Of a stretch of 64,000 nt of DNA, positions 1 through 64,000 are shown piece after piece. This DNA comes from Paraglaciecola sp. MB-3u-78 (GTDB lineage: Bacteria; Pseudomonadota; Gammaproteobacteria; Enterobacterales; Alteromonadaceae). Where the stretch lies: NCBI RefSeq assembly GCF_002835935.1, contig NZ_PJCF01000004.1:682001-746000 (forward strand), given 5' to 3'. The position numbers and the translations under genes were made by a program. Every line of letters begins with the position of its first letter. Positions within the stretch are counted from its first letter, which is position 1. Below the pieces are notes generated by a model, which saw nothing but the letters and a program-made list of their open reading frames with translations, did not search any database and was not told the DNA's origin.

Positions 1-1491
1 GGTCAGAATATTTGGATCGAGTATTGTTTGAGCCTGTTCAATGGGTTGACCACTATTAGGTGAACGTCTTTTTTGATCGCTTAAACGACGGCGAACATAA
101 TGTATTAAATCTGTACGCTGTTGTCCCCGTAAACTCCAGATTTCATTGTCGTCCAGTTTTTCAATTTTACTATCCAGACACTCTTGTGCGCCTAACCAAC
201 GGTCTTTGCCACAACTATCAGTCCATACTTTGTCGGCCAATGCTGAATCCCATGAAGGCATATGCACGCCATTGGTAACATGACTTACGGGGATTTCAGC
301 CAATGGCCAATCGGGGTAAAGTCCGGAAAAAATCTTTTTACTTACCACACCGTGTAATTCACTCACGCCGTTAATTCTGGCGCAAGTGCGAGCCGCTAGA
401 TAGGCCATATTAAAACGTTCATTATTATCATCAGCAATCATTTTACCCATATTTAGCAAATGTTCAGGGTTGATCCCGAGAGTATCGGCATAGTGCTGTC
501 CATAATGTTCCAATAAATCAGCAGGAAACGTATCAAAGGCAGCTGCTACTGGCGTATGGGTCGTGAATATGTTGCCCGCGCGCGTTGCCCAAAGTGCCTG
601 CCAAAAATTCAAATTGTTTTTGTTCATAAAACAGCGAGCACGTTCTAGGGCTGCAAACGCAGCATGGCCTTCATTTAAGTGGCATATTTTGATATCCAGT
701 TTCAAGGCTTCGATAACTTGCCACCCACCCACGCCCAAAACTATTTCCTGTATCAAGCGTAATTCCTCAGAGCCTGCATACAGTCGTCCTGTTATGGCTT
801 GATCAACTGGGTTATTTAATGGGTCATTACTGTCAAGTAAATACAAGGTAGTGCGCCCAACTTGTGCCTGCCATACTTGCAGGTATAAGATCCTCCCAGG
901 AAGAGTAATTTCAATGGTTAACCATGCACCATCTACCGTTATAACAGGCTGTAAGGGTAGGTTTCGTGAATCGTTGTGTGGGTACATTTCATGCTGCCAA
1001 CCCTCACTGTCTAAGTATTGGCGAAAATATCCTTCATCATATAATAAACCGATACCAATCGCGGGAACCCCCAGATCACTGGCGGTTTTTAAATAATCTC
1101 CGGCTAAAATACCTAGGCCACCAGCATATAGTGGCAATGCCTCAGATAAGCCAAACTCCATACTGAAATAGGCAATCTGAGCTTGTTCACTTTTAGTGAA
1201 ATGCTGTTCTGCCCAACAATCTTTAGTCAGATAGTCTTCACGGGCACCCAATAGGGTGTTCAGGTGTTTAGAAAAATCTTCATCAGTATGCAATTCAGTT
1301 AGGCGCTTTACTGATAGTTTTTGCAATACAGCATAAGGGTTACGGGTTAACGTCCATGTTTTGGTATCTAAGTATTGCCAAAACGTGTCTCCATCGTGGC
1401 TCCATGTCCATCGTAAATCGGTTGCCAAAGTTAAAATTTGTTTAACCAAAGATTCTAATTCGAGTGGAATATTTCGAGCAAGGAGAAGCAT
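1..1491 (-). CDS. glgP: alpha-glucan (glycogen) phosphorylase, N-terminal part, cut by window edge
   Basis: Reading the minus strand from an ATG at 1491 gives 497 uninterrupted codons that run off the left end. The product matches the short alpha-glucan phosphorylase type, which releases glucose-1-phosphate from glycogen or maltodextrin in the cytoplasm. Visible family motifs are YFSMEFGLSE, YAGGLGILAGDYLK, CHLNEGHAAF and HVTNGVHMPSW. The PLP-binding lysine region would lie in the missing C-terminal part. An FNR-like palindrome lies 59 bp upstream of the start, which suggests glycogen is mobilised when oxygen is low. The start is chosen at the first ATG before the conserved N-terminus (MLLLARNIPLELESL). 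Confidence 0.88.
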   Translation of the reverse strand, partial: MLLLARNIPLELESLVKQILTLATDLRWTWSHDGDTFWQYLDTKTWTLTRNPYAVLQKLSVKRLTELHTDEDFSKHLNTLLGAREDYLTKDCWAEQHFTKSEQAQIAYFSMEFGLSEALPLYAGGLGILAGDYLKTASDLGVPAIGIGLLYDEGYFRQYLDSEGWQHEMYPHNDSRNLPLQPVITVDGAWLTIEITLPGRILYLQVWQAQVGRTTLYLLDSNDPLNNPVDQAITGRLYAGSEELRLIQEIVLGVGGWQVIEALKLDIKICHLNEGHAAFAALERARCFMNKNNLNFWQALWATRAGNIFTTHTPVAAAFDTFPADLLEHYGQHYADTLGINPEHLLNMGKMIADDNNERFNMAYLAARTCARINGVSELHGVVSKKIFSGLYPDWPLAEIPVSHVTNGVHMPSWDSALADKVWTDSCGKDRWLGAQECLDSKIEKLDDNEIWSLRGQQRTDLIHYVRRRLSDQKRRSPNSGQPIEQAQTILDPNILT

Positions 1492-1550
1492 GATGATTGA
1501 ACCGATATCTGACTTATTGAGTGATTATCTAGCATCTTTATTTTTAACTG

Positions 1551-1564
1551 TTGACTAAGATCAA
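1551..1564. promoter_or_regulatory. FNR/ANR-type box upstream of glgP
   Basis: TTGAC-TAAG-ATCAA differs from the FNR consensus TTGAT-N4-ATCAA at one base. It ends 59 bp before the glgP start codon, close to the spacing of the other boxes in this window. Confidence 0.55.
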
Positions 1565-1608
1565 AGATGGCGCATTTTAGTATTAAGAATTTTATCTGGG
1601 TTAATCAT

Positions 1609-2052
1609 TTATAGGTCCAACGGGATGCTAAGTGCCCAATTTACCATTTCATCATGGTTCATTTGTTTATCTGTTCGCGCGAGTTCTTCATTTCGATAAA
1701 ATATACCTATGGTTTGAGCCGCAGATATTCCAAGTGCGATAGCGGTATTCTTTTCGCTATCTATATTGATTCTAGCAAGCCTAATATGTGGCTCTAAGGT
1801 CCCAACACAGTCATCAAACGCCAATATCATTTTAGTGTTAGGACTGGATAAAACAGACCAGAAAAGGATCATCAGTGGAATGTCATTACGTGTCATAAAG
1901 TGACTGATATTAACACCAGATAATTCTATGGATTTCCCCATGAAAAGAATTTGGTGACATTTTCCACACATCGGTTTGCGTACTATGTGTTGATACTGAA
2001 GTCTGTTGATAGCCCAACAGATTGGACATGCGATTTGAATATGGGTTTTCAT
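1609..2052 (-). CDS. thioredoxin-2-like protein lacking the redox-active cysteines
   Basis: This 147-residue protein has the TrxC layout: an N-terminal zinc ribbon with two CxxC pairs (C9/C12 and C29/C32) and a thioredoxin-fold domain. Where TrxC has the WCGPC active site, this one reads FWSVLSSPNTK, and the cis-Pro loop reads AAQTIGIFY instead of the usual IPT. So the metal-binding module is kept but the dithiol is lost, and oxidoreductase activity is not expected. It may act as a zinc-binding or partner-binding protein (inference). It lies between glgP and the divergent glutaredoxin-like gene, in the anaerobic island. Confidence 0.65.
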   Translation of the reverse strand: MKTHIQIACPICWAINRLQYQHIVRKPMCGKCHQILFMGKSIELSGVNISHFMTRNDIPLMILFWSVLSSPNTKMILAFDDCVGTLEPHIRLARINIDSEKNTAIALGISAAQTIGIFYRNEELARTDKQMNHDEMVNWALSIPLDL

Positions 2053-2240
2053 TTAAACTTTTCCTCTAGGCCATTATTTTTTTTGACAAACGATAGTTGC
2101 GTAATTTTTCAAGTTTGTGTCCGTATAATGCTAGATGCGCTCTATTGCCTTCCATTCTGCATAAATGTGAATTTTATTAAATGATGGAAATGATCCCACA
2201 TGTTTTTACAACTAAAATTACATACTTACCAAGTTAAGTA

Positions 2241-2254
2241 TTGACGCTGATCAA
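2241..2254. promoter_or_regulatory. FNR/ANR-type box upstream of the glutaredoxin-membrane gene
   Basis: TTGAC-GCTG-ATCAA has one mismatch to FNR consensus. It lies 58 bp before the ATG at 2313. A possible TTG start at 2241 would put the operator inside the gene, which supports the downstream start. Confidence 0.6.
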
Positions 2255-2312
2255 ATTTCATTTTTGTATTTTATTTAGTTTTGAAAAAGACAAAGATACA
2301 TTGGGCTGTTTT

Positions 2313-3203
2313 ATGAAAGGGTTAATGATTTGTGGGCTTTGGCTAAACGTTTTATTTTCTTCTTTTATTTACTCACAACAAACAGATACTGACGCCCATC
2401 AAGATTTTAGTTGTACCAGTATTGAAGTGTTTTCAAGACAAGGCTGTCCCCACTGCAAAACAGCATACCAAGCACTTGATAACCTGACCTCCTTGCATCC
2501 TGAACTTAGGGTAAGCAAACGTGATATTCAGCAAACTCCAGCAAACTGGGCACGTTTTGTTAGTCTTAACGAGGCCCATAAAATAGATAAACCCGGTGTG
2601 CCTTCCTTTTATATGTGTGGTCATTTTTGGGTTGGCTTTGACCACGTATTCACACCACAGCAAATATTGATATATTCTGGATTAGAAAAAACCGATCGCC
2701 GTAATGATGTGTCCCCTTCAAACTCGGTGCGGATGCCAATTTTTGGAGACATTACTGCTCAACAGTATGGTTTACCACTTTTTACTGTTGCGACGGGTTT
2801 GTTAGATGGCTTTAATCCATGTGCTATGTGGGTTTTGATGTTTCTGTTGTCAATGCTGGTCAATGTTAAAAGTCGTAAACGTATGGTCATCATAGCTGGT
2901 ACTTTTGTGCTGGTCAGCGGTCTTGTATATTTTGCTTTTATGGCTGCATGGTTGAATCTTTTTATCATTATCGGGATTTCCCGAAATGTTCAAATTTTGA
3001 TTGCAGCCATTGCCATAGTTATAGGTAGTATTAATCTAAAGGACTACTTTGCCTTTAAGAAAGGGTTAACCTTGGGTATTTCTGAAACATCAAAATCAGG
3101 TCTATATCAGAGAGTGCGTAATATTGTGCAAGCACAGAATATGACCGTGGCTCTTTTGGGGGTAATAATGGTTGCTGTGTTGTTCACTCTACATGTTAAA
3201 TAA
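2313..3203 (+). CDS. glutaredoxin domain fused to a membrane thiol-relay domain
   Basis: From ATG 2313 the 296-residue product begins with a hydrophobic signal-like segment, followed by a glutaredoxin/thioredoxin-like domain with active site C45-P-H-C48 and a PGVPSFYMCG cis-proline stretch. A membrane domain of several helices follows, with GFNPCAMWV near residue 166, a motif found in proteins related to DsbD/CcdA. It may move reducing equivalents across the inner membrane. The reading frame stops after VAVLFTLHVK, where I would expect a further helical region with a second cysteine in this family, so the C-terminus may be truncated. That is from memory of the family and not shown here. An FNR-like box precedes it. 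Confidence 0.7.
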   Translation: MKGLMICGLWLNVLFSSFIYSQQTDTDAHQDFSCTSIEVFSRQGCPHCKTAYQALDNLTSLHPELRVSKRDIQQTPANWARFVSLNEAHKIDKPGVPSFYMCGHFWVGFDHVFTPQQILIYSGLEKTDRRNDVSPSNSVRMPIFGDITAQQYGLPLFTVATGLLDGFNPCAMWVLMFLLSMLVNVKSRKRMVIIAGTFVLVSGLVYFAFMAAWLNLFIIIGISRNVQILIAAIAIVIGSINLKDYFAFKKGLTLGISETSKSGLYQRVRNIVQAQNMTVALLGVIMVAVLFTLHVK

Positions 3204-3354
3204 AAATACCAGTGACATTTCAGCCAGACTTTCCATTTTTGAGGTTTCTCATATAAGTTAGATAAACGACCCATATCTTTAATGGAACTGATATGGCAAG
3301 TACGTCTTTCATCAAATACCCCTGTGTTAGGACAGCTGCTGATGAGTCCAGTAT

Positions 3355-3368
3355 TTGATGAATATCAA
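3355..3368. promoter_or_regulatory. perfect FNR/ANR box upstream of the formate/nitrite channel
   Basis: TTGAT-GAAT-ATCAA is a perfect match to the FNR consensus palindrome, 74 bp before the ATG at 3443. Confidence 0.75.
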
Positions 3369-3442
3369 TATTTGTCCGCTAAAAACCTCCAAAGTAGTAA
3401 TTATTATTGATAAAAAATTGTCTATTTAAAAGAGTGAAATCT

Positions 3443-4258
3443 ATGAGTATAAAACTTGGTTTTAGTGCTTATTCACCAGCACAAATTGCTGCAATGGTGG
3501 ATGAAATAGGTGTAAAAAAAGCGACCATGCCCTTATTACCTCTTGTGATGTTGGGTTTTTTAGCCGGTGCCTTTATTGGACTAGGTGCAATGTTGTATGT
3601 GTTGATTAAATCCGACATCACACTAAGTTTTGCCAGCACGCAACTTTTAGGTGGATTGGCATTTTGTCTGGGACTGATTTTAGTGGTTGTAGCGGGGGCA
3701 GAATTGTTTACCGGTAATAACTTAATTGTTATGGCATGGGCTGATAACAAAATTTCATTGTATGGGTTGCTTAGAAATTGGACGGTAGTCTGTATCGCCA
3801 ATTTGTTTGGTGCGGTGGGTATGGCAACCCTTGTTTATTTATCAGGCCACGTAATGATGAATGACGGAGCGGTAGCTGAGCAGTATTTGAATATCGCTGC
3901 GAGCAAAAGTGCCTTAACAAACACAGAGGCTTTGTTTCGCGGGATACTATGTAACGTGTTGGTATGTATAGCGGTATGGATGGCAATTGCAGGTAAAACA
4001 GTAACCGACAAAGTGGTAGCTATAATCTTTCCCATAACCGCATTTGTCGCCGCTGGGTTTGAGCATAGTGTGGCGAATATGTATTTTTATCCCATGGCTC
4101 TGTTGATCCAACATTTTTCTATCCTAGAAATACCAGGAAGTCTTATCACTTTTTTGGACTTCTTTCGAAATATTTTTTTTGTGATCATCGGTAATATAAT
4201 CGGTGGTAGTGTTTTTGTTGGATTGGTATATCACATTATCTATCAGCGAAAATTTTGA
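3443..4258 (+). CDS. formate/nitrite transporter (FNT) family channel
   Basis: This inner-membrane protein of 271 residues belongs to the FocA/NirC family, with about six hydrophobic helices and the family-typical GAELFTGNNL and GFEHSVANMYFYP motifs. FNT proteins are pentameric channels for small monovalent anions such as formate or nitrite. The start at 3443 (MSIKLGFSAYSP) is preferred over the upstream in-frame codon at 3407 because it matches the family N-terminus. The formate dehydrogenase genes begin 111 bp downstream under their own FNR-like box, so formate is the likely substrate (inference from context). Confidence 0.88.
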   Translation: MSIKLGFSAYSPAQIAAMVDEIGVKKATMPLLPLVMLGFLAGAFIGLGAMLYVLIKSDITLSFASTQLLGGLAFCLGLILVVVAGAELFTGNNLIVMAWADNKISLYGLLRNWTVVCIANLFGAVGMATLVYLSGHVMMNDGAVAEQYLNIAASKSALTNTEALFRGILCNVLVCIAVWMAIAGKTVTDKVVAIIFPITAFVAAGFEHSVANMYFYPMALLIQHFSILEIPGSLITFLDFFRNIFFVIIGNIIGGSVFVGLVYHIIYQRKF

Positions 4259-4293
4259 GCTAATGCAGTTTTTTTAGGATAAAGGGCATAAGT

Positions 4294-4307
4294 TTGATAC
4301 CCGTCAA
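4294..4307. promoter_or_regulatory. FNR/ANR-type box upstream of fdhF
   Basis: TTGAT-ACCC-GTCAA has one mismatch to FNR consensus and lies 62 bp before the formate dehydrogenase ATG at 4370. Confidence 0.65.
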
Positions 4308-4369
4308 AAAACTGTTTCGAATAGTTATTTTAATAGATGTTAATTTTTTAATGGCTAGGCTGACTATTT

Positions 4370-6472
4370 ATGAGTCAAACTCAGGTTAACAGTATCTGTC
4401 CTTTTTGTGGGGTAGGTTGTGGTATTGCACTTGTGGCGAGTGACAATAATATCACTGCAGTTCAGCCTCTTAGTAAGCATCCTATTAGTCAAGGAAAGTT
4501 GTGCGCAAAGGGTTGGAATACCCCCTTTGGTATCAACCATCATGATCGGTTAACGCAACCTTTAATGAAAGTAGATGGCGAGTTTAGGGTAGTGAGTTGG
4601 AAACATGCTCTAAGTCATATTGCCGAAAATCTTAAACAGTTCATCTGCGAAAGTGGCCCACAAAGTGTCGGTCTTATTAGTAGTGCCAGAGCAACCAACG
4701 AAGATAACTACGCGGCGCAAAAATTTGCCAGAGCCGTGTTAAAAACCAATAACATAGATCACTGTGCACGTATTTGCCACAGCCCCACAGTCGCAGGTCT
4801 CAAAAAGACCTTAGGCTCGGGTGCGATGACAAACAGCATTGATGATGTGGGCAAAGCAGATGTGATATTGGTGATTGGTGCCGACCCCACTGAAAACCAC
4901 GCAATAATTGGTGGGAAAATCATGAAAGCCAAGCTTCGAGGGGCAAAGCTTATTGTGGTTGATCCCCGTCAAACACGCCTTGCCAAAGTGGCTGACTTGC
5001 ACCTGCAACTTAATATTGGAACGAACATCGCACTCCTAAATGGCTTGTTGAATATTATCTTTGCACACGGTTGGCAAAATGATGAGTTTATCGCACGCCG
5101 TTGTGAGGGGGCTGACGCTCTCAAGGCCCATGTTGCAGATTATACTGTTGAAAAAGTATCTGTCATTACCGGAGTCGATGGCGCTGATTTAGTCAAAGCG
5201 GCAAAATTGTATAGTCAAGCAAATGCCGCATTTCTTGCTTATGGAATGGGCATAACCCAATTTGTTAGCGGTACAAATAATGTGATAGCTGTATCAAACC
5301 TTGCGCTTATTTGCGGGCAAATTGGCCGCGAAGGAACAGGCATTAACCCGTTACGTGGACAAAATAACGTGCAAGGTGCCTGTGATATGGGGTGTTTACC
5401 TAATGTTTATCCTGATTATCAAAGCGCCAATGACGAACAGGTTAGATCAAAATTTAGTCGAGCATGGCAAACAGAAGTAGCTCGATTGCCGGGCTTAACA
5501 TCATTAGGAATGAGTCATCAGGCACGGCATGGCAACTTTAGGGGATTACTTATTTTTGGTGAAGATCCAGTCGTGACTGATCCTGACCGCAATAAAGTGG
5601 CTCAGGGGCTGCGGGCAATGGATTTATTGGTAGTGATTGAATTATCGATGACAGAAACTGCAAAAATGGCGGATATCGTATTGCCTGCTGCTAGTTTTGC
5701 TGAAAAACGAGGCACCTTTACTAACTGCGAACGCCGTGTGCAATTGATCCACAAGGCCGTTTCACCTCCTGGTGAGGCGAAGATCGATTGGCAGATACTG
5801 AGCGAACTAGCAAAGGAAATGGGGTTTCCTGAATTAATGAATTGGCAAACAAGTGAACAAGTTTTTGATGAAATGTGCAAATTAACCGACTCCTTTAGTG
5901 GTATGTCATATCCTCGTTTAAAACAAAATAATGGCCTGCAATGGCCCTGTAACAATGAATATCCAGATGGTAGTCGTTGTTTACATTCAACAACTTTCCC
6001 CATAGGTAAAGGTAAACTTATACCTGTCTACCATGTGCTGACAGACGAAGTACCTGATGCCGAATATCCGTATTGGTTTACCACCATGCGCTTGCACTTC
6101 CATTATGGATGCGGCTCTATGACCCGCCAATCACCGTTGTTAGAGCGTGAGACACCTATTGGACTGCTGTTTATTCATCCACAGGATGCATTGGATTTAG
6201 GATTGAAAAATCATCAAGGGGTGACGGTTTCATCAAGGCGTGGGTGTGTCGAAACAAGGATTGAATTCAGTAACCAAGTGAGTCCAGGTTTGTTGAGTAT
6301 GCCTTATCATTTTAAAGAAGCACCTTCCAACTTTTTGACTAACGATGCAATGGATCCGATCACAGAAATGCCGGAACTTAAGGTCTGTGCTGTCAACATT
6401 ATTCCATTACCTGAAAACCAACCGCCACGTTCATCTGTATTAAGTGATGCAGGGAGTAGAGTGTCCCAATGA
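4370..6472 (+). CDS. fdhF: formate dehydrogenase, molybdopterin catalytic subunit, cysteine type
   Basis: The 700-residue product is a molybdopterin oxidoreductase of the FdhF class. An N-terminal [4Fe-4S] motif (CPFCGVGCG, then LCAKGW) is followed by molybdopterin-binding domains (VIGADPTENHAIIGG, RGQNNVQGACDMG) and a C-terminal MGD-binding domain. The metal ligand site reads HCARICHSPTVAGL, with Cys136 and His137 where E. coli FdhF has selenocysteine and His, so no selenocysteine insertion is needed. There is no twin-arginine signal, so the enzyme should be cytoplasmic. It overlaps the next gene by ATGA, which makes it the first gene of a three-gene unit with electron-transfer subunits and no hydrogenase. 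Confidence 0.9.
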   Translation: MSQTQVNSICPFCGVGCGIALVASDNNITAVQPLSKHPISQGKLCAKGWNTPFGINHHDRLTQPLMKVDGEFRVVSWKHALSHIAENLKQFICESGPQSVGLISSARATNEDNYAAQKFARAVLKTNNIDHCARICHSPTVAGLKKTLGSGAMTNSIDDVGKADVILVIGADPTENHAIIGGKIMKAKLRGAKLIVVDPRQTRLAKVADLHLQLNIGTNIALLNGLLNIIFAHGWQNDEFIARRCEGADALKAHVADYTVEKVSVITGVDGADLVKAAKLYSQANAAFLAYGMGITQFVSGTNNVIAVSNLALICGQIGREGTGINPLRGQNNVQGACDMGCLPNVYPDYQSANDEQVRSKFSRAWQTEVARLPGLTSLGMSHQARHGNFRGLLIFGEDPVVTDPDRNKVAQGLRAMDLLVVIELSMTETAKMADIVLPAASFAEKRGTFTNCERRVQLIHKAVSPPGEAKIDWQILSELAKEMGFPELMNWQTSEQVFDEMCKLTDSFSGMSYPRLKQNNGLQWPCNNEYPDGSRCLHSTTFPIGKGKLIPVYHVLTDEVPDAEYPYWFTTMRLHFHYGCGSMTRQSPLLERETPIGLLFIHPQDALDLGLKNHQGVTVSSRRGCVETRIEFSNQVSPGLLSMPYHFKEAPSNFLTNDAMDPITEMPELKVCAVNIIPLPENQPPRSSVLSDAGSRVSQ

Positions 6473-7578
6473 TTGAAAGATACAATATTGTCAATAATCG
6501 TTATTTACTCAAAGACTTAGGTGTTTTAAAACATCATCTTGCTAAGTATTATTCGGTAGTGCAGATCCAAAAAGATGCCGATGGTGAGAAACTGTGGACA
6601 GAACAGTTCGGTGATAAAATTGAGCCATTATTTGGTCATAATCACTTACCTTTGACGTCTCCCAAAGGTTTTTTGTTTGCCGAAAAAGAAGTGCTCTATA
6701 AATTTGATGGCGAAACCTTCAAAACCATTCTGCCGCAAGTTCAGCCAAAAGTAATGTTTGGTGTTCAGGCCTGTGATTTAAGCGCTATCGCCTATCAGGA
6801 TAAATTTTTTGAACACGACCCCTATTATCAGAAAAGGCGTGAAAATATTCTTCTTGTTGGGATCGATTGTGAGTCACCTTGCGTTACTGGATTTTGTGTT
6901 CAAGTTGATGCGGGACCACATGTTAAAGATAATACAGCCGACTTGGTGTTAAGCCGTTTAAATGTGGATGACGCTAATGGATCCTCTGAATGGCTAGTGA
7001 TCGCGGCGACTGAAAAAGGTATTAACAGCATTAAAGGTATGACGTTAGATAAGGCCGATAACAAACATCTTAAATTACGAACAAAATTGTTAGAAAAGGT
7101 ACGTTCTGAGTTTGTTGATTATAGTTATATTAGTAACGCTATTGAGTACCTAAACAACAATTCAGTTCCCGCGCAACTCTGGGAAGAATTAAGTGTACGA
7201 TGTTTGGGGTGTTCTGGTTGTACCAATCTTTGTCCTACCTGTTCTTGTTACACTACTTATGACGTTGTTGAACAACAACCAGAGAAGCCCGTATCAATAT
7301 CCAGAGAAGTGAAGCTAGAGGTTACCAAGTCCGAGACAATAAGATGTTGGGATTCCTGTCTGTTTGAAGGTTTTCAAAAGGAAGCCAGTGGTCATAATCC
7401 TAGTCAAAAGGCCGCCCAAAGAGTTGAAAGGTTTTGGTTTCATAAGTTTTCGGATGAATACCTACCAGAATTCCAACGATACGGCTGCGTGGGTTGTGGG
7501 CGATGTGAACAGACCTGTCCTGGCACCATTGGAGTGCATTCAGTCATGAAAAGGATAGATCAACAATGTTGCAGCTAA
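6469..7578 (+). CDS. 4Fe-4S electron-transfer subunit, hydrogenase/sulfite-reductase beta (HydB/AsrA) type
   Basis: This 369-residue iron-sulfur protein resembles the beta subunit of soluble sulfhydrogenases and AsrA of anaerobic sulfite reductase. Two C-terminal ferredoxin-like clusters are visible: CLGCSGCTNLCPTCSC and CVGCGRCEQTCPG. The N-terminal half carries the family segment FGVQACDLSAIAYQDKFF. It would pass electrons from the formate dehydrogenase to the flavoprotein encoded next. It overlaps fdhF by four bases and the next gene by 13 bases, so the three are almost certainly co-translated subunits. Confidence 0.82.
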   Translation: MIERYNIVNNRYLLKDLGVLKHHLAKYYSVVQIQKDADGEKLWTEQFGDKIEPLFGHNHLPLTSPKGFLFAEKEVLYKFDGETFKTILPQVQPKVMFGVQACDLSAIAYQDKFFEHDPYYQKRRENILLVGIDCESPCVTGFCVQVDAGPHVKDNTADLVLSRLNVDDANGSSEWLVIAATEKGINSIKGMTLDKADNKHLKLRTKLLEKVRSEFVDYSYISNAIEYLNNNSVPAQLWEELSVRCLGCSGCTNLCPTCSCYTTYDVVEQQPEKPVSISREVKLEVTKSETIRCWDSCLFEGFQKEASGHNPSQKAAQRVERFWFHKFSDEYLPEFQRYGCVGCGRCEQTCPGTIGVHSVMKRIDQQCCS

Positions 7579-8414
7579 CACCACAAACGATACGCATAGT
7601 TGATGTGTACGATGATGGCAGTCATGCAAGGCACTTTACCTTTGAACCCAAAGGGTTTGTGCATGACAACCCCATAAGCATTGGTCAATTCTTTATGTTG
7701 ACATTACCTGGCGTTGGACTTGCCCCTTTTACCTATACATCTATTCCTGACAAAACAGGTCGTTTTAATGCTCTGATTAGAAATGTCGGACATTTAACCG
7801 AAAAGTTATTTTCCTTAGGCAAAGGGGATGTGTTGGGATATAACGGTCCATTTGGTAGAGGGTGGCCAGTCGGCCTGATTAAGCATAAAGAAGTATTAAT
7901 TGTTGCAGGTGGTTGCGGGTTAGCGCCCGTAGCAGCCACCATTGACTACTTAATCAATAATGGCTATTCGAAGTCAGTCACATTGTTATATGCTACTCGC
8001 GACTCAGCCTCACAAGTACTCAAAAAAGAAAGAACTCGCTGGTCCTCTAGTATCAAACTGATTGAAACGCTGGAGGTAGGAGGGGATAGCGACCACTCTG
8101 GTTTGCCGACACAATACTTATCCCATCTTCTAAACAAAGATGATCAATATCCAGACATTGTGCTTACCTGCGGACCGGAAGCGATGATGATGGCGGTTGC
8201 CAATTCCTGTGTAGACTTAGGCTTAAAAACGTCAGACATTTGGATGTCAATTGAACGACGAATGCGCTGCGGTGTAGGGCTATGTGGTCATTGTTATGTG
8301 GCCAATAGTTACGCGTGTCAACAGGGGCCTACTTATCGCTATGATGAGTATCTGGCACTTGAAAGTAAAACAGTGGCCTTTGAAAAGGATAAAGTTCTAT
8401 TTCAGTACTGCTAA
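7566..8414 (+). CDS. FAD/NAD(P)-binding reductase subunit, hydrogenase gamma (HydG/AsrB) type
   Basis: The 282-residue product has a ferredoxin-reductase fold: an FAD-binding half with the flavin loop APFTYTSIPD, an NAD(P)-binding half (LIVAGGCGLAPVAA and LTCGPEAMMMA) and a C-terminal [2Fe-2S] site (CGVGLCGHC plus a later cysteine in YACQQGP), as in dihydroorotate dehydrogenase electron-transfer subunits and HydG/AsrB. With fdhF and the beta-type subunit it should make a soluble formate:NAD(P)+ oxidoreductase. Choice of NAD or NADP cannot be decided from the sequence. It is last in the unit. Confidence 0.82.
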   Translation: MLQLTPQTIRIVDVYDDGSHARHFTFEPKGFVHDNPISIGQFFMLTLPGVGLAPFTYTSIPDKTGRFNALIRNVGHLTEKLFSLGKGDVLGYNGPFGRGWPVGLIKHKEVLIVAGGCGLAPVAATIDYLINNGYSKSVTLLYATRDSASQVLKKERTRWSSSIKLIETLEVGGDSDHSGLPTQYLSHLLNKDDQYPDIVLTCGPEAMMMAVANSCVDLGLKTSDIWMSIERRMRCGVGLCGHCYVANSYACQQGPTYRYDEYLALESKTVAFEKDKVLFQYC

Positions 8415-8788
8415 GTGCAATACTTTTTTGACACAGTTCATGTTTTCAAAATATGCAAAATTACACTAGTAATGCTGAGTTTAATCAATGATATAGAGTG
8501 AATTATGATAAGTCGGTCTAGTTATTTAAATCCATTTAACTCATTTAAGTACAAGTATCATTGTTCACGGCCGGTGCCAATCCACATCGCCAAAATGAAA
8601 CCATTTATATTTTGATATGAATCAATGTCTCAATAAAAACCGACCACAGTCTTTAAAGGTAGCGGAACCAAAATTTAGCGCTCTGAAGTTTTATAGTCTA
8701 GTGTTTGTGAAAGACCGACTAGCGAAGCACTGAAAGACGGTAACCAAGGCTGATAAATCTAAGAATAGTATTCAGAAGGAATAAAACC
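8415..8788 (+). other. intergenic region with long leader to the 75-residue gene
   Basis: No gene is evident in this stretch. It holds a perfect FNR box at 8612-8625, followed by about 160 bp before the next start codon. That is unusually long next to the other FNR-type promoters here, so a transcribed leader or small RNA is possible. I could not identify a known riboswitch. Confidence 0.4.
8612..8625. promoter_or_regulatory. perfect FNR/ANR box
   Basis: TTGAT-ATGA-ATCAA matches the FNR consensus exactly. The next gene on the plus strand starts 163 bp downstream at 8789. Confidence 0.72.
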
Positions 8789-9016
8789 ATGAAAACTAAT
8801 TATGGTTCTACTGTAGATAACAAAAAAAACGATAATAAAAAAGATACGTACTCCTCATCAAATCAGGATGTTAATCCTTATTGGCCTAAGGCTCAGGTCT
8901 TACCCTCAGCAATCAATAGTAGGTCTGTACAGAGTAAACCCAGTTTCTCCGTATTTTTTGCTTTAAGAAAGGCCTTAAAAAGTAAATTTATTCGCAATGA
9001 CTCCCACGCAAAGTAA
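8789..9016 (+). CDS. small basic hypothetical protein
   Basis: A 75-residue reading frame follows a good ribosome-binding site (AAGGA eight bases before ATG). The N-terminal half is polar and rich in Asn, Lys, Asp and Ser. The C-terminal half is basic with an amphipathic stretch (FFALRKALKSKF). I do not recognise a family and see no signal peptide or cysteines. It is flanked by FNR-type boxes on both sides, so it is probably expressed with the anaerobic genes. It could be a small stress or regulatory protein, but nothing in the sequence shows a function. Confidence 0.5.
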   Translation: MKTNYGSTVDNKKNDNKKDTYSSSNQDVNPYWPKAQVLPSAINSRSVQSKPSFSVFFALRKALKSKFIRNDSHAK

Positions 9017-9512
9017 ATGTCCCAATATATTATCGCCTGTTTCACTGCACTTATGTCGACTCATATTATTAGAGTAAAGGTAACTGAATAGCGGCTTTAT
9101 GCTTAACCACCAGTCACTATGCGATTTAATTATTTGAAAATTTGAATGCAGTTATTTATGTTCCCAATCAACTTGCTACACAAAAGATTAATCAGTTAGC
9201 AATTCTCTTAGGTATTAACACCGATGATATCGAGACTTTCGCAGCCCCATGACTTTTGGCTCTAATTTGATCCTGTTTGGCCTACATTTTGACACGGATC
9301 AATGTTTCTGTTTTGAACTGTCGTTTAATGAAGTTGTATTGGTGCATTGATTAAGTGATTGTTTGTTTAAAACAACCACCACCTTCTATTTCAAAGAGTA
9401 CTGATGTGCAGGAAGAAAAAAGCTTTGTATCCAAGGAAAAAGACCAACATGTTCTTCAATAAAACACCCACTTTAAGTTATAAATCGATTATATAAACGC
9501 TTTGGATTGATT
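9017..9512 (+). other. intergenic region with FNR box and possible gene remnant
   Basis: No complete gene is seen. From about 9137 to 9252 the plus strand carries an open stretch of some 40 codons (including AVIYVPNQLATQKINQLAIL) with no convincing start codon, ending at TGA 9250-9252. It may be the tail of a lost gene. An FNR-like box lies at 9289-9302. Confidence 0.3.
9289..9302. promoter_or_regulatory. FNR/ANR-type box upstream of rhodanese gene
   Basis: TTGAC-ACGG-ATCAA has one mismatch to FNR consensus. The rhodanese ATG is 210 bp downstream, so any transcript from here would have a long leader. Confidence 0.5.
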
Positions 9513-9878
9513 ATGTTAAAAACTCTTTCACTGTTATTACAGCAAGCGACACAAAATGTGCAACTTATCACCGCCAGAAAAGCAGCTCACGACCGCAGTC
9601 AAAATAAAGGATTATTGATCGATGTGAGGGAGTCCGCAGAACATTTCGCCTCACCTGCTATCGGCGCGATCAATATACCTCGAGGTGTACTAGAAATAAA
9701 AATGCTGGAAATCGAAAAGGACCCTAATCGACCCATTTACCTGCATTGTGCATCTTCACTGCGCGCAGCATTAGCAGCCGAACAATTAGCCAGAGTGGGC
9801 TATACAAATGTCAGTGTCATCAGTTGTAAAATGGATGAAGTACATAAAATGCACCAATACTCACAAGAACCGATTTAG
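9513..9878 (+). CDS. single-domain rhodanese-like sulfurtransferase
   Basis: This 121-residue protein is a single rhodanese domain with LLIDVRESAEHFASPAIGAI, IPRGVLE and the active-site loop HC79ASSLR84. The cysteine would carry a persulfide. The first 20 residues form a hydrophobic amphipathic helix (MLKTLSLLLQQATQNV) but not a clear cleaved signal. ATG 9513 is preferred over the TTG at 9507. It stands alone between the formate dehydrogenase genes and the acs-pdh operon with its own FNR-like box. A role in sulfur transfer for iron-sulfur or molybdenum enzymes is possible but is inference only. Confidence 0.82.
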   Translation: MLKTLSLLLQQATQNVQLITARKAAHDRSQNKGLLIDVRESAEHFASPAIGAINIPRGVLEIKMLEIEKDPNRPIYLHCASSLRAALAAEQLARVGYTNVSVISCKMDEVHKMHQYSQEPI

Positions 9879-10037
9879 GGTTGCAAGTATTTCCCCTTGT
9901 CTGCATAACGTTTTTAAATACTTATCAAAAAATCCCCGGCTGTTTCGCCCTTCCAAAAAGTTCTTAACCTCCAGCATTGATTACAGATTCATCAACTAAA
10001 AAAAACTAACCTGAGAGCCTTTTTACTGGGGCGAATT

Positions 10038-10051
10038 TTGATACAGATCAA
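10038..10051. promoter_or_regulatory. perfect FNR/ANR box upstream of the acs-pdh operon
   Basis: TTGAT-ACAG-ATCAA is a perfect consensus palindrome 58 bp before the ATG at 10110. A longer reading frame starting with TTG at 10038 would overlap the operator and is rejected. Confidence 0.75.
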
Positions 10052-10109
10052 ATCGCCCAAGCCTTGTTTGATTAAGCTTATTAGAGCTTTTGGGGAAATT
10101 GGAGCCAGT

Positions 10110-11918
10110 ATGGATTATGTCACTATAGAGAAAAAAATAAATAGACAAGATAAGCCACCAAATATGCAAGGTTATCTACAAAGTTATGATGATTTTTCTT
10201 GGCAGCAGGCTAATGCGTTAATTAAGGGCTACAAAAACGGGATTAACATTGGTTACGAAGCGGTTGATCGTCATGTTGAGGAAGGACATGGTGAGCAAAC
10301 TGCGATAATTTTTTTAGGGAAAAAAGGCCAAAGACAAATTTTATCCTATCGACAGCTGCAACAAAGTAGCAATCGGTTTGCTAACCTACTGAATCACTTA
10401 CAGGTTGAAAAAGGACACTTACTTTGTAGTTTGACAGACCGAAGCTCAACTATGTATACCGCTATTATTGGTTGTTTAAAATCCGGCGTAGTGTTTTGTC
10501 CATTGTTTGCTGCATTTGGGCCTGAACCAATAAAATCTAGAATGAAAATAGGGGGTGCCAGATTACTCCTTACAAGCGCTCGACTTTATTGTAAAAAAAT
10601 TGCCTCTTGGCGCGATGAATTGCAGTCTTTACAACAGGTGTTACTTTATGACTGCCAAGGTCAATGCCCTGAAGGGTGTGTTGATTTAGACCTAGTACTA
10701 AGCCAATACAGTGATGACTACCCAATATGTGAAACAGCCGCACAAGATACCGCTCTTTTGCACTTTACAAGTGGCACAACTGGCAAACCCAAAGGCGTGG
10801 TTCATGTTCATGAAGCCGTTATTTATCATAAATATTCAGGCTACTGTGCTCTAGATATTCATCCTCAAGATATTTACTGGTGTACCGCTGATCCAGGATG
10901 GGTGACAGGAATATCATATGGGGTCATTTCGCCATTATGTAACCGGGCCACACTTATCGTTGACAATGCTGAATTTGACCCAATTCGCTGGTATAGCATT
11001 TTGCAAATAGAAAAAGTCAATATTTGGTATACCGCACCCACCGCCATTCGGATGTTAATGAAGTCAGGAAGCGAATTATGCCAACAGTATGATTTATCCG
11101 CATTGCGGTTTTTAGCGAGTGTAGGCGAACCTCTTAACCCAGAAGCAGTCGTTTGGAGTCAAGAGTTCCTAGGAAAACCTTTTCATGATAATTGGTGGCA
11201 GACTGAAACGGGTGGGATCATGTTGGCTAACTTCATTGGTGAAAATGTTAAACCTGGTTCAATGGGCAGACCATTACCAGGTATTCAAGCATCGATTGTT
11301 AAGACAGATAAACAAGGGCATATCATCAAAGTTATCACTCCTGGTGAATCGGGAGAGTTAGCATTTAAGCCAGGTTGGCCGTCAATGTTCCGTAATTATC
11401 TCAACGAAACCGAACGTTATCAGAGTTGCTTTAAAGATGATTGGTACCTAAGTGGTGATTTAGCCTATCAGGATGAAGACGGGTATTTTTGGTTTGTGGG
11501 TCGCAGTTCAGACTTAATTAAGTCTGCCGGTCATTTAATTGGACCCTTTGAAGTCGAGAGTGCATTAGTAGAGCATCCTGCTGTGGTTGAAGCTGGAGTC
11601 ATAGGCATACCAGACCCAGTATCAGGTGAAATAGTCAAAGCCTTTGTGTCACTCAAATTCGGTTACGAACCTAACGAAGCTTTACTTAAAAGCATCATGG
11701 CCCATGCACGGAAAAAGTTGGGATCGGCTTTAGCGCCAAGAACCATTGTTATTAAACAAAATCTACCCAAAACCCGTAGTGGAAAAATCATGCGCAGATT
11801 GTTAAAAGCCCGCGAACTTGGATTGTCTGAAGGTGACCTTTCTACTTTAGAAAGTGACGAAAACGACAGCATCAAACCAAACAATGAAGACTATCTATAT
11901 GAAGAAAAAAAGCCATGA
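10110..11918 (+). CDS. acsA: acetyl-CoA synthetase-like AMP-forming acyl-CoA ligase
   Basis: The 602-residue protein belongs to the ANL adenylate-forming superfamily, closest by eye to AcsA-type acetate:CoA ligases. Visible motifs are the phosphate loop [13 protein letters not shown] (about residue 220), [28 protein letters not shown] and the C-terminal catalytic lysine motif [11 protein letters not shown]. It activates acetate or a short acid to the acyl-CoA using ATP, and the reaction is reversible. It is first in a five-gene operon with pyruvate dehydrogenase genes, each overlapping the next, and is preceded by GGAG and an FNR box. In that setting it may run towards acetate and ATP (hypothesis). 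Confidence 0.87.
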
Positions 11919-12907
11919 ATATTGATAACAGTAAAGTCCATATGGGCATAGCACACATGCAATTTCTGTTCAAACAAATGTTGCGCATAAGGCGTTTCGA
12001 AGAGAAGTGTGCCGAACTCTATACTCAAGAAAAAATTCGAGGATTTTTACACCTCTACATAGGTGAAGAGGCAGTTGCAGTCGGTGTGATGCAAGCATTA
12101 AAAGCCGAGGATGCAGTATTTGCCACTTACCGAGAGCATGGACATGCCTTAGCCCGTGGTTTAAGTATGGATAAAGTTATGGCTGAAATGTTTGGCAAAG
12201 TCACAGGCAGCAGTAGAGGCCGTGGTGGCTCGATGCATATTTTTGATGTGGAAAAACGCTTTTATGGAGGCAATGCTATTGTTGCCGGAGCCTTACCTTT
12301 AGCGGTTGGTTTAGCCTTAGCCAACAAGATGCAGAAAAAAAATGATGTTGTGGTGTGTTTTTTTGGTGAGGGTGCAGTTGCAGAAGGGGAGTTTCATGAA
12401 AGTCTTAATTTGGCTCAGCTATGGCAGCTACCCATCTTATTTGTGTGTGAAAACAACGGCTATGCGATGGGCACTGCTCTGGCTATTTCAGAGTCAGAAC
12501 GACACATATTCCGTAAAGCACAAAGTTACGGTTTAAAGTCACATGCGGTTGATGGAATGAATGTGGTTGAGGTTGAATCAGCTGCAACCCAATATTGTCA
12601 AAGAATTCGAAAAGGTGACGGACCCTGTTTATTGGAGTGTAATACCTATCGTTTTCGTGGTCATTCGATGTTTGATACTCAGCTTTATCGAGAGTCTGAT
12701 GAAGTAGAAGCATGGAAAAGAAAAGGCCCTATTATGAAGTTACAGCGCTGGCTTGAAGCTAATGGAAAACTAAGTAGCGCTGAATTAAAACAGATCGAAG
12801 ATCAGGTTGCTGATGAAATTAACCAATCCATAGCTTTTGCTGAGCGTAGTGAGATTGAAGATATATCTGACTTGTATCTTGGCGTTTATGGAGAGTCAGA
12901 ATCTTGA
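11915..12907 (+). CDS. pdhA: pyruvate dehydrogenase E1 component, alpha subunit
   Basis: The 330-residue product is a thiamine-diphosphate-dependent E1 alpha subunit of the alpha2beta2 type. It has RGRGGSMH, the TPP motif beginning [12 protein letters not shown] (about residue 150) and ending ENNGY (about 179), and the phosphorylation-loop-like [11 protein letters not shown]. It decarboxylates a 2-oxo acid and reductively acetylates the E2 lipoyl group. Pyruvate is most likely, but acetoin dehydrogenase E1 looks similar. It overlaps acs by ATGA and E1 beta by four bases. Confidence 0.88.
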
Positions 12908-13896
12908 AAAATCAAAGTTTAACGTATCGAGAGGCCCTCAAAATCGCTATTTCTGAGGCAATGCGTAACGATGAACGTGTCTTTCTGATGGGCGAAGATG
13001 TGGGTAACTACGGTGGTTGTTATGCGGTATCCAAGGGGTTATTAGAGGAATTTGGAGCTGATAGAATCATTGATACCCCCTTGTCTGAATCAGGCTTTGT
13101 TGGCGCGGGCATAGGTGCAGCTATAGGTGGAATGCGTCCAATAATCGAAGTAATGACAGTTAATTTTAGCTTGTTGGCACTCGACCAAATTGTTAACAAT
13201 GCGGCCACATTGCGGCATATGTCTGGGAATCAAATTGGTGTGCCTTTGGTTATACGTATGGCCACTGGAGCGGGCAAACAATTAGCTGCACAGCATTCCC
13301 ATAGCTTGGAAAATTGGTACGCACATGTGCCAGGCATCAAAGTACTCGCGCCTGCTACAGTGGCAGATGCTCGCTATATGCTTTCAATGGCTCTGAAAGA
13401 CCCAGATCCCGTCATACTCTTTGAACATGTCATGTTGTATAACGATTCAGCTGCTACTCCAAAACCAGAAGATTGCCCCGACATGCATCAAGCCTGTGTC
13501 AGAAAAGCCGGCAATGATATTAGCTTAATTACTTACGGTGGCTCCCTTTCAAAAACATTGCATGCTGCCAGTGAATTAGAGAAACAGGGGATAAGTGCAG
13601 AGGTAGTTGATTTAAGGTGTCTGCGCCCACTTGATACTCAAACCTTGTTTAAATCGGTGGATAAAACCCATCGAATGATAGTGGTTGATGAAGGATGGCG
13701 TACCGGAAGTTTAGCAAGTGAAATATGTGCATTAGTCGCAGAACATTGTTTTTGGTCTCTGGATGCGCCACCAAGCCGTGTTTGCAGTAAAGAAGTTCCC
13801 ATTCCTTATCCGCAACACTTAGAGCGCGCCGCAACTCCGCAAGTTGCGCAAGTGGTCGAGGCTGCTTTGACATTGTTAAACCGAGATGTCACTTAA
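12904..13896 (+). CDS. pdhB: pyruvate dehydrogenase E1 component, beta subunit
   Basis: The 330-residue product matches E1 beta subunits: [32 protein letters not shown], then the C-terminal transketolase-type domain ([25 protein letters not shown]). It pairs with E1 alpha to complete the active site. The start codon is TTG at 12904, overlapping the E1 alpha stop (TTGA) with GGAGAG upstream, so translation is probably coupled to the preceding gene. Homologous enzymes acting on acetoin or branched-chain oxo acids cannot be excluded by eye. Confidence 0.87.
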
Positions 13897-15155
13897 TGAA
13901 AATACTCACTATGCCTTCTTTTGGTGCTGATATGGCTGTGGGCACTATTGTCAAATGGAACGTGAAACCAGGCGACCCAGTATCTAGAGGCGATATCATT
14001 GCCAGTATTGAAACCATGAAAGGTCTCATTGATATGGAGGTATTTGACGACGGTATCATTGTTACATTACTGGCGGCTGAGGGGGAAGAGTTAGAAATTG
14101 GCCGTCCTATCGCAGAACTTCAGTTAAAAAACGAAGAAGACTCAAATAATAGTTCTGTACAAATAGTGGAAAGTGGTGACGCTCATAGCGTTGACGTTGG
14201 ATCTAATACAGCAGTTAATCAAGAGGGGGCTAGCAACTCATCAGATAGTCAAAATGATGTAACTAAAGAGAGTAGGGTGCTCACTGACGTAGAAGTCAAA
14301 AGTGGGGATAGTATAAATACTCGACGGCCAAAAATATCACCCGCAGCCCGCAATAAAGCAGAACAGTTAGGCATTGATTGGCGACAACTTTCTCAAGGAA
14401 CAGGGCCAGATGGCGCTTTGTTGTTAGATGATATAAATATTGCAGATACACAATCTGCAGAGCCCGCATTGGATAGTGTGAAAGGCCCTAAGGATATGAT
14501 GCGTGATGCCATTGCTGCCAATGTCAGTCGTTCAAAGCGAGATATTCCTCATTATTACCTGCAATTGGATATGGTGCTAGACAACACATTAAATTGGTTA
14601 AGTCTACACAATGCAGATTTGCCTCCCAGTAATCGCATATTAAGCAACGCGGTTATCTATTCAGCTATTGCTCGTACATTAAGTGAGTTTCCTGCGTTTA
14701 ATGGTTTTTATCGTGACGGCCACTATCAGCCATCTGACTCTGTACATTTGGGTAATGCGATTAGTTTACGACAAGGCGGATTAATGGTTGCAGCTATTCA
14801 TAATGCACAAAATCTAGGGCTGTTGGAGTTGATGGAAAAAATCAAAGACCAAGTAAACCGAGCTAGAAAGGGAGGGTTACGCATGTCTGAAATGCAAGAT
14901 GCGACGGTCACAGTATCCAACCTTGGAGACAGAGGAACAGACAGTATTCAAAGCATTATTTATCCCCCTCAGGTGGCTATCATTGGCATTGGTAGGCAGC
15001 GCATCGTGCCTTGGGTAATAGATAACGTGGTTAGCAGTGCCACCATTATAAGCATGAGTCTTGCAGCCGATCATCGAGTAAGTGATGGTCATTCTGGGGC
15101 GCGCTTACTCAACAAAATTAACAAACTTCTACAAACACCCGAGAAACTAGTATGA
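13896..15155 (+). CDS. pdhC: dihydrolipoamide acyltransferase E2 component
   Basis: The 419-residue protein has the E2 order: one lipoyl domain (lipoyl lysine K42 in IETMKGLIDM), an acidic Ser/Asp/Asn-rich linker, a peripheral subunit-binding domain (RPKISPAARNKAEQLGIDW) and a C-terminal acyltransferase domain ending in DHRVSDGHSGARLL, with the catalytic His of the DHR motif present. It carries acyl groups from E1 to CoA. There is no E3 (dihydrolipoamide dehydrogenase) gene in the operon, so E3 must be shared from elsewhere. The gene starts in the TAATG overlap with E1 beta and overlaps the ACP gene by ATGA. Confidence 0.87.
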   Translation: MKILTMPSFGADMAVGTIVKWNVKPGDPVSRGDIIASIETMKGLIDMEVFDDGIIVTLLAAEGEELEIGRPIAELQLKNEEDSNNSSVQIVESGDAHSVDVGSNTAVNQEGASNSSDSQNDVTKESRVLTDVEVKSGDSINTRRPKISPAARNKAEQLGIDWRQLSQGTGPDGALLLDDINIADTQSAEPALDSVKGPKDMMRDAIAANVSRSKRDIPHYYLQLDMVLDNTLNWLSLHNADLPPSNRILSNAVIYSAIARTLSEFPAFNGFYRDGHYQPSDSVHLGNAISLRQGGLMVAAIHNAQNLGLLELMEKIKDQVNRARKGGLRMSEMQDATVTVSNLGDRGTDSIQSIIYPPQVAIIGIGRQRIVPWVIDNVVSSATIISMSLAADHRVSDGHSGARLLNKINKLLQTPEKLV

Positions 15156-15397
15156 AAAACCTCCACTCACTGAAAGACCTCGTATGTAAGCTGATATTGG
15201 ATATTGCCCCTGAAGCAGATATGCAGAGTCTTGATCCTAACGAGGAATTAAGAGAAGAGCTTGATTTGGACTCGATGGATTTTATGAATCTATTGGATTC
15301 AATCGCAAAAGAAACGGGAGTGAATGTGCCTGAGAGTGATTATGCAAAAGTGAATTCGTTACAATCCTTGACTGAATATATTGCCACTCGGAGATAG
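15152..15397 (+). CDS. acyl carrier protein encoded at the end of the PDH operon
   Basis: This 81-residue acidic protein has the carrier-protein signature EELDLDSMDFMNLL, with Ser41 as the predicted phosphopantetheine site. It overlaps the E2 gene by ATGA, so it is co-translated with the pyruvate dehydrogenase subunits. Carrier proteins normally tether acyl groups for fatty acid, polyketide or lipoyl synthesis. A dedicated one in an acs-pdh operon is not the standard arrangement. It might accept acyl groups from the E2 or the ligase, or help supply octanoyl groups for lipoylation; both are guesses. Confidence 0.85.
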   Translation: MKNLHSLKDLVCKLILDIAPEADMQSLDPNEELREELDLDSMDFMNLLDSIAKETGVNVPESDYAKVNSLQSLTEYIATRR

Positions 15398-15455
15398 TTT
15401 TTCCTTAAAGTGACGGGGTAAGCTTTGAACAAAATTAAAGTTTAAAAACGTACGA

Positions 15456-15593
15456 TTAATTAAATTGTTTTGAATCTAGCATTTTTGAAAGTTTGTTAAG
15501 CTCTTCCATTAGTCTGTTTTCCTTGACCCTGAGTTCACCTAATTCAAAAGTGATTTCAGTTTCTCTGTGTATGATTTGTTCGTAAGTCATCAT
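15456..15593 (-). CDS. possible small coiled-coil-like protein
   Basis: A minus-strand reading frame of 45 codons starts with tandem ATGs at 15593 and 15590. It is highly charged with a leucine/valine spacing that suggests one long helix (ELRVKENRLMEELNKLSKML). No strong ribosome-binding site is visible and I know no family. The remaining 15594-15898 stretch up to the next gene shows nothing I recognise. Confidence 0.35.
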   Translation of the reverse strand: MMTYEQIIHRETEITFELGELRVKENRLMEELNKLSKMLDSKQFN

Positions 15594-15898
15594 GCTTGTG
15601 CCATGATTCTTTTCTTGATGTGACTATTCTAAACGTCTGGTAAGAACAGCTCTGTCTAGTAACTCTAGCTTCTCAGAGAATCGTGACCAGAATAAAAGAG
15701 ATAAATAAAAGGCGTTCTAGTCAATTTAAATAATAGTATTCTCGCCAATCTGCCTTTATATCAACAGTCCTTACCTCCACTCCCTTTCGCCAGTGCGAGG
15801 CGGCTTGGACAATGGGGCTATTATCACTACGGTTGGTTAAAAGACCCCTGGGGTTGAGGCATTGACTTGCCATTTACACACTGGGTTTACCCCAAAAT

Positions 15899-17008
15899 CT
15901 AACCAGACTGAAAACGTCGTATATCAAATGGCTTAATCGGCAGCTCTGTTTGTCCATCAAGGATCAGCTGCGAGATAATGCGTCCCACTATGGGAGATAA
16001 TTGAAATCCATGAGCGGAAAAACCAAAGGCATGGAATACGCCATCTGCTTTTGAGCTTGCGCTGATGACAGGAATATTGTCAGGCATAAAGGCTTCGATC
16101 CCCGCCCAAGCTCGCACAATACGCACGTTGGCCATATGAGGAAAAAATGTGCTGACGGTTTGGGCACTGGTCTTAAGTTTGGCAAAATTTATCTCGGTCT
16201 TTTGTTGTTGCATATCCAAATGGGCTAAATGGGCACCACCAATGATAACTGTTCCATTTTGCATCTGTTTGAAGGACAGTTTATGGCCTACCGCACCCAC
16301 CACAGGTTTTAGAAAAGGGGGCAGGCGTTCGGTAACCATTAACATGGGGGCTTTAGGTGTCAGGGGTACTGACTCATCAAATGCGCAGGCAATTTTGTTG
16401 GCCCATGCACCCGCACAGTTGACAATATTGACGGCTGTGTAGGTTCCCTGATTGGTATTGAGTTGCCAGCCACCAGTGATTTTATCGATACTTTGGACTT
16501 CAACTTTGCTATGTATTTTGGCACCCAGGGCGCTTGCTTTATACCTAAATGCACTCGTCGCATGAAAAGGACGAGCTGAACCATCATCGGGGTTATAAAG
16601 CGCACCCACGCAGCCAGCAATAAGTTGCGGCACCAGGCGATAGAGTGTGTCTTTATCAATAATACGCTCGTGAGAATAACCTTTTGCTTGCAACGCCCCG
16701 ACACGCTTTTGTAAGGTATTGAGCTCTTCTTGTGTTTCGGCAACGCGTAGCTGACCATTAAATTCTACATCACAATCCCTATCGACCAGACTGCGAATGT
16801 TTTTCCAAATTTCAGCGGCGGCGATGGTAAGGGGGATTTCATCCATATGCCGATTGAGTTGGCGCAGTCCGCCAGCATTGACGCCTGAGGCATGGCGGCC
16901 AGGACTGTCTTTTTCTAACACCGTTGCTTTCACGCCACGCAGTCCCAGGTGAACAGCCGTGGACAGCCCCATGAGACCGCCACCGATGATGATGACCTCT
17001 GATTTCAT
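15899..17008 (-). CDS. FAD-dependent amino/imino-acid oxidoreductase (HcnC/OoxB/DadA-like)
   Basis: This 369-residue flavoprotein begins with a Rossmann dinucleotide motif (VIIIGGGLMGLSTAVHLG) and matches the D-amino-acid or sarcosine-oxidase-like family, with RAWAGIEAFMPDNIPVI and FGFSAHGFQLSP near the C-terminus. It is the last gene of a four-gene minus-strand operon and overlaps the upstream gene by ATGA. With its two partners it resembles the three-part oxidases that oxidise opines, hydroxyproline or glycine (HcnABC, OoxAB). The substrate cannot be read from the sequence. The operon is visibly GC-richer than its surroundings. Confidence 0.8.
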   Translation of the reverse strand: MKSEVIIIGGGLMGLSTAVHLGLRGVKATVLEKDSPGRHASGVNAGGLRQLNRHMDEIPLTIAAAEIWKNIRSLVDRDCDVEFNGQLRVAETQEELNTLQKRVGALQAKGYSHERIIDKDTLYRLVPQLIAGCVGALYNPDDGSARPFHATSAFRYKASALGAKIHSKVEVQSIDKITGGWQLNTNQGTYTAVNIVNCAGAWANKIACAFDESVPLTPKAPMLMVTERLPPFLKPVVGAVGHKLSFKQMQNGTVIIGGAHLAHLDMQQQKTEINFAKLKTSAQTVSTFFPHMANVRIVRAWAGIEAFMPDNIPVISASSKADGVFHAFGFSAHGFQLSPIVGRIISQLILDGQTELPIKPFDIRRFQSG

Positions 17009-18399
17009 TTTGCTTCTCCCGCTTCGTGTAGATCAGCGAGCTGCTCTATCGTTAACGGTCGAATGGGCGGACGGATACGATAGCCCTCATTTTTCTCGAT
17101 ATCATTGCCAAGCTCATGGGCAACAAGTTGGCTGATAGCGTTATCGCATTGGCGGCCCTGACACGGACCCATTCCGCAGCGGGTGAGAAATTTAATCTGA
17201 TTAGGATCGCGATGGCCATCTTCAATGGCCTGACGGATAGTCCCTGCTGTGATCTCTTCGCAGCGACAAATTAGCGTGTCATTTTCAGGTTCAGCTAATA
17301 GGTTGGGGGCAGGGCGAAAGAGTGCCTCAAGAAAGGGCCGAACATGTAAATCCTCAGCCAACCAGCGACGGTCTTGATGAGCCTTTTCATCTCGTTCTTT
17401 ACTGCCAATACAACCGAGCAGGTGGGCACTTTCTAATCCGGCCAGGCGGCCAGCATGTCGCGCAGCGACAGCACCACCTATTCCGGCGCTATCACCGATA
17501 ACGGCAATCCCCTCAATGGAACTATTGCTCCACGGGTCTATCGTCGCTCGCCAACACAGCTGGGATGGCGACCAATAATGATGGCACCCCGTGCTGCGAC
17601 TCAAATGGCTATCGGGTATTACGCCAAAATGGCTCATCAATAAAGGGGTTTCAATCCTTTTACGGCCACCATTATGGGTAAATTCTACGGCTTCGATTGA
17701 CTCCTTGCCTAGTGCGCACAAATCAGCAACGCCACTATAAAACGGGACGCCGGCTTTTTTTAGCTCTAGCTGATATTTAAGTCCTTTAATAAGGTAGTGG
17801 TATGCAAGTAAAGCCCTAGGTAAGTGAGGCAGTGCGGTCCAGAAGTTGCGCTTTGGGCTTAAATCAACAATGGCATTAATCGTGACTCCAGCGTGCATAT
17901 ACTGCCAGGCAAGTAGCAGCAGCAAAGGGCCTGAACCGGCCACTACCACACCGTTGTTGGGCACAATGCCGGCCGACTTTAATAATATCTGTCCAGCCCC
18001 TGCGGTCATGACGCCGGGCAAAGTCCATCCGGCAAAGGGGACCGGGCGCTCCATGGCACCGGTGGCAATAATGACACGATCGGCCCTCAGCAGCGCTGCC
18101 TGGTTGTTATGTAATATGCCAATTTCCCGCTGCGCATCAAGACTCCAGACGGTTGTACTGGGCTGGTGTATCGCCTTGCTCGCGTTAAAGTCTTCTACTA
18201 ACATTCGGCCATATTGGTAATCCGGACCCAGTAATTTAGCCCGCTGCGGGGGAATGTCAGTAATTGCTCTATATACCTGACCACCGGGTGATGCTTGCTC
18301 ATCTATGAGCAGACACTCCACTCCCGCATTGGCTGCCGTAGTTGCTGCGGCGAGTCCTGCCGGGCCGCCACCAATGATAACAAGTTGATGGTGGGCCAT
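17005..18399 (-). CDS. FAD/NAD-dependent oxidoreductase with BFD-type [2Fe-2S] domain (HcnB/OoxA-like)
   Basis: The 464-residue protein has an N-terminal FAD motif (VIIGGGPAGLAAATTAANAG), a central NAD-binding-like motif (GVVVAGSGPLLLLLA), a second FAD motif (GIAVIGDSAGIGGA) and a C-terminal BFD-like [2Fe-2S] site (LICRCEEIT ... TRCGMGPCQGRQC). This is the architecture of the alpha subunit of HcnABC, opine oxidase and hydroxyproline dehydrogenase complexes. It overlaps the downstream flavoprotein gene by four bases and abuts the small ferredoxin gene (TAATG). Confidence 0.82.
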   Translation of the reverse strand: MAHHQLVIIGGGPAGLAAATTAANAGVECLLIDEQASPGGQVYRAITDIPPQRAKLLGPDYQYGRMLVEDFNASKAIHQPSTTVWSLDAQREIGILHNNQAALLRADRVIIATGAMERPVPFAGWTLPGVMTAGAGQILLKSAGIVPNNGVVVAGSGPLLLLLAWQYMHAGVTINAIVDLSPKRNFWTALPHLPRALLAYHYLIKGLKYQLELKKAGVPFYSGVADLCALGKESIEAVEFTHNGGRKRIETPLLMSHFGVIPDSHLSRSTGCHHYWSPSQLCWRATIDPWSNSSIEGIAVIGDSAGIGGAVAARHAGRLAGLESAHLLGCIGSKERDEKAHQDRRWLAEDLHVRPFLEALFRPAPNLLAEPENDTLICRCEEITAGTIRQAIEDGHRDPNQIKFLTRCGMGPCQGRQCDNAISQLVAHELGNDIEKNEGYRIRPPIRPLTIEQLADLHEAGEAK

Positions 18400-18704
18400 T
18401 AAATGTACCCCCTACCGCGACCCAGCTGACGGCGAATTTGCATGCCTTCCTTGACCGGTATTTGGCAGGTCTGCCGATTGGGTGTGCCATCAACTTCCAT
18501 AAGGCATTCGAAACACACGCCCATCATACAAAACGGTGCGCGGGGCTGGCCAGATAATGGCGTTGTGCGACAAGATTGAATACCCGAAGCCAGAATGGCC
18601 GCGGCGACAGTTTCCCCTGCTGCCACGCGCACAGTCTGGCCATCGATCTGAACTTGGATCCATTGTCTGCCGGGCTCGTCTAATCGACGAAAAGAGGAAG
18701 GCAT
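18399..18704 (-). CDS. [2Fe-2S] ferredoxin-like subunit (HcnA-like)
   Basis: This 101-residue protein has a plant-type ferredoxin fold with cysteines arranged as SC...FCMMGVCFEC...QTC, the 2Fe-2S binding pattern of the small subunits of HcnABC-type oxidases. It would relay electrons between the flavin subunits and the quinone pool or another acceptor. It is 30 bp downstream of the ornithine-cyclodeaminase-like gene and overlaps the next gene by one base. Confidence 0.8.
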   Translation of the reverse strand: MPSSFRRLDEPGRQWIQVQIDGQTVRVAAGETVAAAILASGIQSCRTTPLSGQPRAPFCMMGVCFECLMEVDGTPNRQTCQIPVKEGMQIRRQLGRGRGYI

Positions 18705-18734
18705 AGTTTTTTACCTGCGGTTAAATTTGGGGGG

Positions 18735-19865
18735 TTATAAACGTATTTTTTTGGCAATATCAGGATGCTCAAAAATCATCTTATGTTGTAACGCCAAGGA
18801 TTTACCCACACCCGCATCCCTGGCTTTACGATACATAGTAAGCGCGATAGCAACATCTAGGTACGACAGGCCAACGGCGTTAAAATAGATCCGCTCTTGC
18901 TCTGACTCTCGGCCAGGTTTATCACCTGCCACTAATTCATAAAGATCAGCATGTAAATCGTGACTACCAAGTAAGCCTTCTTTATACATCCTGCTTAATG
19001 TTTGTGTGCGGTGCATCACCGTTTTCCAATCGTCACAGACAATTTTGTCGCTTTGTGTGACAACCGCATATTCGTCTTCCCACCCACCCACGTGGCTATA
19101 AAAAGCGCCGGGCTTGACCCAATCAGCCTTAAGCAGTGGCGCTTGAGCGCTTGTGGCTGTCACCAGAATATCTGCATCTTCCATCGCTGATTTGGCATCA
19201 CCCTTTGTTGGGATAAACTGCATATCCGGCAGGACTGGCGAAAGTTGCGCGATAAACTCATGCTCTTCAGCTTTGCTTAACGCCGAAACACGGCAAATTT
19301 TCAGGCTGGGGCGTGCCACTTTCATGGCCAGCAAATGCATTTTTGCCTGCTCACCTGCGCCGATAAAACCAATGGTTTGTGCATCCTTTTTCGCAAGATA
19401 CTTGGCCGCAACCGCACCGACCGCACCAACCCGCATGTTGGACGCAAGCGTCCCATCCATAACGGCAACAGGAAAGCCATGTTCGATTTCAGAGAGCACA
19501 AAGATAGCGCAAAGATTTTGCAAATCGTATTTACGTGGGTTGTCAGGAAAGACAGATACCCATTTCATACCACATATTTTTTCGTCTAACATGGTCGCGG
19601 GTAAGCAGTTGATCCGCTCTTGTGTATGGGGATCGAAAATCTGTACAATTTTTTCAGGAAACATAATTGAGCCTTTCTCGAAAGCAAGTAAGGTTTGCTC
19701 CACGACATCCATGATGCGTTGCATATCAAAACAACCTGAATCGAGTAAATCTTCCTGGGAAAAATAATTAAAATCGACTTCGTGATTACGCACCGTTTTA
19801 CTCTCCAATAAAGGGCTTTGGGTGGGGGAGGCCGCCCCATCGAGGCATTCGACCAAAATACTCAA
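18735..19865 (-). CDS. ornithine cyclodeaminase / mu-crystallin family protein
   Basis: The 376-residue product has the family NAD-binding region (TIGFIGAGEQAKMHLLAM), the preceding AVMDGTLASNMRVGAVGAVA substrate loop and KPGAFYSHVGGWEDEY. Family members make proline from ornithine or reduce cyclic imino acids and other ketimines. It is first in the operon with the three-part oxidase. The same pairing (opine oxidase subunits plus ornithine cyclodeaminase) is known from octopine catabolism on Ti plasmids, so an opine or imino-acid degradation path is plausible. The first 25 residues are less conserved, so the start is uncertain. Confidence 0.8.
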   Translation of the reverse strand: MSILVECLDGAASPTQSPLLESKTVRNHEVDFNYFSQEDLLDSGCFDMQRIMDVVEQTLLAFEKGSIMFPEKIVQIFDPHTQERINCLPATMLDEKICGMKWVSVFPDNPRKYDLQNLCAIFVLSEIEHGFPVAVMDGTLASNMRVGAVGAVAAKYLAKKDAQTIGFIGAGEQAKMHLLAMKVARPSLKICRVSALSKAEEHEFIAQLSPVLPDMQFIPTKGDAKSAMEDADILVTATSAQAPLLKADWVKPGAFYSHVGGWEDEYAVVTQSDKIVCDDWKTVMHRTQTLSRMYKEGLLGSHDLHADLYELVAGDKPGRESEQERIYFNAVGLSYLDVAIALTMYRKARDAGVGKSLALQHKMIFEHPDIAKKIRL

Positions 19866-19933
19866 TATATAAAATTGTAGTTAAAAAGCGGTAACTAGCG
19901 AGCGATGCAATGAAAAATAGGCTGTGGGGGCCT

Positions 19934-20162
19934 AAAACCAGCATCTGCTAAACAATTTAATGAATACATATCAAAAATATGTGGATGCAATGTCTGCTCT
20001 GACAACTGAGCATTAACGGGGAACGAGGAACGGGGAACGAGGAACGGGGAACGGGGAACGGGTAACGGGTAACGCAATAAAATGCTACTGAGCGTCCCGG
20101 GACGGGTGAATTTAAAAGGAATGCCCAGCCTGATATTCATCACATTACTGGGCTCGTGAAAT
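19934..20162 (+). repeat. dispersed repeat, copy A
   Basis: The ends of this non-coding segment (19934-19959 and 20133-20162) match those of a second segment at 23374-23571 at about 23 of 26 and 27 of 30 bases, in the same orientation. The interiors differ, and here the interior contains a heptamer array. I do not recognise the element. No complete transposase is inside. Confidence 0.55.
20016..20071. repeat. heptamer tandem repeat, 8 copies
   Basis: Eight consecutive 7-base units follow the pattern ACGGGGA, with variants ACGAGGA and ACGGGTA. Apart from single-base variation the units are exact. The array lies in the non-coding gap between the divergently oriented OCD-like and SDR genes. Slippage-prone arrays like this often vary in copy number between strains. 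Confidence 0.85.
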
Positions 20163-20418
20163 AATGAAATTGTGGTGCTATTTCTATTGGTCACCCTTAC
20201 GCTATGAGTGGTGCTAGTATGGTAATGCACGCCCTATCGAAGGTTAGCGACGCGGCGTTAAATATGTTGTTGTCACTATGTGCGCGCGCGGCGGCATGGG
20301 TGCTGCAGGATTGTTCGAAGTGTTATAACATCTAAGCCATTTATGGGGCATTTACCGTCCCTTTTTTATCTTAAACTTGTAGCATAATTAAGCATGTTAG
20401 TCATACCAAAGGCTACAA

Positions 20419-20469
20419 ATTTGGCGTTTTTTAAATTTTGACGTTTTTTAAATTTTGGCGTTTTTTAAA
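20419..20469. repeat. 17-bp tandem repeat, 3 copies, just before the SDR gene
   Basis: Three consecutive units read TTTTGRCGTTTTTTAAA with one or two base differences. The array ends 15 bp before the SDR start codon, next to its ribosome-binding site. It may be part of a promoter or leader; copy-number change would move promoter elements. Confidence 0.8.
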
Positions 20470-20484
20470 TAATAGGGAGCATAT

Positions 20485-21255
20485 ATGAATAACTTTTTTT
20501 CGGTTGCTGGAAAAATTGCAGTAGTTACCGGTGGTTCAAGCGGAATAGGCGCAATGATTGCCCGTGGTTTTGTTGAAAATGGCGTAAAAACCTACATCAC
20601 TTCTCGTAAACTTGAGCAGCTACAACACACTGCTGATGAACTATCCGCTTTAGGTGAGTGTATCGCTATTCAATCTGATTTATCAACGATGGCTGGGGTT
20701 GACGCATTTGCAGATGAGATGCTTAAGCGAGAGTCAAAAATCGATATATTAATTAATAATGCCGGTGCAGTCTGGGGAGCCCCAATTGAAGATTTCCCCG
20801 AATCAGGCTGGGACAAAGTCATGGATTTAAATGTAAAGTCTATATTCTTTCTAAGCAAACGTTTATTACCCGCATTACGTGAAGCTGGAGAAACAGATGA
20901 ACCTTCGCGTATCGTGAATATTGCCTCGGTCAATGGGATCACCCATCCGCATATGAACAATTATTCTTATTCGGCGAGTAAAGCAGCGGTTATCCAATTA
21001 ACACGCCATATGGCAGCAGACCTTCGTCCAAGCAACGTTAATATCAATGGTATTGCTCCTGGGTTTTTCCCCAGCAAAATGACAAAACATGTAATGGAAC
21101 ATGAACAGAAGTTTTCCAATAATCTCCCTGCTCGCAGAATTGGTGAACTGGCTGATGTGGCTGGCACTGCCATTTATCTTTGCTCACGTGCGAGTAACTA
21201 TGTATGTGGTCACACGGTAGTTTTGGATGGTGGACAAGTGGCTAATGCAGGCTGA
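20485..21255 (+). CDS. short-chain dehydrogenase/reductase (SDR)
   Basis: This 256-residue classical SDR has the cofactor motif VVTGGSSGIG, the NNAG motif (ILINNAGAVWG), the catalytic Ser-Tyr-Lys set (NIASVNG, then YSASK near residues 162-166) and a C-terminal VVLDGGQ. It is close in pattern to RhlG-like 3-oxoacyl reductases, but the substrate is not determinable. GGGAG lies eight bases before ATG. It converges on a fatty acyl-CoA ligase gene across a shared terminator, so both may serve fatty-acid metabolism. Confidence 0.87.
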   Translation: MNNFFSVAGKIAVVTGGSSGIGAMIARGFVENGVKTYITSRKLEQLQHTADELSALGECIAIQSDLSTMAGVDAFADEMLKRESKIDILINNAGAVWGAPIEDFPESGWDKVMDLNVKSIFFLSKRLLPALREAGETDEPSRIVNIASVNGITHPHMNNYSYSASKAAVIQLTRHMAADLRPSNVNINGIAPGFFPSKMTKHVMEHEQKFSNNLPARRIGELADVAGTAIYLCSRASNYVCGHTVVLDGGQVANAG

Positions 21256-21340
21256 GTTTAGATAAAATAAATATTTTAGGTTCAGACTCTGTGTCTATCT
21301 TAATAAAAATTTGACTCTCAGTTTATCTCAGTGTTAAACA

Positions 21341-21376
21341 AAAAAAGCGCAAGGGTTTAGTTTGCGCTTTTTTTTT
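21341..21376. terminator. bidirectional rho-independent terminator
   Basis: A 12-bp perfect stem, AAAAAAGCGCAA paired with TTGCGCTTTTTT around a 9-base loop, is flanked by A-runs and T-runs on both sides. It sits between the convergent SDR and acyl-CoA ligase genes. Confidence 0.85.
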
Positions 21377-21432
21377 CTACAAATTTTCGTCTTCGCACCA
21401 TGGTAAAGCATGACAAGTTTAACGGATTTACG

Positions 21433-23028
21433 TTAGCTAATTTGACGTTCTTGATCTTTCCAATAAGGCGCTCTTAACTCGCGCTTGAGAAGTTTGCCGC
21501 TTGGATTGCGCGGTAACGCATCGACAAAATCAATACTCTTAGGCACCTTATAACCCGCAATTTTACTTTTGGCGTGGGTAATAATATCTATCTCACTCGC
21601 GGTACTACTGGGTTTGAGTACCACTATCGCCTTGACGGATTCGCCCCATCTTTTATCAGGCACACCAATCACCGCTACATCAGCAATGGCTTCATGGGAG
21701 AATAATGCATTTTCTACTTCTGCTGGATATACATTTTCACCACCAGACACAATCATGTCTTTGATCCTGTCATGGATAAACAAAAAGCCCTCTGTATCAA
21801 GGTAACCAGCATCGCCAGTATAAAACCAGCCGTCCTGAATAGATTTAGCCGTGGCGTCATCGTTTTTCCAGTACCCTTTCATCAGGCTACCTGAACGATA
21901 TAGGATTTCGCCCACAACATTGGCGGGAGCATCTTGACCGTTCTCACCAATGATCCGAAATTCTGATGTAGGAGCAGGTTTGCCACAAGAACGCAGTTTA
22001 CCCCGAGCCGGATTGTGATCTTCTGGGCCTAATATAGCACCTGAACCACTGGTTTCGGTCAGACCATAAATCTGATAAAAGTCACAATCAAAAATTTCTT
22101 TGGCGGTAATTAACACCTCTTCAGAAATAGGGCTGCCGCCATACATCATGATGTCTAAGTTTGAAAAGTCTCGCTCACGCACGCCGGGAATAGAATTGAG
22201 ATACAAGATCACCGCCGGTACAAATAACGTATATTTGACCCGATACTTTTCAAGAGAATCTAGAATGACCATAGGATCAACATCTTTCATCACAATGTTT
22301 GTGACACCTTGAAGCAGACCCAACAAGGCAGTATTGAGACCAGCAACATGGAAAACCGGCATCGCCACCATGCAGGTCTCACCGCTTTGCCAGTCACCAG
22401 CGCCCCCTAGTGCGCCTTGATTGGCTGCGTCTAAATAGTTTCCATTGGTTAGCTGTACGCCTTTAGGGTGGCCTGTTGTGCCGCTGGTATACATCTGCAC
22501 CATATCGTCGTCTAAGTCGATAGACAGCATAGGATCCGTTTTATCTTGCGCATCTCGCCAGTCGATATAATTTGGCCATGTTATATGGCCGCCATCGATG
22601 GCAATGATTTTAGTCAGAGTGGTAATGTTTGTGGCAATTCGTTGGACCGTTTCATAAAATTCAGCCCCAACAAATAACACTTCAACTTCTGCATTGTTAA
22701 GAATGTATTCTATTTCAGGGGGGGCAAGTCGCCAATTTACCGGTGTGGTAACAACATTCGCTTTGGCGGCACCCATCAACACTTCAAAAAAGTAATCGCT
22801 GTTTTTACCCATAAACCCAATTCGTGAATTGGGGCTGCATTTAGCGGCGATTAACCCGTTTGCTACTTGACTGGCCAAGCTATCAAAGTTTTGGTAGCTG
22901 GTTTCGCGTTCTTCAAAAACATGCGCAATGCGTTCACTATTAATACGGGCTTGATAGCGGCTAATATCTGCAATACAGTTAATTTCATTCAAGTTGATCA
23001 CTGTCACTTTCCTTCTGTTAGTCAACAT
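21433..23028 (-). CDS. long-chain fatty acyl-CoA synthetase (AMP-forming)
   Basis: The 531-residue ANL-family ligase shows the phosphate loop MYTSGTTGHPKG, YGLTETSGSG, the adenylate motif GWFYTGDAGYLDTEGFLFI, the linker DRIKDMIVSGGENVYPAEVE and the C-terminal lysine motif LPRNPSGKLLKREL. It should activate a medium- or long-chain acid to the acyl-CoA. The start is uncertain: a GTG at about 23001 directly after AAGGAAAG is a plausible alternative to the ATG at 23028. No partner genes follow on this strand. Confidence 0.85.
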   Translation of the reverse strand: MLTNRRKVTVINLNEINCIADISRYQARINSERIAHVFEERETSYQNFDSLASQVANGLIAAKCSPNSRIGFMGKNSDYFFEVLMGAAKANVVTTPVNWRLAPPEIEYILNNAEVEVLFVGAEFYETVQRIATNITTLTKIIAIDGGHITWPNYIDWRDAQDKTDPMLSIDLDDDMVQMYTSGTTGHPKGVQLTNGNYLDAANQGALGGAGDWQSGETCMVAMPVFHVAGLNTALLGLLQGVTNIVMKDVDPMVILDSLEKYRVKYTLFVPAVILYLNSIPGVRERDFSNLDIMMYGGSPISEEVLITAKEIFDCDFYQIYGLTETSGSGAILGPEDHNPARGKLRSCGKPAPTSEFRIIGENGQDAPANVVGEILYRSGSLMKGYWKNDDATAKSIQDGWFYTGDAGYLDTEGFLFIHDRIKDMIVSGGENVYPAEVENALFSHEAIADVAVIGVPDKRWGESVKAIVVLKPSSTASEIDIITHAKSKIAGYKVPKSIDFVDALPRNPSGKLLKRELRAPYWKDQERQIS

Positions 23029-23373
23029 CTGTTGTTTTGTTAATCCAGAGTCCTGGTTCCTCTGATCTCAAAAAGTGAAATTGCCGGATATTAACCCCCT
23101 CTTTTGAGAGTGGATTTTCGATGGCTGCTATCGATCTAGGTTGCGTCCATATATTCGACATGCCATCGCTAGGGATCCCCACAATCCCCTTCAGCGCTGC
23201 TCACTCAATCATTGTTTCACATGTGGAGATTACCAATAATAACAACACTGAGCTTTTTTACTACCTATCCCAGTTCGACGAAAAAAAGACGTGATTTCTC
23301 TTCAAACTAGGAAATAAAAGGGTCAGATCCAAATTAAATCATTAACCGGTCACCCATAATAACGAGCAGCCCA

Positions 23374-23571
23374 AAAATCAGCATATGCTAAACAATGTAT
23401 TACCATGGGTGATGAGATGGGCGCTCCCTATTAGGGCGTGAATGAGCATATGAAGCCGCAGTTTAATACGCGCTTAAAGCGCAATCAGTTGCACGACTTT
23501 ATGCGCCAGCAACCACATACTAGGGTCGTGATACAGGCCTTTTATTCATCCCATTACTGGGCTCATGAAAT
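23374..23571 (+). repeat. dispersed repeat, copy B
   Basis: The ends 23374-23399 and 23542-23571 match the ends of copy A at 19934-20162 in the same orientation. The two copies flank the SDR and acyl-CoA ligase genes. A 64-codon open frame inside copy B (23438-23632) is not convincing as a gene. Confidence 0.55.
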
Positions 23572-23969
23572 CGTAAAACGTGAAAACGTGAAATCACTCA
23601 ATCTATCCAATATTGCACAGTGCAAGACCTGACACCTAGAATAGAGCAAACTTAGTTTTGATAGTTTTAATGATTAAATGACTTGAGTCCTTTTTAACCT
23701 TGATGTTTCGAAGTGCTGATGCTAATGCTAGTATCGACTTGTTGTTATGTAGCAGCATTGAATTAAGGGAATAATAGTGAGCAAAAGCAATTATCGGCCT
23801 AAAGGGTTACCTCGTCATCAGCAGCCTTGGTTCGTTTCTGTTTGGCGTAAAAAATAACTCATAGATTTTGATAGCTTAAAACTGGGGTCAGTAAAACTGG
23901 GGTCAGGGTCAACTTAACTTAACATCCTGAAATATATGCTGAAATATCTGTGGTCAGAGTAAACTTTTA
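23572..23969. other. gene-poor repeat-type sequence
   Basis: No real gene is seen. A 26-codon GTG-initiated frame at 23777-23857 (MSKSNYRPKGLPRHQQPW...) looks like a broken N-terminus. At 23880-23910 the motif ACTGGGGTCAG occurs twice in tandem, with further GGTCAG motifs at 23321 and 23951, a style seen around REP-associated elements (recollection, not tested). Confidence 0.35.
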
Positions 23970-24274
23970 AGTACTAAAGTATCAGCTGAAATAGATGACT
24001 ATTGAATAAAAGGGCTGAAGCATACCCATCCAAACATCATGATAATAAAACACTAACAGAACTAGATACCAAAGGCAGCTATATAAACGTTGCTGAGCTA
24101 ATGACATTACAGCTGAATATTTAGAGCCAGTTGAATGGATTGAATCTACGTCTTTAAGTAAGGCATTTAGTGAAACGGGATTATTCAAAAAATCAAAATT
24201 CCGTCTGCAAACCCACAGCGTCTAAATGGGGACATACAGTAGAACGAATAAAAACGCAGTTTAAGATTCAATAG
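23970..24274 (+). pseudogene. decayed coding remnant, frameshifted, family unknown
   Basis: Protein-like segments run through different plus-strand frames. RAEAYPSKHHDNKTLTELDT is followed, after a frame change, by TAEYLEPVEWIESTSLSKAF, and after another by NQNSVCKPTASKWGHTVERI, ending at TAG 24272-24274. They read as one C-terminal region disrupted by at least two frameshifts. I cannot name the family. 24275-24855 beyond it is AT-rich and shows no gene or clear signal. Confidence 0.5.
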
Positions 24275-24855
24275 AAAGTCCCATAAGCATTACAAACACG
24301 AGACATTCATGATCGATTTATACTTTTCATATCATGAATGACGAATAGGATAAGCCTTCAATTTATGTATTTTAAACTCTGATTGTTTAGAACTTAGCGT
24401 TAGGTCACGTTTACAGTAGGGAGCAATTCCAGATTAGTTACACACAATTCCAGTTCTGGAATACATTTGCCAAAGGTAAGAACCAGCAATCCAGAAATAT
24501 ATTCAATTTAACATAATATACATTATAGGAACTCTAGTATGGTGTTCCTTTATAGGCAGTATATCGACATGTGACATTTCGAATTTAGATTTGGATCAAT
24601 CTACTTAACACATTTAGCCTTAACGCTGATTGATTTTAAAAATAACTCTATTTAAAAATTATACATTATCTAATATATATTAACGTTCGCTAAGTAAATT
24701 GCATTAACTCTTACTATGCCTCGTACTGATTCGTTCACGTAGTTGAAAATTTTAGCCTCACAAACGCGACTAAATGATCAAAATTCACATTTAAACAGTC
24801 GGTTACAGCGTGACTGTTAATGGTTTTTTAAGGGGCCTAGCTAAAACCAAACCCA
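24275..24855. other. AT-rich intergenic stretch
   Basis: I find no open reading frame with coding character. One weak FNR-like sequence (TAGAT-TTGG-ATCAA, 24586-24599) has no gene suitably placed beside it. Confidence 0.4.
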
Positions 24856-25932
24856 TTAAGGTTTTATGGCTACTTTAAGTACACCGTCTCTTTGATTGGC
24901 AAAAAGTTCATAGGCATCCTCGATTTGATCGAGTAAATAATGATGGGTAATGAGTGGTTTGAGATCAATACGCTCGGCAGCCACCACATTCATCAGTCTA
25001 CGCATGCGTTCCTTTCCACCTGGACATAAAGAAGTAATAATTTTGTTATCGCCTAGGCCTGCATGGAATGCATCAAGGGGGATGGTTAGGTTTTCAGAAT
25101 ACACGCCAAGGCTAGACAATGTGCCACCGGGTTTAAGTGCCCTCAAGCAGTTTTCAAACGTCAATTGTAGCCCTAGCGCTTCAATGGCAACATCAACCCC
25201 TCGCCCCTTGGTAATGCGCATGATTTCTTCGACTGGGTCGGTTTTATGGTGGTCAATAACAAAATTTGCACCTAACTGTCTGGACATTTCCATACGTCGA
25301 GGGACGGATTCTACTGTTATAATGGTAGTTGCCCCGCGTAACTTAGCGCCTGCAGTAGCACATAAACCGATAGGCCCTTGAGCAAAAATGGCAACAGTAT
25401 CACCGATTTTTATGTTACCTGCCTCAGCTCCTGCAAAACCGGTAGACATGATATCAGGGCACATAAGTACTTGCTCATCACTCAATTCATCCGGTACTGG
25501 GGCTAAGTTTGCCATTGCATCTGGAACCAACAGAAATTCGGCTTGAGCACCGTCAATGGTATTCCCAAAGCGCCAACCTCCGAGGGCCTTGATGCCATGT
25601 CTGCAGCTCCCGCCATCTTGTGAATGTAATCCATCTAAACACGCGTAAGAATGCCCACTTGGGCAAATGGCACCAGCAATAACCCGCTGTCCCTCTTCAT
25701 ATCCCGCTACATTAGCTCCGATTTTTTCTATTATGCCTACAGGTTCATGGCCTATAGTTAAGCCTTTGGCTACAGGATATTCGCCCTTTAGTATATGAAC
25801 GTCTGTGCCACAAATGGTAGTGGTTGTTACCCTGATTAATACATCGTTGGGCCCAACGTTTGGTATCGGTTTGTCATCTAGGACAATTCTTCCTGCCTCT
25901 ACAAATATGGCAGCTTTCATCATTTCAGTCAT
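24856..25932 (-). CDS. zinc-dependent alcohol dehydrogenase (MDR family)
   Basis: The 358-residue product is a medium-chain dehydrogenase with catalytic zinc ligands visible as C41 in TTICGTDVHILKG and H62-E63 in GHEPVG, and a Rossmann region (VAIFAQGPIGLCATAGAKLRG). The usual four-cysteine structural-zinc loop is replaced by CPSGHSYACLDGLHSQDGG, as in secondary alcohol dehydrogenases that lack structural zinc. It would interconvert an aldehyde or ketone with its alcohol using NAD(P)H. A near-consensus FNR box 57 bp upstream fits a fermentative role. The gene is monocistronic. Confidence 0.87.
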   Translation of the reverse strand: MTEMMKAAIFVEAGRIVLDDKPIPNVGPNDVLIRVTTTTICGTDVHILKGEYPVAKGLTIGHEPVGIIEKIGANVAGYEEGQRVIAGAICPSGHSYACLDGLHSQDGGSCRHGIKALGGWRFGNTIDGAQAEFLLVPDAMANLAPVPDELSDEQVLMCPDIMSTGFAGAEAGNIKIGDTVAIFAQGPIGLCATAGAKLRGATTIITVESVPRRMEMSRQLGANFVIDHHKTDPVEEIMRITKGRGVDVAIEALGLQLTFENCLRALKPGGTLSSLGVYSENLTIPLDAFHAGLGDNKIITSLCPGGKERMRRLMNVVAAERIDLKPLITHHYLLDQIEDAYELFANQRDGVLKVAIKP

Positions 25933-25989
25933 AACACCTTACTCCGTTATTTAGTCGTGAAAAAATTAGCATCTTTACTGATTTGGACT

Positions 25990-26003
25990 TTGATCTCAGT
26001 CAA
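25990..26003. promoter_or_regulatory. FNR/ANR-type box upstream of alcohol dehydrogenase
   Basis: TTGAT-CTCA-GTCAA has one mismatch to consensus and ends 57 bp before the adh start codon (minus strand). Confidence 0.62.
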
Positions 26004-26129
26004 AGCAAATCACGGCTACTAACACTTAGAGGAATAACTCATTCTGTCCACGACTTAATAATGATTGGCTTTGTTGCTGCAATGCATAGAGATATCCGTG
26101 TACGCAATTTTTATTGTTAATACCAAAAC

Positions 26130-26675
26130 CTATACTGTATTTATACGCTGATACGCCAGTCGAACCTGCTTTTCAACCTCAATGATGGTAAATAATGCGA
26201 CACCTACACCGAAGATCAACACGCCATCCCAAAAAGGAATGGCGGCGGCAGCAAATACGGATTGTAGTTGAGGTAGGTAGGTGATCGCGAATTGGGCAGC
26301 CGTAACGGCAATCACCACAGACCAGACGACTTCGGTGCCGCGTAACGCCTTCCAGGTCAGCGAAGTACCGTGGATATTGCGGATGAAAAACAGGTGGAAT
26401 ATTTCCATTACCACTAGGGTATTGAGTGCGATGGTGCGGGCGAGTTCTACTGAATACTCTTGGTCGATGGCGTAGTGGTATGTATCGAATACGCCGCAAA
26501 GGAACAAAAAGGATACCAACACAATATGCCAGATCAAATCATTGGTCAGTAGCGGTTCTTCTCGCGCCCGCGGTGGGCGGCGCATCGTATTATCTTCGGT
26601 CGGTTCAAAGGCCAATGCCATTCCCAGAGTGATAGCGGTAATCAGGTTTGGACTGAACAGCTCATTACCCATCAA
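26130..26675 (-). pseudogene. C-terminal fragment of a cation-transporting P-type ATPase
   Basis: The 181 codons match only the last transmembrane part of a roughly 900-residue Ca2+/Na+/H+-type P-type ATPase: LITAITLGMALAFEPTEDNT, MRRPPR, then helices with FLCGVFDTYHYAID and ARTIALNTLVVMEIFHLFFI. The phosphorylation (DKTGT) and ATP-binding domains are absent. A stop codon lies just upstream in frame. It is a relic and a transport function is not expected. Confidence 0.82.
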
Positions 26676-26720
26676 TAATTATAAGGAACAGCAGCAAGAA
26701 AAAACCGAGTAGGTCAATCT

Positions 26721-26734
26721 TTGACCCCCATCAA
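26721..26734. promoter_or_regulatory. FNR/ANR-type box upstream of cytochrome c/ABC cluster
   Basis: TTGAC-CCCC-ATCAA has one mismatch to consensus and is 81 bp before the cytochrome ATG at 26816. Confidence 0.5.
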
Positions 26735-26815
26735 TATATTTCTTCTCTAACATGCCATCGTAGACATTCGCACTAACCTTTTTGGTGAGTGACATTCGAT
26801 GCAAGGAGATGACAC

Positions 26816-27295
26816 ATGAATACCTCTCTTTTTAACGGCTTGTTTTTTTTACTGCTTGTTCTGTTAACACTGGGTTTATTCGCTTGTGAGTCAGGACCCG
26901 AATCGCCAAAAGGTTTTAGTCTTCCACAAGGCGACATTGCTATGGGAGAGACAACATTTTTGAAGTATCAATGTCTGGCTTGTCATACTCTTGATGGAGT
27001 TGAAGACGAATCCGTTATTAAAGTTTTCGAGCAGCCAGTGAGACTGGGAGGCCGTTACTCAATAGTCAAAACCTATGCCCAGTTGGTGACATCTATTATT
27101 AATCCGTCACACAAACTCGCCCCCCGCTCTATCCATTTAGAAAGTGTGGTAACTGAGGACGGACTCTCCAAAATGCCGATATTTAATGATGTTATGACGG
27201 TCACTGAACTGGTGAATATTGTTGCTTTTTTACAACCTAAATATAAAGTGAAACCTATGCAGTACACTCAATATCATCATTACCATATTCCGTAA
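26816..27295 (+). CDS. c-type cytochrome, predicted lipoprotein
   Basis: The 159-residue protein has a lipoprotein signal ending in LGLFAC24, then one haem c site C53-L-A-C-H57 and a likely axial methionine in LSKMPIFND. It should be a membrane-anchored periplasmic mono-haem cytochrome. GGAG lies upstream of ATG. Three exporter genes follow directly in the same orientation, so they may form one transcription unit from the FNR-like box, though a link in function is not obvious. Confidence 0.82.
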
Positions 27296-27327
27296 TATCG
27301 CATTTTATATTCTCGTTGAGCCATTAT

Positions 27328-28068
27328 ATGAATAAGGTTCCCCAATCAGAGTTGCAGCCTGGAATACAACCCGCGTTGGCGGCCTATAATTTGACTAAAA
27401 TTTACCACAGCGGTGAAGTGGAAGTACAAGCTCTTAGAGGGGTGAACTTCGAACTTTATCCGAAAGAATTGGTGGTGCTGTTAGGGGCTTCAGGGAGTGG
27501 TAAGTCAACTTTATTAAATATATTGGGGGGCCTTGATTTACCTACATCAGGGCAGATCCTCTATAACCAGCAAGATTTAAGTAAGGCCAGTGAGTATGAA
27601 CTGACACGTTTTAGGCGCGAACATGTAGGCTTTGTATTTCAATTTTATAATCTGATCCCAAGCTTGACTGCTTACGAAAATGTGGCACTGGTTACGGAAA
27701 TTTCACCTCACCCCATTGCTCCTGAAGCAGCCCTAGAACTAGTGAAACTTGGCGATCGCATGCATCACTTCCCCGCTCAACTCTCAGGCGGCGAGCAACA
27801 ACGTGTAGCCATTGCTCGTGCGATTGCCAAACAACCCGATATTTTATTGTGTGATGAACCCACTGGAGCCTTAGACAAACAAACCGGAATTTTGGTGCTC
27901 GAAGCCATAGAGAATATCAACCAACAACTAGGGACAACTACAGCCATCATTACCCATAATACGGTGGTTGCCAGCATGGCCGACAGAGTAGTTAATATTT
28001 CTGATGGTCAGATAGCGGGCATACGAAATAACGCTGTTCGCGTTATGGCCAAAGAGCTGGAATGGTGA
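27328..28068 (+). CDS. ABC transporter ATP-binding protein (MacB/LolD type)
   Basis: From ATG 27328 the 246-residue product has Walker A ([14 protein letters not shown], about residue 52), Q-loop ([18 protein letters not shown]), signature [14 protein letters not shown] and Walker B ([12 protein letters not shown]). It powers the FtsX-type permease encoded next, which it overlaps by seven bases. An upstream TTG at 27316 is possible but the ATG fits better. Confidence 0.87.
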
Positions 28069-30434
28069 TGAAAGTCTTAAACAAAAAGTTAATACGAGAC
28101 TTATGGAAATTGCGCGGACAAGTCCTAGCAGTTGCCCTCGTTATTGGTTCAGGTGTGGCAACCTTAGTGATGTCGTTATCAACTATCGAAGCCCTTGAAG
28201 ACACCACTGAAGCCTATTATCAACGTTATCGCTTTGGTGAAATATTTGCTTTTGCCACTCGCGCCCCATTGCGGTTAACCAACCAAATTGCACAAATAAA
28301 TGGCGTACAAACAGTTCAGACGCGGATAAGTAGCTATGCAAATATAGACATTCAAGGATTTGACCAACCTGCTATAGCGCAACTTATGTCAATCCCAGAA
28401 AAAGGCCAGCCTTTACTGAATCAGTTGGTATTGCGAAAAGGCGGCTGGGTAAGCCCTGGGCGTGATGATCAGGTTATCCTCAATGAGCCTTTTGCAGAAG
28501 CACACCAACTCGATATTGGCGATACGGTCAGTGTCATTATGAACGGTCACAAAAAACATTTTTATGTGGTGGGGATCGCTCTAAGTCCAGAATTTATTTA
28601 CGCCATTGGCCCAGGTGCGCTGATGCCTGACGATAGTTTGTTTGGCGTGATGTGGATGTCATATGAGGTGCTTGCAGCGGCTTATGATCTGCAAGAGTCC
28701 TTCAACTATCTAAGTTTAACCTTAACGCGCAATACCCTGCCAGCAGATGTGCTTAATCAAGTTGATGTTTTACTTGAACCTTATGGTGGAGTCAGCGCCA
28801 TTAAACGCGAAGATCAAATATCAAATTGGTTTGTGAAGAACGAAATAGAACAGCAAAAAAGTATGGCCACCATATTGCCCGCTATTTTTATCACTGTGGC
28901 GGTATTTTTAACCAACATGGTGTTGTCACGTTTAATTGCAACAGAAAGAACCGAAATTGGCTTACTCAAAGCTTTTGGTTATGGCAATTTTCAAATCGCC
29001 TGGCATTACATTAAAATGATGTTGGTGATTGGGATCATAGGCGTGACAATTGGCTCAGTTATTGGCGCTTATTTTGGCCGTCTTAATACTGAAATGTATG
29101 CAGAACTGTTTCGTTTCCCTTTACTGATTTATCGTCCCAGCCCTTATGCTTTTATTATTGGTGGGTTAGTCAGTATAATCGCTGCTATTTTGGGGGCGTT
29201 AACTGCCGTTAGATCTGCTGTCAAATTACCCCCTGCTGAAGCGATGATACCGCCCTCCCCTGGCATTTATAAACGAACCTTTTTATCGTCGCTGGGCCTA
29301 GCTAGATTATTGGATCAGCCTACTCGTATTGCATTACGTCAAATATCTCGTCGGCCACTACGTTCATTTTTAACCAGTGCTGGGATCGCCATGGCAACCG
29401 GCTTAATTATTATGACCTTGCAGTGGGACGATTCGTTGTCGCATCTTAAACGCGTATATTTTTTTGATAGCCAGCGGCAACATATTACTGTGGGTGTGGT
29501 TGATCCTTTGCCGCTGCGTGCCATTTATGACTTCGAAAAATTACCTGGTGTCCTGACTGCAGAACCCATATATGCAGTTAATGCAGATTTTAGTTTTGGC
29601 TCAAAGACCCACAGAGGGGGCATTACAGGTATGCAGCCTGACAGCACCCTGCAAGTAATTTACGACGACGGGCGTAAACAAAGTATAGAGGTGCCCGACT
29701 CAGGGATAGTGATCGCCAGTCGTCTAGCTCGCAAACTCAATATTAAGATTGGGGACGTTATGGGGGTTGATGTTTTAGAAGGACGCAGGCCGGAATTATT
29801 GATACCTGTAGTGGGCATTTTTGATTCATATATCGGTCTGCCAACCTATATGAACTTAGACACCCTAAATCGCGCACTCAATGAAAGCCCCAGCTTTAAA
29901 TATGCCAACCTGTTAATCGACCCGTTATATCAAGATGAACTGTACGCAGCATTCAAGAATATGCCCAAGGTTAGCACTGTGATGTTGAAACAGTCTGCAT
30001 TGGATTCATTTGATGAACATCTGGTGGAACATTTGATGGTGTTTATCTCAATGTTTACTGGTTTAGCCGTGGTATTGGTATTTGGCGTGACTTACAACAG
30101 CACTCGGGTTGCGCTATCAGAGCGCGGGCGAGAACTAGCCACCTTACGTGTGCTGGGATTTACCAAGGGAGAGATTTCTTATGTATTACTGGGTGAAGTC
30201 ATGTTTTTGATTTTACTAGGATTGCCTCTTGGCTGTTTATTTGGAGGCATTTTAGTGTGGTCGATGGCACAGTCGTTTGACACCGAAATGTATCGAATTC
30301 CTTTGGTGATCGAGGCTTCAACCTACGGATATGCCATTGTGTGGGTTGTCATCGCCGCTATCTTATCCGCGGCTCTGGTCAGGCGAAGAGTGAACAAACT
30401 TGATTTGATCAGAGTATTAAAAACGAGGGAATAA
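28062..30434 (+). CDS. ABC transporter permease with two FtsX domains
   Basis: The 790-residue membrane protein has an N-terminal helix ([19 protein letters not shown]), a large periplasmic domain, an FtsX-like three-helix block around residues 270-380, a second periplasmic domain and a second FtsX block near the C-terminus ([20 protein letters not shown]). This doubled layout is typical of exporters that use an HlyD-type adaptor. It abuts the adaptor gene with no gap. The substrate is unknown. Confidence 0.85.
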
Positions 30435-31658
30435 ATGATGCAAAGCAAACATGTGCGGTTTTTACTTTGGGCTGTGATTGCTATGGTCTTGTTATCAGTG
30501 TTGACTTATCTTTTTAGACCTAGAGCGATAATTGTGGATATAGCTCAAGTGGTTAAGGGAGAGCTACAAGAAATTATCACTGACGAAGCGAAGACAAGGG
30601 TTCACGATGTTTATATCTTATCAGCCCCTGTTACTGGGCATCTGCGGAGGATAGAGGCTGAAGTGGGCGACCAAGTCGAACGGTTGACAACTATAGTGGC
30701 CGAAATAGAACCTATCGACCCTGATTTTCTTGACCCACGAAGTGAAGCCCAAGCAAAAGCTGATATCAAAACTGCAGAGTCGGCGGTGTTGCTGGCACAA
30801 GCTCGAGTTAATCAGGCTCAGGCTGAGTTGGATTTTGCGAATGCAGAATTCGACAGAATGCGTGAACTACGAGTCAGCAATAGTGTGTCTGCGCGCGAAC
30901 TAGATAATTCTGAACGAATATACAAAACCGCATTAGCTGCCTTGGCTACCACTCAAGCTGGGCTGCAAATGCGAGTCTATGAATTGGAACGATCCAAGGC
31001 ATTAATGTTGTCCCCTTCTACAACTCAAACTCAACACGGTAACTGCCAATGTGTCAACATAACCGCTCCAGTTAGCGGACGCATATTAAAAGTATTGAAT
31101 AAAAGTGAGGGAGTGGTCATAGCGGGGACTGCTTTGCTTGAAATTGGCAATCCAAAAGACCTTGAAATAGTCGTGGAATTACTGTCTTTCGATGCAGTAA
31201 AAGTAGAACCTGGCCAAGTAGTCAATATTAAAAACTGGGGCGGCCCCCAGCCACTCACAGGTAGAGTCAATCGTATTGAACCTATAGGTTTTATGAAAGT
31301 ATCAGCCCTAGGTATAGAAGAACAAAGAGTGAATGTTATTGTTGATATTACCAGTGAATATAACAACTGGGCACGTCTGGGACATGGGTATCAGGTGGAT
31401 GTGGAAATAGTCTTATGGAATGGCTCAGATTTATTAAGTGTGCCCGTCACTGCTTTATTTAGGGAACAAGATAAGTGGGCGATATTTGTGGTCAGAGAAA
31501 AAACTGCCTATAAGCAAATAATCAGTATTGGCCACAAAAATGCCTTTAATGTTGAGGTGATTTCAGGGCTTAACGAGGGCGATTGGTATGTGTCCCATCC
31601 AAATAATCAAATTACTGACAATGTGAAAGTATCTTCACGTACAGATTATATTGAATAA
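30435..31658 (+). CDS. HlyD-family periplasmic adaptor (membrane fusion protein)
   Basis: The 407-residue protein has one N-terminal transmembrane helix (FLLWAVIAMVLLSVLTYLF), a lipoyl-like half (VTGHLRRIEAEVGDQVERL), an Ala/Glu-rich coiled-coil hairpin at about residues 105-195, the second lipoyl half (ITAPVSGRILKVLNKSEGVV) and a beta-barrel region. It completes an ABC-type three-gene exporter with the two genes before it. No outer-membrane factor is encoded here. Confidence 0.84.
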   Translation: MMQSKHVRFLLWAVIAMVLLSVLTYLFRPRAIIVDIAQVVKGELQEIITDEAKTRVHDVYILSAPVTGHLRRIEAEVGDQVERLTTIVAEIEPIDPDFLDPRSEAQAKADIKTAESAVLLAQARVNQAQAELDFANAEFDRMRELRVSNSVSARELDNSERIYKTALAALATTQAGLQMRVYELERSKALMLSPSTTQTQHGNCQCVNITAPVSGRILKVLNKSEGVVIAGTALLEIGNPKDLEIVVELLSFDAVKVEPGQVVNIKNWGGPQPLTGRVNRIEPIGFMKVSALGIEEQRVNVIVDITSEYNNWARLGHGYQVDVEIVLWNGSDLLSVPVTALFREQDKWAIFVVREKTAYKQIISIGHKNAFNVEVISGLNEGDWYVSHPNNQITDNVKVSSRTDYIE

Positions 31659-32287
31659 GGTCAGAGCAGGCGTCAAAGGTTCCCGGATAGCCAATCCTAT
31701 ATTTTGGTTTGTAGCACCTACTAGCCTTCCTCGACGAAACTTTGTCAAAGGGGCAATGGCTGGCTCTATCGCTTTAGGCGTGGTTAATTTAGGCAAGGCA
31801 CATAGTACAGAATATAGCGGTAGCGATACGAAGAACATGTTAACCGGTAATGAATTTGATCTTACCGTGTCTGATACCCCTGTTAATTTCACCGGCGAGA
31901 AACGTATTGCCACTACTATTAATGGCAGTGTTCCTGGGCCTACCCTAGTTTGGCAAGAAGGCGAAACCTTTACTATTCGGGTTACCAATCATTTATCTGT
32001 GTCTACTTCTATTCATTGGCACGGGCTTATCTTACCTTTTCAAATGGCTCAAGCAATACCTTTTTCGATGTACGCATTCCAGGTTTGAAGTTAACAGTCA
32101 TCTGTGCAGATGGTCAGGATGTTGAACCGGTAAGTGTCGATGAATTTAGATTTGGTCCCGGCGAAACCTACGACGTTATAGTTAAACCCACCGACGATGC
32201 ACACCAGTGCACTTTCGGCACGGAGAGCGCGTCAGGGTAATATTGCAAAATGACACTATGATGACTCATCCCATGCATTTACATAGC
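31651..32287 (+). pseudogene. remnant of copper-resistance multicopper oxidase (CopA type)
   Basis: The first frame (31651-32088) has a Tat signal (LPRRNFVKGAMAG) and the first cupredoxin domain with the copper ligand motif IHWHGLIL, then loses homology. A second frame to 32240 carries FFDVRIPGLKLTVICADGQD and PGETYDVIVKP from the second domain, and a last scrap near 32252-32287 reads DTMMTHPMHLHS, the C-terminal copper site. About half of the roughly 600-residue protein is missing, with frame changes. It overlaps the HlyD gene end by eight bases. Confidence 0.8.
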
Positions 32288-32290
32288 GTA

Positions 32291-32473
32291 GGCAAAGGGC
32301 TTTCATCAGTTACAACTGGTTTTCGCTTGCGCTACGAATTTAGCTGAGAATTCGCGCCCTATTTAGGGATTGAATGGACTGGCCAATACGGTAATACCGC
32401 AGATTTCATCAAATTGGAAGGCGGCTCAACCAGGCAAACACAATGGGTCGCTGGAATTCGTTTCTTGTTTTAA
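32291..32473 (+). pseudogene. remnant of copper-resistance outer-membrane protein CopB
   Basis: Sixty codons read as the C-terminal strands of CopB: GLSSVTTGFRLRYEFS, then an in-frame TGA, then EFAPYLGIEWTGQYGNTADF and WVAGIRFLF with the final stop. Only the C-terminal tail remains and it follows the CopA remnant directly, the normal copAB gene order. Confidence 0.75.
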
Positions 32474-32571
32474 GAAGAAACAATTGGACGTTGACTTTAT
32501 CTGACTCAACGTTCAATTCAATTTATTAAATATTAGAAATCCACTTTGAATATTTAGTTATAGCCGAATAT

Positions 32572-33084
32572 ATGTTTAATGTGTTTCGAGAAGTCAGGGA
32601 ATTCACTTTAGGCTTCAAATTGAATGGATCAAGACTGATGCAAACACAATCAAAAATCGTCGATTTACCTGAGTTTAATGTGGTGATCTTCTCATTTCTT
32701 CTAAATTTTATTTGGGAAATGTGGCAAATACCTTTCTTTATGGCGATCCCTAACGGCACACATTGGGCTGGTGTGGTTGCCTGCACGCAGGCAACTTTTG
32801 GCGATGCAGCGATTTCCATCGTAGCATTCTGGTGTGTTGCTGCGTTCGCAAAATCGCGGAGGTGGATTATTAAGCCGAGTCCTTCCCAGATTGGAAGCTT
32901 CGTCATGGTGGGAGTCGTCATTACGATCGCATTCGAGGCTATAGCCACAGTTTTATTAGATCGGTGGAGTTATTCGCCATCAATGCCAACACTACCGATC
33001 CTTGGAACTGGGCTATTGCCAGTACTCCAGTGGATCTTATTGCCACCCTTGACTATTTGGTTCGTTCGACGCCAGCTTACATAA
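32572..33084 (+). CDS. small integral membrane protein of unknown function
   Basis: The 170-residue product has about four hydrophobic helices with conserved-looking aromatic/acidic segments (FLLNFIWEMWQIPFFMA, TQATFGDAAISIVAFWCVAA, TIAFEAIATVLLDRW). I do not recognise a named family. The ATG at 32638 (MQTQSKIVDLPEF) may be the true start because it lies just before the first helix. It follows the decayed copAB genes, so a link to metal stress is possible but unproven. Confidence 0.6.
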   Translation: MFNVFREVREFTLGFKLNGSRLMQTQSKIVDLPEFNVVIFSFLLNFIWEMWQIPFFMAIPNGTHWAGVVACTQATFGDAAISIVAFWCVAAFAKSRRWIIKPSPSQIGSFVMVGVVITIAFEAIATVLLDRWSYSPSMPTLPILGTGLLPVLQWILLPPLTIWFVRRQLT

Positions 33085-33378
33085 TTTACAATGTGGTGAT
33101 CACTTTCGCACCGCCTAACTCAGGCGATATACTCGCGTTAAAATTTGTACAAGAACTTTAACTTCAAACCCAAAGTATGCTTTGGTCATCATCTACTTGT
33201 AAATAATCACTAGAAACGCCTAAGTCATGACGGTTTGGAAATATACGCAAGGATAAAACCAAGTTTGGGACTTTGTGAACTATATGCTATCACTAGCAGA
33301 TGATTCAAAAGATAAACGATGTGATCTTAATTAAAGTTAATTTAACCTCGGTACATTTTCCTAAGGAATAAATAATTT

Positions 33379-33843
33379 ATGTTTTTACGTTATTTGTTGT
33401 TTTTTATTTTGATTAACCCGTTGAGCGCAATTGCTGCCACTCAAACAATCCAAATATACAGATGGACGGATGATTCTGGGATAAACCATTTGTCCCAATT
33501 CCCCCCTGAAGGCAAAAACAATAATTTTAATGTAGAAAAAATTCAGGTATCAATCCTGATTTCAAAGCCTCCAAAAGAAGAAAGTAACAAGGAGCGGATG
33601 GAAAATATTAAGAAATACATCGAAGAAAGAGAAAGTGCTAGAAAAATGCAAATAGAATCATCAAAAACAGCACAAACAAATAAAAAAAATTGTGCACTCG
33701 CGCGCAAGAATCTCGATCTTTATCAAAGTGGCCAAAGAATAAGAACAGGTGTTAATGACAATAGTGATACTCAAATATTAACAGAAAAAGAGCGGCTCAA
33801 ACGCATCAAACGATCAGAAAAAAATGTCCAGTCTTATTGTTGA
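33379..33843 (+). CDS. secreted DUF4124-type protein
   Basis: The 154-residue protein has a cleavable signal peptide (LLFFILINPLSAIAA), then the DUF4124 pattern IYRWTDDSGINHLSQFPPEG, and a long Lys/Glu-rich helical C-terminal part. Such proteins are periplasmic and of unknown function. AAGGAAT lies before the ATG. A large hairpin follows the gene. Confidence 0.75.
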   Translation: MFLRYLLFFILINPLSAIAATQTIQIYRWTDDSGINHLSQFPPEGKNNNFNVEKIQVSILISKPPKEESNKERMENIKKYIEERESARKMQIESSKTAQTNKKNCALARKNLDLYQSGQRIRTGVNDNSDTQILTEKERLKRIKRSEKNVQSYC

Positions 33844-33862
33844 ATAACGGGGACCAGTAAAT

Positions 33863-33902
33863 GCCCAATATTAGCTGATAATTATATCAGTTAATATTGG
33901 GC
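33863..33902. terminator. large hairpin between convergent genes
   Basis: An 18-bp stem with one wobble pair (GCCCAATATTAGCTGATA against TATCAGTTAATATTGGGC) has a 4-base loop. It lies between convergent genes and could stop transcription from both sides, although no T-run follows. Confidence 0.6.
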
Positions 33903-33946
33903 GACAAAGTCACTTGCTCAATAAGCACTTCCAGCTTCCCAGTCAA

Positions 33947-34405
33947 TTACATGTCTGAAAACCGATTTACCCCTTGTACCATTCGTTTAATTTCATTTTC
34001 CTCAATACCTTTTATCGTATCAAGCAATTCTTTGGCGCTGTCTATATCGACACGAGAATAAAGATGAGTGTACAACTCAATCACTTGCTGGTGATGGTTT
34101 ACAGTCTTTTCCATAATGTGCGTCATATCTAATTCTTTAAAGGGTGAGTCGCAATGACCATGCTCAATAAAGGGGTGTTTTTCGATATAGTCATAACACC
34201 AAGTGTTCAATGCTTTTTTATCAGCAGTATTGATAAACCCCTGCACAATGCGCTCTAAACTCGCTTCGTGATCAGACAAGTAGTGTAGGGTCATTTGTGC
34301 CCGCTCATCTTTATTTTGTTCAGAACAGTGTTTTAAGCAGTCCTTTAAGTTTTTATGAAATGTAACAGTCCAATTAAGTACGTCTCTAATTGTTTCAACT
34401 TGCAT
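33947..34405 (-). CDS. helical hypothetical protein, possibly ferritin-like
   Basis: The 152-residue cytoplasmic protein is predicted all-helical with His/Glu-rich turns (LHYLSDHEASLERI, KTVNHHQQVIELYTHL, IKGIEENEIKRMV), reminiscent of ferritin-like or hemerythrin-like four-helix proteins. The ligand pattern is not clear enough to assert metal binding. It lies 59 bp downstream of an APC permease gene in the same orientation. Confidence 0.6.
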   Translation of the reverse strand: MQVETIRDVLNWTVTFHKNLKDCLKHCSEQNKDERAQMTLHYLSDHEASLERIVQGFINTADKKALNTWCYDYIEKHPFIEHGHCDSPFKELDMTHIMEKTVNHHQQVIELYTHLYSRVDIDSAKELLDTIKGIEENEIKRMVQGVNRFSDM

Positions 34406-34464
34406 AGTGATATTCCTAAGTTTAATCGTATTTATCTTCGCTAATTGTTTGATTACGGGTCTGA

Positions 34465-35787
34465 CTACTCAGATGTTTCAGTTGAGCCTTTACCGTACCA
34501 CTTAGACAAGTAAAAGCGTTCGTATGAAAATATGCTAACAACAGCAACCGCTGAATAAACAACGATGAGCGGATCTGTGTTTATTTTGTACATTGTAAGA
34601 GCCGTAAGAACGATCGCATCGAAAGTCAACGCCATCAATATTATCGGTGACGAAGCACTTATTTCCTTTCGCATATAGCGATAAACACCCCATTGAATGA
34701 TCATGTCCATTACTATGTATAAAAAAGCGCCAAGTGAAGCAATCCTTCCGATATCAAAGAATACGGCAAGTAGCGAAGCAATCACCACAGCATATACAAG
34801 TGTGTGTTTACGAATAGAGCCTGACATCCCAAAATGGCTGTGGGGGATCATTTTCATATCAGTCATCATGGCCAACATGCGCGATACCGCAAAAACACTT
34901 GCTAATACGCCAGACAATGTCGCCACAGCAGCAAGGACGATGGTTAAATAGAATCCAGTGCGACCAAGAGCTGGCTCTGCCGCTTCTGCCAACGAGTAAT
35001 CTTTTGCTGAAATGATTTCTTCAATGGAAAGACTAGAGCCAACAGCAAATGTGACAAGCACATAAACGACAGCACACAATGCAATAGAAATCATGATAGC
35101 CAAACCGATATTTCGATGCGGGTTGGTGATTTCCGACCCGCTATTCGTGATGGTCGTAAAACCTTTAAAGGCTAAAATGGTGAGTGCCACTGAAGCTATA
35201 AATCCCGTTAAACTAAAGGTAGATGTCGTATCAACGTTGGCAGAAAATTGAAATCCACTCGACCACAATGCGGCTATGGCAAACAGGGAAATGCCACCAA
35301 TTTTAATGACCGCCATAATTGATGACAGAAAGCCAACCGAACGATTTCCAGCCATATTGACGGCAAATGCAAAAAGTATGACGCCAACAGATATGATGGG
35401 CACCAATAGACCACCCGTGATATCGAAAGGCCGCAAAACGTAAGAGGCAAAGGTTCTAGCAACAAGGCTTTCTGCAATGACCATGGATAGTGCCATCAAT
35501 AAAGCCGCGCCAGCGGCAATCGCGCCAGTGCCATAGGACTTTTGTAAAATCATCGCAACACCACCCGATGATGGCCATGCATTGGACATTTTTATGTAGC
35601 TGTAAGCACTGAATCCGGCAATGATAGCGCCGATAATAAAAGCAAATGGAAAGAAAGGCCCGGCTAATTCGGCTACTTGACCTGTTAGCGCAAAAATACC
35701 GGCACCAATCATAACGCCAGTTCCCATCGCAACTGCACTAGTAAGAGAAATTGACTCTTTACCCTGTGTGTTGTGTTTATGATCCAT
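34465..35787 (-). CDS. APC-superfamily amino acid permease
   Basis: The 440-residue membrane protein begins with the APC signature of helix 1 (VAMGTGVMIGAGIFALTGQ), includes the helix 6 region (LTILAFKGFTTITNSGSEI) and has about twelve hydrophobic segments. It should import an amino acid or related solute by proton symport or exchange. The substrate cannot be inferred. It is followed by the helical protein gene, possibly in one unit. Confidence 0.85.
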   Translation of the reverse strand: MDHKHNTQGKESISLTSAVAMGTGVMIGAGIFALTGQVAELAGPFFPFAFIIGAIIAGFSAYSYIKMSNAWPSSGGVAMILQKSYGTGAIAAGAALLMALSMVIAESLVARTFASYVLRPFDITGGLLVPIISVGVILFAFAVNMAGNRSVGFLSSIMAVIKIGGISLFAIAALWSSGFQFSANVDTTSTFSLTGFIASVALTILAFKGFTTITNSGSEITNPHRNIGLAIMISIALCAVVYVLVTFAVGSSLSIEEIISAKDYSLAEAAEPALGRTGFYLTIVLAAVATLSGVLASVFAVSRMLAMMTDMKMIPHSHFGMSGSIRKHTLVYAVVIASLLAVFFDIGRIASLGAFLYIVMDMIIQWGVYRYMRKEISASSPIILMALTFDAIVLTALTMYKINTDPLIVVYSAVAVVSIFSYERFYLSKWYGKGSTETSE

Positions 35788-36058
35788 TTGTCGGATACCC
35801 CATTGGTAATTGAATGAAAATGTTGACTAAATTAGTTTTACAAACGCCATCGGCTCCAATTATTTAACTAAGATAATCTCCTGAATGAGTATAATGAGCC
35901 CCCTATTAGTTAATTTACTTGGTGTTACTTACCGCTACTGCGCCGAACACCAATTCCTTTAATTGCATTACAAAGAAGCAGTAGCTCTCCTCTATAAAAT
36001 GTGTTCACCAATAGTGACTAATGCTGGTGACATGGCGCTTCAACCTCCACTTTCGTAT

Positions 36059-36703
36059 TTATTTTGATTGAGCGATAAAAGACTTCCATTGCGATACGCG
36101 AGGGATAAACATCGGTACTCGTTTTTGATATTCGATATATTCCTCACCAAATTCTTTTATTACCGCTAATTCCTCCCGTTTGGACAGTCGGTAATAGATA
36201 AAGATGATAACCGGTAGTAATCCGACAGAAAAAAGTGTTGGCCAGTGCACCACGCCTTCACCAAACAACGCAATAAATAACCCCGTGTATTGTGGATGCC
36301 GTGCCAGGGCATAAAGTCCATCAGTCACCAATTTGTTTTCGTGTCTGGCTCGGTGTACCTGACGCCAACCTTGAAAAAAGATACCGATGCCAATGAAAAG
36401 CAAGATGTAGCCCAAAATCATTGAGATCATCATCCCTGTTTCGCCCATCCCCATCAAAGAAGACCACAGATTGGCATTGAGGCCGGTTCGGTCGAGACCA
36501 CCAAAACGTGCAAGTAAGTAAATCGTTAATGGAAATCCATACATTTCTGCATATAGCGCAATAATAAAAGCTTGTACCACCCCTGCCCCTGCCCATTCGT
36601 GCCAAGAGGAAGGGGCCAAATATTTATACATATACCATGAGACAAGCACGATCATGATCAGCGCTAGTACCCACATCCCTGAATGTGCTATTTGTTCGTT
36701 CAT
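36059..36703 (-). CDS. isoprenylcysteine carboxyl methyltransferase-like membrane protein
   Basis: From ATG 36703 the 214-residue protein has five or so helices and the ICMT/phospholipid-methyltransferase signature ARHPQYTGLFIALFGEG, then KREELAVIKEFGEEYIEYQK. Bacterial members often sit in metal-resistance loci, and their substrate is unknown. It is the last gene of the MerR-CopA operon; the upstream gene's stop is two bases before this ATG, so the longer frame from 36724 is less likely. Confidence 0.78.
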   Translation of the reverse strand: MNEQIAHSGMWVLALIMIVLVSWYMYKYLAPSSWHEWAGAGVVQAFIIALYAEMYGFPLTIYLLARFGGLDRTGLNANLWSSLMGMGETGMMISMILGYILLFIGIGIFFQGWRQVHRARHENKLVTDGLYALARHPQYTGLFIALFGEGVVHWPTLFSVGLLPVIIFIYYRLSKREELAVIKEFGEEYIEYQKRVPMFIPRVSQWKSFIAQSK

Positions 36704-36704
36704 A

Positions 36705-36965
36705 TTATTTTGCCTTGCTTCCAAAGAAGTTATAGAGCGGCACCCAAATCAATGCGATAAACCAGCCGTATGCGTAACTTTCTAACGCGCCTATGAAAAA
36801 ACTTTTCCAGCTTATCCATTCAAAGCCAGGTAGCAGTTTTAACCAGACTTCATACATAGCTTGCTGAGGAAACAGCAGACCAAAGCCTACACAGACACTG
36901 AAACTCATGAGTAAAAATAAGCTCGTTGCATGCCCAAAGGCGAAAAGTGATATTTTATGCTTCAT
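36705..36965 (-). CDS. DUF5676-type small membrane protein
   Basis: The 86-residue protein has two helices with the family-like segments FGHATSLFLLMSFSVCVGFG and WKSFFIGALESYAYGWFIAL. Proteins of this kind are commonly encoded beside copper ATPases and YHS proteins. It overlaps the YHS gene by 11 bases, which supports co-translation. Function is unknown. Confidence 0.75.
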   Translation of the reverse strand: MKHKISLFAFGHATSLFLLMSFSVCVGFGLLFPQQAMYEVWLKLLPGFEWISWKSFFIGALESYAYGWFIALIWVPLYNFFGSKAK

Positions 36966-37263
36966 GCTGTTGTCCCTCTTTTACTATTAGTGTGTTTGGC
37001 TTTTTACTAAATTCAGCTTTATTTTCATCAAACTCTTCTAAACATGCTTTAGAGCAAAAACGAAACAATTTTTTGTCAACTAACTCTCCATACCCCTCGT
37101 CATCCGCGACTTGTTTTCCACAAACCGGATCAATAAAAATGTCTTTATCTTTAGGTTTTTCATGGCCGTGATGATGGCCATGGGCTAGATGTGCGCCACA
37201 ACCAAAGCGCATAAAAAGGTAAAATAGTCCTGCGTAAAGCAATAGTGTAAATAATCCACCCAT
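36955..37263 (-). CDS. membrane-anchored YHS-domain metal-binding protein
   Basis: The 102-residue protein has an N-terminal helix, a His-rich linker (AHGHHHGHEKPKDKD) and a YHS domain (IDPVCGKQVADDEGYGEL ... FRFCSKACLEEFDEN). YHS domains bind metal through cysteines and often deliver or sense copper near CopA-type pumps. It is part of the minus-strand MerR-CopA operon. Confidence 0.82.
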   Translation of the reverse strand: MGGLFTLLLYAGLFYLFMRFGCGAHLAHGHHHGHEKPKDKDIFIDPVCGKQVADDEGYGELVDKKLFRFCSKACLEEFDENKAEFSKKPNTLIVKEGQQHEA

Positions 37264-37333
37264 GAGTTTTTCCTTTAATTAATAGCGCTGTAAATTTAAT
37301 GTGTATTTCAATTGGATCTGGCAGATAGTAATG

Positions 37334-37555
37334 TCATATCCTCGTTTTTTTGTGCTTCGAGTGATTCACTTGAGGACTGGCATGACAGCTCCAAGGCTTA
37401 TGTTTAGCGTTATCTCTGATGTTCTCATCAACAAACTGGTAATAGCCTTCTTTGAAATTTGTCCACCAATCGTGTGAAATATCAGCACCATTTATTTTTA
37501 TTATGTTTTCTATGCCGTCCAGCTCACAATGGGTGGCGTCATAACCTATGTGCAA
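37334..37555 (-). CDS. small hypothetical protein in copper operon
   Basis: A 73-codon frame starts with TTG immediately after the cupredoxin stop codon, which suggests coupled translation. It contains HDWWTNFKEGYYQFVDENI and a basic, His-containing tail. I do not recognise the family. The unusual start and small size leave doubt, but the position inside a tight operon supports it. Confidence 0.5.
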   Translation of the reverse strand: MHIGYDATHCELDGIENIIKINGADISHDWWTNFKEGYYQFVDENIRDNAKHKPWSCHASPQVNHSKHKKTRI

Positions 37556-37909
37556 TTATTCGACGATTAACTCACCTAGGTACATTTTCATTTGGCAGTG
37601 AAACGGATAACGTCCAGGTAATGAGGCAGGTATAGTGACACTCACTTTTTTGTTTAAGGGTAAGGTGGCATTAATCTCCAAATCAGGGATGAGTAATGTC
37701 TCAGAACAAGATGACGCATCTAATCTTGTAAAAGTGATCGCAGTGTCTTTATTCGCCGCTATTTTGATAGTTGACGGTTGATATACTCCATCTTTAACGA
37801 CAATTTCAACCGCTCCATCTTGCATAGCCACGTTGGGTGATTTGTACATCCAAAACCACCAGATAATGAGCAGTATCAATCCGAATCCAGCTAAGTTAAT
37901 CCACATCAT
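37556..37909 (-). CDS. membrane-anchored cupredoxin-like protein
   Basis: The 117-residue protein has one N-terminal helix and a cupredoxin-type beta domain with VVKDGVYQPSTIKI and a C-terminal YPFHCQMKMYLGELIVE, in which Cys, His and Met are candidate copper ligands. It lies 12 bp after the CopA ATPase gene. It probably handles copper on the outer face of the inner membrane. Confidence 0.8.
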   Translation of the reverse strand: MMWINLAGFGLILLIIWWFWMYKSPNVAMQDGAVEIVVKDGVYQPSTIKIAANKDTAITFTRLDASSCSETLLIPDLEINATLPLNKKVSVTIPASLPGRYPFHCQMKMYLGELIVE

Positions 37910-37921
37910 AATTTCAAACTC

Positions 37922-40282
37922 CTAATGTTCTTTGGCTTTAAAAAAACGCAAACGATTGGCATTGGTCACCACAGTAAGCGAAGAAAACGCCATTGCTGCA
38001 CCTGCAATAACCGGACTCAGTAATAGACCAAAAAAGGGATATAGCACGCCTGCTGCAAAAGGAACGCCTGCAGCGTTGTAAATAAATGCGCCAAACAGGT
38101 TTTGCTTAATATTGGTAAGGGTGGCTTTACTGACTGCTATTGCATCGGCTAAACCATGCAAAGAGCCACGCATAAGCGTGATATCTGCGCTCTCAATGGC
38201 CACATCGGTGCCGGTTCCAATGGCAAATCCTACATTGGCGTGAGCCAGTGCGGGGGCATCATTTATGCCGTCACCGGTCATGCCAACTATTTCGCCATTG
38301 GCTTGGTATTCCGCGACTTTTTTGGCTTTGTCTTCTGGCATCACTTCAGCCACAAAATCGGTGATCCCCACCATGCTAGCTACCGCTTTAGCGGTCATTC
38401 GATTGTCACCGGTTAACATAACAACGCGGATCCCATTATTCTGAAGACGTTTAATGGCTTCAATCGAGTCTGATTTAATCGGGTCTGCTACGGCAATGAC
38501 TGCCGCTAACTCTTCATCAACAGCAAAATACATAGGCGTTTTAGCCTCTGCTGCGAGTTGTTGGGCTTTGTCTACGAACTTATCGATTGCAATGCCCTGC
38601 TGTTTCATCAGTTTTTCATTACCAAACAACAGTTTTTTGTTTTGCAACGTTGCTTCTACACCCATACCCGAGAGTGAGGCAAAGTCAGTGACTTTTTTAG
38701 GGGAAATCCCCTTATCTGCCGCAGATTCAACAATTGCCATGGCCAGAGGATGTTCTGAACCTGCCTCCAGACTGGCGACTAACAGTAAAATTTCATCTTC
38801 AGTTTGCGAACCGGCAACAATAATATCCGTTACCTTAGGTGCCCCCTCCGTTATCGTGCCTGTCTTATCGAGAACCATGGAAGTGATCTTGGATGCTGTC
38901 TGTAATGCCTCACCGTTACGGATTAAAACGCCCGCTTCGGCTGCTTTGCCAACTCCGACCATCACTGACATCGGCGTAGCCAGTCCTAATGCGCATGGGC
39001 AAGCAATAATCAACACAGTCGTCGCGGATACCATGGCATAGGCGATGGCGGGTGAAGGCCCAAAATTCAACCACACCAGTGCGCTCAACACCGCGATAAT
39101 CATCACAACAGGTACAAAGTATGCGGATATAACGTCAGCCAGCCGCCCTATTGGGGGTTTTGAATTTTGCGCACGCTTAACCATATTGATGATCTGCGCC
39201 AGTGCAGTATCTTTGCCTACTCTGGTGGCCTTAAAAACTATCGAACCTGATTTGTTGATAGTGCCTGCGACCACCTGCCCTCCCTCAGATTTTTCCACAG
39301 GCATAGGTTCGCCGGTAAGCATTGATTCGTCGATTGAGGTATGCCCTTCAACCACATCGCCATCAACAGATATTCTTTCACCGGGACGGACTCGAATTAA
39401 GTCGTTCAAAAGAACGTCTTCTATAGGAATATCGATGTCCTTATCATCCCTGATAACCTTGGCCGTTTTTGCCTGAAGGCCAATCAAACGTTTGATAGCC
39501 TCAGAGGTTTTTCCTCGTGCCTTTACTTCAAGCGCCAAACCTAAATTAATCAAACCAATAATCATGGCAGTGGCTTCAAAATAGACATGCCGAGCCATTA
39601 GAGGTACAATTTCTGGAGCAAACACCACGACCATGGAATATAACCATGCGGTACCGGTGCCTAATGCAATCAGTGTGTCCATATTAGCGGAATGATTTTT
39701 AAATGAATTCCAAGCTCCGATGTAAAAATGCTTACCCGCAAACACCATCACACCCAGTGTAAGCAAGCCAACTAGCAGCCAGACTAACCTTTCTGTGTCA
39801 GTATTCACGGTCATTTCACCGACAACTAAACTGTAAATCATTAAAGGCACACCAAGCACTAAAGCAAACGTCATATCTCGCATTAGCTTTTTATAATACT
39901 GCCAATCGGCTTGATCTTTTTCTTCTAACGCTTCCTCTTCGGACTCGCTTGTTGATACCTTGGCGTTATAATCGGCTTTTTCTACCGCTTGAATTAATTT
40001 GGTTACTTCCACATTCGTTTTTACTTGCACAGTTCGCTGAGCGAAGTTCATCTGTGCTGATTGAACACCAGACACTGACAGCAATGCTTTTTCAATTTTA
40101 TTCACACAACTAGCACAACTAGCACCGTCAATTATTAACTCATGTTCGATCGTTTCGTTTCCTGTCGCATTCGCTTCCAAGGTCTCAGAGCGACTAGCCG
40201 TTTTAACGTTGGGCTGTTCTGATCCGGTTTGGCAACATTTGTGGGGACTTCCCGCACCTTCTTTGTGGCTATCAGTATTCAT
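37922..40282 (-). CDS. copA: copper-exporting P1B-type ATPase
   Basis: The 786-residue pump has an N-terminal His/Cys-containing extension, one heavy-metal-associated domain (GASC56ASC59VNK), eight membrane helices with the CPC motif ([14 protein letters not shown], about residue 430), the phosphorylation site DKTGTITEG (about 472) and [10 protein letters not shown] (about 671). The CPC motif with [10 protein letters not shown] near the C-terminus indicates Cu+/Ag+ export from the cytoplasm. It follows the merR gene by 22 bp in the same orientation and so is under the MerR-type promoter. Confidence 0.92.
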
Positions 40283-40304
40283 AAATCCTCATATTTAAAA
40301 ACAT

Positions 40305-40718
40305 TCACTCTGGCGTCTTGGTGAATTCATCTATCAAGTGGCAAATAACATTTCCACTTGGCTTTTTATCTGGTTTACCACCCCAATTTTCGACTGCGGT
40401 GTGCATTCTTGCTCTGAGTCTCAATGTATCTTGAAAACGTTGTTCAGTTTCATGTAAGCGGTTGTCTATCAATCGCCTAACCGTTGGGCAAGGAGACTCT
40501 CCTTCGTCCGCTTTATGAAAAATCTGTTTAATGTCATCTACTGAAAAACTTAAATCCCTTGCGCTCAAGATAAAACGCAGACGGTTTTGCTCGTTTGGGC
40601 TATAGAACTTGTAACCATTTTCAATCGACTTTTGCGGTTCTAACAAGCCAATTCGTGTGTAGTACCGCACCGTATCAGGGCTTACGCCGAGCATTTTTGC
40701 TAATTGTCTGACGTGCAT
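40305..40718 (-). CDS. MerR-family heavy-metal-responsive regulator
   Basis: The 137-residue protein starts with the MerR winged helix-turn-helix (VRQLAKMLGVSPDTVRYYTR) followed by a long dimerisation helix. Candidate metal ligands are C77 (ESPCPTV) and C126 (NVICHLID), a spacing that resembles the Zn/Cd/Pb-type branch at least as much as CueR, so the inducing metal is uncertain. It heads the copper ATPase operon, and two promoters nearby have the MerR-type geometry. Confidence 0.85.
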   Translation of the reverse strand: MHVRQLAKMLGVSPDTVRYYTRIGLLEPQKSIENGYKFYSPNEQNRLRFILSARDLSFSVDDIKQIFHKADEGESPCPTVRRLIDNRLHETEQRFQDTLRLRARMHTAVENWGGKPDKKPSGNVICHLIDEFTKTPE

Positions 40719-40792
40719 TAACTGGTCCTCCTCACTTACCGCTAATCATATAACCGTAACAATCCTATGACTAAATCCTAGGTATTTAGGCA

Positions 40793-40823
40793 ACTGTAAA
40801 CCTGTGAGTTAGACACAGGTCAA
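40793..40823 (-). promoter_or_regulatory. MerR-type promoter/operator P1 (merR-copA operon)
   Basis: On the minus strand -35 TTGACC and -10 TACAGT are separated by 19 bp, the long spacer typical of MerR-activated promoters. The spacer is centred on the inverted repeat ACCTGTG-N7-CACAGGT (40800-40820). It lies 74 bp upstream of merR. Confidence 0.8.
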
Positions 40824-40860
40824 TCACTTTTTAAAACTCGTATTCATACACAATTAATTT

Positions 40861-40894
40861 GAACCCATAGGCTGTTAACTAGCCCAATGGGTTC
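40861..40894. terminator. hairpin downstream of Met-rich protein gene
   Basis: The inverted repeat GAACCCAT...ATGGGTTC with an inner GGCT/AGCC pairing forms a strong stem just after the stop of the gene at 40917-41369. No T-run follows on the minus strand. Confidence 0.5.
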
Positions 40895-40916
40895 TTTCCC
40901 TGACTGAGTTATACGG

Positions 40917-41369
40917 CTACTTGTGTTTGTGAAGCACTTTGCTTTTTTCAGCAGTGTGTCCAATCATTTGCCCCATCATTTTTTCCATCATTTCCAAACG
41001 TTTCTCCATCATTTCCATCTTTTGTTCAGTGGGCATGGCGGCATCGCCTTTTTTCATTTTATCCATATTATGCTTGCCCATAGATTGACCTTTCCCCATC
41101 TCATTACCATTCATCATTGCCATCATGCTCACCATGCTATTGGCATGATCCTGCAACATCATCTGACGCTTTTCTTGATCAGTTTCTTTCTTTACTTTCT
41201 CAAGCACTGTGCTCATTTCAGACATATGTGTCTGCATTTTTTCCATTTTTGCTTCGTCCATCATGCCCATTGACATCTGTGCTTTATCACCATGTTGATG
41301 GGCATTCACAAAAGCAAGTGGAGAGAGTGCTAACAAAGTGATTAACGTAAGTGATGTAAATTTTTTCAT
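40917..41369 (-). CDS. secreted methionine/histidine-rich metal-binding protein
   Basis: The 150-residue protein has a signal peptide (LTLITLLALSPLAFVNA) and a mature region very rich in Met, Lys and Glu (MSMGMMDEAKMEKMQ, MMEKRLEMMEKMMGQM), ending in HKHK. Such periplasmic Met-rich helical proteins bind Cu+ or Ag+. It has its own MerR-type promoter with the same operator as the merR-copA operon, so both are probably switched on by the same metal. Confidence 0.8.
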   Translation of the reverse strand: MKKFTSLTLITLLALSPLAFVNAHQHGDKAQMSMGMMDEAKMEKMQTHMSEMSTVLEKVKKETDQEKRQMMLQDHANSMVSMMAMMNGNEMGKGQSMGKHNMDKMKKGDAAMPTEQKMEMMEKRLEMMEKMMGQMIGHTAEKSKVLHKHK

Positions 41370-41440
41370 GTTTATTTCCTTTTTTTTGCGCTAGTAAGCG
41401 CAGTTATTAATTGAATACTTTATAAAGTTTGCTATGAAAC

Positions 41441-41471
41441 ATCCTAAACCTATGAGTTACTCACAGGTCAA
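41441..41471 (-). promoter_or_regulatory. MerR-type promoter/operator P2 (Met-rich protein gene)
   Basis: Minus-strand -35 TTGACC and -10 TAGGAT are separated by 19 bp around the inverted repeat ACCTATG-N7-CACAGGT (41448-41468). It is nearly the same operator as P1 and lies 71 bp before the ATG at 41369. Confidence 0.8.
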
Positions 41472-41498
41472 GCGTCTATTATTGACTTAAATATGCCG

Positions 41499-41855
41499 CT
41501 AAGGAGGGTGAAATAATGATGAGGAAATATGGTTTTGAACGCTAAAGGCTAGATAGGAGTTTTTAACTTCTTTGTCTTGTTCAATTGGAACTAAAATTAA
41601 GTTCGATAACTCAATGAACAAATGACTTGGGACTAGATCAACGTAATAACACTCACCACAACTACATTCAAAATTTTGGTCATGTTCCGAATGAGTGATC
41701 ACCGGCTCTTCATAATCATCAAAGAAGGAAGTGATAACAGAGAACGATGTCGCATAGTCTTTTTGCAAACTATATTTTATTGCATGTTCATCTGCCTTCA
41801 CTGAATTGATCAGCAAAACCATCATGCAAAATAGAGCGACAAAAGACTTTCTCAC
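41499..41855 (-). CDS. secreted hypothetical protein with CxCxxC motif
   Basis: The 118-residue protein has a signal peptide (ALFCMMVLLINSVKA) and a central FECSCGECYYVD motif with three closely spaced cysteines, which could bind metal. The C-terminus ends SSSLFHPP. I do not recognise the family. Upstream are a perfect FNR box and a TGATTACA-type palindrome like the one before cusR, suggesting joint control by oxygen and metal. Confidence 0.65.
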   Translation of the reverse strand: MRKSFVALFCMMVLLINSVKADEHAIKYSLQKDYATSFSVITSFFDDYEEPVITHSEHDQNFECSCGECYYVDLVPSHLFIELSNLILVPIEQDKEVKNSYLAFSVQNHISSSLFHPP

Positions 41856-41915
41856 CTGAAACTAATCCTCTTCGTTTTGTGAAATGACATACTACTTTTC
41901 ACACAAAAAAGGGAG

Positions 41916-41929
41916 TTGATCTGGATCAA
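41916..41929. promoter_or_regulatory. perfect FNR/ANR box upstream of the CxCxxC protein gene
   Basis: TTGAT-CTGG-ATCAA matches the FNR consensus exactly and lies 60 bp before the minus-strand start codon at 41855. Confidence 0.7.
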
Positions 41930-41953
41930 TATTTTATGGCAATTGGATTACAG

Positions 41954-41982
41954 GTTGATTACATTTATGTAATGTAATCAAC
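41954..41982. promoter_or_regulatory. CusR-like palindromic operator
   Basis: The nested inverted repeat GTTGATTACAT-N7-ATGTAATCAAC contains TGATTACA-TTTA-TGTAAT, which repeats the palindrome found between cusR and its divergent neighbour (61366-61385). It is probably a binding site for the same response regulator. Confidence 0.6.
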
Positions 41983-42088
41983 TGTTTATATATTTAGAAG
42001 CGACTTGATTGACTGAATTTTCCAGAAGCTTATTTAGAATTCATGCTTTTCTTTATTGAATAAACTATGTCAATCAATATGTTAGATC

Positions 42089-42111
42089 GAGGAAGCAGCA
42101 AGCTGCTTCCT
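42089..42111. terminator. hairpin at the end of the Czc operon
   Basis: AGGAAGCAG-CAAG-CTGCTTCCT is a perfect 9-bp stem, 7 bp beyond the stop codon of the last gene (42118). No T-run is evident on the minus strand. Confidence 0.55.
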
Positions 42112-42117
42112 TAAATA

Positions 42118-42450
42118 TTAAAATTCATTATTATTCTTAACGTTCAAAATCTTCCCATTGTTAGCGATCCGAAAAAATATCGTGTTTTCACTAGCAATAT
42201 TTTTGGCGCTAATAATGAACGAGTCCTCCAAAACATCGACGACACTAAAATGACTGTCTTTTAATGCTTTCCAACTGGCATCGAGTTTTCCAACTTCAAA
42301 ACCGAAATCTTTAAAGGTTAATTGTTTAACTGATTTGCTCGCAACACTCAAAGCAGTCTGCCCGCTGATGACATTGTGATTGCTATGAGCAAAGGCATTA
42401 CCTTGCCCAAGAAGAGCGATGAATAAAACTGCACTTGTCAAAATTTTCAT
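42118..42450 (-). CDS. secreted DUF6488-like protein
   Basis: From ATG 42450 the 110-residue product has a signal peptide (ILTSAVLFIALLGQGNAFA) and a mature domain (VKQLTFKDFGFEVGKLDASW, FSVVDVLEDSFII) like small periplasmic proteins found with Czc pumps. This start has AGGAC nine bases upstream and is preferred over the longer frame from 42486. It ends the operon. Confidence 0.7.
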   Translation of the reverse strand: MKILTSAVLFIALLGQGNAFAHSNHNVISGQTALSVASKSVKQLTFKDFGFEVGKLDASWKALKDSHFSVVDVLEDSFIISAKNIASENTIFFRIANNGKILNVKNNNEF

Positions 42451-42469
42451 GTTTTTAGTCCTCATATGT

Positions 42470-43000
42470 TTACTGTTTAAGTCCAATCACTTCAAATTGA
42501 CCTGCTACGATCAATTGGATCGCAACGGGGGCGTCACTATTATTTTTCCAATACCATCCATGAGAACCGGTAAAAGGCGAGGTAAAACTTCCTTTCATCT
42601 GTGCCAAGGTAGCAATGGCATAACTTTCAAAATATCCGGTCGTATCTCCTTCTGGCTCTCCATGCAAGTCAAAGTAAAGCGGTTCGCCATCGGTTACCCA
42701 TTCATAAGTCAGCTTTTCATGCTGGCTCATGTGGAACTTATACTCGATCCCTTTGCCAGCAGGCACTGTTACTTCTATCACCTGTTGTCCTTTTACTGGA
42801 GCAACAGAAGTTTCAGCTTGTGGGGTTGCTTCAGCGTCTTGATGCGCTAATGCTGTCAAACCCAACTTATGACCGATATGCGTTGGGTCAATGTTGTATT
42901 CTGCTGGAAGAATAAAAACAACGAATACAATCAGGGCAACTACCGTGGCCGCAATCGTAGATTTAAGTAATGTTTTAGTGCTAACTACATGTTGTGTCAT
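42470..43000 (-). CDS. single-pass membrane-anchored protein of Czc locus
   Basis: The 176-residue protein has one N-terminal transmembrane helix (AATVVALIVFVVFILPAEY) and a periplasmic beta-rich domain (IEVTVPAGKGIEYKFHMSQ, WVTDGEPLYFDLHGEPEGD, GSHGWYWKN). Similar anchored proteins occur beside CzcCBA-type pumps. Its function is unknown, but the His/Glu-rich domain could bind metal. It lies 18 bp after the HupE-like gene. Confidence 0.7.
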   Translation of the reverse strand: MTQHVVSTKTLLKSTIAATVVALIVFVVFILPAEYNIDPTHIGHKLGLTALAHQDAEATPQAETSVAPVKGQQVIEVTVPAGKGIEYKFHMSQHEKLTYEWVTDGEPLYFDLHGEPEGDTTGYFESYAIATLAQMKGSFTSPFTGSHGWYWKNNSDAPVAIQLIVAGQFEVIGLKQ

Positions 43001-43018
43001 AGGGTTTCTCGTTCTTTA

Positions 43019-43714
43019 TTAAGATAAATAGTAGCCGGTTAATTGCAGCCCAATTAACATCAGCCCGGCGCTCATTAGCATAGTGTTAGTGGTAGTCGCA
43101 AAGCGTTGGAATGAAGGTGATTTTCGCCAAAAGTTAATCGCAATGACGATAAACGCGAGCGCCATAAATTGGCCGAGTTCAACGCCGATGTTAAAGGCAA
43201 TCATGTTGGTGATGAGGCCATCTGATGCTAATTCAAATTCTTGCAGTTTGGTGGCTAAACCAAAACCATGAAATAAGCCAAATATTAATACGGCGAGCTT
43301 AGTGCTGGGTTGTTTACTCAGAAGGCGTTTAAATCCGCCTAAGTTGTCAAAGCCTTTATACACCACAGAGAAACCAATTATGGCGTCTATCAGATAAGGA
43401 TTGACCTGAATATCGCCCAGCACGCCCCATAGCAAAGTAATACTGTGACCAATGGTGAACATGCTTATATACAGCAGTACATCACGGCTTCGATAAAGAA
43501 AAAATATAACACCTACCAAGAACAATATGTGGTCATAACCCGTAAACATATGTTTTGCACCAATGTAAATAAAGGGGATAAATTGCACCCCTGTATTTTG
43601 TTCTAAGAACATACGGGTCTTGTCGTCAACGCCATGGGCGAGTATATCGAATGACATACTCATTAATACAATACCAAACACCAATATGGCCAATCGTAAA
43701 ATATTACTGGGCAT
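43019..43714 (-). CDS. HupE/UreJ-family membrane protein
   Basis: The 231-residue protein has six or so helices with the family segments FTGYDHILFLVGVIFFLY, FTIGHSITLLW and FGLFHGFGLATKL. The conserved histidines in these helices suggest transport of a divalent metal such as nickel or cobalt. It overlaps the end of the CzcA-like gene by 11 bases, so it belongs to the efflux operon. Confidence 0.82.
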   Translation of the reverse strand: MPSNILRLAILVFGIVLMSMSFDILAHGVDDKTRMFLEQNTGVQFIPFIYIGAKHMFTGYDHILFLVGVIFFLYRSRDVLLYISMFTIGHSITLLWGVLGDIQVNPYLIDAIIGFSVVYKGFDNLGGFKRLLSKQPSTKLAVLIFGLFHGFGLATKLQEFELASDGLITNMIAFNIGVELGQFMALAFIVIAINFWRKSPSFQRFATTTNTMLMSAGLMLIGLQLTGYYLS

Positions 43715-46700
43715 GGGATAGCTCCTCAGTGCTCATATTCTTGTTGTCTTTATGCAATATGCGATATAGCGCTGGCACTACAAACAAAGTCAGCAAAGTG
43801 GCAGAAATGATCCCACCAATAACAACAGTAGCAAGCGGTCGTTGAACCTCAGAGCCAATACCGGTATTAAGCGCCATCGGCACAAAGCCTAAAGAGGCAA
43901 CCAACGCGGTGGTAATAACCGGGCGCAGACGAGTGATCGCACCGTTAAATATTGCCTCCTCTAGCGGGATATTTTGTTTACGCAAGTCACGGATAAACGT
44001 CACCATTACTAAGCCGTTTCCTATGGCGATACCCGATAGCGCAATGAACCCCACAGCCGCTGAAATGGAGAATGGAATATCGCGCAACAAGAGCGCTGCA
44101 ATACCACCCGTTAGGGCAAGTGGCACGCCTGTAAAGATGATCATGGCGTCTTTAAATGAGCCTAAAGCCAGAATTAGTAATCCAAGGATCATAAATAAGG
44201 TCAGCGGCACCACAATCGATAACCGCTTTGAGGCTGATTGCAGTTTTTGATATGTACCACCGTATTCAAGCCAGTAACCAGCAGGAATATCCACGTTTGC
44301 GTTAATTTGCGTTTGAATATCGGTGACAAAACTGCCCAAATCACGGCCTCTAACATTCGCGGTGACCACAACCCGTCGTTTACCGTTTTCTCGGTTCACT
44401 TGGTTTGCACCTAGTAACATCTCTAGGTTAGCCAATTCTTGCAGCGGCACATATTGCCCATCGGGTAAATGTATTGGCAAACGATAAAGGGCATCAATGT
44501 CGCTACGCATGTTTTCTTGCAAACGCACTACAATGTCGGCTATGGCATCGCCCTCATAGAACTTACCGGCAACGCGACCACCCAATGATGTGGACAGTTG
44601 TTGCTGAATGTCAGCTTTAGAGATCCCGTATTGCGCAAGTTTCTCAAGTTTGGGTTGTATGGTTAGCATGGGCAAACCTGTAGTTTGTTCCATTTGTATA
44701 TCAGCAATGCCCTCAACGCTGCCAATCGCTTCTTGGATGCTACTGCCAACCGTGTCTAGTACTTCAAAATTGTCGCCAAACACCTTGATAGCCAACTCTG
44801 CTCGCACGCCGGATAAAAGTTCATTGAAGCGCATTTGTATAGGTTGTAAAAATTCGTATCGATTACCGGGTATCGGCTCAACTAATGCGGCTAATTCTTC
44901 AATAATTTGCTCTTTTGGTTTCTTGGGATTAGGCCATAAGTCGCGTGATTTTAGAATAATAAAGTTGTCGGCAACACTTGGCGGTACTGCATCCGTTGCC
45001 ACATCAGCTGTGCCAATTTTGGAGAATACTCGCTCTACTTCTGGCATTTCCATAATACGTGCTTCTAAGCTTTCTTGAAGTGCAACCGCTTGACTCAATG
45101 AAGTGCCAGGTATGCGCAGTGCATGCATGGCAATATCACCTTCATCTAGGTTAGGTACAAATTCGCTGCCAAGACGTGTAGCTTGGTAGCCCATAATGCC
45201 CACCAAAGTGATAGCAGAAATAACTACAAACCATCTGGCTTTAATCACCCAGTCAAGTGCCGGTCGATACAAGAAAGTAGCGCCACTCATAATATAATTG
45301 TGGCGTTCTTTGACCGGCTTTTTGAACAATAATGCCGTTGCGGCTGGCACAAACGTGACGGACAAAATAGTAGCACATAGCAATGCGATAACGACGGTCG
45401 TTGCCATGGGATGGAACATCTTACCCTCAACGCCTTCAAGTGCAAATATAGGGATATACACAACAGTGATAATAAACATGCCAAACAAGGCGGGGCGTAT
45501 CACTTCTTTTGTGGCCGTAAAAACCACTTCCAAACGATGTTTTAACGCTAGCTGCTGGCCGTCGGGAGTCGCTTGACCTAGCCGTCGTAAACAGTTTTCC
45601 ACAATAATAATGGCACCATCAACCAGCAAACCAAAGTCCAATGCACCTAGGCTCATTAAATTGGCACTCACCTTGGTTTGCACCATACCAGAGATTAACA
45701 TTAACATCGTGATGGGAATAACCAGTGCGGTCAAAAACGCGGCGCGAAAGTTACCCAGTAATAGAAATAACACAACGATAACTAACAACGCACCTTCCGT
45801 CAGATTGGTCCTCACGGTGTTAAGTGTTTGGTCGACAAGCTTAGTTCGGTCATAAACTGCGGTGGCGATTATTCCTTTGGGTAGTGATTTGTTTATGTCT
45901 TTTAGCTTTTCTCCCACAGCAGAAGCTACCGTACGACTGTTTTCACCAATTAACATAAACACGGTGCTCATGACGACCTCTCGCCCACCTTGTGTTGCAG
46001 CACCGGTGCGTAATCCATGCCCTTCGCTAACATTGGCAACGTCACTGACTCGGACGCTAGCGCCGTCTGTGGTTTCAATCACAATATGTTTCAGTGCGTC
46101 TATATCTTCAATTTGCCCGGGGATGCGAATTAACCACTGAGCACCGTTTTTTTCTATAAAACCGGCTCCTTGGTTAGTATTGTTATTTTCAATAGCGCGA
46201 ACGATATCAGCCTGAGTAAGACCAAATGAGAGCAACTTTTCAGGTTCAAATGCGACTACCAGTTCTCGTTCAAAGCCGCCAATAGGATTGACTTCAACCA
46301 CACCAGGCACACGCATTAATTGTGGACGAATAACCCAGTCGTGAACTGAGCGTAAGTCCATAGGGGTAATTAGCTCGCCGTCTTTATCAGTTGCATCGGG
46401 TAATGCATCGACCGTAAACATAAATATCTCACCAAGCCCCGTGGCTATTGGGCCTAACTGAGGTTCAAGTCCAACGGGCAGTGAAGACTTTGCTGATGAT
46501 AGTCGTTCATTTACCAACTGACGGGCAAAATAAATATCAGTGTCGTCACCGAAAATAGCAATAACTTGAGATAAACCATAGCGCGAAACTGACCGTGTTC
46601 CTTCAAGGTTTGGCAGTCCAGCTAAAGCAGTTTCCAGTGGGTACGAAATGCGTTGTTCGACTTCCAAGGGTGTATAGCCGGGAGCATCGGTGTTTATCAT

Positions 46701-46841
46701 CACCTGAACGTTGGTAATGTCAGGCACCGCATCTATGGGTAACTTGGTAAAGTTCCATAAACCTAGCGCCGATACGCCAAGTACTAACACCATAATAAGA
46801 ATGTTGCGCTTAATGGCAAAACGTAAAATAAAATCTAACAT
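43704..46841 (-). CDS. czcA: CzcA-type heavy-metal RND efflux pump
   Basis: The 1045-residue inner-membrane pump has the HME-RND layout: N-terminal helix, two large periplasmic loops and twelve helices. Motifs include KLPIDAVPDITNVQVMINT, the proton-relay helix LGALDFGLLVDGAIIIVENC and LGSEFVPNLDEGDIAMHAL. The DFGLLVDG form of the relay motif matches the divalent-cation (Co/Zn/Cd/Ni) branch and differs from the second pump in this window. It follows CzcB and CzcC genes in the same operon. Confidence 0.88.
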   Translation of the reverse strand: MLDFILRFAIKRNILIMVLVLGVSALGLWNFTKLPIDAVPDITNVQVMINTDAPGYTPLEVEQRISYPLETALAGLPNLEGTRSVSRYGLSQVIAIFGDDTDIYFARQLVNERLSSAKSSLPVGLEPQLGPIATGLGEIFMFTVDALPDATDKDGELITPMDLRSVHDWVIRPQLMRVPGVVEVNPIGGFERELVVAFEPEKLLSFGLTQADIVRAIENNNTNQGAGFIEKNGAQWLIRIPGQIEDIDALKHIVIETTDGASVRVSDVANVSEGHGLRTGAATQGGREVVMSTVFMLIGENSRTVASAVGEKLKDINKSLPKGIIATAVYDRTKLVDQTLNTVRTNLTEGALLVIVVLFLLLGNFRAAFLTALVIPITMLMLISGMVQTKVSANLMSLGALDFGLLVDGAIIIVENCLRRLGQATPDGQQLALKHRLEVVFTATKEVIRPALFGMFIITVVYIPIFALEGVEGKMFHPMATTVVIALLCATILSVTFVPAATALLFKKPVKERHNYIMSGATFLYRPALDWVIKARWFVVISAITLVGIMGYQATRLGSEFVPNLDEGDIAMHALRIPGTSLSQAVALQESLEARIMEMPEVERVFSKIGTADVATDAVPPSVADNFIILKSRDLWPNPKKPKEQIIEELAALVEPIPGNRYEFLQPIQMRFNELLSGVRAELAIKVFGDNFEVLDTVGSSIQEAIGSVEGIADIQMEQTTGLPMLTIQPKLEKLAQYGISKADIQQQLSTSLGGRVAGKFYEGDAIADIVVRLQENMRSDIDALYRLPIHLPDGQYVPLQELANLEMLLGANQVNRENGKRRVVVTANVRGRDLGSFVTDIQTQINANVDIPAGYWLEYGGTYQKLQSASKRLSIVVPLTLFMILGLLILALGSFKDAMIIFTGVPLALTGGIAALLLRDIPFSISAAVGFIALSGIAIGNGLVMVTFIRDLRKQNIPLEEAIFNGAITRLRPVITTALVASLGFVPMALNTGIGSEVQRPLATVVIGGIISATLLTLFVVPALYRILHKDNKNMSTEELSHAQ

Positions 46842-46850
46842 GCAGCGCTC

Positions 46851-48086
46851 CTAGTGGTCGTGTGATGCGCCGGACTTTTCAATGTCGGCTTTGATGATGT
46901 AGCTATTGGTAGTCACGTATTCTGTACCCAAATCGACACCGCCAAGTACTTCATTCCATTCACCTGCTTCGCGGCCTAATTCCAACATGCGTACTTCGTA
47001 TTGCTCGCCCACCTTCGCATACACCACGGTAAAGTCTCTGAAGCTTTGCAACCCAATACGTTTGACTGCCAAAGGCACATCAAAGGTATCAATCTCTATC
47101 AATGCTGATACAAAAAGGCCTACATTCAAGCTGCCATCAGAATTATCGATTTCAACTAAAAACAATCTGGCTTGATCGTCTCTAGCCGTTAATCTTTTAT
47201 CACTAATGACTGAGGATATAATGGTGTCGTAACCGTTAACGGTCAGAATGACAGGTGCGTCTTTTTTTACTTTGGACATATCCATTGGGAACACTGCCAA
47301 CTCAGCCAATAGCTTATTTGGCTGAGTAATTTCCAATAGGATGCGATCGTTAGTCTGTTCACCTGTATTGGCTAATTGTTGACTGATAATACCAGCAATC
47401 GGGGCATGTATTTGAAACGACTTTAGGCTCTCATTACTTTCTATTGTCAGTAACAATTGTCCTTTCTTAACAGCATCACCCAAGCCAACATGCACTTGTT
47501 TGATTTCGCCTTCAAAACGCGCTTGTATTGTGCGTTTAGCATCGGCTGGTAAGACAAGCTTGCCATAGACTTTAATCGTTTGGTGCAAGGTTGCAGACGC
47601 TACAAATTCAGTCTCAATATTCATCGCCTTGGCCACTTTATCCTCGATAAGTGTGCGCCCTTCAAAATTGTCGTACTGCCACGTATATTTTCGACCTTGG
47701 TAATTAGCCTCAATAGAAACCATAAAAGAATGAGGTTCATATATAACCGTGTCGCCGCGAAGATAGTCGCCTTCGACTCTAAAGTTGATATCATCGACCA
47801 CTCCCCCTAAACGTATCAGCTTAACGTTCAAGTCAACATCGGAAGGAGATACCGCATTTTTGCCTTTAGTGATCCAAACGCGAAATTCAGGTGGTACGCC
47901 TGATTCGAAAATAGCTAGTTCAATAGCAAAGTCCCCATCACGTAACATCCTTCCTTTATGTGGTCCTTTTTCCGGCTCAGACTCTTCTTCTACGGGGGCA
48001 GATTCTGCGAATACAATGTTAGGCGACATAGTAGAGACCATCCCTAACAGGCATAACAACACTAAAAAATTCGTTGGTTTGTTCAT
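46851..48086 (-). CDS. czcB: CzcB-type periplasmic adaptor
   Basis: The 411-residue protein has a signal peptide (LVLLCLLGMVSTMSPNIVFA), an acidic N-terminal segment with GPHKGRMLRDGDFAIELAIF (a CzcB-like N-terminal domain) and an adaptor core with two lipoyl halves (IQARFEGEIKQVHVGLGDAV, IHAPIAGIISQQLANTGEQ). It ends with SGASHDH. It links the CzcA pump to the outer-membrane channel. It lies 11 bp after the CzcC-like gene and 9 bp before czcA. Confidence 0.86.
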   Translation of the reverse strand: MNKPTNFLVLLCLLGMVSTMSPNIVFAESAPVEEESEPEKGPHKGRMLRDGDFAIELAIFESGVPPEFRVWITKGKNAVSPSDVDLNVKLIRLGGVVDDINFRVEGDYLRGDTVIYEPHSFMVSIEANYQGRKYTWQYDNFEGRTLIEDKVAKAMNIETEFVASATLHQTIKVYGKLVLPADAKRTIQARFEGEIKQVHVGLGDAVKKGQLLLTIESNESLKSFQIHAPIAGIISQQLANTGEQTNDRILLEITQPNKLLAELAVFPMDMSKVKKDAPVILTVNGYDTIISSVISDKRLTARDDQARLFLVEIDNSDGSLNVGLFVSALIEIDTFDVPLAVKRIGLQSFRDFTVVYAKVGEQYEVRMLELGREAGEWNEVLGGVDLGTEYVTTNSYIIKADIEKSGASHDH

Positions 48087-48097
48087 TTCTTTCTCAC

Positions 48098-49411
48098 TTA
48101 ATTGGATACAGAGACACCCGTCAGGCGCTGAATTTCGATATGTTGTAGATGAATAGCTTGATAGGCATCAAGCAACTGTGCCTGAGTACTGAGCAATTCT
48201 TGCCTTACAGTAGTCCACTGCAAATAGCCTATTTTTCCAATGTCGTATGCCTTACTGGACTCTGCTGACGCCTGCTCCAACAAGGGGATCACCTTGTCAG
48301 TCAGGGTATCTATCACATGTTTGCTATGATTGATGTTTTGCAATAGCACAAAAAGCTGAGTGTTGAGCTTTCGTGATAAGGCAATGGCTTGGCTTTGGAG
48401 TTTTGCTTGCTGAGCTTTGACCACCTGTACTTGACCAAGGATGCTTTTATCACTGCCCCAAGGGATCGAAATTCCAGCAACCAATCCAAAGTCATCGGTT
48501 GTTTCATAGCGCCTGATCCCAGCCGAAACTTGCCATTTTGGCTTAGCTTCTATGCGAGCCAGCTCTATTTCTGATTCTGCAATCCGCTGCTGATTTGCAA
48601 ATGCTAATAAAGCGGGATGTTGGTTAAGTTTCTCAAGCTCTGATTGCAAATTGTCTATCACTGGCACCATTAGCAGATCACCTTTGAGTGAATAGTCATT
48701 CGCATTCCCGCCCCATTGAGCCACTAACTGGTAGCGGCTGGCATAAAGTTCATGCATGAGATCTTCTACCTCTAGATCTCTGCGCACTAATTCTGCCTCT
48801 GCTTGCAGCTTTTCGATCTCTGAGCTTTTCCCAGCCTCTAATCTTCGATTTATCGCATCCACAGCAAGTTTTGCTTGTTGCTCAGCAAGTTTAGCCAGTT
48901 GCATCCTTTGCTCGAAGACAAGTGATTGTATGAATAACTTAGCCGTTTGTGCGGACACATCTAATGCTTTGATCTCTTGTTCAAAATCAACTTGGGTTAC
49001 GGCTTTTTTTGCAGCTCGCACTCGACTTTTTATTACATCCTGTTCCAGCACCCAAGTGATGTTCAATGTGCTTTGTGCCGCGCCAAAATTACTGTGTTCT
49101 CCGGTTCCCATAGCATCTTCAATGGTAAGTCCAATCACAGGTCGTGGCAGAAAACCAGCCTGTTTTACTCTTGCATTTAAGCCAGAACGCTGATGTGAAA
49201 AAACCTCCATGTCGGGGTTCTCAGCAAGCGTAAGGGTGATGGCTTGTTCAAGTTGTAAGACTTTCTGCACCTCACTGTCCTGAGAGTTGGCTGCCTGTGC
49301 AAACAGCAATACACTTGCTGTCATATAGCCGCAAAAACGACGAGTAAACGCACTGTAAAACCGAGCCTCGGTCGGTTTTATGCGTAAGCAAAGACCTGTT
49401 GTTGGTTGCAT
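48098..49411 (-). CDS. czcC: CzcC-type outer-membrane factor (TolC family)
   Basis: From ATG 49411 the 437-residue protein has a hydrophobic export segment (MTASVLLFAQAANSQ, about residues 30-44) and the repeated long helices of the TolC fold (LEQAITLTLAENPDMEVF, IEKLQAEAELVRRDLEVEDL). It forms the outer-membrane exit of the pump. AAGGA lies eight bases before this ATG, which is 10 bp after the M56 peptidase stop, so the longer frame from 49468 is less likely. Confidence 0.85.
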   Translation of the reverse strand: MQPTTGLCLRIKPTEARFYSAFTRRFCGYMTASVLLFAQAANSQDSEVQKVLQLEQAITLTLAENPDMEVFSHQRSGLNARVKQAGFLPRPVIGLTIEDAMGTGEHSNFGAAQSTLNITWVLEQDVIKSRVRAAKKAVTQVDFEQEIKALDVSAQTAKLFIQSLVFEQRMQLAKLAEQQAKLAVDAINRRLEAGKSSEIEKLQAEAELVRRDLEVEDLMHELYASRYQLVAQWGGNANDYSLKGDLLMVPVIDNLQSELEKLNQHPALLAFANQQRIAESEIELARIEAKPKWQVSAGIRRYETTDDFGLVAGISIPWGSDKSILGQVQVVKAQQAKLQSQAIALSRKLNTQLFVLLQNINHSKHVIDTLTDKVIPLLEQASAESSKAYDIGKIGYLQWTTVRQELLSTQAQLLDAYQAIHLQHIEIQRLTGVSVSN

Positions 49412-49421
49412 TAAGATGTCC

Positions 49422-50396
49422 TTAAGAATGAGTAAATATAGTTTCAACGAGATGGTGAGTGGCATCAACTGCTAGGACCGTCAAGCACAGCATTATCAAC
49501 ATTGAACTCAACGGTATTAATAGCGGAATAGATTTGTTTGTTGGATTAAGCAGTTGCTGTACCCGTTGTGTAATAGAGTTTGCGCCGAAGTAACTCAGTG
49601 CTGGGTTTTGCACCTGCGTTGGCATCACTTTTTGTAACCTAGCCACCTTGACAAGGGTACTTGCAACGTATTCAGCAGAATGCTGAATTGCAGTGGCGCG
49701 ATCTGCTAAATGTTCGGTGATTAACGAATACTTTGCGTTCAGATCCATTGCGATTTTTTTGGGATAATAAGCTGACAAAAAGGCGATGAATAATTTGCTT
49801 AACGGGTCTTTTTTGTGAGCGTGTGCCAGTTCATGCTGGATCACTATGTCTAACTCTTTGTCGCTAAGATTATTTATTAGACCACTGGAAACGTAGCATT
49901 TAGGCTTAAATAATCCTGATGTAAACGCTGTTGGAACATCGCTTTGTAATACCACTACATTATGCAGTCCGTAATTTTTTTGATGGGAATTCGAGAAAGC
50001 ATTCAACACCTGTACTGCGCTGTTTTGCTGATACAATTGCCAACCTTTCATGGATATTAGCGCAACGCTAAAAAATACGAATAATATGACAGAAATACCG
50101 TGCCAACTGCTCATTTGAAATACATATAAATGATGCCAGTGTGCTACCTCTTCAATCCACCTATATAAAAATGTATTTGCAAATAAAGGGCTGAATAATA
50201 ATGTCGTTATTAATCCTAAAAACCAAGGCCCTGCTACCCAACCCCATACCAGTGACTTTTGTGACTTCATAGAAAACAAGTTAATAAACTTGTTTAACAA
50301 CAACCATGCACAAGACATGATTAACGCAGCAATAAAGAACCCCAACAATGCAATTGCTATAAGATTCATAGCGACAGCCCAGCTACTAATCAACAT
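49422..50396 (-). CDS. M56-family (BlaR1-like) membrane metallopeptidase
   Basis: The 324-residue protein has four hydrophobic helices and a zinc protease motif HELAHAHKKDP near residue 187. M56 proteins sense a signal and inactivate a BlaI-type repressor. There is no C-terminal penicillin-binding sensor domain, so beta-lactam sensing is unlikely. It heads the CzcCBA operon and was originally translated in overlap with blaI; an IS66 element now separates them. Its ATG survives only because it lies inside the 8-bp target duplication. Confidence 0.82.
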   Translation of the reverse strand: MLISSWAVAMNLIAIALLGFFIAALIMSCAWLLLNKFINLFSMKSQKSLVWGWVAGPWFLGLITTLLFSPLFANTFLYRWIEEVAHWHHLYVFQMSSWHGISVILFVFFSVALISMKGWQLYQQNSAVQVLNAFSNSHQKNYGLHNVVVLQSDVPTAFTSGLFKPKCYVSSGLINNLSDKELDIVIQHELAHAHKKDPLSKLFIAFLSAYYPKKIAMDLNAKYSLITEHLADRATAIQHSAEYVASTLVKVARLQKVMPTQVQNPALSYFGANSITQRVQQLLNPTNKSIPLLIPLSSMLIMLCLTVLAVDATHHLVETIFTHS

Positions 50397-50401
50397 TATT
50401 C

Positions 50402-51952
50402 GTAACTATTCAGGTCGCGCAGATGAAAAGATGTCAGGAAGCCTGCCCTTGAACAATAGTCGCAACGCCTCACTTGCTGAAACATCTTGCTTGCGACAAC
50501 TGGATATGTAACTGCGAAGCAAACAAAACATATCCGCACCGTTTTGACTTCTGAAACATCCCGATATTTTTTGATGTACTTTTGTCATTCGAATATCGTT
50601 TTCCCCTTGATTGTTAGTAAAGGGGACATCTTTTATTTCGATAAATCTAAGCGCATCATTTTCAAATTCTCTGAGCCGTTCAAGCAAGGCGCGCGCTTTG
50701 GTTCGTTTTAAACGACCCCGTTGTCCTGCTGGTCGGTCCTCCTCATTTGGTGGCGGACACTCCTTATCACCCTCAAAGAGTATTTCACGGTACTGTTCTC
50801 TGGCGACGCGGGCAGACTCTGGCGTTAACTTACCGTCATTATCCTTCACGTCCTGACAAAGCTTGGTCAGCAGTGCACGCATTTCATTGGCCCATTTCTG
50901 CTTGTCTTGCTCCCACGCTCTTTCCAATTCTCTCAAATGATGGGCATTGCACAGAGAATGTTCACATAGGATATATTTGTAGTAAGGTTTCCAGTGGTCA
51001 TGGCACAGAATGCCCGTAAAGCATGGCAGTATCTCGGCCGCATCCATGGCCTCTTTCCCACGTTTATCGTGGGCATGGAAATACGTCCAGGTAAGTGATG
51101 AGGCACAATGTAACCAACGCCGCTTGCCGTTAATGTTGACGCCTGTTTCATCAACATGCAGCACGGGTGATGCTCGTAGTGCGGCTTTGATCCGATCCGC
51201 GGCACCTGTTTGCTCAATTAAATCTGACGCTTTTTGATTGAAGTTAAACAAGGTTCCCGCACTGATCGGAATATTGAGTTGATCGGAAAAATACTCTTCA
51301 ATACGTTTATAAGGCAGCAATTGATATTGTGACAGGTAAACCGCGTGCGCTTTAATGCCATCGCCATATTGGATAGCACTGTTAACACCTTGTGGAAACT
51401 CAGCTGTGAATTTCTTGCCTGTTTCGTTGAGCAGTATTTGCGCTCTGTATTCGGTGACCATGCGTGATATTTCTATGTCAACCACTTGACGACACTGGAC
51501 GCCAGCATCACGATACTTCCCAGGAGGCAATAGCGCCCTGTTTACGGGAATATCCTTGACTACATCGGGCTCTTCGAACGGGCTCAGCGTTTTACCCTCC
51601 CGCCCTTTCTGGCCGCCGGCCGGATTGTCAGATTTAGTCCTTGAATTCTTCTTTCTATCAAAATCTGTGGAGGGTGGTTTACTGCTGTTTTGGCTATTTA
51701 GTCCTAATCGATTAGCAAGCAAAGACACAACCAGCATGATCAATTCAATTGCCGCTCTTAAGGCCGGCGAAATTGATTTATCCTCTGTAAGCAACTTTTT
51801 TGTTGAATCGATCACACTGTCGATTTCAATGCCGTCAATCTTCATTGGTTAATAACTAAAGTGATATTAAGGCAAGTCTGACATCCTAGCGGGATCAGTC
51901 AATACGATCGCTGGGATCGTCAAAATATATTTTCATGAGGCTGAATAGTTAC
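50402..51952 (-). mobile_element. IS66-family insertion sequence, complete, with target duplication
   Basis: The 1551-bp element is bounded by 12-bp perfect inverted repeats, GTAACTATTCAG at 50402-50413 and its complement at 51941-51952, starting with the GTA typical of IS66. The 8-bp duplication CATTATTC flanks it at 50394-50401 and 51953-51960. It carries a single transposase gene (tnpC only), like the shorter IS66 subgroup without tnpA and tnpB. It sits between blaI and the M56 peptidase gene, in the same orientation as both. Confidence 0.92.
50406..51845 (-). CDS. tnpC: IS66-family transposase (TnpC)
   Basis: The 479-residue transposase has an N-terminal helical region, the IS66 linker LNSQNSSKPPSTDFDRK, and a DDE core with HVDETGVNINGKRRWLHC, GILCHDHWKPYY, CNAHHLRELE and the final acidic region TNNQGENDIRMTKVHQKISG. 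The C-terminus (YISSCRKQDVSASEALRLLF) is typical. It reads intact. The stop codon falls inside the left inverted repeat. Confidence 0.92.
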   Translation of the reverse strand: MKIDGIEIDSVIDSTKKLLTEDKSISPALRAAIELIMLVVSLLANRLGLNSQNSSKPPSTDFDRKKNSRTKSDNPAGGQKGREGKTLSPFEEPDVVKDIPVNRALLPPGKYRDAGVQCRQVVDIEISRMVTEYRAQILLNETGKKFTAEFPQGVNSAIQYGDGIKAHAVYLSQYQLLPYKRIEEYFSDQLNIPISAGTLFNFNQKASDLIEQTGAADRIKAALRASPVLHVDETGVNINGKRRWLHCASSLTWTYFHAHDKRGKEAMDAAEILPCFTGILCHDHWKPYYKYILCEHSLCNAHHLRELERAWEQDKQKWANEMRALLTKLCQDVKDNDGKLTPESARVAREQYREILFEGDKECPPPNEEDRPAGQRGRLKRTKARALLERLREFENDALRFIEIKDVPFTNNQGENDIRMTKVHQKISGCFRSQNGADMFCLLRSYISSCRKQDVSASEALRLLFKGRLPDIFSSARPE

Positions 51953-52340
51953 CATTATTCTTACTCTTTTGAAGCTGTTGGCGCTGTACTTCAATTAATT
52001 GCTCTAACTGATCAAGTTGTGCTTCATCTAATTCGTTGGAAACAGAAGAAAACGCAGCTACTAGGCTATTTTCTCCCTGGCCAATGAAATCACCGGTAAC
52101 ACTGTCTATTAATTTTGCGATTAGATGCTCACGGTCTATTTTTGCACGATACAGATATGCGTGGCCCTTTTTATCGCGGCTCAGTAAACCTTTCTTGAAT
52201 AGTCTCTCTAATGCGCTTTGAACTGTATTCAATGAACTTTCACGGTGAGGAGCCAAAGCAGCATGCACTTGTTTTACATCGGCATCAGGCGATGCCCATA
52301 AATATTGTAATACTTGTCTTTCAAGTTCTCCGAGAAACAT
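51933..52340 (-). CDS. BlaI/MecI/CopY-family repressor, C-terminus rewritten by IS66
   Basis: The 135-residue protein has the winged-helix domain of BlaI-type repressors (LGELERQVLQYLWASPDADV, SSLNTVQSALERLFKKGLLS) and a C-terminal dimerisation helix. Its last residues (NYSAS and the stop) come from the IS66 end. Removing the element and one target copy restores a frame ending in V-D-stop that overlaps the M56 gene start by 11 bases. So the repressor is essentially intact but its translational coupling to the peptidase is lost. Confidence 0.85.
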   Translation of the reverse strand: MFLGELERQVLQYLWASPDADVKQVHAALAPHRESSLNTVQSALERLFKKGLLSRDKKGHAYLYRAKIDREHLIAKLIDSVTGDFIGQGENSLVAAFSSVSNELDEAQLDQLEQLIEVQRQQLQKSKNNGNYSAS

Positions 52341-52388
52341 TCAGAACAGCCTTTCTCATTTTTAAACGGTGTTTATACTGGCACAGAG

Positions 52389-52411
52389 AAAACCGATAGA
52401 CAATCGGTTTT
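52389..52411. promoter_or_regulatory. palindrome between blaI and the divergent DUF3147 remnant
   Basis: AAAACCGAT-N5-ATCGGTTTT is a perfect 9-bp inverted repeat in an 89-bp divergent intergenic region. It is a candidate BlaI-type operator, although it does not contain the classical TACA/TGTA half sites. Confidence 0.5.
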
Positions 52412-52429
52412 ATGTTTTGGAGGCGTATT

Positions 52430-52576
52430 ATGCTGTGGGTAATGACAAAATATTTAGTGACCACCGCAATGATTGTTGCCGCTTTAGAAGTTGCCAAACG
52501 CAATGACAGATTAGGTGCTTTATTAGTTAGACCAATGGATGTGAGCAATCTTCCAACCATCACTGTCTTGCAATAA
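52430..52576 (+). pseudogene. truncated DUF3147-like membrane protein gene
   Basis: A 48-codon frame starts with a strong GGAGG site and reads MLWVMTKYLVTTAMIVAALE then VAKRNDRLGALL, matching the first helix of DUF3147 proteins. It then runs into sequence that is antisense to the end of the convergent SnoaL-like gene. The rest of the roughly 115-residue family domain is absent, so a deletion probably joined the two genes. Confidence 0.5.
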
Positions 52577-53005
52577 GGTAATTGTTTCATTCCCTGCGTT
52601 ATCGATTTTCTTGCCCTTATAAACACCTTTACTTGAGCTTCGTGAAATTGAAATGGCGATTGAACTAAACACCTGTACATGATGTTCCAGTGTTTTTACG
52701 TCGATAGCTTGTAAATATTTCATATCAGATAACATATGGTGGCTAGCATATTCATCTGCACTGCGTTCAACCCCGCTTCCTTCTAATATCAGCACATCAT
52801 CTGCCAGTAAACTTCTAGCCTTCACTGCATCTCCAGATTCAAGCGCTTTGTGGAATGCGACTACTACTTGTCCCGCCTCAGTGTCAGTTCCTGTGAACAT
52901 AACTTGCTTATCTTGATGTTTTTCTTCTCCGTGAGAAAAAGCAGCGCTGCTAAAACACACGCTAAGTAACAAAAGAAGTGACTGTATTTGCATTGTAATT
53001 TTCAT
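52523..53005 (-). CDS. secreted SnoaL/NTF2-like domain protein
   Basis: From ATG 53005 the 160-residue product has a signal peptide (SLLLLLSVCFSSAAFSHG) and an NTF2-like fold domain (VVAFHKALESGDAVKARSLL, LEGSGVERSADEYASHHM, DGWKIAHIHWSN). Proteins of this type are often encoded with copper-resistance genes. Their role is unknown. The start is uncertain; the longer frame from 53113 overlaps the upstream cytochrome gene and puts the signal peptide internally. Confidence 0.72.
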   Translation of the reverse strand: MKITMQIQSLLLLLSVCFSSAAFSHGEEKHQDKQVMFTGTDTEAGQVVVAFHKALESGDAVKARSLLADDVLILEGSGVERSADEYASHHMLSDMKYLQAIDVKTLEHHVQVFSSIAISISRSSSKGVYKGKKIDNAGNETITLLQDSDGWKIAHIHWSN

Positions 53006-53034
53006 ATAATAAGAATCTCTATTCTGAGTTGTTT

Positions 53035-53568
53035 TTATTCTATTGCCGTAATTATTTGATATTGCTCTGGTGTTAATGTGGGTAATCTGTTTATAAATGC
53101 CACCATCGCCCAAATCCGTTTATCATCATGGGTTTTACCCCAAGCTGGCATACCAGACGCTTTGATACCATGTTTGATTACCCAAAAGTTTTGACGAGCA
53201 CTTTGTGCATCATCCCCGTGTTCATCACCTTCATGGCTTTCAGGAGCAATGGTTAAATTAGGCGGTGCTGGGTATAAACCCACACTCATATCGCTTTGAT
53301 TTTGTCCTGGTTTTAAATGGCAACTTGCACACATAAAGTTATAGTCAACGCCGCCACTAAGGAGTAATTCAGGATCGACTAAATCTGGCACTTCAATATC
53401 TTCCGCTGCCTTTATTATGGACGTTTCTCTCGTTTCTTCTAAAAGCCAATAAACTAGGTCACTGTGAGGTTCATCGGCTGCAACATTAACAATGCCTGAG
53501 TAAATAACGGTTGTAGCGGCTGCTATGCCTAACACAACAAGTAGCAGTAATAATTTAAGTATTTTCAT
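53035..53568 (-). CDS. c-type cytochrome, periplasmic mono-haem
   Basis: The 177-residue protein has an N-terminal helix (LLLLLVVLGIAAATTVIY), one haem site C80-A-S-C-H84 and a likely axial Met in IKASGMPAWGKTHDD. The C-terminal helix (IWAMVAFINRLPTL) is typical of class I cytochromes. It is encoded within the Cus operon between a Met-rich protein and an NTF2-like protein, and may take part in periplasmic copper or electron handling (inference). Confidence 0.82.
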   Translation of the reverse strand: MKILKLLLLLVVLGIAAATTVIYSGIVNVAADEPHSDLVYWLLEETRETSIIKAAEDIEVPDLVDPELLLSGGVDYNFMCASCHLKPGQNQSDMSVGLYPAPPNLTIAPESHEGDEHGDDAQSARQNFWVIKHGIKASGMPAWGKTHDDKRIWAMVAFINRLPTLTPEQYQIITAIE

Positions 53569-53636
53569 AGCCTGTCCTTCTTTAGTTAAAAGACACTTAG
53601 CCCATGACTTTGCGCTAAGTGTTCTCTCAAATGTAT

Positions 53637-53957
53637 TTAATGATTGCTATGCTTATCTTTCTTCATGTCTTTATCATCCATCTTTTCACCCATTTCGCTG
53701 TGATCCATTTTGCCATCCATCATTCCGTCAATTTTGTCGCTCGAAACTTCTGCTTGTTTCATGCATTTTTTCATCATGGCCATAGCGACAGGATCTTTCA
53801 TATCCATCTTGCTGTGATCCACTTTGCTACAATCGGCTTTTTCAGGCTTTTTTGCGTGCAACTTGGGGTCATGCGCCGCAGCCGTCATTGATAAAGTAAG
53901 TGTTGGTATTAATACCAAAGCGATTTTACTGATTGTTTTAATTAAGCCTGTTTTCAT
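53637..53957 (-). CDS. secreted Met/His/Asp-rich metal-binding protein
   Basis: The 106-residue protein has a signal peptide (IALVLIPTLTLSMTAAAHD) and a mature region rich in Met, Asp, Lys and His (DHSKMDMKDPVAMAMMKKCM, MMDGKMDHSEMGEKMDDKDM), ending KHSNH. It should bind copper or silver in the periplasm. It lies downstream of the CusA-type pump gene on the same strand. Confidence 0.78.
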   Translation of the reverse strand: MKTGLIKTISKIALVLIPTLTLSMTAAAHDPKLHAKKPEKADCSKVDHSKMDMKDPVAMAMMKKCMKQAEVSSDKIDGMMDGKMDHSEMGEKMDDKDMKKDKHSNH

Positions 53958-54053
53958 GGTTTATTCCTACTTTTGTCATTAAGGTTTTCTAGGTAAATTC
54001 ATCCAATGCAATGTGTTTGCATCAGAGTTATTCATTTTTAAAAATTCATACAA

Positions 54054-57000
54054 TTATACTTTTGACGCTGTACTTTTTATTGATGACGAGCGCCATAAAT
54101 AAAATAACGCGGGCAACACAAGTAACGTCAGAATGACCGCACTCGACATCCCACCGACCATTGGCGCTGCAATGCGACTCATGACCTCAGATCCAGTACC
54201 CGTACCGTACAAAATAGGTAATAAGCCAACAATAATCGCTGCGGCTGTCATCATCACAGGGCGAACACGCATACCCGCGCCGTGTAAAACGGCCTGGAGT
54301 ACATCTTCTTTGGTTGTCGAAACATTATTTAATTGGTGTTCACTGAGCATTTCTTTGTAAGCTTGATTTAAATACACCAGCATAATGACGCCAATTTCTA
54401 CAGCCACTCCTGCTAGCGCGATAAAACCCACGCCAACCGCCACAGAGAAGTTATAACCTTCTAAATACATCAACCATATGCTACCGACCATGGCTAGTGG
54501 CAAAGTACCCATGATCATCGCGACTTCAATCACGTTACGAAAGTTAAGATAAAGTAATATAACGATGATAAATAAGGTTAATGGCACAACGTAGGTCAGC
54601 TTAGCTTTTGCACGCTGCATGTATTCATATTGCCCAGCCCAAGTGATAGAGTAACCAGCCGGTAAATCTAATTTATCTGCCACCACTTTCTGTGCAGCTT
54701 CAACATAAGTCCCTACATCAACGCCGTCGATATCCACAAATGCCCAACCATTTAGACGTGCATTTTCAGATTTAATACCCGGAGGTCCATCTTCTACGAT
54801 GATATTAGCCACATCTCCCAATGAAATTCGTTGACCGTTAGGCGTCACTATAGGCAGCAATGATAGCTGTTCAGGCGAATCACGATAATCTTGTGGATAA
54901 CGTAAATTCACCGGATAGCGCTCTAACCCTTCAACCGTTTGAGTAACATTCATGCCACCAATAGCGGTAGCCACCACTTGCTGTATTTCAGCGATATTCA
55001 ATCCATAACGAGCCGCTTTTGCCCGTTGGATATCAACTTTTATATATCGACCACCGGCAACACGCTCTGAATAGACTGACGAGGTGCCAGGAACATCGGC
55101 TAAAATCACTTCTATTTGTTTACCTATCTCTTGAATAGCGCCTAGTTTAGGACCGGCAATTTTTATTCCTACAGGTGTCTTAATGCCTGTTGCCAACATA
55201 TCAATACGCGTTTTAATTGGCATAACCCAGGCGTTAGTTACCCCTGGTAGTTTGACTAATGCATCCAGTTCTTTTTTCAAGCTTTCTGTCGTTACCCCTT
55301 CTCGCCACTCATCATGCGGTTTTAACTGGATGAAGGTCTCTATCATGGTAAGAGGTGCTGGATCGGTTGCCGTTTCGGCACGACCGACTTTACCAAACAC
55401 GGTTTTTACTTCTGGAACAGTTTTAATCAACTTGTCCGTTTGTTGCAGAAGTTGTCGAGCCTGACCGATAGAAATACCGGGGTAAGTCGTGGGCATATAC
55501 ATCAAATCACCCTCATCAAGGGGTGGAATAAACTCACTACCTATTTTATCCAGTGGATATATGCCAATGGCAAGAACCGCTAATGCAGCTACTATCGTCA
55601 CTTTTGGGAAACGTAAAACGGTTTTCAACGCTGGCATATAGATAAAGGTTAAAAATCTATTGACCGGGTTTTTATGTTCAGGTAGCACTTTACCTCGAAT
55701 AAAATACCCCATTAGTACCGGCACTAAGGTAATGGCCAATGCAGCAGAAGCAGCCATGGCATAGGTTTTAGTAAATGCTAGCGGAGCAAACATTCGACCT
55801 TCTTGGGCTTCTAAGGTAACTATCATGGTAAGAGGTGCTGGATCGGTTGCCGTTTCGGCACGACCGACTTTACCAAACACGGTTTTTACTTCTGGAACAG
55901 TTTTAATCAACTTGTCCGTTTGTTGCAGAAGTTGTCGAGCCTGACCGATAGAAATACCGGGGTAAGTCGTGGGCATATACATCAAATCACCCTCATCAAG
56001 GGGTGGAATAAACTCACTACCTATTTTATCCAGTGGATATATGCCAATGGCAAGAACCGCTAATGCAGCTACTATCGTCACTTTTGGGAAACGTAAAACG
56101 GTTTTCAACGCTGGCATATAGATAAAGGTTAAAAATCTATTGACCGGGTTTTTATGTTCAGGTAGCACTTTACCTCGAATAAAATACCCCATTAGTACCG
56201 GCACTAAGGTAATGGCCAATGCAGCAGAAGCAGCCATGGCATAGGTTTTAGTAAATGCTAGCGGAGCAAACATTCGACCTTCTTGGGCTTCTAAGGTAAA
56301 TACAGGAACAAAGCTCACCGTAATAATTAATAAACTAAAGAATAATGCCGGACCTACTTCACTCGCCGATTCAGTGACTATTTGCCATCGATTCTCATTA
56401 GTTAAGGGCGTTTTTTCCATATGTTTATGCATGTTTTCTATCATGACGATAGCACCATCAATCATCGCACCAATAGCAATAGCAATACCTCCTAGCGACA
56501 TGATATTGGCGTTAAGTCCCTGTAAATGCATAACAATAAAGGCAGTTAAAATACCTACGGGCAAACTAATAATCGCTACTAAAGATGAACGAACGTGGAA
56601 TAAGAAAATGATGCAAACTAACGCTACCACACCAAACTCTTCCAGCAGCTTGTAGGTCAAGTTATCGACTGCTCGTTCAATCAAGGCAGAACGGTCATAA
56701 ACAGGCACTATCTCTACGCCGTCCGGCAGTCCTTTCTTTAGTTTTTCAAGCTTTTCTTTGACATTTTTAATCACTTGTTGAGCGTTTTCGCCAAAACGCA
56801 TGACGACTATGCCACCGACTGTTTCACCTTCGCCGTTAAGCTCAGCAATTCCACGACGCATCTGCGGGCCAGTTCCAATATCTGCAACATCCTTTAACAG
56901 TAAAGGCGTACCATTTTCATTAACTCCCAAAGGAATATTTTCTAAATCATCTACACCTTTGATGTAACCCGTCGCTCTGACCATGTACTCAGCTTCGGCC

Positions 57001-57674
57001 ATCTCAACCACTGAAGCTCCTATTTCCTGATTACCTTGTTTAATGGCCGTTTGAATATGAGAAAGTGGAATACCAAAAGCACGTAACTTATCAGGGTCAA
57101 CTCTCACCTGATATTGCTTGACCATACCGCCAAGGGCAGATACCTCTGAAACGCCAGGTACAGTTTGCAACTCAAACTTTAAAAACCAATCTTGTATACT
57201 GCGTAATTGACTTAAATCATGTTGGCCTGTTTTATCGGTAAGTGCATACAAGTATACCCAGCCAACGCCTGTTGCATCCGGACCCAATTGAGGCCGTGCA
57301 TCAGCAGGTAGATCCGGAGCAACTTGACTTAAATACTCAAGTACCCGTGAACGTGCCCAATAAAGATCGGTATCTTCATCGAAAATAACGTAAACATATG
57401 AGTCTCCAAAGAATGAGTAACCTCGCACGGTAACGGCACCCGGCACCGATAACATGGCTGTGGTCATTGGGTAAGTGACCTGATCCTCGACAACTTGTGG
57501 TGCTTGCCCGGGGTAGCTTGTTTTAATGATCACTTGCACATCTGATAAATCAGGAAGTGCATCAATCGGTGTTTTGTTGACGGAATATAATCCAACGCCA
57601 ACCAATAAAAATGTCGCTAGTAATACGAAAAATCGATTGCTAACAGACCAACGAATAATCGAGGTGATCATCAT
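54054..57674 (-). CDS. cusA: CusA-type RND copper/silver efflux pump with internal tandem duplication
   Basis: The 1206-residue reading frame is a CusA-type HME-RND pump with [19 protein letters not shown], the proton-relay helix [19 protein letters not shown] and [20 protein letters not shown] block of 160 residues beginning near [16 protein letters not shown] occurs twice in tandem because of a perfect 480-bp DNA duplication. Without one copy the protein would be 1046 residues, the usual CusA length. The duplication repeats one or two membrane segments and part of the second periplasmic loop, so the product may misfold. It starts one base into the cusB stop. Confidence 0.87.
55340..56299. 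repeat. perfect 480-bp tandem duplication inside cusA
   Basis: 55340-55819 and 55820-56299 are identical over all 480 bases, and the flanking sequence diverges at once on both sides. The unit is exactly 160 codons, so the frame is kept. There is no insertion sequence at the borders; a short AAGGT lies near both break points. Confidence 0.95.
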
Positions 57675-59239
57675 TATTCTCCTTTGTCGTTAGCAGCATC
57701 TTTGATTGCAGCCTCAGTTTTCGGCTTATCCATTGCCATCGCGCTGACAATAATAAAATTACCTTCTCTAATTTCAAAGGTGAACATCACATAAGCATCA
57801 TTTGAAAATAAGGACATATCAACATTCTCATCAACAATAAAATCAACTCTGTCTGCCTCACGTCCCCACTTTAAGATGGCTTCTCGGTCGATGGTGACCA
57901 TTCGATGATCAACCATTGCCGACACCACAGTACCGTTCACTGTGGCTGAGGAAACACTATCCTTACTATTACTCATATCCTTTTGTGGTGACTCATTTTG
58001 GGCAGTTTCATGATTCATGCGTTTAAAATCAGATGATTTACTTGATTCTGAATCAAGTAAGAATTGCGCCGAACTGACGACTTTTTCTCCCTCGCTTAGC
58101 CCTTTCAATATTTCTACACTTTCGCTGTCATAACGACCCACAGACACCTCAACAGATTTAAAACTACCTTCACCTAGTGCCAGCACAACTCTATCTTGAT
58201 TACCTGTTCTAATGAGGGCCTCTTTTGGAATGAGTAGCGTTTGTTCATCACCTGTCGTATGAATGGCAATTTGTGCAAACATATTAGGTTTAAATTCACC
58301 CTCTTCATTATTGAAGCGCAATCGTACTTTCACCGTTCGTGTTTTAGCATCAAGGGTTGGGTATATATAATCCACTTGACCTTCCCATGTTTTACCTGGT
58401 AAATAATCTAGTGTCATAGTGACGGGTGTAGCTTTCTTAACTTGGCCGGCCTGTCTTTCGAATACTTCTGCCTCGACCCACACATCTGATAGGTCACCTA
58501 TTACCATCAAGGTAGAACCAGGTTTTACGAAGGAGCCTTCGCGTATGTTAAGGTTTTCAACAACGCCATTTTGCGGAGAATAAAAAGTAATGTTTTGTTG
58601 AACGTTTCTGGTTTTTTTGAGTTTTTCAATAGCCGTCTTAGGTAACTGTAATGCTGACAACCTATTTTCAGAAGCCGTGATTAATCGACTGTTTTTTCTA
58701 TCTAACGCCAGTAATAACTCCTCTTGAGCATTAACTAACTCAGGAGAATAGATATCGTATAATGGCTGTTTTTTTTTAACAGGATCTCCGGTAGCCTTAA
58801 CATAGAGCTTCTCGACCCATCCTTGAACACGAGGGTGAATATGCGCAAGTTTATCTTCATTGTAAGTAACATAACCCACTGTGCTTATTTTGGTATGTAA
58901 TTGGTTGTAACGTGCCGTTGTTGTACGTACCCCTAAATTATTCACAACATCAGGTGAGATGCGAATTGTACCTGGACCTGCATCAGGTCCTTTTCCGTCA
59001 TCGTCATAAACAGCCACTAAGTCCATTCCCATTGGCGATTTACCTGGCTTATCCTTCTTATAATTTGCATCCATTGGTGCGACCCAATAAATCGGTTTCT
59101 TCTCTTCAGTTGTTGCGTTAGTTATTGAGATACTTTCTGAAGGAGCGATAAAATAAGTTGCACCAAAGGTTAAAATACCACCTAAGATCATGCCAATAAT
59201 TATCGGTTTAGTGTTTTCCCTTAAGGTGTTTGGGCTCAT
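57674..59239 (-). CDS. cusB: CusB-type periplasmic adaptor with metal-binding N-terminal domain and CusF-like tail
   Basis: The 521-residue protein has an N-terminal helix, a heavy-metal-binding segment ([20 protein letters not shown]), adaptor core halves ([40 protein letters not shown]) and a C-terminal domain ([20 protein letters not shown] ... YVMFTFEI) resembling the copper chaperone CusF. It links CusA to the outer-membrane channel and may hand over metal. It abuts both neighbours with one-base overlaps. Confidence 0.87.
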
Positions 59240-60696
59240 TATTTTTCTCCCGAAATAGCAGCATATTGGCGGCTGTTAAATAAATTCATATGATTTTTTG
59301 TGGTTGAAGTATCGAGACTGTCGATAAAAAGGTAATTAAGTTCTAGCCGTATTTTCTGCTCTTCTACGTTGAGTGTTAGTTCGTCTATTTCGGCATTTAA
59401 CACGGCAATACGTGAGCGAACAACTTCTGAAAAATCGCCATCATCATTGGTATAAGCAGTCAAAGAGGCTTCTGCTTGATCATATATTTGCGGTAATAAT
59501 TTGGTTTTATATAAATTCTGCCTGTCGATTAGGCGCAATAACCTTCCTTTTGCGCTCGAATAAGTACCTAACAATTGTCTAAGTAAGAGTAACTTTTCGG
59601 TTTTAACCGCTTCTGTTTCAGATATCGCTGATTGCACCTCTTTATCTTGTCTGTTTTCAGTAAAAAGTGGTAAATCAAACGTCACACCAACCGAAAATAA
59701 ATCAGCTCGACTGGTGCCCATAGGATCATCCCCACGATAGCCATAGCTTGCGTTTACAGCCCATTCAGGTTTGTACTTTTGCTTCGCTGATTTAATGCCT
59801 GCTTTAGAAGCGTTTACTTTTTTTTCTATAGCGACAACAGAGGGATGATTTGAGAAATATAGGACCAACTCATCTGGCTTGTGCCAATTTTCTTTGTAGA
59901 CTAAATCACTATTAAGTAACTCAATTTGAGGTAGCACTTGGTTAAGAACGATATTGTGTAAAGTAAAATCAGACCCTAATGGCGCTGCATATTTAGCACT
60001 ATTTTCAGTAGAAAACGTGGTAAGCCATTGTGCAAGCATGCCGTCATAGCGGTTTTTCTGTTGCTCTAGTTGATCTAATCTATCTTCTAAACGTGTTAAC
60101 TCTAATTGTGCTCGAACAATATCTTGCTGACGCGTTTTACCTAAAGCTGATGAGTAGCTTGCTGCAGCTACATCGGCTAACTGTTCAAACAACGACCTAT
60201 TAGTTTCAATTAATGCGATACTTTGTTGAACTTGATAAGCATCCAACCATAAGCTTCCTAACGTAACGGCCACTTTTGATTCCCTGTCTTTTCGTTGATA
60301 TGGGAATGCTTCACTTTGAGTTTTCAGTTGTTGGCTTTTAATATCTAAGGTATCGCCGCGAGGAAACATTTGTGAAACGCCCACTTTAGCCTGTGTCATC
60401 CCTTCCTGACCAAAATCGAAACCGTTAGTGGGCAAGTTTGCCAGTCCAATCGTCACCTTAGGATCCGGTAATGTATTGACTGCAATACTCATCGATTCGA
60501 TGGTTCTTTGTTTATGAACATTCCCAGTTAACCAAGGATCATTTATTTGGGCCGCCCTGATAGCCTTTTCGAAAGATAAAGGTGTATTAGCGTTCATCAA
60601 TGGCAACTCAGAGGCACTAGCAGATAAAAGAATAAAAGCTAAAATCCCTGCACCGAATTTCATGTGGAATTTACGATTTTCATTGAATTTATTCAT
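59239..60696 (-). CDS. cusC: CusC-type outer-membrane factor (TolC family)
   Basis: The 485-residue protein has a signal peptide (GAGILAFILLSASASELP) and the long helical pairs of the TolC/CusC fold, with SFEKAIRAAQINDPWLTGNV and LPDPKVTIGLANLPTNGFDF near the N-terminus. It is the outer-membrane exit duct of the Cus system. It starts the CusCBA run, 185 bp after a small cysteine-rich protein gene on the same strand. Confidence 0.84.
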   Translation of the reverse strand: MNKFNENRKFHMKFGAGILAFILLSASASELPLMNANTPLSFEKAIRAAQINDPWLTGNVHKQRTIESMSIAVNTLPDPKVTIGLANLPTNGFDFGQEGMTQAKVGVSQMFPRGDTLDIKSQQLKTQSEAFPYQRKDRESKVAVTLGSLWLDAYQVQQSIALIETNRSLFEQLADVAAASYSSALGKTRQQDIVRAQLELTRLEDRLDQLEQQKNRYDGMLAQWLTTFSTENSAKYAAPLGSDFTLHNIVLNQVLPQIELLNSDLVYKENWHKPDELVLYFSNHPSVVAIEKKVNASKAGIKSAKQKYKPEWAVNASYGYRGDDPMGTSRADLFSVGVTFDLPLFTENRQDKEVQSAISETEAVKTEKLLLLRQLLGTYSSAKGRLLRLIDRQNLYKTKLLPQIYDQAEASLTAYTNDDGDFSEVVRSRIAVLNAEIDELTLNVEEQKIRLELNYLFIDSLDTSTTKNHMNLFNSRQYAAISGEK

Positions 60697-60881
60697 TAGT
60701 ATTGTTCCTCATAAGTCATCACTTTCTTATATGCAGTTACAGTCTCGTCTACATTAAGAAGTAAGATATTTATTAATCTCATTTCAATATTCTCTTTCTT
60801 TTTGACATTGCGTAACACAAGGTCGAAACAAATCAGTTCCAGCTACTCTGGAAAGTCAAATTTAAAGCAGATCTTCACTGC

Positions 60882-61340
60882 TTAAGAAGAAGTTGTTATT
60901 GGGGGGCGTTGAGGGAGAGCTAAGAATATATTATGTATAGTAGAATGATTCACAATCAATTGAGTTGTTTTGTAGTCAATTGGCGTATCAATATTGGGTT
61001 CACTTGGCACGGCAACAGTCATCAAACCCATTGGACAACAACAGTCTTTTTGACAGCAATCTTCATCAGGTATCACGCTAGATTTATCCATAGTCATGGC
61101 GTGTGTAGAATGATCTATATTTTTACCGTTCATCACCCTAACTCCGTCATCGGCGCACGGCATAAATGAAAGAGCAAAAGACTCCCCGATTTGAGCTGTG
61201 AGCATGATAAATATCATAAAAATTTTGGTGATTTTGTATAACACTTGAAACCTTAAACTTAAAAAACCAAGTTCACTAAAAAATGTGTAAGTCTTAACTT
61301 GGAGAAGTGTTGAGTTAGAATACACGTTTATAATACTCAC
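60882..61340 (-). CDS. small Cys-rich membrane/secreted protein at head of Cus operon
   Basis: The frame of 152 codons contains a hydrophobic export segment (FMIFIMLTAQIGESFALSF), then Met/His and a dense cysteine cluster (DEDCCQKDCCCPMGLMT). The C-terminus has LALPQRPP. It resembles small CopL-like proteins found upstream of copper genes, but I cannot assign a family firmly. The true start may be ATG 61217 or GTG 61244, just before the hydrophobic segment. It is divergent from cusR across a shared palindrome. Confidence 0.65.
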   Translation of the reverse strand: MSIINVYSNSTLLQVKTYTFFSELGFLSLRFQVLYKITKIFMIFIMLTAQIGESFALSFMPCADDGVRVMNGKNIDHSTHAMTMDKSSVIPDEDCCQKDCCCPMGLMTVAVPSEPNIDTPIDYKTTQLIVNHSTIHNIFLALPQRPPITTSS

Positions 61341-61365
61341 CTAACATGTCACGGCCATTACTCAA

Positions 61366-61385
61366 TGATTACATTTTTGTAATCA
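61366..61385. promoter_or_regulatory. CusR-type operator between the Cus operon and cusR
   Basis: TGATTACA-TTTT-TGTAATCA is a perfect 20-bp palindrome in the divergent intergenic region. Its layout resembles known CusR/CopR boxes, and a near copy lies at 41956-41975. It could control both the cusCBA operon and cusRS. Confidence 0.72.
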
Positions 61386-61529
61386 ACACCTATTACACTG
61401 ATTTATATTTTATATTGGTTGTTAGTAGCCGATTATTAGGTAAATTGGTTATTTTAAATAATGCAGTTAAAGTTTCCTGCTTTGATCGATTGAATACGCA
61501 ACACCTTTCAATAACTAACGAGGTTAATA

Positions 61530-62210
61530 ATGAAAATCCTTGTCGTCGAAGACGAAACTAAAACCGGAGATTATATAAAGCAGGGTTTAACCGAATCAGG
61601 CTTCGTAGTTGAATTAGTAAGAACTGGGCTTGATGGTCACCACAAGGCAATGACAGGCAGTTTTGAACTAGTGATACTTGACGTAATGCTGCCAGATATT
61701 GATGGATGGAGAATTTTAAGCTCTATGAGGGAGTATGGTAATCAGACTCCAGTGTTGTTTTTAACTGCTAGAGACAGTGTAAAAGACAGAGTAAAAGGTC
61801 TTGAACTCGGAGCAGATGATTATCTAGTCAAGCCATTCGCTTTTGCTGAATTACTTGCAAGAGTCAGAACACTGCTAAGAAGAGGCACATCCGTGCCGTC
61901 AAATACTATTAATATTGCTGATCTTGAATTAGATATTCCCTCCCGTGTAGCAACACGGTCAGGTAAACCTATAAGTCTTACGACTAAGGAATTTATGCTT
62001 CTTGAACTCATGGTTCGAAGACAGGGGGAAGTGTTACCTCGCTCGCTAATAGCATCACAAGTTTGGGACATGAACTTTGATAGTGATACCAATGTAATCG
62101 ACGTGGCAATTAGGAGGCTAAGAGCGAAAATAGATGATTCGTTTACACCTAAACTGATCCAAACTGTCAGAGGTATGGGCTATAAGTTGGCGATAGATGA
62201 GCGTGAGTGA
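61530..62210 (+). CDS. cusR: OmpR-family response regulator (CusR/CopR type)
   Basis: The 226-residue protein has a receiver domain with acidic pocket (VVEDET), phospho-acceptor D51 ([14 protein letters not shown]) and Lys in the VKPF motif, then a winged-helix DNA-binding domain ([34 protein letters not shown]). It should activate the Cus operon in response to periplasmic copper or silver. It overlaps the sensor kinase gene by 14 bases. Confidence 0.9.
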
Positions 62211-63651
62211 CGTGCTAAAGAAACCTAATTCGCTTGCATTTAGAGTCACAGTATTAGTTGGGGTTACCATTTTTATATGTTTGAGCATCATGAACTTAAT
62301 TGTTATTGAATCCATAAATCAGCATTTTATAGAGCAGGATGCGGACGAGCTAAATGAGGTGTTCGAAGCTGTTCAAACTAAGCTAGGTGAAGCCCATGAA
62401 CAGAATGTACTACCATCTAGCATCCTCTTTCAAGCAGTATCTGGCCATCACGGCGTTTACTATCACGTCAAAGACAAAAATGACAATACGATATTCACCA
62501 GTCAAGGTGCTGACTTATCTACATTTCCGACAAAGTATAAAGCGCACAAGCAAGTTATTCCCTCGACTTTAATTCTATTTAACGATGGAAAGCATATGTT
62601 GAGAGGTACAAAAATAACCTTTGAATTACCAACCAAATTGGGACTAGAAAGGTACACAGTGACCGTTGCGTCCAACATGGAATTCCACATGAATTACATG
62701 CAGAACTTCAAGAGTACACTGTGGGGAATTGTATTTTTAGCTGGTGTGATTACCGTTTTTGCGGCACGTTTTGCAGTATACAAAGGACACTCGCCGTTAA
62801 GGCAATTGAGCAGGAAAATTGAGTCCATCACTGCTGATAAGCTTGATATTAGGCTGGATCCTTTAAATGTACCAATCGAACTCACCACACTAGTGGATTC
62901 TTTTAATACGATGTTAAAGCATCTCGAAGACGGTTTTGAAAGGCTTTCTCATTTTTCAGCAGATATCGCACACGAATTACGCACCCCAATCACAAATTTA
63001 ACAACACAGACTCAGGTAATGCTCAGTAAACCGAGAGATAGTGAAGCATATATTGAAATTCTATATTCGAATCTTGAAGAATATGAACGTATGACCAAAA
63101 TGGTGAGTGACATGCTTCTACTTGCACAAGCCGAGCATGGCTTAATTAAACCAAATCAAGATACTGTAGTAGTAAATAAGGAAATAAAGGGTTTGTTTGA
63201 GTATTTTGAGTTGCTCGCTGATGAGAAAAATATACAGCTTATATTAGACGGTTCGAATGTAGAGTTAGTGTGTGATAAAACTCTGTTGCGACAAGCGCTG
63301 AGTAATTTAATTTCTAACGCAATTCGTTACTCACCTAAAAATGACAAAATCATAATTAAAACAAAAACCTCATCTGATTTAATCTCAATTGCTATTATAA
63401 ATCATGGCGACGTAATTCCTAAAGAGCATTTGGGTCGTTTGTTTGATCGCTTTTACAGAGCAGACGTCTCGCGTAATCGAGATGGTCATGGCGCGGGTCT
63501 CGGTTTGACGATTGCAAAATCTATAGTAAATATTAACGGAGGAGATATCTTTGCTGAATCCTCAGAAAAAAATACCTGCTTTACCATTATATTCAAGAAA
63601 GATAAGGTAGCTAAGTTTGATGACTCCACAAATGAAGCTATGAAAACGTGA
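62197..63651 (+). CDS. cusS: heavy-metal sensor histidine kinase (CusS type)
   Basis: The 484-residue kinase has two transmembrane helices flanking a periplasmic sensor domain (about residues 35-170), a HAMP linker, the H-box [16 protein letters not shown] with the phosphorylated His near residue 259, the N-box [16 protein letters not shown] and the G-box [12 protein letters not shown]. It partners CusR. The gene overlaps cusR and overlaps the next small gene by ATGA. Confidence 0.9.
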
Positions 63652-63935
63652 TGTTCTCTCCTTTTTCCAATTGTTTACCTGTAGGTAAACCAACACTGGT
63701 CGCCGTGTCTGAAAAAGAAACCGATGATGTTGAGGCTATAGAGAAAAACGCCCTAATATTGTTAGTTGACGATGATCCCGACGTGCTTGATGCTTCAGAA
63801 ATGCTTTTATCAATGGAACCAGGTTTTGACATAGTGCGCGCGTCATCTCCTGCAGAGGCTTATGGGAAAATGGATAAACATTTGCCAGATTTAATCATTA
63901 CTAATTTTTATCTTAACCATAAAGAGTCAGGCTGA
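63648..63935 (+). pseudogene. truncated receiver-domain protein lacking the phospho-acceptor Asp
   Basis: The 95-codon frame encodes an N-terminal tail and the first half of a response-regulator receiver: acidic pocket ILLVDDDPDVLDAS (D41-D43), then LIITN86FYLNHKESG and a stop. The residue expected to be the phosphorylated Asp is Asn86, and the rest of the domain, including the conserved Lys, is missing. It overlaps cusS by ATGA, so it would be translated. It may be a broken gene or a small non-phosphorylatable decoy. Confidence 0.65.
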
Positions 63936-63957
63936 ATTGTTAGGGCTAGTGAAATAC

Positions 63958-63984
63958 CATCAATCGCGGCTAGCGCGGTTGATG
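63958..63984. terminator. hairpin after the cusRS operon
   Basis: CATCAATCGCG-GCTAG-CGCGGTTGATG forms an 11-bp stem with one wobble pair, 22 bp after the last stop codon. No T-run is visible before the window ends. Confidence 0.5.
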
Positions 63985-64000
63985 TGGTTATAAAGATTAA

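Follow-up and report, generated by a model that had tools for sequence, protein, structure and literature searches.

A predicted FNR-type low-oxygen regulon in a 64-kb region of the Paraglaciecola sp. MB-3u-78 genome

A 64,000-nucleotide stretch of the Paraglaciecola sp. MB-3u-78 genome (the window) is strewn with palindromes of the form TTGAYN4RTCAA, raising the question of whether they join the genes that they face into a single oxygen-responsive regulon, and what physiology such a regulon would serve. The original prediction listed ten boxes, four of them perfect, and proposed anaerobic survival by fermentation of stored glycogen. All ten are present, and two further exact matches (4959 and 48158) lie within called genes; the count of four perfect boxes is true of the ten, and 48158 is a fifth. 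Six boxes were said to lie 57–62 bp before a start codon, which is so with the starts chosen there, but only four do so with the starts of the gene caller, which move the distances at 2241 and 41916 to 70 and 90 bp. The boxes and genes are as follows, offsets being counted in bases beyond the box.

1..1491, minus strand: glycogen phosphorylase-like gene (glgP) with DUF3417 and phosphorylase domains (Pfam PF11897, PF00343), running past the window's left edge; the remainder, beyond that edge (piece L116), was seen by eye
1551..1564, minus strand: box TTGACTAAGATCAA, 59 bp before the glgP ATG (1491, minus strand); GATAAT at offset 21
2241..2254, plus strand: box TTGACGCTGATCAA, 58 bp before ATG 2313 and 70 bp before ATG 2325
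2313..3203, plus strand: membrane protein whose N-terminal part resembles glutaredoxin/DsbA (Pfam matches slightly under cut-off)
3355..3368, plus strand: box TTGATGAATATCAA, 74 bp before the formate/nitrite channel gene
3443..4258, plus strand: FocA/NirC-family channel (TIGR00790, 228.5 bits, slightly under the cut-off of 232.3)
4294..4307, plus strand: box TTGATACCCGTCAA, 62 bp before the formate dehydrogenase (FDH) gene; TTTAAT at offset 21
4370..6472, plus strand: formate dehydrogenase alpha subunit (TIGR01591, above cut-off)
4959..4972, no strand: box-like match within the FDH gene, probably non-functional
6469..7578, plus strand: iron-sulfur partner subunit like sulfhydrogenase beta or AsrA (below cut-offs)
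7566..8414, plus strand: FAD/NAD(P)-binding partner subunit like AsrB or sulfhydrogenase gamma (below cut-offs)
8612..8625, no strand: box TTGATATGAATCAA, 163 bp before a doubtful 75-aa ORF; -10 element unrecognisable (2/6)
9289..9302, plus strand: box TTGACACGGATCAA, 210 bp before the rhodanese ATG 9513; TTTAAT at offset 21
9513..9878, plus strand: rhodanese-domain protein (PF00581)
10038..10051, plus strand: box TTGATACAGATCAA, 58 bp before acs, with identical letters and distance in the relative G025
10110..11918, plus strand: acs, AMP-forming acetate-CoA ligase (NF003313, above cut-off)
11915..15397, plus strand: pyruvate dehydrogenase (PDH) E1alpha, E1beta and E2, followed in the list of products by an acyl-carrier-like protein, all sharing the acs operon; a conserved block
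24856..25932, minus strand: zinc-type alcohol dehydrogenase family protein, adh (PF00107, PF08240)
25990..26003, minus strand: box TTGATCTCAGTCAA (plus-strand letters), 57 bp before adh
26721..26734, plus strand: box TTGACCCCCATCAA, 81 bp before the c-type cytochrome gene
26816..31658, plus strand: gene for a c-type cytochrome lipoprotein (CxxCH), followed by genes for an ABC ATPase, a permease-like protein and an HlyD-like protein
41499..41855, minus strand: small secreted-looking protein with no Pfam match
41916..41929, minus strand: box TTGATCTGGATCAA, 60 bp before GTG 41855 and 90 bp before ATG 41825; TAGTAT at offset 21
48158..48171, no strand: box-like match, probably non-functional, within a gene called in the metal-efflux region

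Density, promoter geometry and conservation of the boxes

Dinucleotide shuffles of the window contain 0.46 exact matches on average, against the 12 observed, a number that none of 100 shuffles reached, and the spacer is specific: N0–N3 give no match and N5–N12 only one to three each. The 6.48-Mb genome as a whole holds 125 sites, as against 34 for the reversed pattern. At that rate a 64-kb interval would contain 1.23 sites (Poisson P 8e-9 for the 12 found), so that the window has about tenfold the average density, and in 5000 uniform placements of 125 sites no 64-kb interval received 12 or more. Sites also outnumber the reversed control in all 20 relatives compared (30–91 versus 0–48), and the genome-wide excess is therefore not special to this genome; it is the local cluster that is peculiar to it. 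The sites that lie no more than 300 bp before a start are 34 of 43 in C1:130–800 kb, and 18 of 82 elsewhere. Location between genes alone does not discriminate a box from a control site, as 61 of the 125 boxes are intergenic by the gene caller used, and so are nine of 15 reversed-pattern sites fetched from the 34 (at least four of the nine being copies of one repeated sequence), and we have dropped intergenic position as proof of function.

The gene-facing boxes have a -10 element that starts at one fixed offset, 21 bases beyond the box. Over 31 box-gene pairs the -10 score at this offset is 7.31, while the best at any offset in 1000 shuffles is 5.43, and the signal is found separately in the nine pairs of the window and in the 22 others. 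This is the spacing of class II FNR promoters, and it seems likely that most gene-facing boxes would act from that position. In the relatives G025 and G031 the peak did not recur: over 11 box-gene pairs offset 21 scores 4.71, a value reached by 48 of 500 shuffles, and the best offset is 15.

Several of the boxes are conserved. The acs box is found in both G025 and G031, the latter having one box 66 bp before acs and another 254 bp before fdh; one of two RNase-pfk boxes is conserved in G025; and the box before the fnr gene described below is conserved in G012, G023, G027 and G029, with no exact copy in G025 or G010. More broadly, of 79 named acs loci 19 have an exact box upstream (13 of the 60 groups formed by similar upstream sequences) and the other 60 have none, while alternative spacers turn up in none or one of the 79. 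G054, G059 and the Photobacterium block have no box before acs. The FocA-FDH-acs-pdh-acp block is a module of patchy distribution. In G059 the acs-pdh operon adjoins, by eye, a hydrogenase-like cluster whose partner subunits are 27–33% identical to those of the FDH.

Membership is uneven within the window. Box 8612 is a weak member, with its doubtful ORF and unrecognisable -10 element; a small RNA behind it was considered and rejected, there being no terminator in 8400–9560 and no Rfam match in the window. Box 41916, facing a protein that has no Pfam match, is likewise weak. Assignment of box 26721 to the cytochrome gene is also weak and draws mainly on two paralogues of that cytochrome, which carry boxes at the near-equal distances of 82 and 88 bp, and the exporter genes behind it would belong to the regulon by operon logic only, that is, by gene order.

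Candidate regulators and other boxed genes

The original prediction left the regulators unlocated; homology now places FNR- and FixL/FixJ/FixK-like genes elsewhere in the genome. The FNR gene (L096 ORF, C1:255 kb) is itself preceded by a box, and aligned with solved FNRs its product has the ETVSR recognition helix (E-x2-S-R) and the central cysteine in TSSVC. Its N-terminal cysteines, C-x2-C-x7-C, depart from C-x2-C-x5-C: the position of the third cluster cysteine in orthologues and solved FNRs is taken by an arginine, and a cysteine follows two residues further on, whereas the orthologues read (G010, G023, G025, G027 and G029) keep the x5 spacing. Because of this replacement and displacement oxygen sensing by the protein is uncertain; it is perhaps FNR-like in its working, but non-canonical. 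The FixK-like protein (L097 ORF, C1:773 kb) has a CRP/FNR fold and an FNR-like helix without the cysteine trio, its best NCBIfam model being Fnr, below cut-off, and its gene adjoins FixL/FixJ-like genes. The FixL-like kinase has PAS, HisKA and HATPase domains and scores 368 bits against the FixL model (cut-off 850). In alignment with 1dp6, 1d06 and others its predicted haem-PAS keeps the proximal histidine and distal arginine, the residues that act at the haem of FixL.

Elsewhere in the genome boxes adjoin usp-glgC, a lactate-dehydrogenase-like gene, phosphofructokinase, PPDK, phosphoketolase, N-ATPase and hemN; glgC lies directly behind the boxed universal stress gene, next to fnr. The phosphofructokinase has GGDGT with PKTIDND, a combination that presumably bears on PPi versus ATP type, and on this and on its models above or near cut-off, which are ATP or mixed types, we reject a PPi-dependent enzyme. 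Pyruvate formate-lyase (PF02901) was not found in the genome; the same search was positive in three of 14 control genomes, including E. coli. An acetate kinase gene is present with no site beside it, and since it exists we have dropped the idea that reversal of Acs is a necessity.

Alternative readings and the favored interpretation

Chance palindromes in AT-rich intergenic DNA are a highly improbable source of the boxes: the frequent intergenic position of the reversed controls would accord with them, as would the location of about two-thirds of the 125 sites outside C1 and the intergenic position of only 25 of 82 outside C1:130–800 kb, but the shuffles and the spacer control rule out a chance origin of the whole set, and the -10 offset and conservation among relatives also argue against it. 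FNR, DNR and FixK recognise the same box, and the sites might therefore serve a related CRP/FNR regulator with another signal, nitric oxide as for DNR-type proteins, or redox, with oxygen not the direct cue. The displaced third cysteine of the first regulator and the missing trio of the second are consistent with this; however, the kinase beside the second keeps its histidine and arginine and nitrogen-oxide genes were not seen among the boxed genes named, and we regard it as improbable.

A further alternative keeps the regulon and changes the flow. Under micro-oxic scavenging FocA would import formate for oxidation by FDH to feed respiration, Acs and PDH would both supply acetyl-CoA, and the cytochromes and hemN would serve high-affinity respiration. 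Acetyl-CoA is indeed the usual-direction product of both enzymes, acetate kinase is available for excretion, and three boxed paralogous cytochromes with hemN suggest residual respiration; but the lactate- and alcohol-dehydrogenase-like genes, phosphoketolase, PPDK, phosphofructokinase, glgP and usp-glgC are boxed too, and the hydrogenase-like neighbors of acs-pdh in G059 also speak against it, so that we hold it possible though not likely.

We return to a low-oxygen regulon of FNR type, which the boxes very probably represent: density, spacer specificity, the -10 offset, conserved boxes and the regulator genes together support it well, the weak or indirect memberships above apart. Survival on glycogen is strengthened by the boxed glgP and by glgC behind a boxed stress gene next to fnr, and fermentation of glycogen in anoxia is plausible, the balance being about even, with oxygen response and direction of flux inferred from gene content. 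The full account, which we think fairly probable, is that FNR, and probably also the FixK-like protein, would bind the boxes and, as oxygen falls, activate an accessory regulon for survival that is concentrated on a single contig. Glycolysis and phosphoketolase would convert stored glycogen (glgC, glgP) to pyruvate and acetyl units, and acetyl-CoA would be dealt with by PDH and Acs. Reducing power would be disposed of by FDH-FocA and by the lactate- and alcohol-dehydrogenase-like enzymes, and N-ATPase, universal stress proteins and chaperones would maintain the cell.

More tentatively, and in our view rather doubtfully, FocA, FDH with its sulfhydrogenase-like subunits and acs-pdhABC-acp may form a transferable formate/acetate module under FNR/FixK control that dispenses with pyruvate formate-lyase. 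PDH would yield acetyl-CoA, CO2 and NADH, FDH would reduce the CO2 to formate as an electron sink, FocA would export it, and AMP-forming Acs in reverse would recover ATP, using an AMP/PPi pool shared with the boxed PPDK; a lineage mostly without the module could then live off glycogen in anoxia. If these proposals are true, a minority of the genus carries the programme for surviving anoxia as an accessory package, complete with switches and two kinds of oxygen sensor. The module would then give Gamma- and Alphaproteobacteria a means of fermenting that does not need pyruvate formate-lyase, and the acs box would predict which genomes place it under oxygen control.

Comparison with known systems

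The type of switch is well known, and the gene set behind it is unusual. FNR/ANR/FixK regulons of Proteobacteria share the box found here; published reports describe Sphingopyxis Fnr sites centred at -41.5/-42.5 before uspA, ccoN and hemN2 (PMC7713065), induction of USP, CBS, phosphoketolase, DnaJ, phosphofructokinase-family and HemN proteins in micro-oxic Bradyrhizobium (FixK2; PMC6515984), and hemN as a FnrN/FixK target in alphaproteobacteria (PMC4999443). To these the present set adds glgP, usp-glgC, FocA-FDH and acs-pdh-acp; the terms acs, PDH and formate dehydrogenase are absent from PMC6515984, as are acetyl-CoA and PDH from PMC4999443, and among titles and abstract beginnings of the open-licence literature we found no description of an acs-pdh/FocA-FDH module.

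The lxa locus of Burkholderia cenocepacia, about 50 genes for anoxic persistence, is similar as far as the available descriptions go, with low-oxygen activation, universal stress proteins, cytochrome c and phosphofructokinase (PMC6127331), and two Anr regulators are reported to be jointly needed there for anoxic survival (PMC9104464); the descriptions compared do not mention an acs-pdh or FocA-FDH block. The two genes after FDH match the models of sulfhydrogenase and anaerobic sulfite reductase (HydB/HydG, AsrA/AsrB), but all scores are under the curated cut-offs and the catalytic partner here is formate dehydrogenase. E. coli mixed-acid fermentation is alike in its formate channel, lactate- and alcohol-dehydrogenase-like enzymes and FNR-type boxes; whereas E. 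coli pairs FocA with pyruvate formate-lyase, acetyl-CoA in this genome, which has no such enzyme, would come from pyruvate dehydrogenase.

Box density and position

All ten FNR/ANR-type boxes of the original prediction (exact matches to TTGAYN4RTCAA, named by start position) are present in the window, together with two further matches, 4959 and 48158, that lie within called genes. That observation is confirmed: the 12 matches compare with an average of 0.46 across dinucleotide shuffles, of which 0 of 100 reached at least 12, and altering only the spacer removes the signal, N0–N3 giving no matches and N5–N12 one to three apiece. The proposed comparison with genome background also holds for exact-pattern matching, with 12 boxes versus 1.23 expected at the genome rate, and at least 12 in any 64 kb in 0 of 5000 uniform placements.

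The genome (6.48 Mb, 87 contigs) has 125 sites, their positions obtained by splitting the pattern, versus 34 for the reversed pattern used as control, and in 20 of 20 relatives the box pattern likewise exceeds its control (30–91 versus 0–48). The window spans C1:682001–746000, and this contig as a whole (975 kb) holds 44 of the 125 (45 per Mb); the 16 remaining site-bearing contigs range from 2.5 to 56 per Mb, the top value belonging to a 36-kb contig that has just two. The highest-density 64-kb stretches start in C1:657–684 kb (13 sites), and another starts at C1:253 kb (10 sites).

With genes called by a home-made codon model, 61 of the 125 sites are intergenic, though non-coding sequence is 18% of the fetched DNA; however, so are 9 of 15 control sites (15 of the 34 examined), at least four being copies of one repeated sequence, and intergenic position is thus weak evidence. 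Distance to a start is better: of the 43 sites in C1:130–800 kb, 34 have a start no more than 300 bp downstream and 14 have one at 45–70 bp; the corresponding counts among the 82 elsewhere are 18 and 4.

Control-pattern sites also occur as pairs spaced by 3414 bases; several such pairs are present (C2:92055/95469, C2:226192/229606, C16:16/3430 and C78:124621/128035), resembling the termini of a repeated element. TTGACN4GTCAA sites such as TTGACCGTCGTCAA also recur (L114:10674, C2:142257, C8:10961, C8:83453), some adjoining transposase-like genes by eye; these are probably not FNR sites.

Regulators and promoter geometry

The HTH_Crp_2 profile has nine matches in the genome, the top one being the FNR gene.

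C1:255284–256051 (L096:1036–1806): FNR gene
L108:2606–4344: usp then glgC, behind a box, immediately before fnr

This FNR has an ETVSR recognition helix, a central Cys and N-terminal cysteines, the third of which is shifted (C-x2-C-x7-C), with Arg at the usual third cluster position and Cys two residues on; C-x2-C-x5-C is retained in the orthologues read (G010, G023, G025, G027 and G029), and the solved FNR also has the third Cys. Six of the 21 genus mates have an orthologue, at 61–87% identity. The first ATG of fnr is preceded by a box at 38 bp; a box is present upstream in G012, G023, G027 and G029, and an exact one was not found before fnr in G025 or G010. The usp-glgC placement would tie glycogen synthesis to this oxygen regulator. 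A second, FixK-like regulator at C1:773 kb is without the cysteine trio, and there is a box in the interval separating it from a universal stress gene. It neighbours a FixJ-like regulator and a FixL-like kinase; the PAS domain of the kinase can be aligned to solved FixL across the His and Arg involved in haem binding and sensing.

A box centred at about -41.5 places the -10 element 21 bases past it (class II arrangement). Among 31 site-gene pairs with 45–90 bp from box to called start, the TATAAT score averages 7.31 at offset 21, compared with 4.83 at the next best offset, 3.98 at 21 on the mirror side and a maximum of 5.43 at any offset in 1000 shuffles. The peak appears separately in the nine window pairs (7.51) and the 22 others (7.23), with 0 of 500 shuffles reaching it in each. 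It was not reproduced in 11 box-gene pairs of G025 (same genus) and G031 (same family), where offset 21 scores 4.71, attained by 48 of 500 shuffles, and offset 15 is best.

Matches to the -10 hexamer at offset 21
1551, 4294, 9289: 5/6
41916: 4/6
2241, 3355, 10038, 25990, 26721: 3/6
8612: 2/6

In Sphingopyxis, Fnr sites are placed at -41.5 or -42.5 before uspA, ccoN and hemN2 (PMC7713065).

Genes behind the boxes

Boxed genes in the window encode GlgP, a glutaredoxin-like membrane protein, a FocA-type channel, formate dehydrogenase (FDH) with sulfhydrogenase/AsrAB-like partners, a rhodanese, acs-E1alpha-E1beta-E2-ACP, an alcohol dehydrogenase, a small unknown protein and a c-type cytochrome (box 26721, at 81 bp), two further paralogues of which have boxes at 82 and 88 bp. 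Elsewhere, boxes adjoin genes for more universal stress proteins, hemN, CBS proteins, PPDK, NfeD, a D-lactate-dehydrogenase-like 2-hydroxyacid dehydrogenase (model scores below cut-off), ClpB (258 bp) and an alternate F-type N-ATPase (TIGR03305; two boxes); one adjoins a phosphofructokinase gene opposite a beta-CASP RNase, and another is 317 bp from phosphoketolase and 244 bp from an NADH-dehydrogenase-like gene. The acetate kinase gene has no adjoining site, and PFL was not found in the genome. Micro-oxic conditions induce several of these families in Bradyrhizobium (PMC6515984).

Just behind the N-ATPase genes is an HMG-CoA reductase gene (PF00368; L120:2573–4129) with a box 58 bp upstream. 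Beside box 26721, an apparent gene remnant (26130–26675) retains just the C-terminal portion of a cation-transporting P-type ATPase (PF00689); L118:2569–5004 encodes an ATPase of the same C-terminal family. By eye, 15899–19865, between the acs-pdh and adh genes, holds an oxidase-like trio and an ornithine-cyclodeaminase-like gene without boxes, 31651–32240 holds pieces resembling a multicopper oxidase gene broken across two frames, and 34000–61000 is a long metal-resistance region with a copper P-type ATPase and two RND efflux systems, its ATPase part having 74% identity to an Alteromonas stellipolaris plasmid.

The acs-pdh module and the reading of the set

Of 59 other relatives, 4 have an Acs at 62% identity or more (1 of 21 in the genus), and the module of FocA, FDH with partners and acs-pdh-acp is therefore accessory. 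In G025, seven boxes lie in one 37.5-kb stretch that gathers orthologues of genes scattered over C1; its acs box is identical in letters and distance (58 bp), and one of two RNase-pfk boxes is retained. G031 has FocA, FDH, partners and acp-pdh-acs in one uninterrupted block, where acs is preceded by a box at 66 bp and fdh by one at 254 bp. A Photobacterium replicon has the same block plus a PEP-synthase-like gene (by eye), with no exact box in 26 kb; E1alpha and E1beta there form a single open frame of 658 aa (L256:19853–21829). The acs-pdh operon of G059 lies beside hydrogenase-cluster-like genes (by eye), and no box was found upstream of acs in G059 or G054.

Among 80 acs loci from named genomes (79 usable, one being too short), 19 have a box within the 350 bp scanned upstream, against a same-loci background of 0.013 per 350 bp (binomial P 4e-19, kinship uncorrected; maximum 2 in 300 shuffles). 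Grouping similar upstreams leaves a box in 13 of 60 groups, and with any other spacer at most one locus has a match. The 60 loci without a box include Zooshikella, the closest by Acs identity.

The set is most likely an FNR/FixK regulon serving anoxic survival, broadly as originally proposed; that part of the interpretation is supported, while binding, the oxygen response and flux are what we infer from sequence. Stored glycogen is a plausible fuel, a reading supported by glgP, usp-glgC and the glycolytic and fermentative enzymes in the set. In the predicted module FDH may either make or burn formate. The regulon would be a variant of a well-known kind and includes an accessory, putative formate/acetate module.
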